Shown piece by piece: positions 1-64,000 of a stretch of 64,000 nucleotides of DNA. Each line of letters opens with the position of its first letter. Position 1 is the first letter of the stretch. Under the pieces are notes generated by a model. It saw only the letters and a program-made list of their open reading frames with translations. It was not told the DNA's origin and did no database searches. Source of the stretch: Owenia fusiformis (lineage: Eukaryota; Annelida; Polychaeta; Sabellida; Oweniidae); contig CAIIXF020000009.1 of the NCBI GenBank assembly GCA_903813345.2, forward strand, positions 15,465,759 through 15,529,758, in the 5' to 3' direction. The position numbers and the translations under genes are program-made.

Positions 1-2215
1 TGTGATTTCAATATAGAGAAAAGCATATGTACATGTTTTGATGACTGGTTTACGAGAAACGCGTGTTCAAAAAGTTCACCATATCGATACCACTCCTTTA
101 TGATAAAAATGACATCCTAATTATAGAAATGAATGAAAACCATGTGTGGCTTATATGGCATATCCCAGTACATGTCACCTCCAACAACTGTTATATACTT
201 CAGAGAGAGAGTGTGGTGAAGCTACTGTAGTTTGGAGGGGTACTGCTTGTGGGACCGCTAAGGGGCAGTGATTTAAGGCGAAATGTTAAGTTTCTAGCAT
301 GATCCAGCAATGAGAGTGACCAAATAGTATAATTAAAACCACGAGAAAATGGCTGATTTCATACATTTGCAATAAGCAAAAGAATGAAGAATGTGTAAAT
401 TCAACAATTTCATGCATAATCACATGGCATCGTTTATCGCATCAATGAAGATGTTCGACCACTTAATTTCTATGCAGATCGAATGAGAAATGTGTGTTGT
501 CACTGTCCTTTACATTTGTCTTTTTAGAAAATAAGCCTAACTTTTTTAAAAAAGTGCCAAGGTGGACTCTTATTCATATTTTTTCAGAGACCATGAGGAC
601 TTCACTTGAAACAAAACATTTTGTTTTAATAAAAACGACTGTATTTATGGCCAGAAAGCAGGAAAATACCAATGGTGAAAGATATGATTGACCTCATGGT
701 CCTTTTGCTAAATCTAAATTAATATCATTGATTATAAAAAAACTTCGGCAAAAATGAACATTAATATGACATGAGAGCTTTTACTACACTGGTGATCCAC
801 TCGATTACGCTGGTTACCGATAACAAAATTTCGAAACATCGAAGGTATGATTTTTCTTTTTTCCTTATTTCACACGTTGTGGGCAGAATTCCCACGACAT
901 TTTTATCACAAACGTGTATCAGTATCATATGTTTAAGAAAACGTACATATTTACGAACCGTTTCGGTTACCAGCTTATCATTCAAATTGTCTAGAGTTTC
1001 AAACAAAATCTTTGTGTTCTGAGTTCTTTGTGTAGCTACTAGGAAGTAAAGCTCATCATTCATGACCCCACATTTGCCCCAAACCGTTCACTTGTGGGGT
1101 TTGGCTTTGGTTGTGACAGTTGTCCAACTTCTATCTGTAATTTATGTGAACTCATCCTAATACATGTCTTTCCTTTTTATTTTGTATGTTTAAATAGTTT
1201 TATTGTTCGTGAAAATATTTTTAAATTTTACACCTCTCATTTGCGGCGCCCCTGCATTGTTAAGTGTCGCGAACTTTTACTGTGCAACTCGACACAGGAC
1301 TACTCCAAGTACAATCTGACCTATATCATTATACAGGCGTAAAACCCTGCCCCCAGCAGCTTTCCAAAAGCGCAATGAAAAGCCAACATCATGTGACTCA
1401 ACGGTACTCTGCCGAAATCCGTGGAATATTTGGGAAGCCTCATAGAGTCTAGCTACTTGATGGGGCATGTGGGATTTTATCCTGTCAATGTAAACTGTCC
1501 AGTGTTTGTTAGGATAAATTACTGGAATAGTCTAACATCTGAACATACTTCTGGTCTTAAACTTACTTGGAATCACTGCCAGAGACAGCGGTGTAAATCG
1601 GTTGGCGACCATGAACACAGCACTGATCTGAATTCAAAGCTCCACAAAGTTCAGTTGTTCTGCTTGGAACTAAAATAAATCATTAATTTAGAGCAGCTTA
1701 TCAGTAGGACGGCACATTGAAAAAACCCATTGTTGTTTACCAAACTTTATATCAAAGTGGTGTAGCGATATATGACGTCATCGCACTACTTGTTTCTGGT
1801 CCGTTGGCTACCATCTTTATGAGGTCCATTGAAATGGTAAGCATTTAAACATTTGAAAATGAAAGTGACGGATAGAATTCTACTGATCTCTTCTTTCGAA
1901 CTATCTCATTTTAATGTTAGAGAAATGCACATGAATGGGAGTAAAATGCAATCAAACACGTGAGACTTTCACTCATATTGTACCCTATATTCCTGCGAAA
2001 TTAACATTGATTAAACATCATTTTTTTAAATGTCTGAATCGCTTAAAAGTTAAAGTAAATACGATATTTTATAAGTACCAAATATCAATCAGTTCCGATA
2101 AAATGCCTTCATTTGTTACATTTTCTGCGAAAACGGTTGGGCATAATTTCGGTAGAAATGTGTATTTTACGACGTTATATGCATGGTTGAATCCAAAAAG
2201 TAGCGTCATTCAGTA
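1..2215. other. Region without a recognisable gene
   Basis: Only short open frames without family signatures are seen. The first 100 bases (the 'atagagaaaag' and 'ttgatgactggttt' segments) resemble the sequence flanking the mariner-type insertion near 52.4-53.6 kb, so this start is probably an interspersed repeat. Bases 921-975 resemble 11,186-11,246, in a minus-strand frame that stays alike at the protein level. Nothing else is identifiable. Confidence 0.5.
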
Positions 2216-3480
2216 AAATTATCATGTGTGCGTAAAAGTATGTGGATATTTCATTTTGAGTAACTGAATTATCAAATTGACATATATATTGTCTTTGGAA
2301 CATCACCTTTACACAGAATTATTTTCATAATGATTGCTCGTTTTCTTCCATGATAAAATGCAATTTTAGACCTGCAGCTGACTCATATAAAAAAATATTT
2401 AGCAATGAGTTCAAGCTCACTGATTTTTAAGATAGATGAAATGAACAAAAGGGGAAAGGGTTATGTGTGCGGTAAAGCATGTGAATATTAAACTTTTAAT
2501 AAATGAATTACAATTTTGATGTTTATATGATCTGAAGAACATCACCTTTTCACATAATTATTTTCATAATAATTGTTCAATTTCTTTCATGATAAACTGC
2601 AATTTTAGACCCGACATGTATTAAAGAAGTATTGGACAATGTATTAAGGCTCACTGATTTTTAGGATAAAAAATGAGCAAAAGGAGAAAAGGTCACGTGT
2701 GCGTAAAAGCGTGTCAGTATTTGGATTTGAAGAAATGAATTAAAGTTTTGACATTAATATTATTTGTGAAGCATCACCTTAACATAGAATTATTTTTATA
2801 ATTTTTGCTTGGTTCCTTCCAAGAGAAAATGCAATTATAGACCTGGCACGCGTATCAAAGAAGTATTTGGCAATTGCGTCCAGTCTCTTTGGTTTTCAAG
2901 GTAAATGAAATAAGCAAAACTGGAAAAGGTCATGTGTGCGTAAATGCGTGTCAGTATTTAATTTTGAAGAAATGAATCAATTTTTTGACATTAATATTAT
3001 TTGTGAAGCATCACCTCTACGTAGAATTATTTTTATAATTTTTGCTTGGTTCCTTCCATGAGAAAATGCAATTATAGACCTGGTACACGTATCAAGGTTG
3101 TATAGCAATTGCGTTCGGTCTCCTTGGTTTTCAAGGTAAATGAAATGAGCAAAACTGGAAAAGGTCATGTGTGCTTAAAAGCGTGTGAGTATTTAATTTT
3201 TGATATTTTTTGACATTTTTGACATTTATTATATCTATTGGAAATCATCTTTACACAGAATTATTTTTTGATTCAAATTTAGTTCCTTCTATTAGAAAGG
3301 CATGACTAAGATTGGTTCATATGTATAACTGTAATGAGATTTTTATGTTTGAATCGCACAAAAAGAGATAATGTCACATGTGCGTGAATGCATGTCAATA
3401 TCTTATTTTAAAACTGAATTATGATTTTGACATTTTCATAAGCTTTAAACCATTGCCTTTCCAAATATTTATTTTCTTAA
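2216..3480. repeat. Tandem array, about 237-bp unit, five to six copies
   Basis: Units begin near 2,222, 2,460, 2,692, 2,929, 3,166 and 3,374. They share the marks 'catgtgtgcgtaaaagcgtg', then 'gaaatgaatt', then 'catcacctttacacagaatt', then 'ttccatgagaaaatgcaatt'. Spacing is about 232-238 bp, dropping to about 207 bp for the last decayed unit. Copies diverge gradually, as expected of an old satellite-like block. A further degenerate unit reappears after the terminal-repeat element that follows, so the element appears to have inserted into the array. Confidence 0.85.
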
Positions 3481-3573
3481 CATGAGAACTTAAAACACGT
3501 TCTAAATAAGAAAGGTCAATGTGAGTTGAATTAAAATTAAAAAAAATCAATTATCTGCGCATTTTCGTTATAT

Positions 3574-4471
3574 TGAACCGAAGTTCAATACTGGGGCATA
3601 CTTTGTAACGTCACGAGTGATGAACAATTGCGCTTTTCTGTAAAATTCTCATTGAAAAGACGTCAAAAAGCTACATGGGACATTTTTGTACCTTTTTCTT
3701 TCGCACCGTTTGACAAGTTATCATGTTTGAACATGTTTGAAATTTTCCACGATCAAAATATATTAAATACCTATTTCTAAAATGTTTTTATTTTGATATA
3801 TTTCTTAATTTTAATGCGTACACGTGATAGCTGGATTTCAAGTTTACGCATTTTTAAGCTAAAAATACTAAATGGGACATTTTTCGTACCCTACATATCA
3901 TTTAATATTTAAGAAATTTGAAGGAAATTTAATATTTTATCTTCAGATTTATTAATTTTAGCCAAAACCTTGTTTCTAATTTTAATTTCAGCCTTTAAAA
4001 GTAATTAATTCTAAAATAAATGGCATTTTGCTTGCCTAGGGTTCGTCAAAATACCCAGCGTGACGGCCTTTGGATTTTGTTTGAAGTTGAAAAATCAGCG
4101 TCACATTCCATTGTTACCTTCAAACTAATGACGTCATAATAAAGATCATTGTCTCAGGAAGTGATTCATACCTGTCACATCAAAATTGATGAAAAAATAA
4201 TGATTCTACATCATTTTGAAAAATAGCGCGCTCCTAAAATGTTACGCGTGACGGCATATTTCTAACGTTTTGACCCACGAAGGACGCTCTAAAATGCTCT
4301 AAAATGAAAAATTCCATGTAAAATATACAAATGTGGTTTTAGAGGGTACCTATATGAAGATTTTGATATGTAACATGAGTATGTTCGCTTTCCGAACTTG
4401 CCCGATATTTACATGGTAAGAACATGGAACGTCAAAATTTGAAATATGCCCCAGTATTGAACTTCGGTTCA
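3574..4471. mobile_element. Non-autonomous terminal-inverted-repeat element, 898 bp
   Basis: A perfect 27-bp inverted repeat bounds the element (3,574-3,600 and 4,445-4,471). It starts 'tgaaccgaagttcaatactg'. The first 14 bases (tgaac-cgaa-gttca) are themselves a hairpin. There is no long ORF inside; 'atgggacatttttgtacc' recurs in altered form as 'atgggacatttttcgtaccc'. No clear target-site duplication is visible, so the superfamily is not assigned. It interrupts the 237-bp tandem array. Confidence 0.8.
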
Positions 4472-4514
4472 TTACGTCATACGGGATTTCGTGCTTTAAA
4501 TGGGCTGAAGGTGA

Positions 4515-4660
4515 AGAATGGCACGTGTACGAAAACGTTTGTTACCAATTCATCTTTCAAAACACATTTTTATTTTTTACATATCTATGATCTATGATAT
4601 ATAACCTATGTAAAGAATTATTTTCAGATTAATTGCTAGGTTAATTCAATAAGCAATTCT
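4515..4660. repeat. Displaced degenerate unit of the 237-bp array
   Basis: The segment 'ggcacgtgtacgaaaacg', then 'ttcatctttcaaaacaca', then 'gtaaagaattattttcag', then 'taattgctaggtt' follows the same order of marks as the upstream tandem units. It lies directly beyond the right terminal repeat of the inserted element, which supports a nested insertion. Confidence 0.6.
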
Positions 4661-5232
4661 GAGGTATATTTGAACTTTAATTCCATAGCAGATGTAATTC
4701 GGACAAAAGTTTTAAAATTCAAGAAGAGATTAAAATCAATCAAAATAAATCTTATGATTCAACCCAGTCGACAATACTTGGTTCAGTTCTTTCATTTTCA
4801 ATCATACCATGGTCATAGATTAACATAAGTGACCGTTCGAATACATACCATTTTTTGTAGAAAATTAAAGAAAATCGCGTTATAACATGTATCGAGTAAT
4901 TGCCAAGTTTACGTCTTAAGTTTGATCTGGTAAACAGCATTCTTCATTAAGTCACACATATAAGTTAAGGGAAGCAAAAGATCATTTTAAAAATGAAGCA
5001 TATCAATAGATATTTTTAACATTAAAATACTTTAAGAAAGTAAGCTTATACTAGTAGATTTGCTAGAACTAGCTGTTTGGAATTCATCAACTTTTCTCCA
5101 CAGGATCATTTCGTAGTACAAATGCAGGTCATTCAAAGGAAATATAGGTTTCAACAACCCCGTCTATGAATATTGATCTTTTACAGACAGCAAAGGTAAG
5201 TTTAAAACAGAAATACTTCTTACGAATCCAAA
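4661..5232. other. Unassigned flank 3' of the chitin-binding gene
   Basis: This would hold the 3' untranslated region of the minus-strand gene. I see no strong polyadenylation signal on the minus strand close to the stop, and no other feature. Confidence 0.4.
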
Positions 5233-5426
5233 TTACATTTTAAACTTAGAATTGTGATCTACGATCTTATGGGTATGTGACAAATTTGATAAGATACATT
5301 CACTCAGCACGCCGTTAAACATATAATTAACTTTACAAGCGTAACTATAGGTAACTTCGATTTTAATATGTTCAAGTTCAAGTTCTGTAGTCTCGAGAGT
5401 CAAACGATTATCATAGTTCATTTGGC
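5233..5426 (-). CDS. Candidate last exon of the secreted chitin-binding protein
   Basis: On the minus strand a pyrimidine-rich tract ending in 'aaaagcag' precedes a frame that continues for 64 codons to TAA. The acceptor is phase 1, which matches the phase-1 donor of the chitin-binding exon: G plus GC makes Gly, then Gln-Met-Asn-Tyr-Asp. The encoded tail is about 63 residues and acidic at first (repeated Glu-Leu). It has two cysteines about 13 residues apart in a 'YACKVNYMFNGVLSEC' segment that faintly recalls a sushi-type repeat, but I would not assign one. With the two upstream exons it gives a protein of about 157 residues. The join rests on splice signals and phase only, and an intervening exon is possible. 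Confidence 0.5.
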
Positions 5427-6532
5427 CTGCTTTTAGAATTGGGAAAACAAAGGCAAGGTTTATGTTTTATGAACATTCTGATTTGATAGCAAACTTTATT
5501 TTTGAGTGTATTAAATCAAATAAAGCTTATTGCGTCGGGGCCTGCACGTTCGCCCAATTAAAGGCAAATGTGCCGTCAATTAAAGAAACATGCACAGTGG
5601 TACACCGTTTTTGGAAAACATAACACTGATAATAAAAATTCATCAATTGTTATGAAATTTGCACCATCATTAAAAGGAATCTCGAATTTCGTGATGACAA
5701 AATATCGGATATATATGACAAGAAATAAAAATTTGTTACATTTTTTCCCAAAAAGTTTTAAAATAAAAATAAACTAAAAAAATAATATTTTCACGACAAA
5801 AAATAAATAGTTCAACTGTTTTGATTCTACATGACGTTTTCAAAGAGTAGAGAGCTAGATTCAAAGCACCGTTCCTGCAAGTTTCAAATGAAAATATTAA
5901 AAACTGCGCGAGTAAGAGGACCGCAACTTTTTATGTCTACACTGACAAAAACTTGAAATTCCCGTTGTAAAGATATAGTCCCACGCGGAAGTGCACGTCA
6001 TAAAGCTGATGGGTTAAGGCAATGTGCCGTCCAACTGTATACTATTCTTCATGTTGCATGTGATTTTCAAGTTGTTCATCAATATTCGACAGGAATATTT
6101 TGGAGATATTTTGACGTCAAGATTTTCCTGACCGCCAAATAATATAGACAAAATAGACATAGTCGGAATGAAGCGTTAAAACTGAATCAAAGGCAATGTA
6201 AACTGCAGTGATGGCGAAGTCGAGTTTCCTAGCATCCATTCTGATACTCATAGAAAGGAACCATAATATCTCACGATGACTACACCAAAAAGTCAAAATG
6301 TGCAAATGATATATAGTCAAACATGGTCCAACGTTCAAAAAACATGAATCATACAATTTTTTATTAATTATCAGCAGCAAAATATATACAATAACATAAT
6401 ATCATTACAGCGTGTACAATACATAATAATCAAGTTTTAACATTTTCAAAATAATCAATTCTAGTTCAAGCTAAAAAATAAATGCTGGTTTTGTGTTTAC
6501 CAACAGCTAATCCAAAAATGCACCCAACTTAC
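5427..6532. other. Intron 2 of the chitin-binding gene
   Basis: About 1.1 kb between the good donor CG|GTAAGT and the candidate acceptor. I see no coding exon, RNA gene or clear repeat here; the 87-codon minus-strand open frame at 6,117-6,380 has no family features. Confidence 0.4.
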
Positions 6533-6742
6533 CGTTGCAGTCTGATGGATTGCAAGAAGGGAAGTATTTTGGATCGTCACACACTTTCAGCACATAGTTC
6601 CAGACGGTTCCTCCCATACACGATACTCTGTAGCCAGTCTTGTTGAGGATTCCATCACAGATCAAGAATGAGCAGCAATCACCTTTATCAGGATCAGTGG
6701 TACGGTCACTTTCCAGGAAGCCATCATCACGCAGACAATCAT
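6533..6742 (-). CDS. Chitin-binding (peritrophin-A/CBM14) domain exon
   Basis: The exon encodes about 70 residues with the cysteine pattern of a peritrophin-A chitin-binding domain: DDC, then GDCCSFLIC about 19 residues on, VSC, the aromatic-rich GGTVWNY, KVCDDP and FPSC, with an extra Cys beside the second position and another at SDC. In this family three disulfides hold a small beta fold that binds chitin outside the cell. The exon starts after an AG acceptor in phase 1 and ends at CG|GTAAGT in phase 1. A symmetrical 1-1 exon is typical of shuffled extracellular domains. The upstream exon supplies a signal peptide in matching phase. The domain is confident; substrate binding is inferred from the family. 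Confidence 0.85.
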
Positions 6743-6992
6743 CTGTTTCAAATGGTCGTTTCATTATTCTTTTTTGTTTCATGTTATTGTCATGTGTTAT
6801 TTCAGTTTTCTCACCAGAATATTATTTCAATTTGAGACCATGGCCTACATCTGCGTTTGCAAGTAAATCCATTAAAGTTTTATCAGACCATCCCTACGGT
6901 GATCCCCCCGCGGTGGTCAATGATTTGGAAGCCACAACCACTGGATTGCGACTCGACCCATCTGTTGAGAAAACTGAAAAATGCAGATATTG

Positions 6993-7301
6993 CAGTGGCG
7001 GATCCATAAATGAACAAGGGGGAGGGGGGGGGGGGGCGAATTTTGAATCTGGAAAAATTTTTGGGCCCCAAAAATTGGGCAAAAATTTTGAAAAATTAAG
7101 GCCCATTTTTGATAAATTGGCCAAAAAAGGCCAAATTAAGGCCCATTTTTGATAAATTGGCCAAAAAAGGCCAAATTATGCCCAAAAGGCCCATTTTTTG
7201 AGGTCGGTCCTACACAATTTTGGGGCCCAAAAAACGAAAAAAAATTCTGGGCCCGCTAAAGGGGGAGGGGTGGGCCCAATGGACCCCCGGATCCGCCACT
7301 G
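6993..7301. mobile_element. Short MITE with CAGTGGCGGATCC ends
   Basis: The ends are inverted ('cagtggcggatcc' and 'ggatccgccactg'). The flanking 5-mer tattg appears on both sides (6,988-6,992 and 7,302-7,306), a likely target duplication. The interior has a poly-G run and a 47-bp direct duplication containing 'ttggccaaaaaaggccaaat'. The CAGTGG termini recall hAT-type MITEs, but that superfamily normally leaves 8-bp duplications, so the assignment is uncertain. It sits in intron 1 of the chitin-binding gene. Confidence 0.75.
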
Positions 7302-8067
7302 TATTGTACATGTTAAAATAGTGTCGATTTGGTGACGAAGAGGTTACTCTGTATCTATTTCCAAATGTATATAAACTCAAATCATATGAAGAACGTCAAA
7401 AGTGAAAATCAAAGTTTCACTACTGTTAAAATGTAATCTGGACAATTGGTCAATTTTCATTCAACCTGAGACCATCATAAGTTATTCTCAGATTCAACAT
7501 ATGAAAGTAGATACAAAGTTATCAATTCGTTACCGAAAGGACACTGCTCACACACTTCTAGGCAGTAGGTCAGAGTTGTTCATGGATGATTTGATGTTTC
7601 AGCAATTCATAATAATGTGTAGCGTAAGCCTGTTTGACATTAAAGGTTTCTTCAGGTTTGTTTCACAAGATTCCACGAGTCTTGGGGAGTATACTTGAAT
7701 ATACCTTCATCCTAAACAATGTAAATAGAACATCTGAAGAACATGCTTCTGTAAATATGTTGAATCTCTTTTTTTATACTTTTAACCTTTGTAAATTATG
7801 TAATTTAATTTGATGTACATTTTTATACTCTCCCAACACGGAGGAAATAATGAAACATAAACATAAACTGCTTTAAATATTAAAAAATATCTGAATTTTC
7901 TGGATAGACGTGGAGAGTATGACCAATTGTTCCTTCACTATGGCGATGGATTGCGGTAAAAAGTTAACAGAAAGTCGCTGTCTGTTACTGTGGCTTCGAT
8001 ATCTTTGACCACCGTGATCACTCGTCCAAGTCATTCCAAAGAATAGTGAACTAATGTGGTGACGTAC
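7302..8067. other. Rest of intron 1, with a probable retroelement tail
   Basis: The 98-codon plus-strand frame at 7,402-7,698 has no family features. Bases about 7,690-7,865 end 'ctctcccaacacggaggaaa' followed by A-rich 'aaacataaacataaac', which looks like the 3' end of a non-LTR retrotransposon on the plus strand. This is based on general resemblance only. Confidence 0.4.
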
Positions 8068-8137
8068 TTGGGTCAACGGCAACCTTTTGTGCTGCTTGGC
8101 CCAATACCGATGATAAAAGTAGAATCAGAATGTACAT
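8068..8137 (-). CDS. Signal-peptide exon of the secreted chitin-binding protein
   Basis: After a good acceptor (atcttttcag, exon edge at 8,150) come 13 untranslated bases and then ATG. The 23 codons read M-Y-I-L-I-L-L-L-S-S-V-L-G-Q-A-A-Q-K-V-A-V-D-P. This is a classic signal peptide: hydrophobic core and small residues before a likely cut near Gly-Gln-Ala. The donor CCCAA|GTACGT leaves phase 1, which joins in frame to the chitin-binding exon (A plus AT makes Asn, then Asp-Cys-Leu). The acceptor ahead of the start implies an upstream 5' untranslated exon that I cannot place. Phase agreement plus a secretion signal in front of an extracellular domain makes the pairing convincing. Confidence 0.75.
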
Positions 8138-8589
8138 TGTGAAACGACACCTGAAAAGATAAATCGTGTGTTGTTATTTCCAAATGTGCTGTCAGATATC
8201 TGTCTCAGAAAATGAGCTGACGACTGACCAGTTGGTTATTAGTTGCAAACATCTTACTTTTGGTAATGCTACAATTGTTGAGGTAAACTCAGGCAAGCTG
8301 CTGCTAAAGATGGCAAACTCAACGACTATTTGCCTAAGGTGAAATTTGACAAGATGATCATTTTAATGAACAATACCGTCAGCATATCAATCAAATGTGA
8401 TTTATGGAAGGGTACGTTCGAGACTGGTGTACAACCTGTTGTTACACGGTGACCCTAGGAAAAAATACTCCATTTCCATGGTTTATTATAGTGACTCTTA
8501 TTCAACTGCTTCCTTACTATATCACTTTGGTCAATTATAGCAAGGGATGGAAACATCAAGTTTAATGATACACTGGGGAAGATGGGGGT
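8138..8589. other. Upstream flank of the chitin-binding gene
   Basis: Holds the 13-bp 5' untranslated part of exon 1, then intron or promoter sequence. No TATA box or other control element can be singled out. Confidence 0.35.
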
Positions 8590-9590
8590 TTCTAGAAAAA
8601 AACGGATGGATACCGGGTAGTAAATCCTCCATGCTGGGTTCAAACTTGGTACCCGATCGAAAAAACCTGGTACCCAAAAAGCGAAAAATACGAATATATA
8701 ACATATATCATTAGAAAACGTGTAAGATTTGTTTTGAATTTACAAAAATGTATGTAACTTCCTTCAAAATTGAGCTAGAAGCTTCAAATAAAAAACCATT
8801 TTAAGGCTCTTTTCTTCGAATATTTTCATTGGTTATGGGGGGGGGGAGGGTGCGATCGCTACGCCTTTGGCATTGTAAGACGATTTTAAAAACATGACAA
8901 ATCAATTTTACTCTATTTTCAATAGTTCGTATGTTGGTACGAGAATTGTTTTGATTATGATTTAATTCTGTAAATAGCTATCGTTACTTAAACAGAGAGG
9001 TGACGTGTGTGAATTTACAAAAATGTATGTAACTTCCTTCAAAATTTCATATTTTTATTGGTTATGGGGGGGGGGGGGTGCGATCGCACCATCGCACCCC
9101 TCCTGGCTACGCCTATGACATGGTAAGGCGTAACAATTTACACTTCAGTGGACGTTTCGTCGAAAATTGGGATAACTTACACGTTGCATCATGTAAATTA
9201 ACACAAGTCTCCTCTCTGCTAAAGTAACGAATAGCTATTTACAGAATTAAATCATAATCAAAACAATTGAACTATTGAAAATAGAGTAAGATTGATTTGT
9301 CATGGTTTTCAAATCGTCGTACAAAGTCACAGGCGTAGCCAGGATGGGGTGCAATGGCACCCCCCCCCCATAACCAATGAAAATATGAACATGATGATAG
9401 AGGAAGAAAAGAGCCTTAAAATGCTTTTTATTTGAAGCTTCTAGCTCAATTTTGAAGGAAGTTACATACATTTTTGTAAATTCAAAACAAATCTTACACG
9501 TTTTCTAATGATATATGTTATACGTATATAGTATTCTCGTTTTTTTGAGTACCCGGTTTTTCGACCGGGTACCGGGTACCAATTTTCATC
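8590..9590. repeat. Foldback repeat with poly-G loop-side tracts
   Basis: The left arm (about 8,600-9,000) contains 'aatcctccatgctgggttca', 'ggtaccc', 'acttccttcaaaattgagct' and 'gctagaagcttc'. The right arm (about 9,215-9,590) is its reverse complement, including 'accgggtaccgggtacc'. A third partial copy lies between them. The arms carry long G or C runs next to 'tgcgatcgcaccatcgcacc'. Another inverted copy lies at 14,985-15,612 and weaker ones occur inside the large palindrome near 23.6 and 25.8 kb. Confidence 0.75.
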
Positions 9591-9656
9591 CCCTGGACGA
9601 CTCATCCCCTAGACAACTCATCCCATGGACAACTCATCCCCTGGACGACTCATCCT
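9587..9656 (-). repeat. Short-period array of the 'gatgagttgtcc' type, left block
   Basis: On the minus strand 'gatgagttgtccaggggat' alternates with 'gatgagttgtctagggat' at a period of about 16-17 bp, four copies. The same array recurs in the opposite orientation near 11.68-11.83 and 12.37-12.44 kb, so the element between is bracketed by inverted arrays. Confidence 0.7.
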
Positions 9657-9703
9657 TTGGCATGTTTGAGTAATTTAATTTTATAAATTCATATTTGATG
9701 TAT

Positions 9704-11081
9704 CAGACTTGCCAACCTAAAATGAAAATTTTTTGGGAGATTTAAAAAAAATTGCGGTACTTTTACGGGAGTTTTTTTCAAAATCCGGTAGTTTTTGCGG
9801 GAGTATTTTTGAAAAAACTGGAGTTTTTACGGGAGATTTTTGAAAAAAACTAGTTTTTACGGGACATTAAAAAAAACGGGAGTTTTTGCGGTAAATTTTG
9901 AAAAAAACGGGAGTTTTTACGGGAGATTTTGAAAAAAACGGGAGATTTTACGGGAGATTTTTTAAAAAAGGTATTTTTCGCGGTAAATTTTAAAAAACGT
10001 GACTTTTTTACGGAAGATTTCAGAAAAAACGGGAGTTTTTGCGGTAGATTCTGAAAAAACGGGAGTTTTTGCGGTAGGTTCTGGAAAAAACGGGAGTTTT
10101 TACGGTACTTTTTGAAAAAACGGGACTTTTCGCGGTAGAGTTTTTAAAAAACGGGAGTTTTTACGGTAGATTTCTGAAAAAGCGGGAGGTTTTACGGTAG
10201 ATTTCTGAAAAAACTGGAGTTTTTACGGTAGATTTTGAAAAAACGGGAGTTTTACGGTAGATTTCTGAAAAAACGGGTTTTTACTTTAGATTTTGAAAAA
10301 ACTGGAGTTTTTACGGTAGATTTTGAAAGAACGGGATTTTTTACGGTAGATTTCGGAAAAAACGGGAGTTCTTACGGTAGGTTTCTGAAAAACGGGTGTT
10401 TTTACGGTAGATTTTGAAAAAAAACGTGAGTTTTTACGGTAGATTTCTGTAAGAACGGGAGTTTTTACGGTAGATTTAGAAAAAACGGGAGTTTTTATTA
10501 CTTTGGAAACGAATTGATCAAAGCTAAGTAAAATGTATATGTGGCGTTCACTATATGACCCTAATGCTTCATTAGGATATTTGTGTGGTGATGCAATATT
10601 TAACCTTTTAAACTTCTAACATCAGTAGCCAATCAGAATCTTCCAGGCTCTAGGGTTTCTGTTTTCACAAACTACTTAGTCTCATTCACAGATATTTCAA
10701 CTTACAGCCTAGAGCCTAGATATCGATAGATTTCGACAGCAAAAAACTGAGATTTTACGGGAGTTATACCAAGAATACGGGAGATTTTACGGGAGTTATA
10801 CCAGAAAACGGGAGATTTTACGGGAGTTATACCAAGAATACGGGAGATTTTATGGGAGTTATACCAGAATACGGGAGATTTTACGGGAGATTTCAGCAAA
10901 ATACGGGAGATTTTACGGCCATATTTTTTAAAAAAATTACGGGAGATTATAGTAAAAATACGGTACGGGAGTTTACGGGAGATTTTACGGGAGAAAACGG
11001 TACGGGAGTTTGGTATTTTTTACGGAAAAACAAAAAATTTACGGGAGATTCCCGTAAAAAAACGGGAGGTTGGCAAGTCTG
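9704..11081. mobile_element. TIR element filled with an 'acgggagtttt' tandem array
   Basis: Fifteen-base inverted ends are seen, 'cagacttgccaacct' on the left and 'aggttggcaagtctg' on the right. Nearly all of the interior is a degenerate tandem repeat of about 30 bp ('aaaacgggagtttttacggt' plus 'agatttt') to about 10,500. A related block is at 10,740-11,070 ('acgggagattttacgggag', 'ttataccaagaa'). A non-repetitive 240-bp spacer lies between. Short open frames here are products of the repeat, not genes. Confidence 0.7.
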
Positions 11082-11679
11082 CTGTATGCAAATGATTTTT
11101 TAAATGTTTTGGTTATGAATATGATCAGTTTTAAGTTTCAAAAACGTATATAACACACTGGTACTCAACCCACAAATGTATGCCAGTATCATATGTCTAA
11201 GAAAATGTACATGATCGCGAATGATCCGTTTCAGTAACCAGCGTAAAGACTTTCTGGGGGGAATCTGGAAAATTGTTAAAAAAACTTTGAAATTATCAAG
11301 GAGATAATCAACCAATTAATCTGTGATTTGTTTTGTAAATATTTACTTTTGATTTTACTTTTAATATACAGTTTCAATATTATACAGTATTAACATTGAT
11401 TGAAGAAGCTCCTTTGATGTCATAATATGTTTGTTGTTCATAGCTCAAATATTCTTTAATCCAGAGATTATTTTTTCACAGCATTCACAGATGAAGTTAC
11501 TTAAATGCAATTTTGAATCATGTAATATAAGGGCAAGAGATGAGAGTTTTAATGGCACCATTTTACTGTTTGACTGTTTTATTTGTGTCAATAAAGTGAA
11601 AAATGATATTTTGAATGATATAAGGTGTATCTCTTAAATAGAAAGAAACACCTCACAATTTAGCTTCATGTGAAAAAAG
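11082..11679. other. Spacer with a duplicated gene-like fragment
   Basis: Bases 11,186-11,246 match 921-975. On the minus strand both read a similar peptide ('FLRHMILAYIC' here, 'FLKHMILIHVC' there), so this is probably a fragment of a repeated coding element. No family was recognised and nothing else is supported. Confidence 0.35.
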
Positions 11680-12443
11680 GATGAGTTGTCCAGGGGATGA
11701 GTTGTCTAGGAGATGAGTTGTCCAGGGGATGAGTTGTCTAGGGATGAGTTATCCAGGGGATGAGTTGTCTAGGGGATGAGATATCCAGGGGATGAGTTGT
11801 CTAGGGGATGAGTCGTCCAGGGATGAATATATAAGCACTAGTGCCAAAAGGGAAAGGACCAAAAGTTGTAATGGAACTTAACAAGAAAAAGCAAACTCTA
11901 AGTGCATACCAGTTAAGAAAAACAAACCCCATATAGCCCAAAACCATGATCTAACGTGAAAAGAAACAATGTCTAATACCCCCTTTCCCCCACCATTCAA
12001 GAATCAATATCACAATCCAAGACCAGAAGACCAAGGGACATTTCATTCATACTGAAGTCATTACAATACATGTTGAAGAAAAAATTAGAAATTGATAGCC
12101 AATTGAAAGCCAATACTCATAACCTCAAAAATTGTTGTAGATACAAGTACTCATACAAGATAGAGCATTCAGTCTCAAATGATGTGGGATAGATAAAATC
12201 CAGTCTCCAAGTCCATAGGCATTTCAAAGGGTCAACATCCATTCACAAAAGCCGTCGCCATAATCCATAAAACACAATAATTCACAATGGTCATCAGGAG
12301 AAAACTATGGCTGGTTTCGATCCCTATTTCTCAACCATTAATGCCATAGCCGGGATCCACCTAAAAAGGTTAGTTGTCTAGGGGATGAGTTGTCTAGGGG
12401 ATGAGTCGTCAAGGGATGAGTTGTCTAGGGGATGAGTTGTCCG
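11680..12443 (+). repeat. 'gatgagttgtcc' array split by a dispersed repeat
   Basis: About nine copies of the 16-17-bp motif run from 11,684 to 11,826, and five more from 12,370 to 12,443. Between them lies a unit of about 545 bp beginning 'atatataagcactagtgcc'. A partial second copy of that unit is at about 55,300-55,470 with the same start, so the unit is a dispersed repeat that landed inside the array or carries array sequence at its ends. Confidence 0.65.
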
Positions 12444-13330
12444 TAAGCCGGCCAAAGTAGTTCAACTCTATAATGAATTCAAGGGACACTATAGTCTTCC
12501 TTTTAAACTTTAGTGGTTGGATGGAGACTTGTTTCCCCACCCCGTACACTAGTAAATTTGTAAATTTTAAATATTTGATTTAGGGAGGTATTTGCAATCC
12601 AACTCTGATGATGCAAGACTAGTCAGCCAAGACTAAATTATGAACTTATTATAATTCCATAGATATCATATTTAAACCTGTCAACACAATAATGGTATTA
12701 ATTGGCATGATATGTAGTCAGAGACGGTTTAAAAAGTTGTTTAGATTAATGATAGTATTAGGAAAAATCCTAACTCAAAGTTTTTGTTCTCTCGCAATCC
12801 AGAGCAAACCACTCGCCGGGCAAGCATTCTTTAAAAACGTGAAGTTTTCACCATGTTGAGCAGTTTTGAAAATTGTCCAATTTGAACCATCGCCTTGTAT
12901 ATTTCTGTAACTGCCCCCCCCCCCCCTTGACACTCGAGTGTAAGAATCCTTTCCACACTGTCAATGGTTTTACAAAATAGTTCATGTCAGGAAGGGGGAG
13001 GGGTGAGTGTGGAGAACAATCACTGACTGCGATTTGTATGATTGAACATTATACACTTATCATAAATTCGTAAAGAATAGTTTTAAAATAAACAGCTTGT
13101 TTTATGTTATGATTGGAGTGATGTATGCATAGAAGAATGACACTGGTTTTGAAATATCTTAATTATCCCATTGAATGAAGCCATCCGTCCCTCTGTCCAT
13201 TCCTAACTCATACTAGTGGACTGATTTGATTTAAAGGAGAAGTCTCGGTGTAGAACGTGTACACACTAATGGGAACGAATTTTACTCATTTCTATTTAGG
13301 AATGGATTCGTTCATATACTAGCGGGGCTT
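12444..13330. other. Unassigned sequence
   Basis: Nothing recognisable except a run of about 17 C at 12,907-12,926 and a G-rich segment near 12,993. Confidence 0.4.
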
Positions 13331-13339
13331 TAGAGCATT

Positions 13340-14655
13340 TACAAACGCACGAATTGTATTGTTTTAAGGCAACTTTTATGACATATAATGTATTATATAT
13401 TGCGCAGACTGCAAACAATGTACATGGTTGGCGAATTTGCATGCGCGTTCTTGATAATAAGAATTTTGACCAGCATGTATGTTATCTAAAAGAGCAGGCA
13501 AGAAAAGCTTTGTTTAAAGTTAAACAGCAATATAAAAAATTTAATGACATTCCAGTTAATCTTGCATTGCACCTTTTTGACTCTTTAGTTGAACCTATCC
13601 TTACTTATGCTTCAGAGGTGTGGATTAATGAAAAACATCTTAAGATAATAGAGACAATGCATTTATCTTTTCTTAAAAGTTTATTAGGTTGTTAAAAAAT
13701 CAACAGCAACACCAGCAGTCTATGGAGAATTAGGACGTTACCCATTAAAAATACGTTTTGAAATTAAGTTAATTAAATATTGACTTCGTTTAATTCATCT
13801 ATCACCTGGAAACATTCTTCATAAAACATATACGCATGATCGTGAAATGAGCCAACTGGGTTTTAAAGGCACTTGGTCAAACAAAATCACTGATATTTTG
13901 AAAAAAATGTGATTTATTCTCATATTGGGAAACTCAAAAGATCGATGATGATTATATTTTTATCAAGATGATAACAAAAAAACTGTATCAGAATTATAAG
14001 TCTCAGTGGCAGAAAGATATTTTCAGATATCCTGTTTTAAGAACTTTTAATAACATTTTAAAATGTCTTTGAAAGAGAGGGTTATTTGAATATACAAAAT
14101 AAAAATTACAGACAAGCAATAAGTAGATTTAGGCTTAGTTCACACAAATAACATATAGAAATTGGTCGTCATTTGAAGCCTAAGCCAAGACCTTTGGATG
14201 AACGTTTATGTAATATGTGTGGTATTTTAGAAGATGAACAACACTTTATCAAAAATACAACAGAAAGAAAACTTTTGTTTGACACCCTTACGCAATTTAA
14301 TTTTGTAGGAAGTCCTGACTTTATTTTCAAAAAGCTTTTGTCTCATAAAAATTCTTATGTAATTTTACATCTAGCATAGTTCATTTATCATTCATTCAAA
14401 AAACTGGATTAATATTGTAACAATGATACATCACACTGATGTTTTAAATTCTGTCATGTTGTATCTGTATTTTACAACTATCTCATATTTTTGTATTTTA
14501 CATTTTGTGATGCTGTAATTGTATTTTACAACTTTGTATATTTCCCATGAAGTAATTAGTTTAGTCTTAGTTTAATTTTGTATATTGTAGTTTGTAGTGA
14601 CTAATATGTCATTGCAATGACATCAGAGAGTCAATAAAAGATATATATAAAGGTT
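13340..14655 (+). pseudogene. 5'-truncated non-LTR retrotransposon, decayed reverse-transcriptase C-terminus
   Basis: The first frame (13,354-13,695) carries 'LHLFDSLVEPILTYASEVW' and 'HLSFLKSLLGC', hallmarks of the region after the reverse-transcriptase domain in CR1/L2-like LINEs. It then reaches a stop, and reading continues in other frames ('YGELGRYPLKIRFEIKLIKY', 'LIHLSPGN') through several stops and shifts. A later frame (14,173-14,379) has the zinc-knuckle-like 'ERLCNMCGILEDEQHF'. The copy ends after 'gagtcaataaaagatatata', the usual LINE 3' tail. It has no 5' half and no functional protein. The clade assignment is by general resemblance. Confidence 0.85.
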
Positions 14656-14984
14656 GAACTTAAAAATCAAACATTTTCTTTTTTAAACATAATAAATCTT
14701 TAAATCAAGAAAATAAAAATAAGATTGATGATTGAACTTTTCATAGTCAACTGCGACTGTGTCGATGCATGTTTATTTACTTAGCTAATTAGATATGTAA
14801 AATTGTTAATGGCCGCAACGGATAATACGTACATGTAAGCTGTTCGGATATGATTAATAACAAATCCCGGGCAGAATGTTATTCAACAATACCTGATCTT
14901 ATTAGTTATTATTCAATTTGGATAATAAATCTATTATCTCGTCGTATTGATGTTTATTATATAGTGTTTCTCGTTGTGACGTCA
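14656..14984. other. Unassigned AT-rich spacer
   Basis: AT-rich sequence between the LINE tail and the next repeat; no gene or structure is seen. Confidence 0.35.
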
Positions 14985-15612
14985 CCTCTCTGCTAAAGTA
15001 ACGATAGCTATTTACAGATTTAAATCATAATCAAATCAATTCACGTTCCAACATACGAACTATTGAAAATAGAGTAAGATTGATTTGTCATGTTTTTAAA
15101 ATCGTCTTACAATGCCAAAGGCGTAGCGATCGCACCATCGCACCCTCCCCCCCATAACCAATGAAAATATTCGAAGAAAAGAGCCTTAAAATGGTTTTTT
15201 ATTTGAAGCTTCTAGCTCAATTTTGAAGGAAGTTACATACAAGATTGATTTGTCATGTTTTTCAAATCGTCTTACAATGTCATAGGCGTAGCCAGGAGGG
15301 GGTTCGATGGTGCGATCGCACCCCCCCCCCCATAACCAATGAATATATGACCATGATGATAGAAGAAGAAAAGAGCCTTAAAATGCTTTTTATTTGAAGC
15401 TTCTAGCTCAATTTTGAAGGAAGTTACATACATTTTTTGTAAATTCGAAATAAATCTTACACGTTTTTTAATGATCTAATTATGTTATATATTCGTATTT
15501 TTCGTTTATTTTTCGTTTTTGGGTACCCGGCTTTTTGACCGGGTACCGGGTACCAAGTTTGAACCCAGCATGGAGGATTTACTATCCGGTACCCGGTTTT
15601 TTCTACAAACCC
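14985..15612. repeat. Inverted copy of the 8.6-9.6 kb repeat
   Basis: The order of marks ('ctctctgctaaagtaacg', the C-rich tract, 'gaagcttctagctcaatttt', 'accgggtaccgggtacc', 'gaacccagcatggaggattt') is the reverse complement of 8,600-9,000. The portion around 'aagattgatttgtcatgttt' is repeated twice inside, a partial tandem duplication of about 200 bp. Together with the 8.6-kb copy it brackets about 6 kb in inverted orientation. Confidence 0.7.
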
Positions 15613-15639
15613 TGGTTGGGTGAAAGATCATACATTTTG

Positions 15640-16240
15640 CAGTGGGCCAAATTCGGCTCTGGACCAAGTTTCAGATATTGCAAAAGTCAGTGCAAGGGCT
15701 AAGTGCTAATTTAAGTTCTCCTGACCTGAATTGTTGTGACTTTTTCTTCTGAAGCTATCTCAGGAGCAGAGTGTCAACCATTCCTCCATCAGATATTGCA
15801 AAACTTTGAGAAAGAATTGCTAATGGGCTGCTTTTTCTCCGCCTTAAGCCACAGATGAGCTGAGCTGAGTCATGAATGACATGGAGAGTTAGGCACATCT
15901 TTGTGTAAACACTTAACAGTCTATGTGACACCTGCCACACCTTCTTCCAATAGCTCCTATGCCCCTTGTACTGACTTTTGCAATGTTTTAAACTTGGTCC
16001 CGAGCTGATTTTGCCCCACTTTTCGAGAGTAATGATTATTTGGCCAACCATGAATCCCTGTGAATGAATAACATACCATTGCAAAGAGGGGAAGTGTGGT
16101 TTTGTGGTACATTGAATGAAAATGATGTCACCACTGTTTTCATGTTTTCTTCCAATAGCATCTGGCCCCGTGCACTGACTTTCGCGGTGTTTATTACTTG
16201 GTCCCAAGCTTATTTTGGCCCTCTTATATTCTATTGAGAT
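15640..16240. repeat. Three-copy imperfect repeat with a minus-strand open frame
   Basis: A segment containing 'ttggtccc' (rc ends with Gly-Pro-Ser) and 'actgactttygcratgtttt' occurs near 15,955-16,005 and 16,165-16,210, with a rougher copy at 15,655-15,700. The minus-strand frame repeats a 'GPS.K...SQ..G' pattern, so the 150-codon open frame at 15,755-16,207 reflects the duplication. No known protein family was recognised. Confidence 0.45.
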
Positions 16241-16340
16241 CAGGGCTATCTGGGGACCATAAGTAAGGGGGATGAAATCAGGTTTTCATTAGCCCAAGTT
16301 TGCACTCAACTCTCAAGGAGTTACTCAATTACTCTGAGTA

Positions 16341-16592
16341 CCTCTGTTTCTCTGTAAAGCAGAACTGGAAGACAATCCTCTGTTTCTCTGTAAAGCAGAA
16401 CTGGAAGACAATCCTCTGTTTCTCTGTAAAGCAGAACTGGAAGACAATCCTCTGTTTCTTTGTAAAGCAGAACTGGAAGACAATCCTCTGTTTCTCTGTA
16501 AAGCAGAACTGGAAGACAATCCTCTGTTTCTCTGTAAAGCAGAACTGGAAGACAATCCTCTGATTCTCTGTAAAGCAGAACTGGAAGACAAT
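16341..16592. repeat. Tandem repeat, seven near-perfect 36-bp units
   Basis: The unit starts 'cctctgtttctctgtaaagc' and ends 'gaagacaat'. Seven contiguous copies run head to tail, with only single-base changes in copies 4 and 7. Because 36 is a multiple of three, frames on both strands stay open across the array and look like 87-103-codon ORFs. I treat these as artefacts. There are no spacers, so it is not a CRISPR array. Confidence 0.9.
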
Positions 16593-17639
16593 GGCAACTT
16601 GCTCTTGTTTAGAATTTAATAACTTATTACTTATAAGCAATTATATCATAGGTGTATTACCTAAAACCCTCTTATAATCACAAATAAATTAGCAAAATTG
16701 AATAAAACCATGGATTTTCAGGAAATTCTGTTGACCAAGTCCATGTTAGTATCGAGTGGTTATTAGAGTACTTAATCATTAATGGTTAAGAGAGGTGTTT
16801 ATCATAAACTGACTATTTATTTGTAATATTATTGCATGAATATTGACATAAAAATTATATATGCCATTACTTATTTTAAAATTTCCCTCCTTTTTGGAAG
16901 TGAATTTCTGTTTTTTTTCAAGACATACCATATATAGGTGTCATGGCAACACAATTGCATGAACTACATCGCCGAAAATTCAATTCAATCAATTGATTTT
17001 AAATAAATTAATCTCAATTATACATGTATATCTTGGAGTGATGCATTAGCACGAAAATAAATTAGTGTATCATAATGCTAAAAAGTATACTATGACGATA
17101 AAAATTAAACTTAACTATTGGAAATCGTATGTACTATTTAGCAGCTTAGAGGCCCATGATGTGTTTATTCAGCGAGATAATCAAGACGATGTAATCAGTT
17201 CTGATATAGTTTATTTCGAAATTAGTGAGTGGGAGTTTTTGTGTCACCCTATAGCTTTATTATATTGCTTTAAGATTATAACTTGACCACAAAGGGCAAT
17301 TACCACAATAGAACTGATCAAAGTACTTATTGTTACCAATTATTTTTATGAATAAATGTTCACTCATCTTTTTACATGTATAAATCCTACTTTTTCTTTA
17401 TTTCATGTTTATTAAATCTGTTGTGAAAATAGGTACAAATATAAAATCAAGAAAACAGTGTTTTAACATGTCTGGAGTTCATTTCACAATTATATAAAAT
17501 AATATAAAGTCTGTTGTGGCATGTACCTTCTTTATGTTCTCAATTGAGCTGATACATATAGGACAGCACCCAACTCAGATACATAAAATATTTCCGTGGG
17601 TACTGGGCTCACATGGTATTGCTCAAAAAGAGAAAAGTG
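16593..17639. other. Unassigned sequence
   Basis: AT-rich; one 73-codon plus-strand open frame (17,065-17,286) with no recognisable features. No repeat structure is obvious. Confidence 0.35.
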
Positions 17640-18660
17640 AATGATGGCTAAAATGGCAGACAATAAATAAAAACGGGAATCCTATCGACCGAGGTCTTAA
17701 AACGTGCCACTATTGTGGCCTGACTGAGAGACAGATTGACAAATCAATGTTAGCTAAGATGGGTGAAAAAAACCAAGATTTAATTTTTTGGCAATTTTTT
17801 GTAACAAAATTATTTCATACAACTACTCTTTACATTGACATTGCTTTTTACAATGCAGGACACCTGAAATTATTTATTAAGCTACCAATGGTCCAAAAGT
17901 GAATTTGTGAGACAAAAATGACGGCCATTTTGAAAATAGGCGAGCTTTTGAACCAGGAGTCATAGGGAGGTTTTCTGTATTGATGTTGAACAAAAATCAC
18001 TTAAAAACGTGAATCCTATTGACAGAGGTTTTAAAACTGCCACTATTGTGGACGGACAGAGAGACAGATGGATAAATCAATTTTAATAAAAATGGCTGAA
18101 AATAAAAAAACGGATATAATGTTTTGGCAATTTTTTGTTACAAAATTATTTCATACAACTACTCTTCACATTGACATGGATTTTTACAATGCAGGACACC
18201 TGAAATTATTTAGAAAGCTACCAAATGGTCCAAAAGTAAATTTTGCGAGACAAAAATGGTGGCCATTATGAAAATAGGCGAGCTTTTGAACCAGGAGTCA
18301 TAAGGGAGTTTTCTGAATTGATGTTGAACAGAAATAGAGGTTTTAAAACGTGCCACTATTGTGGACTGACTGAGAGGCAGATTGTGAAATCAATGTTAAC
18401 TACGTAAGATGGCTGAAAAAAAAAAAATGGATATAATTTTTTTGCGATTTTTTGTCCATTTTGAAAATAGGCTTTTGAGCAGAACTTCTACTCCCATAGG
18501 ACATATCTGTTCAAAATTTGAAGAAAATTGGGCCAAAGGTATTTGAGTTGTTGCCTGGACGGACGGACGAACGAATGAACGAAATGTACAGGCAGACAGA
18601 TGGAGGCGTTCCCTATATCCCTCCGAACTTAGTTCGATGGGATTATAAACAAAACAAACA
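17640..18660 (+). repeat. Interspersed family copy with internal about 350-bp tandem units
   Basis: Two full units and one partial unit share 'gtgccactattgtgg', 'caaaattatttcatacaact' and 'ggcgagcttttgaaccagga', starting near 17,672, 18,016 and 18,331. The block ends with a gacggacgga-type stretch and 'ccgaacttagttcgatggga', the tail shared by the other family copies in this window. It lies downstream of the kinase B stop codon. Confidence 0.7.
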
Positions 18661-19006
18661 AGGATTTTCAAAATTTTAAATAAAACAGTACCACAACATC
18701 ATAACATTCAATGGATAAGATGAGTAGATTTATAGACTTCCTCATTCCATGTACAAGTATGGTCTAGGGTATTTACCTTATTATCCCAAAATCAGATAAA
18801 ATATAATATTAAATATATAAATTCAATACTCTCTTTTAGAGCAGAGATATTTGGCAAAATATTAGTTAGATCTTTGTACATTATGCATTGTTTGGCAAAA
18901 TATAATGCAAAAAAATGGCACAATATCATTGTATCAGATAAGAATACAATATTCTCAAATTCTCAATTGTCAAATTCCATTGCTATGCTTTAATTAACTG
19001 GGCCAA
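18661..19006. other. 3' flank of sphingosine kinase cassette B
   Basis: AT-rich sequence directly after the TGA on the minus strand, expected to hold the 3' untranslated region. I could not settle on a polyadenylation signal. Confidence 0.4.
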
Positions 19007-19657
19007 TCACATGTTATTTGTTTCCTTGTATCCTCCAATCACATTACAAATAGATGGCATCACCTGTCCTTGTACTGGACCATAATCAACCAGCTCCCCA
19101 TCAACACAGAGATACCCTTTCTTTGTTAGAGGCTCAAGTCTGAAAGCCTGGCACTTGATATATTCAATATGTGGATTCTCCAAGTATGTCCCATTATCCA
19201 CACTTATTTCTTTTAGAATATCTAACATGTGGAGTCTGTTGCCTGATGTTTTAATATAGAATATGTGTATGATGCCATCATCCAAAGACGCATGAGGAAT
19301 TCCATAAGTCATTTGGTTGAGGTGTGTTTGAAATAATGCACTGAATGAATATGTCTCAAATTCATAAGATTTCCAGCTGCTGGGGACTGGCTGGTCAATA
19401 GCAGGCAGGAGATCAAGGGGGATCATTCTGTGTGGTGTATCCCCAGCATCACACAAGACCACATCATCATTCAGGCTGATACCAGTGTCACTTGGGCTAC
19501 TGACAGCCTCTTTAGCACCAATGTCCTCCTCTTTAACAATGTGTTCGTTCTGATCATCAATAGCCTTGTTTTTATCATATGTGATTGTGTTTGATTCATC
19601 TTTATTAGATTGGTTTGGTCCTCTTTGGTCTCCCCCTCCTCCTTTGTTATCACTACC
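19007..19657 (-). CDS. Sphingosine kinase cassette B, last exon (block C5)
   Basis: The exon begins after the acceptor gctcccag in phase 0 and runs 216 codons to TGA. The first ~95 residues are a polar, acidic, low-complexity linker (Gly-rich GGGG, many Asp/Asn/Lys) of the sort that varies between sphingosine kinases. The rest matches the family closely: 'QPVPSSWKSYEFETYSFSAL', then DDGIIHIFYI, then the C5 block 'CQAFRLEPLTKKGYLCVDGE' and GPVQGQV. The VDGE motif holds the Glu that, in known structures, helps position the substrate. The family phosphorylates sphingosine to sphingosine-1-phosphate using ATP. Compared with cassette A the body is intact and the stop lies at nearly the same place, so this is not obviously a pseudogene. 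Confidence 0.9.
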   Translation of the reverse strand, partial: GSDNKGGGGDQRGPNQSNKDESNTITYDKNKAIDDQNEHIVKEEDIGAKEAVSSPSDTGISLNDDVVLCDAGDTPHRMIPLDLLPAIDQPVPSSWKSYEFETYSFSALFQTHLNQMTYGIPHASLDDGIIHIFYIKTSGNRLHMLDILKEISVDNGTYLENPHIEYIKCQAFRLEPLTKKGYLCVDGELVDYGPVQGQVMPSICNVIGGYKETNNM

Positions 19658-20517
19658 CTGGGAGCAAACAAAAGTAGATATTAAAAATATACACAAACTG
19701 TATGTTTTATCATTGAGCTTTCACATGGAAATGGGGTAGATGTCTTTCTAGAGATGCACTTAGAAAATGCAAAAAACATAATACTAGAGTAGCTCAGAGA
19801 GTTAACTTCAAGTCAGATGTTCAAACTTACATATAATGAAGTACAACAAAAATTCAAAACAATATTTAAGGAATATCAATATCACTGACATTAACATAAT
19901 CAATATCATTATATCCCAGTAGGCAAAATATAATTACGAAAAGTATTCTTAGAATTGAAATTGCATAAAAATAAGTAATGTATACTAAGGTGAGTAATGA
20001 CATTCATAAAAAAGTCAGACTTTCTTTTGCATCCCGCCATACTGTTAGTGAATAAAAACATGTGTGGCAGATATGGAGAAATGGGGGTAAACTTGAAATG
20101 AAGTAGCATTCAGATGGCCGTCTCATATCATGCAATATTCATGACACTTAAGCCTGATTATGAAGTCCAGATGTCATCTTGACGATCAATAATTTCTGAC
20201 TTAACAAACACCCATTGGCTTAGAAATATGCTTTCAAATAAAAGTCAATATGAAACAAACATCCAGTGGGCACAGAGAGTAACCATAATTAACACACCAG
20301 GGATCATACTTGATGGGTGTATTAGCAAGAAACCCTGTTACTCTGCACTCAAACTAGATTGTATTCAAAAATATACATTATACATTGTTTTATTGATTAC
20401 CATTATTCAGTGATAATTTTCAAATATTCAATTTAGGTCAATGCTACTCTAGTTTCTAGATATATAATCGTATTTTGGTGATATTAAAAAATGGTAAAAA
20501 GTTTTAAAGAAAATGTG
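19658..20517. other. 3' part of the last intron of cassette B
   Basis: Non-coding sequence between the exon and the large palindrome. No distinct element is seen. Confidence 0.4.
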
Positions 20518-23500
20518 ACCATAGACAGGTTCCAATTTCAGAATATCTCAAGGGAAAGACTTTTTGAGGCATTTTTTAGAAAAAGCAACAGACCTATTTT
20601 TTCTGGATCAGTTTTTCATGCTGATAAAGATATTAAAAGATGACAGCTCAGCGGGGTGGTCACGACACTGCATTTTAGCGTTTTTACCCCCCTAGGAAAT
20701 TATCTTAGGGGGTACTATAATATTAGTTCATAACTCAAAGGATATATAAACTATTGTTCTGAGTTCTACAGCATACATTGTTAGTACAGAGATGAATACT
20801 ATCCTAAAGTTATAGGTTGATATCTTTGTTGGTTTCGGAAAAATACAATTAATTAGAAAAAATATGCAATTTTTGTCATTTTTTTCTTGCTTATTTTATA
20901 TTTGTAGCTTCGAGCAAAATATGATAACTTTAACAGCTCAAAGTAGTATTCTAACAACATTCCCAAGCTATGTTTGATATTGTAATACATCTATTACAGT
21001 GATGAAGTACTATTTTGTAATTTTAATATGACTTTATAATGCCCTACCCCTGGTAAATAGAAGAAAGTTGGTGTGGTTTTCTTCTGGTTTTAACATTTTA
21101 TTGACTTCTTAGTTGAAGATACAATCAATTCTGTCAGTTAACCATGAGTAACTTTACAATGGTTAACTATTCCCATGAATAGAGGGTTGGGACCTCAAAA
21201 ATACCAGAACTGTTAAGTGGCATCCTTGGGCATCCCTCTTCAGAGCATTTTCCTTATACTTCGATGAAATCTGCAGGGGATACTATAAGACACCTATATA
21301 TCTAAGATACTAATGAAGATACTGAATTCAAATTTTCAGGATTTGGTCCTGGTATGATAGGTAATCTGTATGACAAAAATGACAAAAAGAAAAAACTCTG
21401 TTGCCATAGTAACAAGAATACCACACTATTTGTTTCCTAAGACATGTGTTTTAAGAGGTTTTGTCATTCTCTTCATATTTTTAATTCTAAATATGTCTAC
21501 AATGTGGGATGATTAGAATTATGGTAAAGTAATCTTTTCTATTGTTTGATTGTTCTCTAAAACAGAAGTTGCTAAGGCACATAGATATATAGATCATAGA
21601 AAAAATGTTGGGATGATCGCTCTATATGTCAGGAAATTAAAATAGAAACTGAAAAATGAGTTTCTTCCCACTGAATAGCAATTAATTTGGTAGACCATGG
21701 CTGACACACACAAGAGAAAACGTTTATCAGTTCTATGTCATTGTGTTGTTATTTTCTATTTATCGTGGTCTGGGACTTATAACATCTAATGCCGAGTCTT
21801 CTCAAACTGCAAAGGAAGGCAAGATTTTAATAATGAACATTCATATATCTCAACAAATATGGCCTAAGACAATGATGAGGAAACTCTGAGGGAAAATTAG
21901 ACGAAACATTAATGTGAGTGGTCCAAAAATAACACTTACATGTTTTGGAAAAGTTATGCTCTCGGGTGAATCAATGCTCATTTAAGGATAGTCTGAATCA
22001 GGTTAATTTTTTTAACTTAATTGTACCCCTCCCCGAAACCCCCAAATTTTGAGGAAATTGTCGAAAAGTGGCAAACAACATTCATTAAAGTTCAATATGG
22101 CTATTTCGCTTCTATGTCATAAAGATATGATATGATCTCAGGTCAATCAATAAATTTCACAAGTGACACTCTATCTTATGAAGAAAATACTATCGTATAT
22201 TTGAAGACATGTCAAAATTTGGTGGAAATAAATAAAATCCTGATTTGACCTGCAAATGTTCAGGTAAGTTATCACAAACAATTTCAGACAATTATATCTT
22301 TGATTATGACTATTTCCTAACCATGAAGACAGGTATACAGGGATAATAAAGTCAATCCGACTCGGAGATATTTACTAGCAATCAACCCATCAATATATTT
22401 TTTCAAAGTTGTTGACCTCATTTTCACCAAAAATGCAATCATTTTAACAATGTTTAATGCATTACTATTCTTTATTTTAATATATCAAATAGCTCTTGAA
22501 ATGAAAACTGAATTCCCCTAAGATTAGTGTTCCCCATGTTATTTCCCCTTTGAAAAAATTCATGCTATCCATTGGTTTCAGTTCATTTTGGTCATCCAAA
22601 TTCAGTGTCTTTAAAGTCCCTGGAGCAATCCACTTTTCCTCTTAGGAAATAGAACATGTCTCAAAGCATATTCTAATGCATTCAACAATATAATTAAAGG
22701 TTGCATCTTTTAGTACGGGAGCAAAGGTAATTCCGTGTCCTTTTTAGAGGCGAGCTAAGCGACATATATTTTTATGAACTATATGTGATACTTACCAAGA
22801 AAAATGATGTTGGCAATTCTGAATCCGCGACGGCGTTGCTATGGTAACCAAGTAAATGAGCCACGCCCACTTTTAGGGGGTCTTTTCAGTGTTTGGCCCT
22901 TATCTCCTTCATTATTGCCCAGATTTCGATGAAATTCACACCAAATGGAAGGTAATAGATAACGCACTCAAAATATATTAAGTTGGCAATTCTGAATTCG
23001 CGGCAGCGTTACTATGGTAACATTTAGTAAATATGCCACACCCACTTTTAGGGGCTCTTTTCGGCGTTTGGCCCATATCTTCATTATTGCTCAGATTTCG
23101 ATGAAATTTGCACCAAATGAAAGGTAATAGATGAAGCAATCATACAGTTCATGAAATATGCAAATAGGGTGATTTGCATCTTAATTATGACGTCATAACT
23201 GTTTGTTTTTGTGTATTTTATTTTAATCATGATGCATAAATCTGCGAAATTATTATTTTTAAAATGGTCAGTAATGCTTTTAACTAGTTAATTAATTTAT
23301 TTATTTTAGTTGAGTTTATTACATTCATACATGTATGGTCATAAAACATTAAATAAATGTAATGAAAGTGTCCAATTCATGCTGTTGCTATGGTAACAGC
23401 AAGTAGCAAAACGATCCGCTGTAAACAAGAGAATTCTTTAGGAAATGTTACATTTTGACCATTTGACTGACATGTATTCTTTTTAAAATTTGGTGACAGA

Positions 23501-23724
23501 AAATAACCTAATAACTATAGAAAATTATTTAATTTGGATTGTGTTATATTATGATGTCATAAGGGCAATTGTTAATCAGGGGCGCAACAAGCTCTCAGTC
23601 GGGGGGGGGGGGGGTGCTTTAGACACAATTTCTTTTAAAGATTTTGTTTAATTTTACAAAAATTGATGCAACTTCCTTCAAAACTGAGCTAGAAGCTTCG
23701 AGTCAAATGCATTTTAAAACTCTT

Positions 23725-24290
23725 CTTCTATCTAATGGTTCTATTTTTATTGGTTACAGGGGGTGCACTCATTACACCCCCTGGCTATGCCTATGTTAGC
23801 TATGGTAACCAGGTGAATATGCCGTCCCCATTTTTCAAGACTTTTCATAAGTTTTGCTTCTCTTTGTCACCATGATAGCTCTGGTGTAGATGAATTTTCA
23901 TCAAATGGAAGCTAAAGTTTGCTTTTCTTGCTGGGTTTCTTTACAGTGTTTGCTCCTTTCCCTTTGGTATTTGCGCTTAGATATTCATACTTGTAAAGAA
24001 ATGGAATTAGAATCAATCATAGTTTTCAGCTTTGACCTCATTTCATGGTGAATGTCAAAGGACAAGGTACCAATTTGGAATCATTTTGAGCAATTCTACC
24101 TTATTTCAAGAAAATAATCACAAAAGCAGCTATGATACCATAACGAGTATGCCAGTCAGTTAATCTACATTATCCATGCATTTTCTGATTCACCTTGCAT
24201 ATTCACCTGGTTACCATAGCAACATCATATTGGATTAACATAACCCCCCTCCCATAAACAATAAGATAGAACCATTAGATAGTTTTTGAG
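23725..24290. repeat. Inner palindrome in the loop of the large foldback element
   Basis: 'ctatctaatggttctatttt' and 'ggttacagggggt' on the left match 'cataaacaataagatagaac' and 'attagatag' on the right in inverted sense. Around them 'gctatggtaaccaggtgaat' and 'attcacctggttaccatagc' are reverse complements. This is a hairpin nested inside the bigger one. Confidence 0.7.
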
Positions 24291-24369
24291 TATATTGGAA
24301 GATGTCAGCACTGTCTCATTAGCACTTTATATTTCTTACAAAAGAAGATACTAGAATAGTAGATTTCTC

Positions 24370-25500
24370 CTTAAGTTTCATTTGGGACCACAGGGGTCTA
24401 CTAGGATGCATTTGGGGGCCACGGGGGTCCATTGGAATATGTTTGGGGCTTGGGGGCCACTGGGATGCTTTAAGGGGTTAAAGGGGGCCACCAGGGTGCT
24501 TTTGATGGCCATGAGGAGCTATTTGCATGCTTCTGGCGGCCTCGGGGGCCACTAGCATGGTTTTGGGGGCCACTGAGGGCTTATAGGATGCTTTCAAGGG
24601 CTACTTAGATGCTTTTAGGGGGCATTATGAGGCCCTTGGATGCGTTTCGGGCCACTGGGTGTCACTAGTATGCTTTTTTTGGGGCCACCAAAATGATTTT
24701 GGGGTCCACAGGGGCCCATTGGAGTGCTTTTAGAGGCCACTTGGGGCCACTGAGATGCTTTTTGGGGTCACAGGGGGCCAATAGGATGCTTCCGGGGGCC
24801 ACTAGGATGCTTTTAGGGGGCATAATGGGGCCACTTGAATGCTTTATGGGCCACTTGGTGTCACTAGTATGCTTTTTCGGGGCCACTGGCGGGGGAAATG
24901 GGAAGCTTTTGGGGCCACTGGGGGCAACTTGAACGATTTTAGGGCACATTGAAGTGCTTTTAGAGGCCACTGAGATGCTTTTTCGAGGCCACAGGGGTCA
25001 ATAGGATGCTTTTGGGGGCCACTAGGATGCTTTTAGGGGGCATAATGGGGCCACTTGGATGCTTTTTTGGGCCACTGGGTGTCACTAGTATGCTTTTTGG
25101 GGGTCACTGGGGGGCAACTGGGAAGCTTTTGGGGCCTCTAGAAGAATGAGTTTGGGGCCTTTGGAGTGCTTTTAGAGGCCACTTGGGGCCACTGAGATGC
25201 TTTTCGGGGCAACGTTTTGGGACCACAGGGGGCCACTGGGTTGATGTCATGGGTCACAGAGGGGTACTAGGATACTTTTGAGGGCCTCATAGCAGCAGTA
25301 ATCTGTTTTTAGGGGCCACTGGGGACAACTAGGATGCTTTTGAGGACCACATGGGGCCACTATGATGCTTTTGGGAGTCATAGGAGCCGCAAGTATGCTC
25401 AGGGGGCCACTAGAATGCTTTTGGGGGCCACTTTGGGGCACTGGAATGCTTTTTCGGATCATATGGGGCCACTACCGTGCTTTTGAATGTCACTTGGGCC
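24370..25500. repeat. GC-rich irregular tandem array
   Basis: Repeats of a theme 'ggatgcttttgggggccact' with 'aggggccac' variants, at roughly 30-bp steps but often doubled or shortened, with a strong G bias on the plus strand. There is also a larger period: a segment of about 235 bp with 'ggtgtcactagtatgctttt' recurs near 24,655, 24,850 and 25,078. Open frames on the minus strand (Pro/Lys/Ser-rich) are products of the repeat. Confidence 0.85.
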
Positions 25501-28500
25501 TATTTAGTATTGAATTATAACAAACAGACTAAGTTGAAGTTAATGACAGTGTAAAATTACATGTTTGTTAAAGTTATGATATTATAAATAGGTTTTACAA
25601 CTACGAAATCATTACCTCTTAACCCAAAATGTTATCATGGGCACTTGTGTCTATGTCCCGTATTTGGGATGATTTTTTCTTAGTTATGCTACCCAGGTTA
25701 GAAAAACATGAAAATTATTTAAAAAATACTAATGCATTCAATCTGTTGTCATTATTGGGTTAAAATGCTTTTGACTTGAAGCTTCTAGCTCAATTTTGAA
25801 GGATTTTTGTAAAATTCATCTTAAAACATTTTTGGGTTGCTTATACCACGATTGCCCGCCCCCCCCCCCCACCCGACTGAAAGCTGGCTGCACCCCTGAT
25901 TAATAATTGGCCCTTATGACATAATAATATAACACAATCCAAATGAAATAATTTTCTATAGTTATTAGGTTATTTTGTCATCAAATTTTAAAAAGAATAC
26001 ATGTCAGTCAACTGGTCAAAATGTAGCATTTCCTAAAGAATTCTTGTTTACAGTGGACAGTTTTGCTACATGATGTTACCATAGCAACAGTGTGAATTGA
26101 ACATTTTTTATTAGAATTAGACATCTTTCATTACATTTATTCAATTTTTCTATGACCATAAATGTATGAATGAAATAAACTTATAAACTCAACTAAAAGA
26201 AATAAACTAGTTGAAAGCATTACTGACTAAAGACAGTAATTTCACAGAGTTATACATCATGATTAAGATAAAATATGCAAGAACAAACAGTTATGACATC
26301 ATAATTAAGATGCTAATCACCCTAATTGCATATTTTGTAAGATATATGATTGCTTTATCTATTACCTTTCATTTGGTGCAAATTTCATCGAAATCTGAGC
26401 AATAATGACGAAGATATGGGCCAAACACTGAAAAGAGCCCCTAAAAGTGGGTGTGGGATATTTACTTTGTTACCATAGTGACGCTGCCGCGGATTCAGAA
26501 TTGCCAACTTAATGTATTTGGATTGCATTATCTATTACCTTCCATTTGGTGTGAATTTCATTGAAATCTGAGCAATAATGAAGAAGATAGGGGCCAAACA
26601 CTGAAAAGAGCCCCTAAAAGTGGGCGTGGCTTATTCACTTGGTTACCATAGCAACGCCGTCGCGGATCCAGAATTGCCAACATCATTTTTCTTGGTTAGT
26701 ATCACGTATAGTTCATAAAAATGTATGTCGCTTAGCTCGCCTCTAAAAAGGACACGGAATCTCTTATTTGGACTTTTGCTCCCAGACTATTTGGTAAAAA
26801 CTAGGTTATCATTTTTAGTAAAAAGTATGTTGATTGGGCCATTCCCTTTAATATCACTTAGGTCTGATTAATCATTATATTTACTTTTCTTGAAAATAAT
26901 AAATAGATCTAAAAGATATACCTATGTTCATGGCCAGAAAATATTCATAATTCAAGTTAGAATTGACCTTTTTCCATATAAATGAAAAATAGATGGCATC
27001 ATGGGTATTGGTAGAGCTTGGGTAGGGCTAGAATACATGTAAATGTATTGCCAGAGTCACTTAATTTCTTGATTTAAGAACTAATTCCATTTGGATCAAC
27101 TTAAAACATCATTGGAATGTAACTTTATGATCTTATTGACATGTGGATTGTGATTTCACATTAAAATTGTGATCCTTGGAAGAGTAAATGAACTTTTTAA
27201 GGTTTTTCAGCATTGTGTCAATGGGGATTTAGCCCGACCTTTTTTAGACAACCAGTAAATCATTAGAATTTGAATAATGGTAAATTACAGTGCAAATCAA
27301 AGTTGTTTTGATTGAGAATTACTCACAGAATTCAAATATGCCATCAGATGGAAGAAAACATTAGTTTTTAATGGTTAAAAATGCAGATCTCCTAAAATCT
27401 CATTAAAAACAAGACCTTAACGAGATTTCAAAGCTATATGGAAAAAGGACCATTGTCTGAAGTTGTTTGCGATAACCTACATGCTCCTTTATAACATTAT
27501 TATGTAAATACTATCAAATGCTTTAGTCATGACAGTTGAAGTAAACTGAAGTCTTGGTATTTAAATGCAGAATCAGATCTATGTAGAGAACTAACAGTTT
27601 TACAGAACTTTTGCCATGTTTTGCACATTGTAAATGACCCTTCTGAATGGGTTGTAAAGGTATATACCAGGAGGTATATATGGCTCAAATGACTCGTGCC
27701 CTAGTACATGGGGCACTGTAGTACATTACTTGTGCATGATGACCACCATAGTCTAGTTGCTCAAATGAGATCAATTGATGATTATAATGTTTAGACTGTA
27801 TGCCAACCTCTCTAGTATGTGATTACACTAGATTTCATTATGATACATGTACTAAATTGAAAACTTACATATAAAATATCTTAAGTCCTATATTCTAGTA
27901 ATAAATGAATTAGAATGTCACCTAACATTTGATGATGGCATGAATTTATTGATTTGGTGTCTATAAATACACGTTTCTAACTTAATGCTGCAAAATGATT
28001 AAATTCACCACATCCACTTTCTTCAATTTTCCAGGGGTAGGGCACTATAAAGTCATATTAAAATTACAAAATAGTACTTCATAACTAAAATAGATGTATT
28101 ACAATACCCCATATAGCCTGGAAATGCTTTTAGAATACTACTATGAGCTGTTAAAGCCGTCATATTTTGCTTGAAGCTACAAATATAAAATTGGCAAGAC
28201 AAAAATTACGTATCTTTTTCCTGTTTATTGTATTTTTCTGAGACCAATAAGGGTATCAACCTATAACTTTAGGATAGTATTCATATTTGTACTAGCAATG
28301 TATGGTGTACAACACAGAACAATAGCTCATATATCCTTTGAGTTATGAACTAGTTTCATAGTACCCCCTAGAATATTTTCCTAGGGGGGTAAACATGCCA
28401 AAATTCAGTGTCGTGACCACCCCGTTGAGCTGTCATCTTTTAATATCTTTATCAGCATGAAAAACTGATCGAGTAAAAATAGGTCTGTTGCTTTTTCTAA

Positions 28501-28646
28501 AAAATGCCTCAAAAACTTGAATTATTAGAATTGGAACCTGTCTACCATTGGAGTGTTATACAAATTAGATTGGAACTGCACAATTTAAGGCTGACTCCAA
28601 ACCACTCCAAAGACAGGATCATTGAGTATGTCTTTGTGGTACCAAC

Positions 28647-28717
28647 CTTAGAAGTACTTGTGGATTCCACTTCTTCCAATGGTAAATATGACAGCCTTCC
28701 CCTATACTTCTTAAGAC
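28647..28717 (-). CDS. Sphingosine kinase cassette B, middle exon
   Basis: A 71-bp exon following the acceptor ctatcccatag. It completes a Gly split across the junction (G plus GT), then reads L-K-K-Y-R-G-R-L-S-Y-L-P-L-E-E-V-E-S-T-S-T-S-K. The Y-R-G-R-L-S-Y-L-P core is the end of block C4 of sphingosine kinases. The donor AAG|GTTGGT leaves phase 0, matching the phase-0 last exon, although GTTGGT is a weak donor and an alternative edge is possible. The equivalent exon of cassette A is longer (122 bp) with an extra polar tail. Confidence 0.8.
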
Positions 28718-28894
28718 CTATGGGATAGAAAATAAAGGTATTGTGGTATTTAAAGTACAATTAAGTTGACAGATCAGTTTTTCAAGTCTTGTCACTAATA
28801 TATATAATGTACATTATCAAAACCATGCCATCTGGTCAGTGTTTATGATATAGGCCACATGAGATGGAAAGAATTTTTGCAAGTTTTAAAAGAG

Positions 28895-29335
28895 AAAAAC
28901 ATCAACTCCTGTGAGTAGCAAATCCCAATGAAAATTTTTTTTATCAAATCACTCATCCTTTTGAACATTTCATGATATAAATAACCAGGCAGTAGTTGTG
29001 TCATTTCTGCAAACTGCACCCATGGTTCATATGGTCATTTGAAATTACCCTATAAATACTTGTATGTACCAAATATACAAATTTGCACTGAATCAGTAAA
29101 CTGTTATTTTAGTTATTTTATATCAAAGATAAGACTTTTTAATAGTGGCCATTTTAAATTGAGTGGCCATACAATAATATATTGGAAATTCCTTCTAGAA
29201 CAGAGATCCTAAAAATAAAATCTGTCAACTGGTATTTGAGATATTCACCCAAACAGACAAACAAATGAATGGACCGGACAGATGGCATCTCTCCCGTCAA
29301 AGATGGGATAATGAATTCTATAGAGAGTAGTGATC
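28895..29335 (+). repeat. Interspersed family copy within the small intron of cassette B
   Basis: The head 'gtagcaaatcccaatgaaaa' and a tail with 'acagacaaacaaatgaatgg', 'cggacagatgg' and 'gtcaaagatgggat' mark a short copy of the family seen across the window. It makes up most of the 698-bp intron and is antisense to the gene. Confidence 0.6.
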
Positions 29336-29415
29336 CATTCATTTCAATTGAAACTTTAGAGTGAAATTAGAAAAATGGGCATCAGCAAAATAAGATGTTA
29401 TACATGATCACATAC

Positions 29416-29636
29416 CACCAATTTTGAGAAAAGCTCCTAGAAGGAACCTTATGTCCCCAATCTTTCTCCATGGTTCTGTATCTACATCGATGTCCGAGAA
29501 CATTCCCCAGGAGACAGAGAGGAAACAGTACATAGAGCTAGAAGGCAGTTCCAGAGCCACCAAGTCCATTGGTTGAATCTGGGGCTTAGCTACAATGAAC
29601 GATGAGTGACGTATCCATTCATCTTCAAACGGTTCC
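29416..29636 (-). CDS. Sphingosine kinase cassette B, first visible exon (block C4)
   Basis: The exon begins after 'atatgtttag' in phase 2 and ends at ATTGGTG|GTATGT in phase 1. It encodes about 74 residues: 'QPMDLVALELPSSSMYCFLS' then VSWGMFSDIDVDTEPWRKIGDIRF. This is block C4, which lines the lipid pocket and contacts ATP. The Asp-Ile-Asp pair, the Glu of Thr-Glu-Pro and the two Arg residues (W-R-K and D-I-R) are kept. Pro-Trp replaces the Lys-Tyr found in cassette A and in typical members, a change right next to the nucleotide-binding Arg. The upstream exon should end with two bases of a split codon. I could not find it before cassette A's stop, about 15 kb upstream. Confidence 0.88.
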
Positions 29637-29929
29637 CTAAACATATAAGATATTACCCATCAAGATCGCATATCAACAGATTACTAAGTCAATGATGAAG
29701 TGTGCATTAAAGAGGCAATGTCTGTTTTATATCATGCAAATCACTAAAAAATTTACTTATTGGTACTACACATAATGTTCTCACACTTGGTCTTTGCTAC
29801 AATCAATAGAGTCAAGTGAACAAAGGTGATTATAACAATTGGGGTATGAACTTGAAAAATCTGAAGAAGATTTCCGGCAACTTCTCATACATATAAATAA
29901 AGGACCCACAGTCCTGTGCTCACACAGTG
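29637..29929. other. Unassigned flank upstream of cassette B
   Basis: If cassette B had its own ATP-binding exon, it would be expected from here upstream. No GGDG- or GSGNA-like coding stretch is seen on the minus strand. Confidence 0.4.
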
Positions 29930-30700
29930 TTTTGTGCAACCAATGATGATTGACTTTATACATGAGAAAGTTCCCTGAAAATGATGAAGACTAAACACCA
30001 AAAACTGTAATTTCAAGAGCTTTGAAATCTTCAGAGAACATAAGTTGCATATACAGCAACTACTACAAGTTATTTGAAAGTTCTACTTCAACAAAGTGTC
30101 TAGTATTTACAGAAATTGTGACTTTTTAACGTCAAAATCAGCAATTTCTCGGAAACCGGGCGAACTTGGAAAATGGCGATGATAGGTCAAATAGGCATTA
30201 TGGATATACATAAAATGAATGTGGATATGACTCAATCCAAATAGCAGTGCAGCCAATGATGATTCACTTTATACATGAGAAAGTTCCCTGAAAATGACAA
30301 AGTCCTACTTTTTGTCAAATTGTATAGAGTAAACACCAAAAACTGTAATTTCAAGAGCTTTAAAATCCTCAGAGAACATACATGTAAGTTGCATATACAG
30401 CAACTATTACAAGTTATTTGAAAGTTCTACATGTACTTCAACAAAGTGTCTTAGTATTTACAGAAAATTTGACTTTTTGACGTCAAAATCAGCAATTTCT
30501 CGGAAACTGGGTGAACTTGGGAAATGGCGATGATAGGTCAAATAGGCATTATGGATATGCATAAAATGAATGTGGATATGACTCAATCCGAATAGCAGTT
30601 TTAATTTGTGCGGCCAATGTGGATGGACGGATGGACAGGCGGACGGACGGATGGACCAACAGACGGACGGACACCTGGTCGATCCCATAGCCAAAAACAC
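29930..30700. repeat. Direct duplication of about 310-340 bp followed by GGAC-rich tail
   Basis: 'caatgatgatt.actttatac' to 'gactcaatcc.aatagcagt' occurs at about 29,937-30,245 and again at about 30,250-30,600. The second copy has small insertions. It is followed by 'ggacggatggacaggcggac', the same kind of tail as the interspersed family. Confidence 0.8.
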
Positions 30701-31711
30701 ATTGTCACTTTAACATAGACTAAAACATGCAAACATGTAAGAATTTTTAATGATGCAACTAACAAGATAATCAAGTGAAAATGACACTCGAAAAACTGAT
30801 CCACTTCTTATGAAAATACCACAAAGAAATACAATGAACAAACTAAATGCTTGTTTTCTGTTGGTTAGGTAACATGTCAATGACATCACAAATTAATATA
30901 TGATCAATAGTGATGTGTGACGTTAAGCTTTGTTGTTGTTTAGTTGTTAGGGCAATATGTGACTGATGTCATAGTTTATATGATATTACGTCATATCTTT
31001 ATCACAATCACACCATATGACGTCGTGATCGTTGCTTTGATGATTTGCCATATAAGGTAATAATGGTGGACTTTTGGTCAAGTGACTGATTGAACTCCGG
31101 TCAATAGAACGAAGGCTCTGCCCACTTCAAGGGGGGCCTTCATAATACTGTGCAGTATTCTAAATGGCTTTAGAAATGTGAAAACCTTTAACTTTCAATT
31201 CTATGATCATTTTTTAAGAATCATTGTGATATTAAACTTGCACCCTCTATAGGGTTTAGTAGCAGCTTTTTGTCAGTAAATATTGCTAAAAGAGCAAACA
31301 AGAGTTGCAGATCCCAATGGCCAAAGTATATTTACTGTGATCTTTATGGGCTGTTTCCAATAACCTTTCAATATTTGATGATACTAACTCATCTTCTGAG
31401 TCACCATTTTGAGTTTTGGAACAAACATTTGAGGATATGCTTTTAAATACCTGTCATTTGAAGAAAATAAATCATTACTTTAGAGATATCTCATTTTGCA
31501 TTTATTTAGGAACAAATATGTAATCTACTCTCGACCACCTTTAGTTCCAATATAAAATAAAATAAGATTTGTTGGAGATTTGTCATTACTTTTAATTAAT
31601 ACCATTTTGGCTTTGGCTTTGGTAACACTGTCCCCAATTTACTTGCTTTGACCATTAAACCATCAAACAAGGATGACATTCCAGTTTTTAATTTTTTGGT
31701 TTTCTTGATTT
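30701..31711. other. Unassigned sequence
   Basis: No coding exon or clear repeat. The 'gatgtgtgacgttaagc' and 'gatattacgtcatatc' segments contain CRE-like tgacg/cgtca words, which may be chance. Confidence 0.35.
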
Positions 31712-32871
31712 ATAGCGGAATCAATTGGTGAATGATCTTGCGTTTTCATACTAAAGTTCGTTTTTGAGTTTTTTCTTATAGCTTAATGTATTTAAAGATA
31801 TTTAAGAGACAGGGCCCTTTTTCTAAAGCCCTATTTAGAAAAATAATTGAGATTACAAAGGATACCTGTTATTTCTGCTTTTAACACAATTTTAATAGAA
31901 AATTCAAATTCCAAACTCCTTATCTAACTATAATTCACCAATGGAGAATGGGAATTGAGGAACCAAACTTGGCACAAAGTTAGATCCTAGGATAAACTCT
32001 AATCTTAGGGCTTTGATTTTTTGTGATATCATATATTTGCCTAGCAACCACATAGCAACCACCTAAAATAACATATTTTACAATATAAATCCACTTAATA
32101 TATGCTAGGATGCTATGAGACCATTACAAAAAAGTATTCTTATCCTTAAATACAACAATTTTAACATATTTACAGAAGTGACATCACCATGTTACATAGC
32201 AACAACATGGCAACAGGTTACAATGCCCATTTTGATATTTGCAGACCATATAATATTATATATTCACTGCTTTTGGATCTCTTCCACATTATTTCTTAAC
32301 ATATAGCAAATGTATTGATGCAGTTATGTCTGACCATTTTCCCTAGCAACGGCTTGAAATAAAGGTTAGATTTGCCTAGCAACGACCTAGCAACATCTTA
32401 AAATGGCAATGTTTCTCATAAGTATTTCACTATATATCCACTATATATACTTCAATCAATATATATGTGTTTTGTAATTTATAAAGCTTTATAGTTGCTC
32501 ACTTAAAAATCTTTAGTCTCTTGTGTAAAGCATGATGGGACATTTCTTGTCTAATGTTTATCAAATTGCAAATCATGTTTCAGTTCTGAGATTAAGTAAA
32601 CACGAAATATTCATCACATTGATTGACATGGTTCGATGCAGTAGAATGCACCATGGCATTTGCAGTTCCCTTTACAGTCACATTTGGTCATCCACATTTA
32701 ATTATGACTTTACATGCTTTGGATGCTTAAGCAATTTTGTCCATCTGGGCACCCACAATCCTGATGGGATCCTAAACCATCCTCATAGGCTTGGTGAAGG
32801 AAGAACTGGATCCACTATATACCACTCCCCCCATACATGTGCTTCTTGTCAAAAGGGCACCTGTAAGATCA

Positions 32872-33391
32872 TTACATATGTTCCATTGCTTGAAAACTGT
32901 TGAGATTTGTCTCACTGTTTGTAGGCTGGTAAACCAGGATAATGAACCTCTCAATTGTGCCCGTAACTTCTGTTGTTACAGTTGATGGGCGATCTGCTAG
33001 AGTCAAAAGGACACCTGTTAGATCATTACATAAGTTCCTTCGCTTGAAAACTGTCACCTTGCTATGATGGTAAAATCCAGATGTGGTATCAGTTCCAGTA
33101 AGGGCGTGGAACATTGGCAGCATAGTGCTCAAGCGAATTCATAAATTGGAATGTAGTGTTAGTTTTGCCTTTTGAAAATGCTACATATCTCTCAATCTGT
33201 AGCTCAGAGGCACAGGCTATCACAACATTACTGTCCACCGATCTTACCATAAATGTCCTGCAACCTTTTCCGACACCATGAGACACATTCAAAAACATAT
33301 GTGTTGCCTCTCTCTGGGAGCAGGGACTATTATGGCATAGCAGGATTACTGATGCACTCTCCTTCAATGGTTGAGACAAAGATTTTATCAT
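32872..33391 (-). pseudogene. Decayed transposon ORF, left arm
   Basis: Two overlapping minus frames, linked by a frameshift, read 'THMFLNVSHGVGKGC', 'FMVRSVDSNVVIACASELQI' and, after the shift, 'MLPMFHALTGTDTTSGFYH'. The H-A-L-T-G-x-D-T-T-S motif preceded by a D-T/S-x-V block is known from uncharacterised proteins carried by invertebrate mobile elements; its function is not established. A 150-bp internal direct duplication ('caaaaggacacctgttagat' and 'caaaagggcacctgtaagat') further disrupts it. Confidence 0.65.
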
Positions 33392-33808
33392 CTGCCATAT
33401 GTCTTGTAACAGTTGCTAGTAGTGCAAAGAACTCTATCTTGTTGTCATCGTTTCTGAGAAATCCTATCCTAGCACCAAACTACCAAGCAATTGGCAAGAC
33501 GTTCTTGAAAGATAGAGCTCTTTGCACAATTCCTAAATCCTTCAGCATCTCAATTGGTAAAACTTGAAACTTTGAAATTAATGACTTGTATGTTTCAGCA
33601 AAGCCCAGATAGGATTTTAAGCTTTTAACAAGTATAACCTTGACCTAACAATTTAATCAGTAAAATATGGTGTCTTGATTTAAAATCTATATACTAGTAT
33701 TTTGAACATGCCCTGCTGGGATACATAAACTCCATATACTGGGTTCAGTGGAATATTACTATCCATTCAAATGTGGAAAATTAACAATGTCATGAGGCAG
33801 ACACATAT

Positions 33809-34057
33809 ATGTTTTTGCATGTGTCTCATGGTGTCGGAAAAGGTTGCAGGACATTTATGATAAGATCAGTGGACAGTAATGTTCTTGTGATAGCCTTAGT
33901 CTGTGCCTCTGAGCTACAGATTGAGGTCTATGTAGCATTTTCAAAATGGAAAACGAATCGCTACATTCCAGTTCATGAGATTGCTAGAGCACAAGGACCA
34001 CAAAGATCATGTATGCTGCCAAAAGAAATTGTAGCAATTAACCCAAATAAAGTATAA
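33809..34057 (+). pseudogene. Decayed transposon ORF, right arm
   Basis: The plus frame reads 'MFLHVSHGVGKGCRTFMIRS' and then 'RYIPVHEIARAQGP', colinear with the left-arm ORF but in the other orientation. It keeps the I-P-V-H-E-I-A segment that the left copy has lost, and lacks the downstream H-A-L-T-G part before a stop. Neither arm could encode a full protein. Confidence 0.65.
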
Positions 34058-35062
34058 CCTTAGGGGTATCAATGCTGAAAATGTAACAAGGATAAATACA
34101 ATGAATATTTTGTGTTTACTTTATCTCAGAACTGAAACATGAATTGCAGGACTTTTGCAATTTGATAAACATAAGACAAGAAATGTCCCATCATGCTTTA
34201 TACAAGAGACTACAGATTTTTTTAAGTGTACAGAAACAAAGCTTTATAAATTAAAAGACATGCATATTAATTTTCTTCAAGTAAATAATAGTGGATATAC
34301 TTTTATAGTGAGATTTTTATGAGAAACATTGCTATTTTAAGCTGTTGATAGATCATTGTTAGGCAAATTAAACCATTATTTCAAGCCGTTGCTAGGAAGT
34401 TGCCAGGGAAAATAGTCAGGCATAACTGCATCATTTATACTTAAATACGATTTCTGTATGTTAAGAAATAATGTGGAAGGGATCCAAAAGCATACAAGTG
34501 AGTATATAATAGGAATATGGTGTGCAAATGTCAAAATGGGCATTGTAACCTGTTGCCATGTTGTTGCTATGCAACATGGTGATGTCAATTCTGTAAATAT
34601 GTTTGAATTGTTGTATTTTAGGAAAAGAAGACTTATTGGTCTTATAGCATCCTAGCATATATTAAGTGGATTTATATTGTAAAATATGTTATTTTAGATG
34701 GTTGCTATGTGGTTGCTAGGCAAATATATGATTTCACAAAAGATCAAACCCCTCAGATTAGAGTTTATCTTAGGGTCAAACTTTGTGCCAAGTTTGGTTG
34801 CTCAACTTCAATTCTCCATCGGTGAATTAAAGTGAGATAAGGAGTTTGAAATTTGGATTTTCTGTTAACATTGTGTTAAAAAGCAGTAATAATGGGTATC
34901 TTCTGTAATCTCAATTATTTTTCTAAAAAGGGCTTTAGAAAAAGGGCCCTGTCTCTAAAATGTCTTGAAATACATAGAACAATAAGAAAAAACTCCAAAA
35001 CGAACTTTAGTATGAAAACGCAAGGTCCCTATGGGGGCCTTGCACCATTTGATTCCACTATT

Positions 35063-35497
35063 ACTCTAACTGAAAGGTTTAGGTTACAGACTATAATTTG
35101 ACTCAAAGTTTACTTGGTTTTCAAATAAGCAGCCATTCTAATATTTAGTCCCTTTGTTTTGCTATTGTCACAAGAACAATTTTGGGATTCTAACTTACGT
35201 TACTATGATGAAAATTTTGTCAACGAAACAGAAGGGGTGACAAAATGCAAATTCAGGCTTTATTTGTGAACCAAAATCAGTTGTATATGAGCCACAACCT
35301 AAATGATGACTTCAAACCAAATGTTCTCTCAAAAATACCTTCAACTTAAATTACTGAAGATATAATTCAAATAAATAAAACAAACAACTGATTATTATGA
35401 GACAGAATTAATCATTTTATTTACAAAACTTTAATAAGGTAATGACAAGTCATGGGATATGAAAAACTCTTTATTTTTGTATATTTTCTTTAAGGAA
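35063..35497. other. Remnant related to the 36-38 kb element
   Basis: 'gactcaaagtttacttgg' to 'atatttagtccctttgtttt' is a degenerate version of 36,170-36,290 ('ggctcaaagttaagg' to 'atatttagtccctcgctttt'). It is probably an older insertion of the same element family. Confidence 0.4.
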
Positions 35498-36000
35498 AAC
35501 TAGAAAACAGCAACTCCACAGAGTAGCAAATCCCACCGAACAAAACATATTTTGCTTATTATTGGCCATCTTGAAAATTCCTTCTTGAGCAGAGCTTGTT
35601 TGTCCCTAGGCATCAACATATAAAATATAAACCATATCCATCAATTAGCATTTGAGTTATCAAAGATTATATTCCTTTTTTACGAAAAATGGCAGCCATT
35701 TTGAAATTCAGCCACCATTTTGAAAATCTTTCTCGAACAGAGCTACTGTGTCCCTAGGCATCAGCATATAAAATTTCAAAATAAATCCATTCACTGCTAT
35801 TTGAATTAAAATTGAAGAAGCTACCCTGAAGAAGAGATTTTCGAAATGGCTGCTAAATATCAAAATGGCGGCCATTTTTCGTAAAAAAAACATAATCTTT
35901 GATAACTCAATATGGGTCAAATGCATGTGAAAGTGGATTCTCCCTAAATTCACCATGCTCTTTTCAAAACTTAAGGTTATCAAATAGGAGATTTCTAATG
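35498..36000 (+). repeat. Interspersed family copy, head and tandem body
   Basis: Starts 'aaaacagcaactccacagag', 'tagcaaatcccaccgaac', then body units with 'ccctaggcatcagcatataa', 'tttgagttatcaaagatt' and 'aaaatggcagccattttgaa'. The last part is rearranged, with 'aaaatggcggccatttttcg' running into an inverted unit. Confidence 0.7.
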
Positions 36001-36049
36001 CAATAAGGTTCTATGTCCTTCATTTGAAAAAGATAATTACTGCTACATG

Positions 36050-38310
36050 CACTGGTACCCACCTAGTTACGCTGATGATACGTCAGCGTAACAAGATGGA
36101 AGAACTTCCGGGCTTAGTTGTCGTTAAGATATTTTTATTTCTCGATTTTACACCAAATTGTGGGCAATTATTTGGCTCAAAGTTAAGGAAGATAGTCTAG
36201 TTTCAGAATATACATGCGATTTTATGTTTGGTTTATCAACGAAGAAGCAATTCACATATTTAGTCCCTCGCTTTTGTTACGTTGACAATCTGCATGAATA
36301 TTACCAATGTGACATTGACGAAGACACTTTGTTACGTTGACGAATGAAAAATGTTGATCTTTGGCTCATAGATTTTTGGCATGTGTCCGGGGCAAGTGAA
36401 GCTGAGATAATGAATCAAAATCTTGTAATAATTATTCTCATATTTATATAATATGTGCATTCCATTCCATTCCAATATTGATACAAAACTGACATCCTAT
36501 TCACAATTTAATTCATTAGAGGCTCAAATAACTGTGGATGATCTGATAGCGTTATTGGTAGAGCGTTGCCTTGGCCCCAGGACCTCCTTTTATGCATGGG
36601 TTCGAAACATGGGGAAGCATTTTAATTTTTCATAAGATCCAATCATCAACAGTTGTGGAAATGCGAAGATATTTTCTTTATGGTCCAATTTCTTCCCTCT
36701 CTCACGTAACAAAAGTTAGCAAGTGTCGATTTGTTTACAATAAATAAAAAGATTCACCCCCCCTTCCCCGCTTATGAAATTATCTTATTGACTAAAAAAT
36801 AATTCACGCATAGCTAGTCAAATCAGAACACTCACTCATACTAGATAACATATGCATTGAACCTAATGAATGTTGCCTTTTTCGAAGTGATAAATGGATA
36901 AAGTTCATATTTGAGTAAACTTCCAGTATCATTTAGGGAATATTAACAAGCTACGTGCTATAATAAAGGCTGAACCAAAGTAGAAATATATTAATTCAAC
37001 ATTCACACGCATTTCAAGTGCCAAATAAACATTGTTAATTGATTGAAGTTCACAAAAAAAACATTCTTGTGGAAAGAGCACTGCAATATCATTCATAACA
37101 TATACAATTAAGGAATTGATTAAAATGTTTCAACCACGCACGTCATTTTCACGTAACGTAAAATTTCTGCTCTGAACATGAAATCAGTTTTGCCGCGAAA
37201 ATAGACGTGTGCTGACTTTATATCACCAATATTATGATAAAATGAACTTTTGGAATTGTTGATGCTTCACTATCATAAAGTGAGCCCTTCATACGGTAAG
37301 ATGACAAAACTAAATCTAGTAAAATGGTTTGAGTACAACTTTAAGTTTGAATCAATTTGTATCCGATGTCCCTCATTTTGCCAAGCTTTAACCTTACTAC
37401 ATTTCACACCAAAATGATTGTAAATATAGGATCCTCATTTCTCGTCGAGTACCTGTCTCTGAACGCTCAGTGCCTCACCCTCGTGATTATAGGACTTCCA
37501 GGACTCTCTGAAATAGTTGAACTATGCAATGTCGTCAGAAGGGGAGGGATTTGAGGGGATCCCTGATTTTTTTAGATTCCAAACCTAGCCTAGAATTGAA
37601 AGCTCTAGATCTAATTAAAGTCAACAAAGTCTATGTCAGTATATGTAGGCTATCAAGCAGATTTCTCATATTATATTTAATTACCATGTATGTAGTTTCT
37701 AAAGAACCCATACAGTATGTAAATACTTTGAAGAATAAGTGCAAAATGTATATTTTAGTAAAAGTCTAAGTATTTTGGTCAAAGTCAAGTTAACTTGGGA
37801 ATATTGTGCTGAGATATGTTCAGAATGAACCAGAGGATATAATTTTGACAATTTTCTGGGAGCACGCCCTCCGACCCCACTAGATTGCGCTTCGCGTGCG
37901 GTGCGCTTTACGCATGACCCATCCATACCCAAAAGTCGCCTCCTCCCTTGACAAATCCTTCTGATGCCCCTGCTATGTATTCATGATTGTTGCCCAATAC
38001 GCCAATGTTAATATGGTTCGTCAACGTAACAAGAGCGTTCGTCAATGTAACATTGATCTTACGTCAACGTAACAAAAGTGGGGGACTAAATATTTGAATT
38101 TTGTCTTCGTTAATGTATCAAACATAGAACCCTCTGCATATTTTCAAACTAGACCATCTTCTTTAACTTTGAGCCAAATTATTGTCCACAACTTGACTTA
38201 TAAATGGTGTAAAATCGAGAAATAAAAATATCTTACCGAAAAGGAAGCCTGGAAGTTCTTCCATCTTGTTACGCTGACATATTGTCAGCGTAACTAGGTG
38301 AGTACCAGTG
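36050..38310. mobile_element. Foldback element with hairpin termini and GTTACGYTGAC repeats
   Basis: Inverted arms of about 300 bp (36,050-36,350 and 38,010-38,310) share 'cactggta', 'cacctagttacgctga' and 'acaagatggaagaacttcc'. Each terminus holds a perfect hairpin, gttacgctga-loop-tcagcgtaac, and the word gttacgttgac is repeated inward ('ttgttacgttgacaat', 'cgtcaacgtaacaaaagt'). No transposase frame was recognised in the middle. A TIR-like pair around 37,525-37,550 and 37,940-37,965 ('cagaaggggagggattt' and 'aaatccttctgatgcccc') suggests a smaller MITE nested inside. Confidence 0.75.
36535..36615 (+). other. tRNA-like promoter sequence (tRNA relic or SINE head)
   Basis: 'tagcgttattggtagagcgt' resembles a tRNA D-arm with an A box, and 'gggttcgaaac' about 45 bases on resembles a B box. 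The T-stem and anticodon stem do not pair properly and the distance is long, so this is not a functional tRNA. It could be a tRNA-derived SINE fragment. It lies inside the foldback element. Confidence 0.3.
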
Positions 38311-38323
38311 ACATGATTCAAAT

Positions 38324-39101
38324 TGGAGATAAAACCTTTTTACATTTAATGACAAAGTATATACAGTGTGACACAGACAAAATGACACCCACCCACATAA
38401 TGTTAAATGTTGCATAACTTTTTGGATGAATCTGGATGAATGACCTTTTGCATAGTAAAACCTTACTCCATCATGTCCATGGAGCAGCCCCACAGGAAGT
38501 TTCAGATTACTAGCTAAATTAGATGCACCTTTATGAGCATTACGAGATGTGTCATCTATTCCTTTGCAGGAGTGCCTGTATTTTACACAAAAATGCCATC
38601 CTCCTTTTAAAGCAGAAAATGTTATCATGTCTCATCATGTTTGCTCTGAATATATAAAAGTTTACCCTTCGCAATAGTGTGGCTTGCTTCTTTGAAGGTG
38701 CAACAATTAGTGCAACGATCATGGACCAGTGTTGAAATACATTTTGTTTGGATATTTCATCAAGCCTCACATCATATTTTCATTATCTCCAAAGAAACCC
38801 CCTGGATGAACATTATTTCACCTGATATTCCCCTTCAAACATGGTGGATCATAAAAATCTATATAAGTGGGACTCCCTTTATAGAAGCTTCGGACTGAAT
38901 TTACACTTCTTAATGCTGGAATTGATAATTTATCCATATGTTTTAAGAAAATAGGTATGTCAAAGAAAATGTTGCCCTGATAGCTCAGAAAAACAAAAAA
39001 CATTTGAATTTTCCCTCTACAGTCCTTGTTGCCCCTTTAAAATAGCTTTATCTAGTTGACAAGCCCTTTAGTCCAGGGTAAGAAAAGGTTTTATCTCCAT
39101 C
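38324..39101. repeat. Segment bounded by 16-bp inverted repeats
   Basis: 'ggagataaaacctttt' on the left and 'aaaaggttttatctcc' on the right are perfect reverse complements about 760 bp apart. The interior has overlapping minus frames without family features. Part of it ('caacgatcatggaccagtgt' onward) resembles 56,520-56,640, so it is repetitive. Possibly a MITE. Confidence 0.5.
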
Positions 39102-40440
39102 AGTTAAACTCATTGTTCTATCTATCTCCAAAAGCATTTTTTTAAAAAGTAGCCTTAAACATTGGCATTTCTTGCCATCCTGATCAGGAATGATTCATCT
39201 TGGCTATATGATGCATAAGCATTCATGTCAATATTCTATTTTGCTGTATCACAAAGATAGAGGAACCTAAATGTTTGTTCTCACCGTTTTCTCAAATATG
39301 GTACATGAGGACATAGAACCTTTTAATAGTAGAGGGACAAAATCTACTTTGTCCTTAGGCATCATCATATAGAATTTGAACCAAATCCATTCACTGGTAT
39401 TTGAGTTATCAAAGATTACACTTTTTTACGAAAAATGGCCATTATAAAATTCAGCAGCCATCTTGAAAATCTCTTCTTCAGCATACATGTACCTCGGAAT
39501 AACCCACGATTGCTTTCTCAAGAGAGGCGCAGCTTTAAGTGGTGCATTTCAAATGTGAGTTTTTAAAATTCAATGGACTCACCATGTGAGCTAACTAGAC
39601 AACAGCAACACCATAGCGTAGCAAATCCCATCGAATAGCCAGGCATGGCTGGTTATTTTACAAAATCCTTCTACTACTTTTTCAGTTATAGACAAAATTG
39701 TAAAATAAGACACATAAAAATGGCCACCATTTTCAAATTGTCATAAGAAAGTGTTATACGGTTCTACAAATGTAAGTAGGCACATATATAATTTCAAAAA
39801 AGTCACAAACACATACATGTAAATGGCAGCCATTTTGAAAAATGACCACCTTCTAGCCAAAGTGTCAAATATGTACATACATACATACGGATGGACGGAG
39901 GTGCTCCCTATATCCCACCAAACCTCATTCGATGGGATAGTAAAAATATATTTAATGGTTACATAAACCAAAATTTCGAACAGTAATACTGACAATTTCA
40001 GCCATTTTGCAAAAAAGAAAATCATAAGTTATTTTCTGGATGGATGGGTGATGGACAAACAGAGAGCTTCACTTTATCCCTATCAAACTTTATTCTTTGG
40101 GATCATGAATTCATATAACAGTACACTGTAACTAATTGATTCACATAGCATAACACTATAAACAATAAATTCACATGAAAGTTCATTTTAAACAATGGAT
40201 ACAAATGAGAGTTTATTGTAATGATGAACTTACATCACAAACAAGATGTACAAGGCAGTATACTACAAACAAAACAATGACAGTACTGTATACTGCAAAC
40301 AAGGAATTCACATGAAGGTGCACTGCAAACAAGAAATTCAAAAGGCAACAACTAAACAAACAGCAACTCCCCAGAATAGCAAATCCCATCGAATGAAACA
40401 TATTTTATCATATCACTCTTCATTTTGAACATTACATGAT
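39102..40440 (+). repeat. Fragmented copies of the interspersed family
   Basis: Tandem-type body pieces ('ttaggcatcatcatatagaa', 'tttgagttatcaaagattac'), a head at 39,598 ('caacagcaacaccatagcgt'), tails near 39,890 and 40,040 ('ggacggaggtgctccctata', 'gttcgatggga'-like) and a second head at 40,365 ('gcaactccccagaatagcaa'). Between 40,100 and 40,340 a short-period theme 'tcacatgaaagttca' and 'ctgcaaacaaggaattc' recurs. All pieces are in plus orientation. Confidence 0.6.
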
Positions 40441-40447
40441 AGAATAA

Positions 40448-41030
40448 GGTAAAGATTAAAAGGTGGATTGGATCGAGTGGATTGGATTCATGTAAAAGAT
40501 GGATTGGATCGGGAATCTTCAAAATATGGAATTTCTTTAATATTTTGTGATCACTCAGGTCCCTTTGCGGAATCAGAACAACAAGTACACATCTAATTAG
40601 TTGATGGATATAACAGTATTCAACTGCTTTCCTTTGTAAATCGACTTTTTTAAGGCATAATAAACATAGATCTGTGTTGATAAAATCTGTCATTCAAATT
40701 GATGTGTTTATGTTCCCATCTACAAGATGTTCTGTTTATATTGAAAAAAGCAGTCTGCTTTATGATTTATGAATTGCCTAAAATTACCCTGAAATGAATA
40801 AGATTATTTATCAAAAAGTAGGTACCAGGTCACACTTCTAGACCACCTGAGCAAAATAATATTACATCTGTTATTTGACACTGTGGATGTGAGGAGAACA
40901 TCAATTAATCTGACAGAGGGAGGTTAATAGAAAAAAAGTCTTCAAGTCACTATTTTGAAGATTCCCGATCCAGTTCATCTTTTACATAAAATCCAATCCA
41001 CTCGATCCAATCCACCTTTTAATCTTTACC
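40448..41030. mobile_element. Foldback MITE with 8-bp target duplication
   Basis: Terminal arms of about 80 bp are inverted: left 'ggtaaagattaaaaggtgga', right ending 'accttttaatctttacc'. Within each arm 'ggattggatcg' is repeated. The flanking 8-mer tagaataa stands on both sides (40,440-40,447 and 41,031-41,038), a clean target duplication that favours an hAT-like 8-bp integration. It has no coding capacity and splits a copy of the interspersed family. Confidence 0.8.
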
Positions 41031-41038
41031 TAGAATAA

Positions 41039-42276
41039 CCCTTCAGTAGTATAGTACAGTATAGTCTCCTTTGGCAAAATTTATATCCATGATGTGACAT
41101 GGTATCATATATACTACTCTATAGAGGTCCTATGGCCCAAAGATGGAAGTGTACTATGAACACTCAACAGTACATCATAATAATATACACATGGGAGTAC
41201 ACTGCAATCAAGGGCAAACAAAATGTAAATGCATCGGTTTATGATGGAAAATTGTATTTTAAAGAATGCAATAAGCAATAACTCTTTAGTATGCAACAAG
41301 CCTATACCCTGTGTGGCCTCACATACGTCATAATGCACACACAACACATGTTACATTTTGTGGTCACAAACTTCAAATACATTGTCAGATAAGCTTCCAC
41401 CCATATAATAGTAACAGAGTGTTTTTTTTATAAAATTAAATATGCAGAGATGTATTTATTAATATATGGCACTATATTATTTATTATAGACTACCACTCC
41501 TAGAATTCCATTTGTGCGGAGTGTGGACGGAATGGTCTTCAGGCATGGAATCACAGAATCTAAAATTTTGATCACTATTTGAAATTTGTGCAAAACTGAA
41601 TTCGTTGTATTAACTTATCTCTAGATTGCTGCAATAAAAATACATGCAAAGGATCTTAATAATTATCTGTCTTAATTTTCATTAGAAACGCCAAGAAGTC
41701 CCGCAGAATTGGCATTTTTACCTTATATAATTCAGCATTTCAATTTGCAGAAATCTAGGAGATTAGATGGTCTATTCTAGATTTTCTCAAAATAAGCCTT
41801 TGGCCTTCCATGAAAGTGGGAAAATTATATTCTTGAATATACAAAGGCCTCTTTGAAAATACATTACTTTCAACAAAATGCCAAACATCTATTTGAAAAC
41901 TGAATTTGAAAGTTTTTTACATTGATTTGATGCAAATCATATTACTTAATTATGTGCCCTTTATATAACATGGAATGAATGTTGTCATGCAAAGGGTAGA
42001 TAAAATGAATGAAATTGTCAAATGAAAAGTTTGAGAGGCATTCAAATTCAAATATATCAAAGTGGTCTTTTCTAAAGCCCATATAACTTATTACAAGAAC
42101 ATCCTGTTATAGTCAGTTACTTGTATTACAACAACATCTAATTCAACATTGAATATTTTTATTACAACAAATGTTGTTAAATAATCTTTTCGAATCACCA
42201 CTAGAATCAATCCATGATTAATATTTTGGCACCATAAAGCAAACCATAACTAACTCTGCACGCTGCATTTCAATTA
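41039..42276. other. Unassigned sequence
   Basis: No gene or strong repeat was recognised; short open frames only. Confidence 0.35.
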
Positions 42277-42278
42277 TA

Positions 42279-43194
42279 CAGGGTGGTCCAAAAAATCATT
42301 CACACTTTTGATTACGTATTCTAATAATTGGCAGATTTCCGAATCTTTTTTCATAGACCTGTCCGAAAGACATGTAAGTTTTACGTTGTGTAGGTTTTAT
42401 CATCATATATCACCATAATGTGAGCACAGATCAATAGTTTGTTATGTGCTCAATCCAAGTTCCTTGCACACATTGTAATGTCCCTGTTCGTGTTGTCATA
42501 CGGAATTCTCCTGATCTCTCTTTTAATATTCTTTATCTCATCAATGGTTTGGGAATTGTTTGCATAGAACTTTAAAGTATACCTACCAAAAAGCGTTATA
42601 GGGGATATGTCTTGAGAATGTGCAGGTAGGGTGTGATCCAAACAATAGGAGATGAGTCTGTCTTCAGGGAAGTAATGATGGAGGTATTCAAGTGAAGCAT
42701 CGGAGCATTGAAATATTGCTTCATCATTCCGATGGATAAGAGTATCCATGTCAACCCCTCACTTTCATGCCAATGCCAGGAGGAACTTCAATGTATCAGT
42801 CCATGTAGGAAATGAACATCCAGTAGCATCCTTAAACCAGTACGGCCCAGTTATGACCTAACTTTCACCAGTCAACTAGTCTCAACATCACATATTTGAT
42901 GCGAATGCTCAGAAGCCTAAACCTTAGCCAAAATGTGCATTCTTAATTGTTGAAGGTCATTACAAGCTTAAATGTGTGATTAGCAATTCAGCACCAAAGA
43001 GCTTGGATTGGGCACATCACAGACCTCTGACCTTGTGCTCGCATTAAGGTGGTACTAGTATATAAAAAAAAAACTTACACCACACAAAATTTACATATCT
43101 GTAGGACAGGTTTATGAAAAAAAATTTGGAAATCATCCCGTTGTTAGGAAATGATATGTTATCAAAAGTGTGAATGATTTTTTGGACCACCCTG
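42279..43194. mobile_element. Mariner-type element, decayed, with about 140-bp inverted ends
   Basis: The ends 'cagggtggtccaaaaaatca' and its inverse are flanked by TA on both sides, the normal mariner/Tc1 target. The inverted similarity extends about 140 bp, with several indels. Transposase remnants on the minus strand lie inside. The element is about 0.9 kb, shorter than an active copy, and cannot encode a full transposase. Confidence 0.85.
42450..42749 (-). pseudogene. Mariner-type transposase C-terminus, decayed
   Basis: The 99-codon frame reads 'YFPEDRLISYCLDHTLPAHS', 'QDISPITLFG', 'YANNSQTIDEIK' and 'REIRRIP'. This is the DDE-domain end of mariner-type transposases, where typical members have S-P-D-L-x-P-x-D-F-F-L-W-G. 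Here the D-F-F-L-W-G part is degraded (I-T-L-F-G-R). The catalytic N-terminal portion is missing, so the protein cannot work. Confidence 0.8.
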
Positions 43195-43196
43195 TA

Positions 43197-44512
43197 CAAT
43201 CAAGAATACCAACAGATCACACAAAACGTTAAGCAATACCAACTTGTGTATCATATTATTTTACATACACTGAATTAATTTAAACACATTATGTTTCTCT
43301 TGCAGTTTTATCAATACTGGTGTACTAAGAGGTATTTATGCACTTCCTTTTAATAATAAATATGTTGGTTTCATGTTATATTATTATAGCTTTTGAAAAC
43401 TAGAAAATCAGCAACTCCACAGAGTAGCAAATCCCACCGAACAAAACATATTTTGATTATAAGAGGACATCTTGAAAATTCCTTCTTGAGCAGAGCCTGT
43501 TTGTTCCTAGGCATCAACATATAAACTGTAAACCATATCCGTAAATTAGCATTTGAGTTATCAAAGATTACATTCCTTTTTTACGAAAAATGGCAGCAAT
43601 TTTGAAATTCAGCCACAATTTTGAAAATCTTTATCGAACAGAGCTTCTGTGTCCCTAGGCATCAGCATTTAAAATTTGAACAAAATCCATTTACTGCTAT
43701 TTGAGTTACCAAAAATTACATTTTTTTCTACGAAAAATGACAGCAATTTTAAAATTCAGCTACCATCTTGAAAATTATTTGTCAAACAGAGGTCCTGTGT
43801 CTCTAGGCATCATCATAAAAAATTTGATCCGAATCCGTTCACTGGTATTTGAGTTATCAAAGTTCACGTTTTTTATGAAAAAGTGGCCACCATTTTGATA
43901 TTTAGCAGCCATTCTAAAAATCCATTTTTCAGTGCAGCTCCTTTGTCCCTAGGCATCAGCATATAAAATTTGAACCAAATCTGCCGACTAGTATTTGAGT
44001 TATCAAGGATTACATTTTTCTTATGAAAAATGGAGGCCATTTTGAAATTCAGCCGCCATCTTAAAAATTCTTTCTTGAACAAACCTTCTTACTCCCTAGG
44101 CATCATTATACAAAATTTGAACCAAATCCGTTCACTGGTATTTGAGTTCTTTACAAATTTCAATTCATATTGGAGTAGGGCTGTATCCAACAATCCTTGA
44201 GAGATCAGTTACTTTAAAAATAAGAAAAACGTGTTTTTGTCAGGATTGATGCGCGAGAAATGTGGTAATTTTTTTTCCCAGGTTATGAAAAAATAAGACT
44301 AACTCGGGGGGGGGGGGGGGGGGGGGGGGGTTAAAAAGAATGCGCGCGGAAATGCTAAACTATTGCATTTCTTACCTACGCCCAAGGCATAAGCCTATAA
44401 AATTTGAATCAAATCCGTAAATCGATATTTGAGTTATCCCCTGGACAAACAGACGGACAGACGAATGAATGGCTTTCCTATACCCCCCTCGAACTTCGTT
44501 CGTTGGAATAAA
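43197..44512 (+). repeat. Interspersed family copy with about 165-180-bp tandem body units
   Basis: Head at 43,405 ('aaaatcagcaactccacaga'), then about six body units containing 'ccctaggcatcagcatataa', 'aatccgttcactggtatttg' and 'cagccgccatc', and a tail at 44,445-44,512 ('acagacggacagacgaatga', 'cgaacttcgttcgttggaat'). A run of 25 G (44,306-44,330) interrupts the last part. Copies of gccatttttc/gccatcttga give YY1-like words. Confidence 0.8.
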
Positions 44513-44628
44513 CATGTATTGATAAGATCAAAGAAATTATCACACCAGAAAACAGGTGTTCAAGGACAGATGTTAAATGCATTTGGTCCTGGTGAGCTTG
44601 TGCATAGGCAAGTTTTCTCCACCATTCT

Positions 44629-45354
44629 CTATTCATTCTCTGGGATTGGGGATCTACCGATTAGAGTAGCATATCTTGCCAATACCTGTCCCTGTATGGG
44701 ACCATAGTCCACCTTTTCTCCATCTGCACACAGATATCCATCTGTAATAGGCACAAGGCGGAATGCTTTACATTTGATAGAAGTAAAATGCCTATTCTCT
44801 AAATGCTTTCCTTCAGCCATCTCTGCTATACTTTGAAGTAAAACTTTACGTGTTGCTGACTTTTTGACAAACATAATTTGGATGACACCATCATCAAATT
44901 GACTGTCAGGTGCAGCAAATGCACTTGCATTAAAGTGTGTCTGATATGCTGCAGCAAATGAGTAGGTGGCAACATCTATAGTAATCCAGTCATCAGGCAC
45001 ATCTTCATCTAAAGGATTCAACAAAGGTGTTTCTATACAATCGTAACTTGACATCTTCTTATTCATTCCAGTGCCATTTTCCCTGTGGCTGCCATTGATA
45101 AGAGTTTCCCCTGAAACCTCTGCACTATCACCTTTGCCAATCTCTTCATTGTTATTATCTACATCTAAGGATTCACTAATTTCACCATTCTCCATTGGAT
45201 ATTCAAACACATCATTAACAGGTGCAGAGATGTTCTCCAAACCATCCACAGGGCCCCTCTCTACATCACTGTCCTGTCTTGTTGGTGCATGCGCCCTTGA
45301 TGAATCATAGAATCCAACAGTTGGACAGCTAACTGTGCGGAGACGTTGATCATC
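44629..45354 (-). CDS. Sphingosine kinase cassette A, last exon (block C5)
   Basis: The exon starts after 'acttttttag' in phase 0 and runs 241 codons to TGA. The first ~110 residues form a polar acidic linker (for example 'GEISESLDVDNNNEEIGKGD'), followed by the conserved 'EDVPDDWITIDVATYSFAAA', 'DSQFDDGVIQIMFVKK', 'KHLENRHFTSIKCKAFRLVP' and the C5 block GYLCADGEKVDYGPIQGQV. The ADGE motif keeps the family's acidic residue. The product would be the C-terminal half of a cytosolic or membrane-recruited kinase that makes sphingosine-1-phosphate. The linker sequence differs greatly from that of cassette B while the core is similar, as expected of an old duplication under constraint. Confidence 0.92.
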   Translation of the reverse strand, partial: DDQRLRTVSCPTVGFYDSSRAHAPTRQDSDVERGPVDGLENISAPVNDVFEYPMENGEISESLDVDNNNEEIGKGDSAEVSGETLINGSHRENGTGMNKKMSSYDCIETPLLNPLDEDVPDDWITIDVATYSFAAAYQTHFNASAFAAPDSQFDDGVIQIMFVKKSATRKVLLQSIAEMAEGKHLENRHFTSIKCKAFRLVPITDGYLCADGEKVDYGPIQGQVLARYATLIGRSPIPENE

Positions 45355-46715
45355 CTAAAAAAAGTTTAAGAGTGATTTAAAAATTTTCTAACTAATGAAA
45401 TCAGCAACTTGATGTGGCAGAGAAACAATGGAGTAAAATATGAGGAAACCAATTGATTAAATATTAACTTTCCCTTGAATCCCTTGAATCCAAATTTTAA
45501 CACAATGTTAATCATTACATAAGAGACATTATACGAGTACAATCAAATAAATATGAAACACTTAATTTACAAATTATTTTTTTGTGGAACTTAAAACTGT
45601 TGGCTGTAGAAAATTAATCCATAACCACTAACAAACGGATTAGTTATCAGTGTCAACGAAGCTCTTATTAAAGAAATGAAATAATTGGGGATTAACGTTT
45701 TACATGTACTTATCATATTGCTCTGACATACATGACATACTGTATGTCAATCTGTTATTTACATCAGTTTGTTCTACCATGCACCAATTTGCCCAAAGCG
45801 TAATTATTGCTTTGTCAGATGAAACATTAGGAATAAATGTAAAATGTGCCCTCTTCCTTATTTTCATTATCAAACAACTAAACATATCGAAACTCGTACC
45901 TTTTGAATATTTATATTTGGAAATGGAAAACAAAGAAAGGTTAATAAAATCAGCTGTAATGAAAATAAATGGTCCAATTGTAGTAGAAACAAATGTATTA
46001 CATCATGGACTAATCTGTTGTTTATATCCCCGGTTTATATCTCAGATATTATATGGATAACAGAAAACACATGAAATGTGAGAGAATACGAGTTCTAATT
46101 TTGTTTTAGCATGGCTTAACACCACTTGTATCAGTTTCGCTAATGCACGTTCCCTAATTTATTATCAGTGATTTTTCAGAAGAATTCGGAGCAATACATT
46201 CAATATATTACAGGCTCGTAATAAGTTTTAGCATGGGCTTTAGGGGATCAATTTTCAAAACATACCAAGGGGTCACAATAGATAATTTTGGTCCAAAATC
46301 ACTTAACTGTGCTCAGATTGGTAAAAAAATTTAGGATTTTGAAATAATTTTGGCAAGGGGGAGGGGATTTAATTGAACCCAACGACCCCCCCCTCCCTGG
46401 CCATGAACCTGTATCAAATTCATAATGTATCGATATATAGCAGTTTCGTGTCATACATGTTTTGTGTTGTTTGTGGAGTGAATAAAGGTTTTTGTGTCTG
46501 TGTAAGAGGGGGGCTTTAAGTGTTGTTTGTTGTAAGCTTAATTTGACAGAGAAACAATTGAGTTAAATTGTGAGGAAACCCAATGGAGTGAAAATGTGAG
46601 GAAACCCCCCAATCAGTCAATCAATTAGATCCAAATTTTAACAATACAATCAAATAAATATGAAAAACTTAATTTGCAAATTATTTTTCGGTTGAAATTA
46701 GGACCATCGGATGCA

Positions 46716-47533
46716 GAAACTAGATAACAGCAACTCCGCGGAGTAGCAAATCCCAACGAACAAAATATCAATTACCGAATTCCAATCAATTATACTCATT
46801 ACTTTGGTTGAAAATGAAAAAATTAGATTTTAGAATTGCGAATTCCTGCAAAGCAGCCATTTTGAATTTTCTGAGGTACAAATCTGAAAAATAATACCAT
46901 AATTGTGATCTACTCCAAAATTCCTTCAATTTGAGTATAATATAGCCATACTTTGAAGGGATCGAAAAATTATTGCGAAATCGTACATTAGACGACCATT
47001 TTGAATTTTACGAGGCTCGAATCAGAAAAAAGATACAATATTTGCAATCTACTCTTAATTGCCTTTCATCTGAGTATAATAAAGGTATACTTCAGAAAGA
47101 TCTAAAAATTAGTGAAAATTTCTGTTTTCCTGTCCCCCCATACATGGCCCCTGGGGGTCAGGATGAAAAACACGGAATATATGTGAAATAGATAAATGTT
47201 GTGAATACACTACCAAAATTTCAAATAATAATATTAATTACTTTGGTTTAGAATGAAAAATTTATGATTCTTGCGAAAAAGTCCCGTCATTTTTAAAGCG
47301 GCGGCCATCTTGAAAATTTTTTTTTTGCGTAAAGCTATTCACCAATATACATCTTTCCACTAAATATGAAGAAAATCTGTCAACTAGTATTTGAGTTATC
47401 TTCCGGACAGACGGACGGACTGACTGACTGACTGACGGACGGACGGACGGACGGACGGACGGACGGACGGACGGACGGACGGACGGACGGAGGGCTTCAC
47501 TATATCCCTAACGAACTTCGTTCGTTGGGATAA
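46716..47533 (+). repeat. Interspersed family copy with (GGAC)n tail
   Basis: Head 'actagataacagcaactccg' and 'gtagcaaatcccaacgaaca', body with 'gcggccatcttgaaaatttt', then a pure ggac/ggact repeat of about 85 bases (47,404-47,490), then 'ctatatccctaacgaacttc' and 'gttcgttgggat'. The two ends 'atcccaacgaac' and 'gttcgttgggat' are inverted. This is the cleanest full copy in the window. Confidence 0.8.
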
Positions 47534-47822
47534 TTAATCCATTAACTCTAACAAACAGATTATTTATCAGTGTGAACAAAACTCAAATCATAGAAATTGA
47601 ATAATTAGGAATTAAAGTTTGACTTCCATGTATTATATTGCTCCGGAATGTCAATACATGTACAGGGTGACCGGAAAAAAAGGAGACCATTGAAGTAATC
47701 AATTTCTCCTAAACTAGACAAGTGCCATCAATGAAATTTTGCATACACTGGAACAGTTATATGGAAATTTGTTACTGAAGGTTTCAATACAAGCATTCAA
47801 CTGGTTCAGGAGCTATGATCAT

Positions 47823-48029
47823 TTACATAACATGCTCCAAATAGGCACAATTGAGACCAACGCAGAGTTGGATTCATATGGCAAACTACCCTTACATGTT
47901 CTGCCCTCTATGGCATTATTATGGCATTACATATAGCAGTGATTGCCTTCTTTAGGTCAACAATAGTCTGAGGATTGTTTTGGTATAGATTGTCTTTCAA
48001 ATATCCATACAAAAAGAAATCAGCAGGAT
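47823..48029 (-). pseudogene. Mariner transposase C-terminus, left arm
   Basis: The minus strand reads 'YSLDLNPADFFLYGYLKDNL', then 'YQNNPQTIVDLKKAI', then a stop. S-L-D-L-N-P-A-D-F-F-L-Y-G fits the third-Asp motif of mariner-type DDE transposases. It is the mirror copy of the right-arm frame. Confidence 0.8.
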
Positions 48030-48288
48030 TCAAGTCTAGGCTGTAATGGCAATGAAGGGTTATCTGACATGTGGTTCATCATCCTGTTGCCAAAGTGCTG
48101 ATTTACCCAATCTTAAGAGTCACTTTAGGTATTGGGCATAGTGCCATGTTACTAAAACCACTATATGGCACAATTAAATCCAATATGGAAACCAAGGGCT
48201 GCCCAAAACCTCCTTAGGATGATACTGTAACTGAGTGGGACCACTGAGTCAGAAGCCATAGGTCAGATAAGCTTCGTCTCCATACACC

Positions 48289-48495
48289 TCAAATTTGAAT
48301 CCATCTGATTTCTTTTTGTGGGGCAATTTGAAAGACAATGTGTACCAAAACAATCCTGAGACAATTGCTGACCTAAAGGTGGCAATAAATGCTAAATGTA
48401 ATGCCATAACAAGGTCGGAATATGTAAGGGTATTTGCCAAATGTATCCAGCTCTGCGTTGGTCTCAATTGCGCCTATTTGGAGCATGTTATTTAA
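48289..48495 (+). pseudogene. Mariner transposase C-terminus, right arm
   Basis: The frame reads 'LNPSDFFLWGNLKDNVYQNN', then 'PETIADLKVAI', and continues about 30 residues to TAA near the terminal repeat. The D-F-F-L-W-G motif is intact, but everything N-terminal is replaced by the inverted arm. Confidence 0.85.
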
Positions 48496-49150
48496 ATGAT
48501 CATAGCTCCTGAACCAGTTGACTGCTTGTATTGACACTTTCAGGAACAAATTTCCATAGAACTGTCCTGATGTATGCAAAATTTCATTGATGTCACTAGT
48601 CTATTTTAGGAGATATTGCCTATTTCAATGGTCTCCTTTTTTTCCGGTCACCCTGTATGTGAATGGTGAAAAACTACATGATTTTGAAAGAATTGTTTGC
48701 CACAGGGAGGGGGTCCTTATGTACGGGCCTGTATAAAATGCGTAATGTGTTTATTGAATATTGAGCAGTTCAGTGTCATGACTGTTTTTTGTTTGGCAAA
48801 GTGAATACAGGTGGTTGTTTGTATCTTTGAAAAAGGGGGATTTAAATGTTGTTTGCTATAAACCTAATGTGAAACAATGGAATAAAAATTACCAATTAAT
48901 TCAAAATTAACTTTACAATGAATGAATTGATTGAATCAAAAAATTAACACAATGTAAATCATACCTTGAGGGACATTATACAATCAAATATATATGTAAA
49001 AATTTATTTTGCAAATTATTTTTTGGAAATTAAGAGCCATCAGTTGTAGAGATTAATCCATTAACCCTAACAAACAGATTAATTATCAGTATGAATGAAA
49101 CTTATTTCATAGGAATTGAATAATTAGGGATAAACGGCTCGAAAATCCTG

Positions 49151-49699
49151 TTTTTAATTCTTTTGTGTTTGTGTTTAATCAAATTATTAAAATCAGACCA
49201 GGTGTACCCAAGTGTCATAATCTCCTCATAATGTCAAATTGCCCTGGGTATGGGAATATCCTATATAAGGTGAATTTTCAATACATGTACATTATTTATA
49301 GTTAAGTTTTCAAAATAAAAAGTATATTTTCAGTACGCAAGAAATAGCTTTAGTCTATCTGGGAATCAACATGCGTCAATGAAACACAATGAGCTGTCAA
49401 TTCTGCGATCAAATGTGCGTAAAAATGGTATATACTTGTACAATTCCAAGCAAATGGATGGAATAATTGTTAAAAAGTTATGATGAAAAATAACTGAAAG
49501 CCTGATTTTTCTGGCTTCTGGGCCACTTTGATTGCAGAAAAGGGTTTCATCTCTTTTTTGATCATAACTTCACAACTATTTGACCAATTTGCTTGACATT
49601 GCACCTAAATTCTGCCATTTTTACAGAAACTTGATAACTGCAATGCCAAGGCATAGACAAGGCATTAACAAAACAAAATGTCACCACATAGTTGCTTAC
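49151..49699. other. Unassigned intron sequence
   Basis: Cassette A intron with no clear repeat or exon. The last bases ('gataactgcaatgccaaggc', 'atagacaaggcattaac') resemble a decayed head of the interspersed family. Confidence 0.35.
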
Positions 49700-50290
49700 A
49701 ATATTATGAGTTCAATCTAAAGTCAGATTTAAATTTCTGAGAACTTGTAGATGATTTTGAAGGAATAAATTGGTTAATTTGAAGCAAGTTAAAAAAAGAC
49801 CCCTTTTGACCTTGAGAAGGTCATTCTTTGAAGGTGAAATCTCAAATCTCAAGTCAGATTTGAACTTCTGAGAACTTGTAGATGATTTTAAAAAACAATT
49901 GGTCAGTTTGAAGCAAGTTGAAAAAGAACTTCTGAAAAATACCCTTTTGACCTTAAGAATGTCATTGAAGGTCAAATCTTTTTTGACCTTAAGAATGTCA
50001 TTGAAGGAACCTATAACTGTTGAGAACTTGAAGATGATTTTGAAAAAAAAATTGGTCAATTTGGAGCAAGTTGAAAAAAGACCTTTTTGACCTTTTTTGA
50101 TCTTGAGAGGGTCATTGAAAGTCAAATCTAAAGTCAGATTTGAACTTCCGATAACTTGTAGATGATTTTGAAAACAATTGGTCAGTTTGAAACAAGTTGA
50201 AAAAGACCTTTTGACCTTTTTTGACCTTGGAAAGGTCATTGAAGGTCAAATCTTAAATATAAAGTCAGAAACTTCTGAAAACATGTAGAT
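49700..50290. repeat. Tandem array of about 125-bp units, five copies
   Basis: Units share 'cttgtagatgattttgaa', 'ggtcagtttgaagcaagttg', 'agaccttttgacctt' and 'aggtcattgaaggtcaaatc'. They are A- and T-tract rich. The 175-codon minus-strand open frame across it is a repeat artefact (repeating Phe-Lys-Leu-Thr-Asn). Confidence 0.85.
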
Positions 50291-50687
50291 CATTTTGAAA
50301 AAAATTGAAGTCAGTCTAAACAGTATTTGTTAAGTTATTGGAAGTTATTAGAATTTGTTACAGGCGCGATCGCCAACCACCAACCGCTGTCAAAAAACGA
50401 CCATAAGAGACCATAACAATATGTCACCACATTTTGGTGGTGACATAAAAATGACCAACTATGAACCATATTGTGACTTGCTTCTAAGTAGTCATATATA
50501 AAATATCAACAAAATCGATCCACTACTTTTGAGCAATAGCAAACAAATAACGCTCGTAAAAATATAGTGGCCATTTTTCAAAATTCCTTCATGGTTCCAT
50601 TAGGTACAATTTTGAGGACAACCTCTGTTTATCTTTCAACTTTCAATCTGGTTTCCTTTTTGCCCAAAACGTGTGTTTTACGCTTAC

Positions 50688-50809
50688 CTCTTTGAAATTA
50701 GCTGTTCCTACATCACTGGTTGTTCTGTCTCTAGGTTTATGTGGTCTAGTCTCCCCGTTGTATTCTCCAATAGGAAGGAAAGATAATGTTCCACGGTACA
50801 ATTTTCTAG
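50688..50809 (-). CDS. Sphingosine kinase cassette A, middle exon
   Basis: A 122-bp exon. After 'tttctag' the two bases CT complete a codon started with G in the previous exon (Ala). It then reads R-K-L-Y-R-G-T-L-S-F-L-P-I-G-E-Y and a polar tail ending D-V-G-T-A-N-F-K-E. The donor GAG|GTAAGC is strong and leaves phase 0, agreeing with the last exon. A second AG four bases downstream of the acceptor would break the frame, so the first is used. Y-R-G-T-L-S-F-L-P is the end of block C4. Confidence 0.88.
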
Positions 50810-50902
50810 CTAGAAACAAAAAGTAACCAACTACAGATGTATATGAAGTGAAAAAACACTATAGCTACTTGGGTCAGGGCAGGTATTTAATCTGAATATA
50901 TA

Positions 50903-51100
50903 GTAGGGTGGTCCAAAATAACATTTTTTGGAAAAGAAATGCTCCAATGGTGAAATGGTGTCAGGGGTAAATAGTCATGTCAATTTTTGGGAAATCATTT
51001 AACCTAATTCTAGCCCTCCCACAGCCTACAAAGTTTGACAATTTGGTGTAAAATGGCAAAAAAACATTAATTTTTTAGGTTCAAGTAAGAATGCAATGGC
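50903..51100 (+). repeat. End of a dispersed element ('gggtggtccaaaataaca')
   Basis: The first ~120 bases match 60,470-60,590 in inverted orientation ('gaaatgctccaatggtgaaa', 'aacctaatt'), and more weakly 21,915-22,040. Probably the terminus of a MITE family whose other end is not seen here. Confidence 0.5.
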
Positions 51101-51107
51101 ATACAAC

Positions 51108-51290
51108 ACAAACTAGATAACAGCAATGCCAATGTGTAGCAAATCCCATCAAACATCTAATAAGTGAGACATCTAATAAGTGAGAAATTATATTTTTTCT
51201 AAGTAGATATCTTGACAGAGTCCTATATCCCTCAGGCATCAGCATATGAAAATTGAACCAAACAACTTTGTTCTTTGGGATAACACACAT
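51108..51290 (+). repeat. Short interspersed family copy
   Basis: Head 'taacagcaatgccaatgtgt', 'agcaaatcccatcaaac'; body 'tatccctcaggcatcagcat'; clipped tail 'tgttctttgggat'. Confidence 0.6.
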
Positions 51291-51295
51291 AAAAA

Positions 51296-51650
51296 TGTAC
51301 CCTGCACGCAGAGTCTAGTTAAAACTACCCTCTGCCTAGTATAGACTATAATACAGTTTTGCAGCCCCGCCTCAAAGATTGGTGCCTGTGACAGCCCAGG
51401 TAATAAAATCATTTCAAATCTACCACGCTGACCCTTTCTCAACCAATCAGTGAAGTGCAAGGAACACATGCTAAATACGTGCTCATTAACTCTGGGTGAT
51501 GTGAGAGGAAATGACCATTTAGAAAGTTGTCCGTATTTCGATGAAGTACTCTGATTGGCTCAGTGAGATCAGAGGTTTATTGTAAAATGAGAGTGAAGAC
51601 AAAGCTCTTTTTTAAGAAGTGAAATCGAATGAATGCAAAGCGTAAGAATG
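51296..51650 (+). repeat. Promoter-like repeat, copy 1
   Basis: Starts 'ccctgcacgcagagtctagt' and ends 'aatgcaaagcg', with TA on both sides. It has CCAAT-type boxes ('caaccaatcag', 'tgattggct') and 'tttaagaagtgaaatcgaa' downstream. The TATA position is degenerate here. It is roughly 75 percent similar by eye to copy 2 at 55,875. Confidence 0.6.
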
Positions 51651-52436
51651 GTGACCATTTTTCAAAACATACAATACCTAGTACAATCTTTGAAATTTTA
51701 GAAAATTGTCTTAAACAAAAATGGCAGTCATAAAAAGGAAAATAGATCGCTTTTCAAATCAGTTTTTTCATTTTTTTTTCTTTTTCTATGAATGATATAA
51801 AATTTTCAAAGATTGTATCATTTAGAGCAATATATTGGGCACATTTTCTGAAAAATTCAAAACATTCTGTTCAGTGACCTTCCCTACGCTCCTACTTTTA
51901 GCTTTTTTTCAGTCACACTTTCAAAGGGCTAAAAAGGTTATTTCATCATGTTTAGGGTCATTCTGACCATGCACATTGTGATCCTGGTCATGTAAATGAT
52001 ATGTGGAAATAGATAAATTGACTGGAGGTCAAATCAGAACTCTGTTATCTTTATTCAAAAAATATCTAAAAATGCAAAAAAAATTGTCACTTTCTGTTTT
52101 GTCATTTCCTGTTAACTTCCATAGCACCTTAAGACTTCTCATTATTATAGTTGTACAAAGGAAAAATTTGGTTGATTTAACAAAATTAAAACAGAAACCC
52201 TCGAAATAGATAAAAACTAAGATAAACCTTTAATTTCATTAATGAGATACTTTTTTCAAATCAACCAAACTTTCCTTTGTATAATTACAATATTGAGAGA
52301 CATAAACACGTTGTGTTCATGTCATTTTGTTCCAATGAGGTTCGGATAGATGTTTCATTTCATTCCGAACATATGATGCCAAGAACAAAAGAAGTGTCCA
52401 ATGTGTTTTCTAAAACAATATAGAGAAAAGTATATA
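51651..52436. other. Unassigned sequence
   Basis: AT-rich; no gene was recognised. The last bases (aatatagagaaaagtata) are part of a repeat also seen at the start of the window. Confidence 0.35.
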
Positions 52437-53441
52437 CAGGGTGGTCCAAAAAAAAGTGAACCCCTGCAACTGGCCATATTTCCCTTATTACTCGCAGGAA
52501 TTATTTTTTATTTTCACATATTGTAGAGGAAGGTCTAAAATTTATGTTGGTACCATACATTTTTCTTAGTCTTGAAATTTGCAGAAATTATAAGCCCTAA
52601 CCAAACATTACTGAAAATGGACAAATTGTGATTTTCAATATTCGCGATTCTTCAACCCGTTAACACCTTTCCCCCGAGAATTTTTTAAGCTGCAATCTTA
52701 AATTACTAATATTTTCTGACTTTGTTCAAATTTAAATCTTGCACATTATGGCTTAAAACAAGCATCCTATATTTGTTAGTTGCAAAGTTATTGTGATCCA
52801 AAGAGATGTGCTAAGCTTCCACAGACGAAAACATTTTCCAGTGAAATCATGAACATAGCCCTATATGATCTTGAAATGTCAATATCTTCATAAATCATGG
52901 ACCAATTCTAATGATATATGGCTCAAAACATTAAATATAGGATTTTCTTTTGATTTTTTAAAGATATTTGATGAAGAGGTTATCAGATTCCTGGTCACAG
53001 GGGGCAACTTCCTTCCATAAGAGCCCCCCCCCCCCTCTAACTGTTGGTGTAGGTAACATACCCCTGAACTATTGAACAGTTAAACGTGCTTCAAAATGAT
53101 CAATGAAAGTGTGAAATGTGTTTTTTTGCTTGAATAGTGTCATTTTTGTCATATGGTAGGGTTTTAAACTTGTATCTCTAACTGAAAGCTGTTTAAGATC
53201 ATCCAATGTGTTTCAACAATTTCCGTGAATCACATCTGTAAAATCTTGTACAATATCTAACTTCCAGGCATGTTTGTTAAACGCTTGCAATATTTTCATA
53301 ATTTAAGACTGAGAATAAAGTATGGCATCAATCAAAATTTTAGACCTTTCTCTACAACATGTGATAATATGAGCCAATTCATGCATGTATTAAGATAATT
53401 GTAGCCTGATGCAGGGGTTCACTTTTTTTTGGACCACCCTG
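52437..53441. mobile_element. Mariner-type non-autonomous element with long inverted ends
   Basis: TA-flanked ends 'cagggtggtccaaaaaaaag' are inverted, and arm similarity extends about 170 bp or more ('gtgaacccctgca', 'tagaggaaggtctaaaattt'). No transposase remnant is visible. It sits inside an older repeat, because its flanks match the first bases of the window. Confidence 0.85.
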
Positions 53442-53602
53442 TATATCTATTTCAAATTGTATTGTTACCATTCAAAACATGACCATTAAATTGACAATGT
53501 GTAAGATTTTCAGAATTTTTTGATGACTGGTTTGAAAAAGTTCGCCATATCATACCCATCCATTACAAACTTTCGAGAAATAAACCCCTGAGTACCAACC
53601 AT

Positions 53603-55768
53603 CATGTTAGTTCACACGGTCCCGTTTACACTGTTCCGTATTAGTAGTTTTGTTGACATTAATACAGAATAAAGCATACCATTTCATGAAAAATGGTGAC
53701 CTTGTCCTACGGAAATTGAGATTATGTTTCACAGCAAGTTCGCACGGCAATACTATATAGCACATGCTCTAGGGAATTGATTCTACTTTCTATAGACACC
53801 AAACACATCTCTGTCAATAGAATAATAAAAAAAAGCCTAAGGTTCCCTAAGCCTAAGGAAAAAAAATGACAAAAGTTGTCATAGCTTTTTAAATCTAAAA
53901 CTCTTGAAACCGATTTCACTTTCCAGCGACAGATACTTTAGTCTTTTATGAACCGAACATGTCAGTTTGGTTCGTAATATCTCAAAATAAATGATTTCAA
54001 CATCCCAGCCTATTGCAAGGTATAGTCAGTCTATACCAAAAGTATACTAAAAATATACCTTGTTGATAGGTATATACAGATACCAGACTGATACCATACC
54101 AATTATTAGGTACATATACTGAATAAAGTTCTGTAAATAGGTATGAAGATACTGAATAGACTGAATATACTGAAAGCATACCAGTTTTACTTATGATTTT
54201 CAATAGTATACTGAAAGCATACCAAATAAACTCTGATAAATAATGATTAGACTGAATGTATACCAGTTTTACTTTATCATTTTATAATATAAACGGCAAA
54301 TGCAAAATTCATGATAAAACTATAAGTCAACAATTATTCATATGTAAGTTCTATTTTATGACCATTTGTTTCCACAACCTGTTCTACAAGACTAGGTGGC
54401 AGGGGAGCATTCCTGCTCATAATTACATTGAATGTTTTATACATTGAAAACACAAAAAATGAGAGAAAGATATGAAAGATACAGTCGTAGTAAAATTTAA
54501 AAAAGAAATACAGTTAAAATTTGAAAATTAAAACTTTGATTCAAAAATACATCATGAATAAAACTTGAATATAGTTAATATAAGAATATTAATTTATTTG
54601 TGGTATGTCTTTTAGATGTCTTCATAATCCTGCATCTAATTAATTAGATAATGTAATGCTAGAAAATAAGACTGCTATCCAAATTACATGTACTGATTTT
54701 TCTCATCTGCAGAATGATTTAAAATTTAAGGTATCTCATTGGTAGAGTCATATTCATCCATATCAGTCTACAGACTGACATGTTAAGACTGTCAGTATAG
54801 ACTAAATGTCGACCTATAGGTATATACTGTCTGATACCATACTTAAAGTATACCTATATGTATATACTGAATGTTTACCCATTGGTATATACTGAAATTA
54901 TACTGGTATGTATATACTGAAAGTATACTGAATGTATACCCATTGGTTTATACTGAAAGTATACTGAAACCATACTGGTAAGTCTAATTACCATAACTGA
55001 AACATACCTGTCATTGGAATTTTAACATGGGACATATACTGAAAGTATACTGAAACTAGACTAAAAATTGACCTGTCAGTATAGACTGAAAGTATACCTG
55101 GCAATGGGCTGGGATTTTAAAAAACTTGGTGCTTGAGATGTGTTTGGTGTTAAGACAACTTTTGTCCTTTTTTCAGGTCTTTGTAAATGTAAACAAAGTA
55201 GGTTGGGACCCTAAGGCTTTTTCATTTTTCTATCGACAGAGATGTGTTTGGTGTCTATAGAAAGTAGAATCAATACCCTAGAGATGAGATTGGTGTCTAT
55301 ACAAATATATAAGCACTAGTGACAAAGGGAAAGGACCAAAAGTTGTAATGGAACTTAGCAAAAAAAGCAACTCTAAGTGCATAACAGTCAAGAAAAACAA
55401 ACCCCATATAGCCCAAAACCATGATCTAAACCATGATCCACCTCAAAAGGTGCCAAGTGAAAATATTGTGAGTTCAGCGCCATTGTCTTAAACAATTAAT
55501 ACATCCTTCAGCATCTCAAGTGGTAAAACTTGAAACTTCAAAATTAATGATTTGTATAGAATTTGTGTAGAATCCATTCCCTAGAGCATGTGCTATACAG
55601 TATTGCCGTGCGAACTTGCTGTGAAACATAATCTCAATTTCCGTCACCATTTTTCATGAAATGGTATGATTTATTCCGTATTAATGTCAACAAAACCATA
55701 TTTTCACCTTTTTTTCATGACAAAACCACTAATACGGAAGGGTGTAAACGGGACTGTGTTCATGTAAG
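53603..55768. mobile_element. Foldback element with a 'tatactgaaagtata' core
   Basis: The outer arms 'cggtcccgtttacactgttc' and its inverse near 55,740 continue through 'ccatttcatgaaaaatggtg', 'gcacggcaatact' and 'gacaccaaacacatctctgt'. The inner arms 'catcccagcctattgc' and 'gcaatgggctgggat' flank a core (about 54,020-55,110) full of 'tatactgaaagtatac' variants. The right arm is split by a partial copy (about 55,290-55,560) of the 11.8-kb dispersed unit. Confidence 0.75.
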
Positions 55769-55874
55769 TGGAAAAACTATGCCAGGAATAAAAATTGTCA
55801 GTTTGTTTGCATACATTGCATTTTAAAAGCTTACATGTAATAATGCGTTTGACAATTTTATTGAATTCTATCAA

Positions 55875-56245
55875 TAATATACCCAGCGAGCAGAGTCTAG
55901 TTAAACTACACTCTGCCTAGTAGAGAGCATATTACAGTTTAGTAGCACCGCCCCCACGACGCTTACGGTGACAGTTTGGGTAAATCACTTTTGACCTACG
56001 CGCTGACCTTCCACCAATCAGCGAGCTTGAAGAAACATACGCCAAATGCGTTCTAATTAAATATGCGCATGTCATTGGTCAATTCCGGGCTCAATGATGA
56101 CATCAGAAGGAATGACCATATAAAGAACGTCGGTCAAATTTGGTCGACGAACACTGATTGGCGCCGTGAGTTCACAGGTTTATTTTAGTTTGAAAGAGTG
56201 AAGACGAAGCTCTCTTTTAAGAAGTGAAGTCGAACGAATGCAAAG
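55875..56245 (+). repeat. Promoter-like repeat, copy 2
   Basis: Begins 'cccagcgagcagagtctagt' and ends 'aacgaatgcaaaggg', flanked by TA. It holds CCAAT boxes ('caccaatcagcg', 'gtcattggtc', 'gattggcgcc'), a TATA-like 'ccatataaagaacg' and a downstream stretch 'gtgaagacgaagctctcttt'. The arrangement looks like a pol II promoter plus leader, but no coding sequence follows. It could be a MITE that carries promoter boxes. Confidence 0.55.
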
Positions 56246-57051
56246 GGTATCAATAATATGATGAAAATGATGAAAACAGATGTACTCGTAAAAATAAACA
56301 GATACAGGTACGACGTCACGAGAAACAAAGATTAATATGAAAAAAAAAGATTAATATGGGGAGGGGAGGTAATAAGGAAGTGTTTCAGAGCAAATTCAAA
56401 CCAAATTTTCATTCATATATTATTGGCCTCTAGTTGCCAAAATCCCCAGCTACGTCCCTGAGAATGCAATGGTATAAGACATTAAAGGTTGAGTAAGAAG
56501 TGCAGAGACATATCCAACGATCATGGACCTAGTGTCAAAATACATAAGTTTGGATACTTTCATCAAATTACATCGAAGCTATCTATTTTCATTAGCTACA
56601 AAGAAAACCCCAGAACATAGCTTATTTCTGCTGACATTCACAATCAAATCAACCAAAATCCCCAGGAATCTTCTCCCAAAACCGTAAAACATCGACAGAA
56701 AAAATGCTCACTAACCTTTTTAATGATTTCCTAGTGATATTGACATTGCCATGGCTGCCAATTTTGGAAATGGCTCCCTACTTGCCAAATTATCATTAGA
56801 AAAAAAAAATATGGCTGCCATTTTTCAAAATGACCTACTAACCAATGTGTCATTAAGACAGTGCACTATGCTTCTAAGTATTCACATATAAAATATAAGC
56901 AAAATCGCTCCACTACTTCCAGTTATAGCAAAAGTCGTAAAATAGTATGTAATAGCCATAGTTTCTAAAAAAAAATCATATTTAGAACTAAATCAATACA
57001 ATTTTTTGCATTTAGGTTATTTAAAACATATTAGATGTTCTAACAGCGCTG
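56246..57051. other. Mixed repeat fragments in the cassette A intron
   Basis: Includes sequence similar to 38,700-38,830 ('caacgatcatggacctagtg'), and body pieces of the interspersed family ('tatggctgccatttttcaaa'). No exon was recognised. Confidence 0.45.
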
Positions 57052-59858
57052 CCCTTATAAAAAATTCAACCTTGAAAGTCCGAATTTAAACCGTTGCACA
57101 ATCATTGTACAATCATTGATCCGATCATTTATGCAACCATGTCAACCGTTACAATGCAACCATTACAATTTTGGTTGTAAACTCATTGAAAATTTTCAAT
57201 CATATGTAACCATTGTAAACGCTTGACAATTTTGATTGAATTTCTTGCAACCGTTTCAATCGATTGCAACCCTTTAAACCTATGGCAATATTATCTCAAT
57301 ACAACATAAAATAATTATATTGCTCTTTAAAATATATATTTCAAATGTATGTATTTCATGCATACATGTCAGAATTTAAATTTTTTTGATCAAAAAGATA
57401 TTTAAAGTATTGAAATAGTTTAGTAAACTTGTCTTGTGAATGAAAATATATTGAACCAATTTCCATCTAACCTTGAAGGATGGTGATTGTCCCACTCACA
57501 TGTATATTATCTAGATAACAGCAATGCTAAGGCATAGCAAATCCCCTCGCTGTCATGACAATCATTTTTACAAAATCCCTTCACTGCTTTTTAAGTTATT
57601 GCAAAAACATTTGAAATAATTTTGATTGGGTCAAGTCTTGAATTTTACAAATTCAGACACTTATACTTCACCTTCACCTGAGTAATTATCACAATTATAA
57701 AGGAGGGAAGATCTGTCTGCAAGGAAGAAATCCTTCAATCAGAAAATAATCTGTTTATTGATTTGATATTTTTGATTTGATAGAGAAAATGCAATCAGAC
57801 ATTACAGGATATGTTTAAATAATTAAGTCAATAAGCATAACTTAAAAAATTCTGATTACAGAAAGTCTCAGTCTCTTTAGTTTGATAAGAGTCTGCTTTG
57901 AAGGATGTGTCTAAAGAAACTTTATTAATCCATTAATCCATAAACAAAACAAAAATAATTCGGCAAGGCAAAACAAACCTTATAACAGAGAGACTCTCAG
58001 TTTGATTAGAGTCTGCTATAAAGGAAGCATCCTATGTAATTTAATTATTCCATACACAAAACATGATAAATAATTTGCCAAAGAAAATTTCCTATATTTT
58101 CTTCCATATTTGCCAAGTTGAGAGTTTTGAAAAATAAGCCCTGTTTTTTTTTTATTTTTTAATCATTGACACATATTATTTAAACTGAAAACAAGTTTCA
58201 GTACAAATGCTATGCCCTAGTGAATACAGTAAAGCCATGAACTTTCAATTTATTGAATGCCCATGGTAAAAAGAACTAAATAAAAATGAAATAAAAAATT
58301 CTAAAATTAGTATTTGCAGTTTCATATATTTGCTATTTGAGATTTCTCAGCACTTATTAAAGTAATTGAATAAAGAAATAAACCCTCAAAAATCTGAAAA
58401 CACTTTTTAAATTTTTACCCCCCCCCTCTGCATGAAATAGAGAATAAAAAATATATAATATATAGTATAACACAATATGAAAATAAATATAACAGAAACT
58501 AGGAATATGAACCCTATTTCTGGTCAAGCATTTTAATTAGCTGTTCAACCGTTTTAATTAGCTGTTCAACCGTTTTAATTAGCTGTTCAACCGTTTTAAT
58601 TGGCTGTTCAAGCATTCTGATTTGCCTAAACCCATGAGAATATCAATATGTAGTAGGAATTGTTGTGTTGAGCATTGTTATTAAAAATATTTGCCAAGAA
58701 AGAACATGGTAATTAAATCTGTTGTGAATAATGTGAATCAAAATCGTTCTCTTGTTTGTATTTTTTAAATTTTAGTGAGCCATACATTTGATATTAGGTG
58801 TTAACTACACATGTATGGATACATTTGAAGACCCATTTTGCCGGGGGGGGGGGGGGGCTGGCTACTGGCCTGTTCATTGTATATAAACTTTTGTGGGGGT
58901 CCTAAGCTAAACCCTCTGATACGTTCCCATACCGATCTATCATACTGCATCAATATGATCCCATACCAATCTATTTGTATATCATGGGTGTAGCAATAAT
59001 TCATCTACCTTGTCTAAATTTTACTGAAATTATTAATTCAGATGTTTTCCAGTTGAAATTATATGTTTGTATTATTTTGTATATCATATCCTGCTTCTTT
59101 TGATCATCAGTCTGATCATGAACAAAAACCATTGTGTCTCATCTTGTGATTTTGTTAAGTTTAAAGGAAATCTTAAGATGTTCCTTGGTCAATTCCTTAA
59201 TCAAATTAGAATTTTGCTCAATTCTTTTCATAATTAACATAATTTTGGCAATATCTGATAAAGGGAAATAAACACTAAATATGGTACTTTTAATTTGTGT
59301 AAATAATGTAAATGACAGAGAACATAAATTATCATATGCCATTGAGTGGAAAACTAGTCTGGTATCGCATTCCTAGATTCATACTGGAGAAAGAAACATA
59401 TTAACATGAATTAAGTTATTTACTATAATAAACATGCATGTATGCTTGCAGAAAGAATATCCTAATATACTATTGTTTAACAGAGGTCAGTTCGAATCCT
59501 TACTTAAAGATAATTTTAATACAGGTAAAATGATAATTTTTTGGAACGATACTAATTCAGGATGGTTGCAGGGGTTGAACTATGTAATCATTGAACAAAA
59601 CAAATTGCAACCATTTACATTTCAATGTGAAATGGTTGCAGTTTACAATGGTTGCAGATTACAATGATTGTATTGAAACGGTTGCGCAGTCGTTGAAAAA
59701 GAGTTGACTTCGCTTGGTTGAACACAATGGTTGCACAATGATTGCTTATCATCGTACAATGGTTTTTCCTTTGATCTTGGTAGTTGAAACAATCATTATT
59801 CAATGATTGGTGGAAACGGTTTAAATTCGGACTTTCAAGGTTGAATTTTTTATAAGGG
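57052..59858. mobile_element. TIR element with subterminal 'caaccatt' clusters, 2.8 kb
   Basis: Terminal inverted repeats of about 45 bp start 'cccttataaaaaattcaacc' and continue 'ttgaaagtccgaatttaaac'. The 250 bases inside each end are crowded with gcaaccattt, caatcattg and ttgcaaccgt words. Such subterminal motifs are typical binding sites for transposases. The interior has a family-head fragment (57,510), the 21-bp array and no transposase frame. No clear target duplication was found. Confidence 0.75.
58531..58614. repeat. Four 21-bp tandem units
   Basis: Head-to-tail copies of 'ttttaattagctgttcaacc' plus g; the fourth has two changes. Inside the 2.8-kb TIR element. Confidence 0.9.
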
Positions 59859-59869
59859 TGGCTACTGAT

Positions 59870-60090
59870 ATGCTTCATCATCAGTCTCACTCCACCTGCT
59901 TTCGGGGATTAAACTGAAGCAGGTATGGCGAGGAGTTACCCCAAGCAGAGTTGATCAGGCTCCACCAGCATTTGAAATGTTCTAACATGTATATAAATGT
60001 TATTTTAATGTTTGTTACTGTATTAGTTAAGTTTGTCTTTTGTACTCTTATACCCTATAAGGGGTGAATTGAGAAATAAATAAATAAATA
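59870..60090 (+). mobile_element. LINE 3' tail
   Basis: 'cttcatcatcagtctcactc', then 'accctataaggggtgaattg', then a short taaa repeat ('gaaataaataaataaata'). This is the look of a non-LTR retrotransposon 3' end; only the end is present. Confidence 0.5.
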
Positions 60091-61029
60091 TATGATAAAA
60101 TGTAGCCGTGCAAGATGGTAGGTTAATGGGGCGAAAACCACATTGTATGGGTTTCAACAGATGTTATCCGGATGGTATAATTAGCAACACTGTATCCATA
60201 TACCCCTCTACTATCACTTAAGTTTACAGCATGGAACGTTCAGGCACTGTGGGGTTCAATCCGGGCGTAAATTTTCCTCCGTCTAACATGGATCCTAAAA
60301 GTATCCATTAAGTGCTGCAATCTAGTAGAAATCTTTCATGCAGATACCACAGGCGTACCACGCACCTCAGAAATAAATTTCCTTCGCGTGCATGTTAAAA
60401 TAGTTTTATATGTTGTAATTAAAATCTTCACTAAAATGATGGCCAATTTGAAAACCATGAGAGCCATAGGGAAAGGGTAAAATTAGGTTAAAAAAATTCA
60501 CAAGATTATTAACCCCTAAAGGAACATCACTTTCACCATTGGAGCATAACTTTTCTAAAAAGTGTTATTTTGGATCACCTTAATATATAGTTCATTGATT
60601 CTAAGTAAAATTGATTATGGTGATATCATAATTGTACATACAATGCAGCATGCATGGATAGGTAGATGATGGAAGCGATATGGTAAACTGAATTCAATGG
60701 TAGCGATATGGTGAACTGAATTCAACACTGTTTTTGTTTTAAACCAATTTTTTTGAAAACATTCTGTAAAAAACACTATCCTTTATGTAATGGTCACTGA
60801 TTGACAACACTTTAGTTTGGAAATCATTTACAGATATATTTTTAATTATTGTTTTTGTATTTTTTCCTTTGGACAAATACAATATTGAGAGACCTGAAAA
60901 ACGTTGTGTATACTGTACTTCTACTTCAAATTTGGTGCAACTTATTAAATATTGAATTTGCCGGACTTGAACAATTAAAAAATGACCACCAAATTATAAA
61001 TAAGTACTATATAACAATAACTGACTCAC
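60091..61029. other. Intron of cassette A
   Basis: Contains the inverted copy (60,470-60,590) of the 50.9-kb element end and a doubled 'ggtagcgatatggtgaactg' near 60,675-60,720. Otherwise nothing was recognised. Confidence 0.45.
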
Positions 61030-61253
61030 CAGCTATCTTCACCATTCCTTCAAAGAAGAATCTGGCATCTCCCATGTAGCGGTATTTCTCTGATTCTATA
61101 TCAATATCAGAAATCATACCCCATGCTACTGACAGAAATGAGTAGAGACGTTTCCCAGAGACTGTATCCAGGGCAACTAGGTCCATTGGCATTAGCTGAT
61201 GCTTTGCTATGATCAATGATGCATGTAGCACTGCTCTTTCAAGATATGGCTCA
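61030..61253 (-). CDS. Sphingosine kinase cassette A, first visible exon (block C4)
   Basis: The exon starts after 'tttcctttgcag' in phase 2 and ends at AGCTG|GTGAGT in phase 1. It encodes about 75 residues: E-P-Y-L-E-R-A-V-L-H-A-S, then 'LMPMDLVALDTVSGKRLYSF', then SVAWGMISDIDIESEKYRYMGDARF. All family residues of block C4 are typical: the Asp-Ile-Asp, the Glu-Lys-Tyr-Arg and the later Arg. The ATP-binding half must be encoded by exons further upstream, beyond the window; none is seen in the remaining 2.7 kb. Confidence 0.92.
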
Positions 61254-61789
61254 CTGCAAAGGAAACTAGCATTGACCTATCCATAAACTCCATGTGTTAC
61301 TGAATATCAAAAATGTCTCTTATTCTTCTCTAAGCTCTAATGTTCTACAAATGCCCAGAAACAACACTTACTTCAAATCAAACACAGCATGGAGAGCGCA
61401 AGTCATCAAGTCTGCAGGTTCCAAAACCGTCACATACATTAGCAACAATTTATTTTATATAGCACCACAACCAATCACCTAATTTCAAGCCCACACTCTA
61501 AATGCAGTCTAGTACAGTATGTGGTATTTCATTGTTTTTGACTTTATTACAAAGTTTTATGTTCTGAATGGAGTCTACTATACATGTTTTTCATTGTATT
61601 AACAGAGTCTTTGAGGAATTTGAGCAAACTATTTTTCCCCTATCTATTCTCTTTATCCATATGGATGACGCTGCATGACGCTAACTGCAGTTAGTATCAT
61701 TCAAGATGGTGGCAAAAATTCTTTCGTCAATAGACAAGATCTGCATTTATCAACAAATCCAATCTTACACTTTATAATCAATATATACT
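61254..61789. other. Upstream intron sequence of cassette A
   Basis: No exon with GGDG or GSGNA motifs on the minus strand and no repeat were recognised. Confidence 0.4.
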
Positions 61790-62645
61790 CCTCAAAAAAG
61801 TTAAGGACCAGTGGTTTTCCTCATGTTTGAACGACTATTTTCTTAGCGTGGAACAAAAAAACACACAATAAAGTAAATAAATCTGTATCTTGATTCCATT
61901 CTCTATGAAGTCTGCAAAATTCAATGTTATATCTCCATTACAATAGGTCAAAATTTGATGTCAAAATTGACGAGTGTCATGAAATTTAACATAAATGGCA
62001 GATACCATGTTAAACAAATGGGGAATGGTGCTTTGGGGCAACTCAAATTTTGGAATATCTTTTCAGCAAAACATTTGTTAAAAATGCTTTCTGAATAGAA
62101 AATCGAATGGTTTTACATTTGACATGCTAAATTTCTCGTTTATATTGGTAAAATTAGCTATACAGAGCTTTAAAGTAATTTTGACCACCTCACTGACCAC
62201 CTGTGTTATTTTAATAAGAGGATCATTAAAAGAATTATTGAATTTGAAACCATTAACTTTTGTAAAACCTGGAAAATTGAATCATATTTTTGTCCAGTGG
62301 ACAAATTAGCAAATTTAATTGTCTCTTAAAATTGTAATTTTGAAAGCAATCGGAGGGATGGATCGTTCCTCATATGACTTATGGCAACCCAAACATTTCC
62401 TATTGGTTTACATGGGGTCTGCCAATTTTTTTCTCTAAATTTCATGAAATTCATCAATTTTGACATCAAATTTTGACCCATTGTAATGGAGATAAAACAT
62501 TGAATTTTGCAGACTTTATAGAGAATAGAATCAAGATACAAATTTATTTACTTTATCAGATTTTCTTTTGTTTCAAGCCAAGAAAATAGTCGTTCAAACA
62601 AATATGGGGGTTAACATGAGAAAATTTAAGCATAATTTAAAGAAT
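61790..62645. mobile_element. Inverted-repeat element with 'actcctcaaaaaagtt' end
   Basis: Arms of about 250 bp (61,800-62,060 and 62,360-62,640) are inverted: 'gtttgaacgactattttctt', 'tgattccattctctatgaag' and 'caaaatttgatgtcaaaatt'. The left end 'tactcctcaaaaaagttaag' recalls Tc1/mariner-type termini; the right end is more decayed. It has no coding capacity. Confidence 0.7.
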
Positions 62646-63267
62646 AATACTTTTATTTAAAATAACATAATTGTGCAACAATAGGTTCTTGTGAAATTGT
62701 AAAAACATGCATGAAATGGCAAGTTAGAATGATAATATTGATTTTATTCTAAAACTGTCTGAAAACTAGATCTTACTCAATAATAATTATTATTTGAAAA
62801 ATCAGATTTTCCTAAACAAACATCAAAATCAAATGACTATAAAATCTGTTTAGGGCTAGGATTAAGAATCCAATATGAAAATATCGAACCTTATTTTGAC
62901 CCCTCAATCATCTAAACGAATCAAGATGGTGATTTCGGGGAAAAGAATATTTGCTCAAAATTCCTCCAGAATTGGCATGTGAACATGACATGATCATGTT
63001 TATCATTACTTTCATTTAATGTCATCTAAGCTCTATATAAGCATGAGAAGCAGAATGATTAACTCAAGCAAAGATGAAGAACATGCAGACATGACAAATT
63101 GACACATCAAGTAGTCAAGTTAGAAAAGCAGTGTATATTCATAGTTAAGTGATTAGCATCAATGTTCAGAAATTTGGCATGGATGCATTTGCCCAATACT
63201 TAAATTTGTTGTCTTGAGTAGGCTCATTCCTGGCTTGATGACTTGGCTCTGTCAATTCTTATGATAA
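62646..63267. other. Unassigned sequence
   Basis: AT-rich; no gene or repeat was recognised. Confidence 0.35.
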
Positions 63268-63640
63268 AACTAGAAAAACAACAACTCCTTGGGGTAGCAG
63301 ATCCCACCGAACAAAACAATATGATAGAACTTACCAGGAAGCAGTAGAGTAGTAATGTCTCCTTTCAATATATTTTTACAAAATAAGGCGGCTATTTAGA
63401 ATTAAGCAATCATTTTAGGCTTCTTGTGAAGATTTTTATGTCCTTTACCCATTAAATGACATTATGCCTTTAGAGTTTGGACTAAACCCTACAACTGGTA
63501 AATAAGTTATTAAAAATAAATTTTTTCATGAAAATATGGTGGCCATTCTGAATTAAGCAGCCATAATAAAATTCCGTCTTGAACAAATATGTCCCCGAGA
63601 CTTCAGCATTTAAAAGTTGAACCAAAACTATCAAGCATAT
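63268..63640 (+). repeat. Interspersed family copy
   Basis: Head 'aaaaacaacaactccttggg' and 'gtagcagatcccaccgaaca', body with 'aaaatatggtggccattctg' and 'tgtccccgagacttcagcat'. The tail is missing, replaced by LINE sequence. Confidence 0.65.
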
Positions 63641-64000
63641 CATACAGTGTCTCACATCTTTGGAACAAGCTTGATAAGACTGTCAAAGAGTAAACTCTTT
63701 TAAGAAAGCATATAAACAAGTATATCAGATCAGAAAATGAAAATTATGTAAATACATTATTTAAAGATATTGTTCATTATATTCATGTAATTCTCTTAAG
63801 TTGTTCTCTATGTTTCATGTAAATGCATACTTTGAAGATGCATATATATCAAATTGTTCTATATGTCCTATATATCTATTTGTATGTTTCTATATTTATT
63901 GTACATATTGTAAATAATTGTAATTATTACTGGGCCTCTAGGAAGATCAGTTTTGTACTGATAGAGCTACCCAGAATAAATATAGTTTTCAAATCAAATC
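63641..64000 (+). mobile_element. LINE 3' end (CR1/L2-like)
   Basis: The final 70 bases ('ctgggcctctaggaagatca', 'gtactgatagagctaccca', 'gaataaatatag') show the hairpin plus short repeat usual for CR1/L2-type 3' ends. Its coding part is not present. It may continue past the window edge by a few bases only. Confidence 0.6.

Follow-up and report, generated by a model that had tools for sequence, protein, structure and literature searches.

One predicted sphingosine kinase gene with three alternative 3′ cassettes in the annelid Owenia fusiformis

In a 64,000-nt stretch of the Owenia fusiformis genome (hereafter the window; positions 15,465,759-15,529,758 of contig CAIIXF020000009.1, abbreviated as C9), two sets of three exons encode the lipid-binding half of a sphingosine kinase (SPHK). 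Do they form alternative 3′ ends of a single gene, or is one of them a partial duplicate? Taken as a whole, the locus is very probably a single SPHK gene on the minus strand, longer than 109 kb, whose three alternative 3′ cassettes exclude one another. Gene and protein extents are counted from the first catalytic exon (K1) onward. The assembly comprises 498 Mb in 525 contigs, with C9 being 38.9 Mb long, and positions beyond the window are given as window-extended coordinates (C9 position minus 15,465,758). Along the direction of transcription, the order is K1 to K3, cassette C, cassette A and cassette B, all on the minus strand (Table 1).

Table 1. Positions of the exons, cassettes and intervals of the SPHK locus, listed in the direction of transcription
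Feature	Position	Strand	Description
K1	window-extended 128,010 (or 128,028) to 127,879	-	ATP-binding/catalytic half
K2	window-extended 103,741-103,647	-	carries SGDG (SGDGLIFE)
K3	window-extended 103,371-103,256	-	carries GSGNA (PGGSGNAL); phase-2 donor
C exon 1 (C1)	window-extended 71,825-71,605	-	phase 2 in, 1 out; 221 nt
C second exon	window-extended 69,298-68,538	-	TAA stop
Intron into cassette A, window portion	61254..64000	-	long intron
A exon 1 (A1)	61030..61253	-	SPHK C4 block; phase 2 in, 1 out; 224 nt; acceptor TTTGCAG, donor GTGAGT
A exon 2	50688..50809	-	phase 1 in, 0 out; 122 nt; YRGTLSFLP
A exon 3	44629..45354	-	linker and C5 block, TAG stop; 726 nt
A-to-B interval	29637..44628		no SPHK catalytic exon detected
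B exon 1 (B1)	29416..29636	-	SPHK C4 block; phase 2 in, 1 out; 221 nt
B exon 2	28647..28717	-	phase 1 in, 0 out; 71 nt; KKYRGRLSYLP
B exon 3	19007..19657	-	linker and C5 block, TGA stop; 651 nt

The original prediction described two three-exon cassettes, A and B, with the same layout and phases (2 in, 1, 0, stop), and its coordinates proved exact (61,253 and 44,629 for A; 29,636 and 19,007 for B). The first exon of A matched human SPHK1 (PDB 3vzb) at 2.3e-15 and that of B at 8.2e-10. Genome searches with the A protein and the B protein returned seven matches each, and all seven fell in both cases at this locus, in A, in B or in a third cassette (C) whose matches lie within C9:15,534,311-15,537,585. 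Cassette C extends from 71,825 to 68,538 in window-extended coordinates, just upstream of the window. Every internal border of the gene is GT-AG, and the donor of B exon 2 (GTTGGT) is weak by eye. All three cassettes are entered in phase 2 and end in a stop codon of their own: TAA in C, TAG in A and TGA in B. A phase-0 intron common to A and B is absent from C, so that exons 2 and 3 of A and B correspond to one exon of C. As cassette C and the sole detected catalytic set lie outside the window, the finding is larger than first stated, with three cassettes rather than two.

The catalytic half is encoded by K1, K2 and K3, which lie about 31 kb upstream of cassette C on the same strand and carry VNPFSGPGKA, SGDG and GSGNA within 114 codons. 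Searching the genome with DAGK_cat (E up to 10) yielded 21 places, three of which are K1, K2 and K3. When the O. fusiformis exons themselves were compared with the genome, eight matches were obtained: three at the locus (1.3e-21, 2.3e-19 and 5.2e-15) and five ranging from 0.022 to 1.1, all of which coincide with places on the DAGK_cat list; the genome search scores top candidates only, and absence elsewhere in the assembly is thus unproved. No SPHK catalytic exon other than K1 to K3 was detected in the 498-Mb assembly, and the shared 5′ exons are single-copy within the limits of the assembly, which may lack contigs and in which some stretches read N, and of the searches. One could suppose instead that separate SPHK genes exist and that an assembly of 525 contigs has lost or misplaced their catalytic exons. 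But the window and the 70 kb upstream of it contain no N, the contig spans 38.9 Mb, and the whole assembly yields one detected catalytic set, which makes an artefact of this kind extremely improbable.

We obtained the same picture in the 154 kb around the locus. With the letters of human SPHK1 cut by exon, K1 (4e-10), K2 (9e-6) and K3 (7e-14) each had one match, and no second match to any of them was found in the 154 kb (the next best scored 0.74 or worse); the C4 and C5 blocks, by contrast, had three matches each, none weaker than 1.6e-12. Profile searches, which covered 8,651 six-frame ORFs of at least 12 residues with two-sequence models for the catalytic exons and four-sequence models for the cassettes, recovered K1 at 7.8e-31, K2 at 2.6e-23 and K3 at 7.2e-30, with no further catalytic exon in the 154 kb (next matches 0.15 or worse). 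The C4 block and the C5 block were each recovered three times, every match reaching at least 1.6e-40 and the next being 0.62 or worse; since the models include the sequences that they recover, the gap to the next match is the informative quantity in both cases.

The absence of an ATP-binding exon between the stop of A and B1, which the original prediction had reported, was borne out. Within 29,637-44,628, no SGDG or GSGNA exon was found by the O. fusiformis catalytic exons, by the human SPHK1 letters or by the two-sequence six-frame profiles, and a missed catalytic exon between the cassettes was rejected on these grounds. Unrelated genes between A and B were rejected as well. A Pfam scan of 10 of the 12 ORFs of at least 85 aa lying wholly inside the interval gave nothing over cut-off, with sub-threshold matches to RadC (0.05) and IP_trans (0.054) only; the 10 are all of the 12 ORFs except those at 33,253-33,564 (+) and 39,744-40,028 (-). 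The RadC match belongs to a frame at 33,092-33,415 (-), GVGKGCRTFMVRSVDSNVV, which resembles an inverted frame at 33,785-34,054 (+), GVGKGCRTFMIRSVDSNVL, that has no Pfam match; the two are probably repeat copies. Elsewhere in the window, a short tandem repeat at 16,276-16,640 contains one open frame on the plus strand and three on the minus strand, and a cysteine-rich frame at 6,510-6,821 (-) resembles a peritrophin-type chitin-binding domain by eye.

Could A and B be the remnants of whole-gene tandem duplicates, dead or dying copies whose own catalytic exons have diverged too far or been lost? The cassettes do stand in tandem on one strand, and the intervals between them are long and contain frames that look repeat-like by eye. 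The 154 kb holds no extra catalytic trace, though, even with human SPHK1 letters that recover K1 to K3 at 9e-6 or better, and the cassettes themselves are well preserved. Over 210 aligned codons, protein identity is 49% between A and B, 45% between A and C and 39% between B and C. The fractions of differing nucleotides at codon positions 1, 2 and 3 are.38,.29 and.65 for A-B,.44,.29 and.63 for A-C, and.48,.34 and.71 for B-C. In neutral simulations run to equal distance (uniform substitutions, no indels), 1, 0 and 0 runs out of 2000, respectively, kept an open frame. Third positions are near saturation while positions 1 and 2 are held, and no cassette looks like a relic. Judged by this codon-position pattern, all three cassettes appear to have been under long-term purifying selection, and we rejected pseudogene cassettes because of the intact frames and the codon-position bias. 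Frames, GT-AG borders and conserved residues that are all intact at 39-49% identity, together with this bias, likewise argue against tandem-duplicate remnants, which we regard as very doubtful. Of the two readings that the original prediction left side by side, the data thus support alternative 3′ ends of one gene over a partial duplicate: the sole detected catalytic exons lie upstream on the same strand and end in a donor phase that fits all three cassettes, and A and B are intact with the pattern expected of long purifying selection.

Joining K1-K3 to C, A and B gave stop-free frames of 441, 471 and 428 codons, respectively (stop included, counted from K1). The joined proteins matched human SPHK1 at 1.2e-82 (C), 1.3e-73 (A) and 2e-74 (B). 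DAGK_cat (PF00781) was over cut-off in all three, at 4.1e-25 (A), 2.2e-24 (B) and 2e-24 (C), as was PF19279. The features of sphingosine kinases (DAGK_cat/YegS_C fold) are present, namely the SGDG and GSGNA-type ATP motifs and the C4 and C5 blocks, and the conserved blocks and motifs follow one another in the same order as in human SPHK1 (PDB 3vzb). In 185 columns aligned to human SPHK1, 55 residues are identical across A, B and C, and 37 of these 55 are also shared with the human protein. They include Asp178, Asp341 and Glu343 (DGE motif) as well as Glu182, Arg191 and Phe192, in human numbering, which we take to be that of the 3vzb chain with an offset of 4, as fits the residue letters. The three products are predicted sphingosine kinases that would share one catalytic half and diverge in the lipid pocket, the linker and the C-terminus. 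In humans there are two separate SPHK genes, and the isoforms vary at the N-terminus, whereas at the locus described here the C-terminal half would vary inside one gene.

How would the halves be joined? The phase-2 donor of K3 is compatible with C1, A1 and B1, and the junction codon is glycine all three times. The original prediction that both of its cassettes take the same phase, so that switching would stay in frame, agrees with this donor and with the stop-free joined frames. On the simplest reading, the locus would be one transcription unit that ends in alternative 3′ terminal cassettes, each of which encodes a full lipid-binding half and supplies its own stop. The K3 donor would be spliced to the first exon of C, A or B to give three kinases with a common catalytic half. 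K3-to-C1, K3-to-A1 and K3-to-B1 junctions would then be expected in RNA, and competition of splice sites and 3′ ends may decide which cassette is chosen. The K3 introns required are 31 kb for C, 42 kb for A and 73.6 kb for B, and a K3-to-B1 splice would skip two terminal cassettes. The long distances from K3 to A and B (42 and 74 kb) are also what would favour cassettes with promoters of their own, either trans-spliced to K1-K3 or yielding C-terminal-only proteins, and trans-splicing of 3′ sets is known in insects, from lola and mod(mdg4). But all three first exons start directly after an AG in the phase of K3, which indicates an upstream exon, and a C-terminal-only protein would lack the ATP site; we consider such arrangements unlikely. 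Two observations concern the K3-to-C1 intron itself: two long frames at window-extended 83,212-85,791 (C9:15,548,970-15,551,549, +), on the strand opposite to SPHK, resemble the reverse transcriptase of a non-LTR retrotransposon by eye, and a tandem repeat with two open frames, its units about 20 residues long as judged by eye, occupies window-extended 92,833-93,666 (+).

With splicing from K3 into alternative cassettes, reading frame would limit the combinations. The first exons of C, A and B are 221, 224 and 221 nt long and run from phase 2 to phase 1, so that an mRNA containing two of them would lose its frame; the cassettes would thus be mutually exclusive at the protein level. Phases alone also permit in-frame hybrids, in 8 cis-order combinations. 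In the 3 kb after each stop, we counted 5 poly(A)-signal hexamers for C, 3 for A and 12 for B, against 6.7, 6.9 and 7.5 in shuffled sequences. Being below the shuffles after C and A and above them after B, the hexamers give no support for separate 3′ ends. Intronic runs shared near the acceptors and the K3 donor measured 8-10 nt, not longer than in shuffles (maxima 10-13); complementary runs were also seen, with a raw length of 8-10 nt. Like the hexamers, these runs lend the proposed mechanism no support.

We then compared the cassettes at the residues that contact lipid. A published study identifies Asp178 as the substrate-binding site and names lipid-pocket residues that contact a docked ligand (PMC6904568). 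Among 12 of these pocket positions, the three cassettes agree at three (173, 178 and 192), and the differing positions include 196 (G/A/T in A/B/C), 272 (A/T/I) and 303 (I/L/F). Excess divergence in the lipid pocket was not found: 3 of the 12 positions are identical against 3.6 expected, and 2450 of 5000 random sets were as low or lower. Since pocket divergence is not above average, a substrate switch is possible but unsupported beyond the general divergence. At human SPHK1 positions 197-198, encoded in A1, B1 and C1, cassette B has Phe-Leu as in the human protein, A has Met-Val and C has Leu-Ser. These positions are a calmodulin/CIB1 contact in human SPHK1, and the isoforms might differ in membrane recruitment as a result of the differences there. 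A plug-in lipid kinase, in which the three alternative lipid-binding halves would differ in lipid preference or cell location and in-frame hybrids could form, is a tentative suggestion that we hold as possible but doubtful.

The relationships among the cassettes vary along their length. Over the C5 block, A and B are the closest pair (54/112), and over the C4 block, A and C are (40/73). Identity to human SPHK1 over C5 is 44/113 for C, 39/113 for B and 34/112 for A; over C4, C and A are level (33/73 and 32/74) and B has 20/73. The closeness of C to the human protein over C5, level with A over C4, weakly hints that cassette C may be nearest to the ancestral 3′ end.

Arrangements of this general type are known from other genes. 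In the ADF/cofilin gene unc-60 of Caenorhabditis elegans, the first exon is shared and can be spliced to either of two downstream exon series, a choice made by repression of the first intron in muscle (PMC3469465). The likeness to that account lies in a shared 5′ part with alternative downstream exon series. There, the first exon alone is shared; at the present locus, at least three catalytic exons (114 codons) would be shared among three series of a lipid kinase. In Anopheles PGRPLC, alternative splicing attaches any one of three homologous domains to an invariant part, the introns of the variable exons occupy the same relative positions, and a hybrid transcript has been found (PMC2715215). 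That gene, in the same account, swaps a receptor ectodomain, whereas half an enzyme would be swapped here, and it has an additional exon common to all of its PGRP domains. The SPHK locus shares with this type 5′ exons that are single-copy as far as the searches reach, and three phase-compatible homologous series with stops. In the literature covered, judged by titles and abstract openings and largely outside subscription journals, tandem 3′ cassettes in an SPHK gene were not described.

If this reading is correct, splicing would do inside one gene the job that separate SPHK genes do elsewhere, and a signalling enzyme whose product is sphingosine-1-phosphate could exist in three versions from one gene. 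The locus would constitute a natural domain-swap experiment, with the catalytic exons held constant and three old, constrained lipid-binding halves, and would allow a direct test of the residues that set lipid preference or location. It would also represent a route to enzyme paralogues other than gene duplication.
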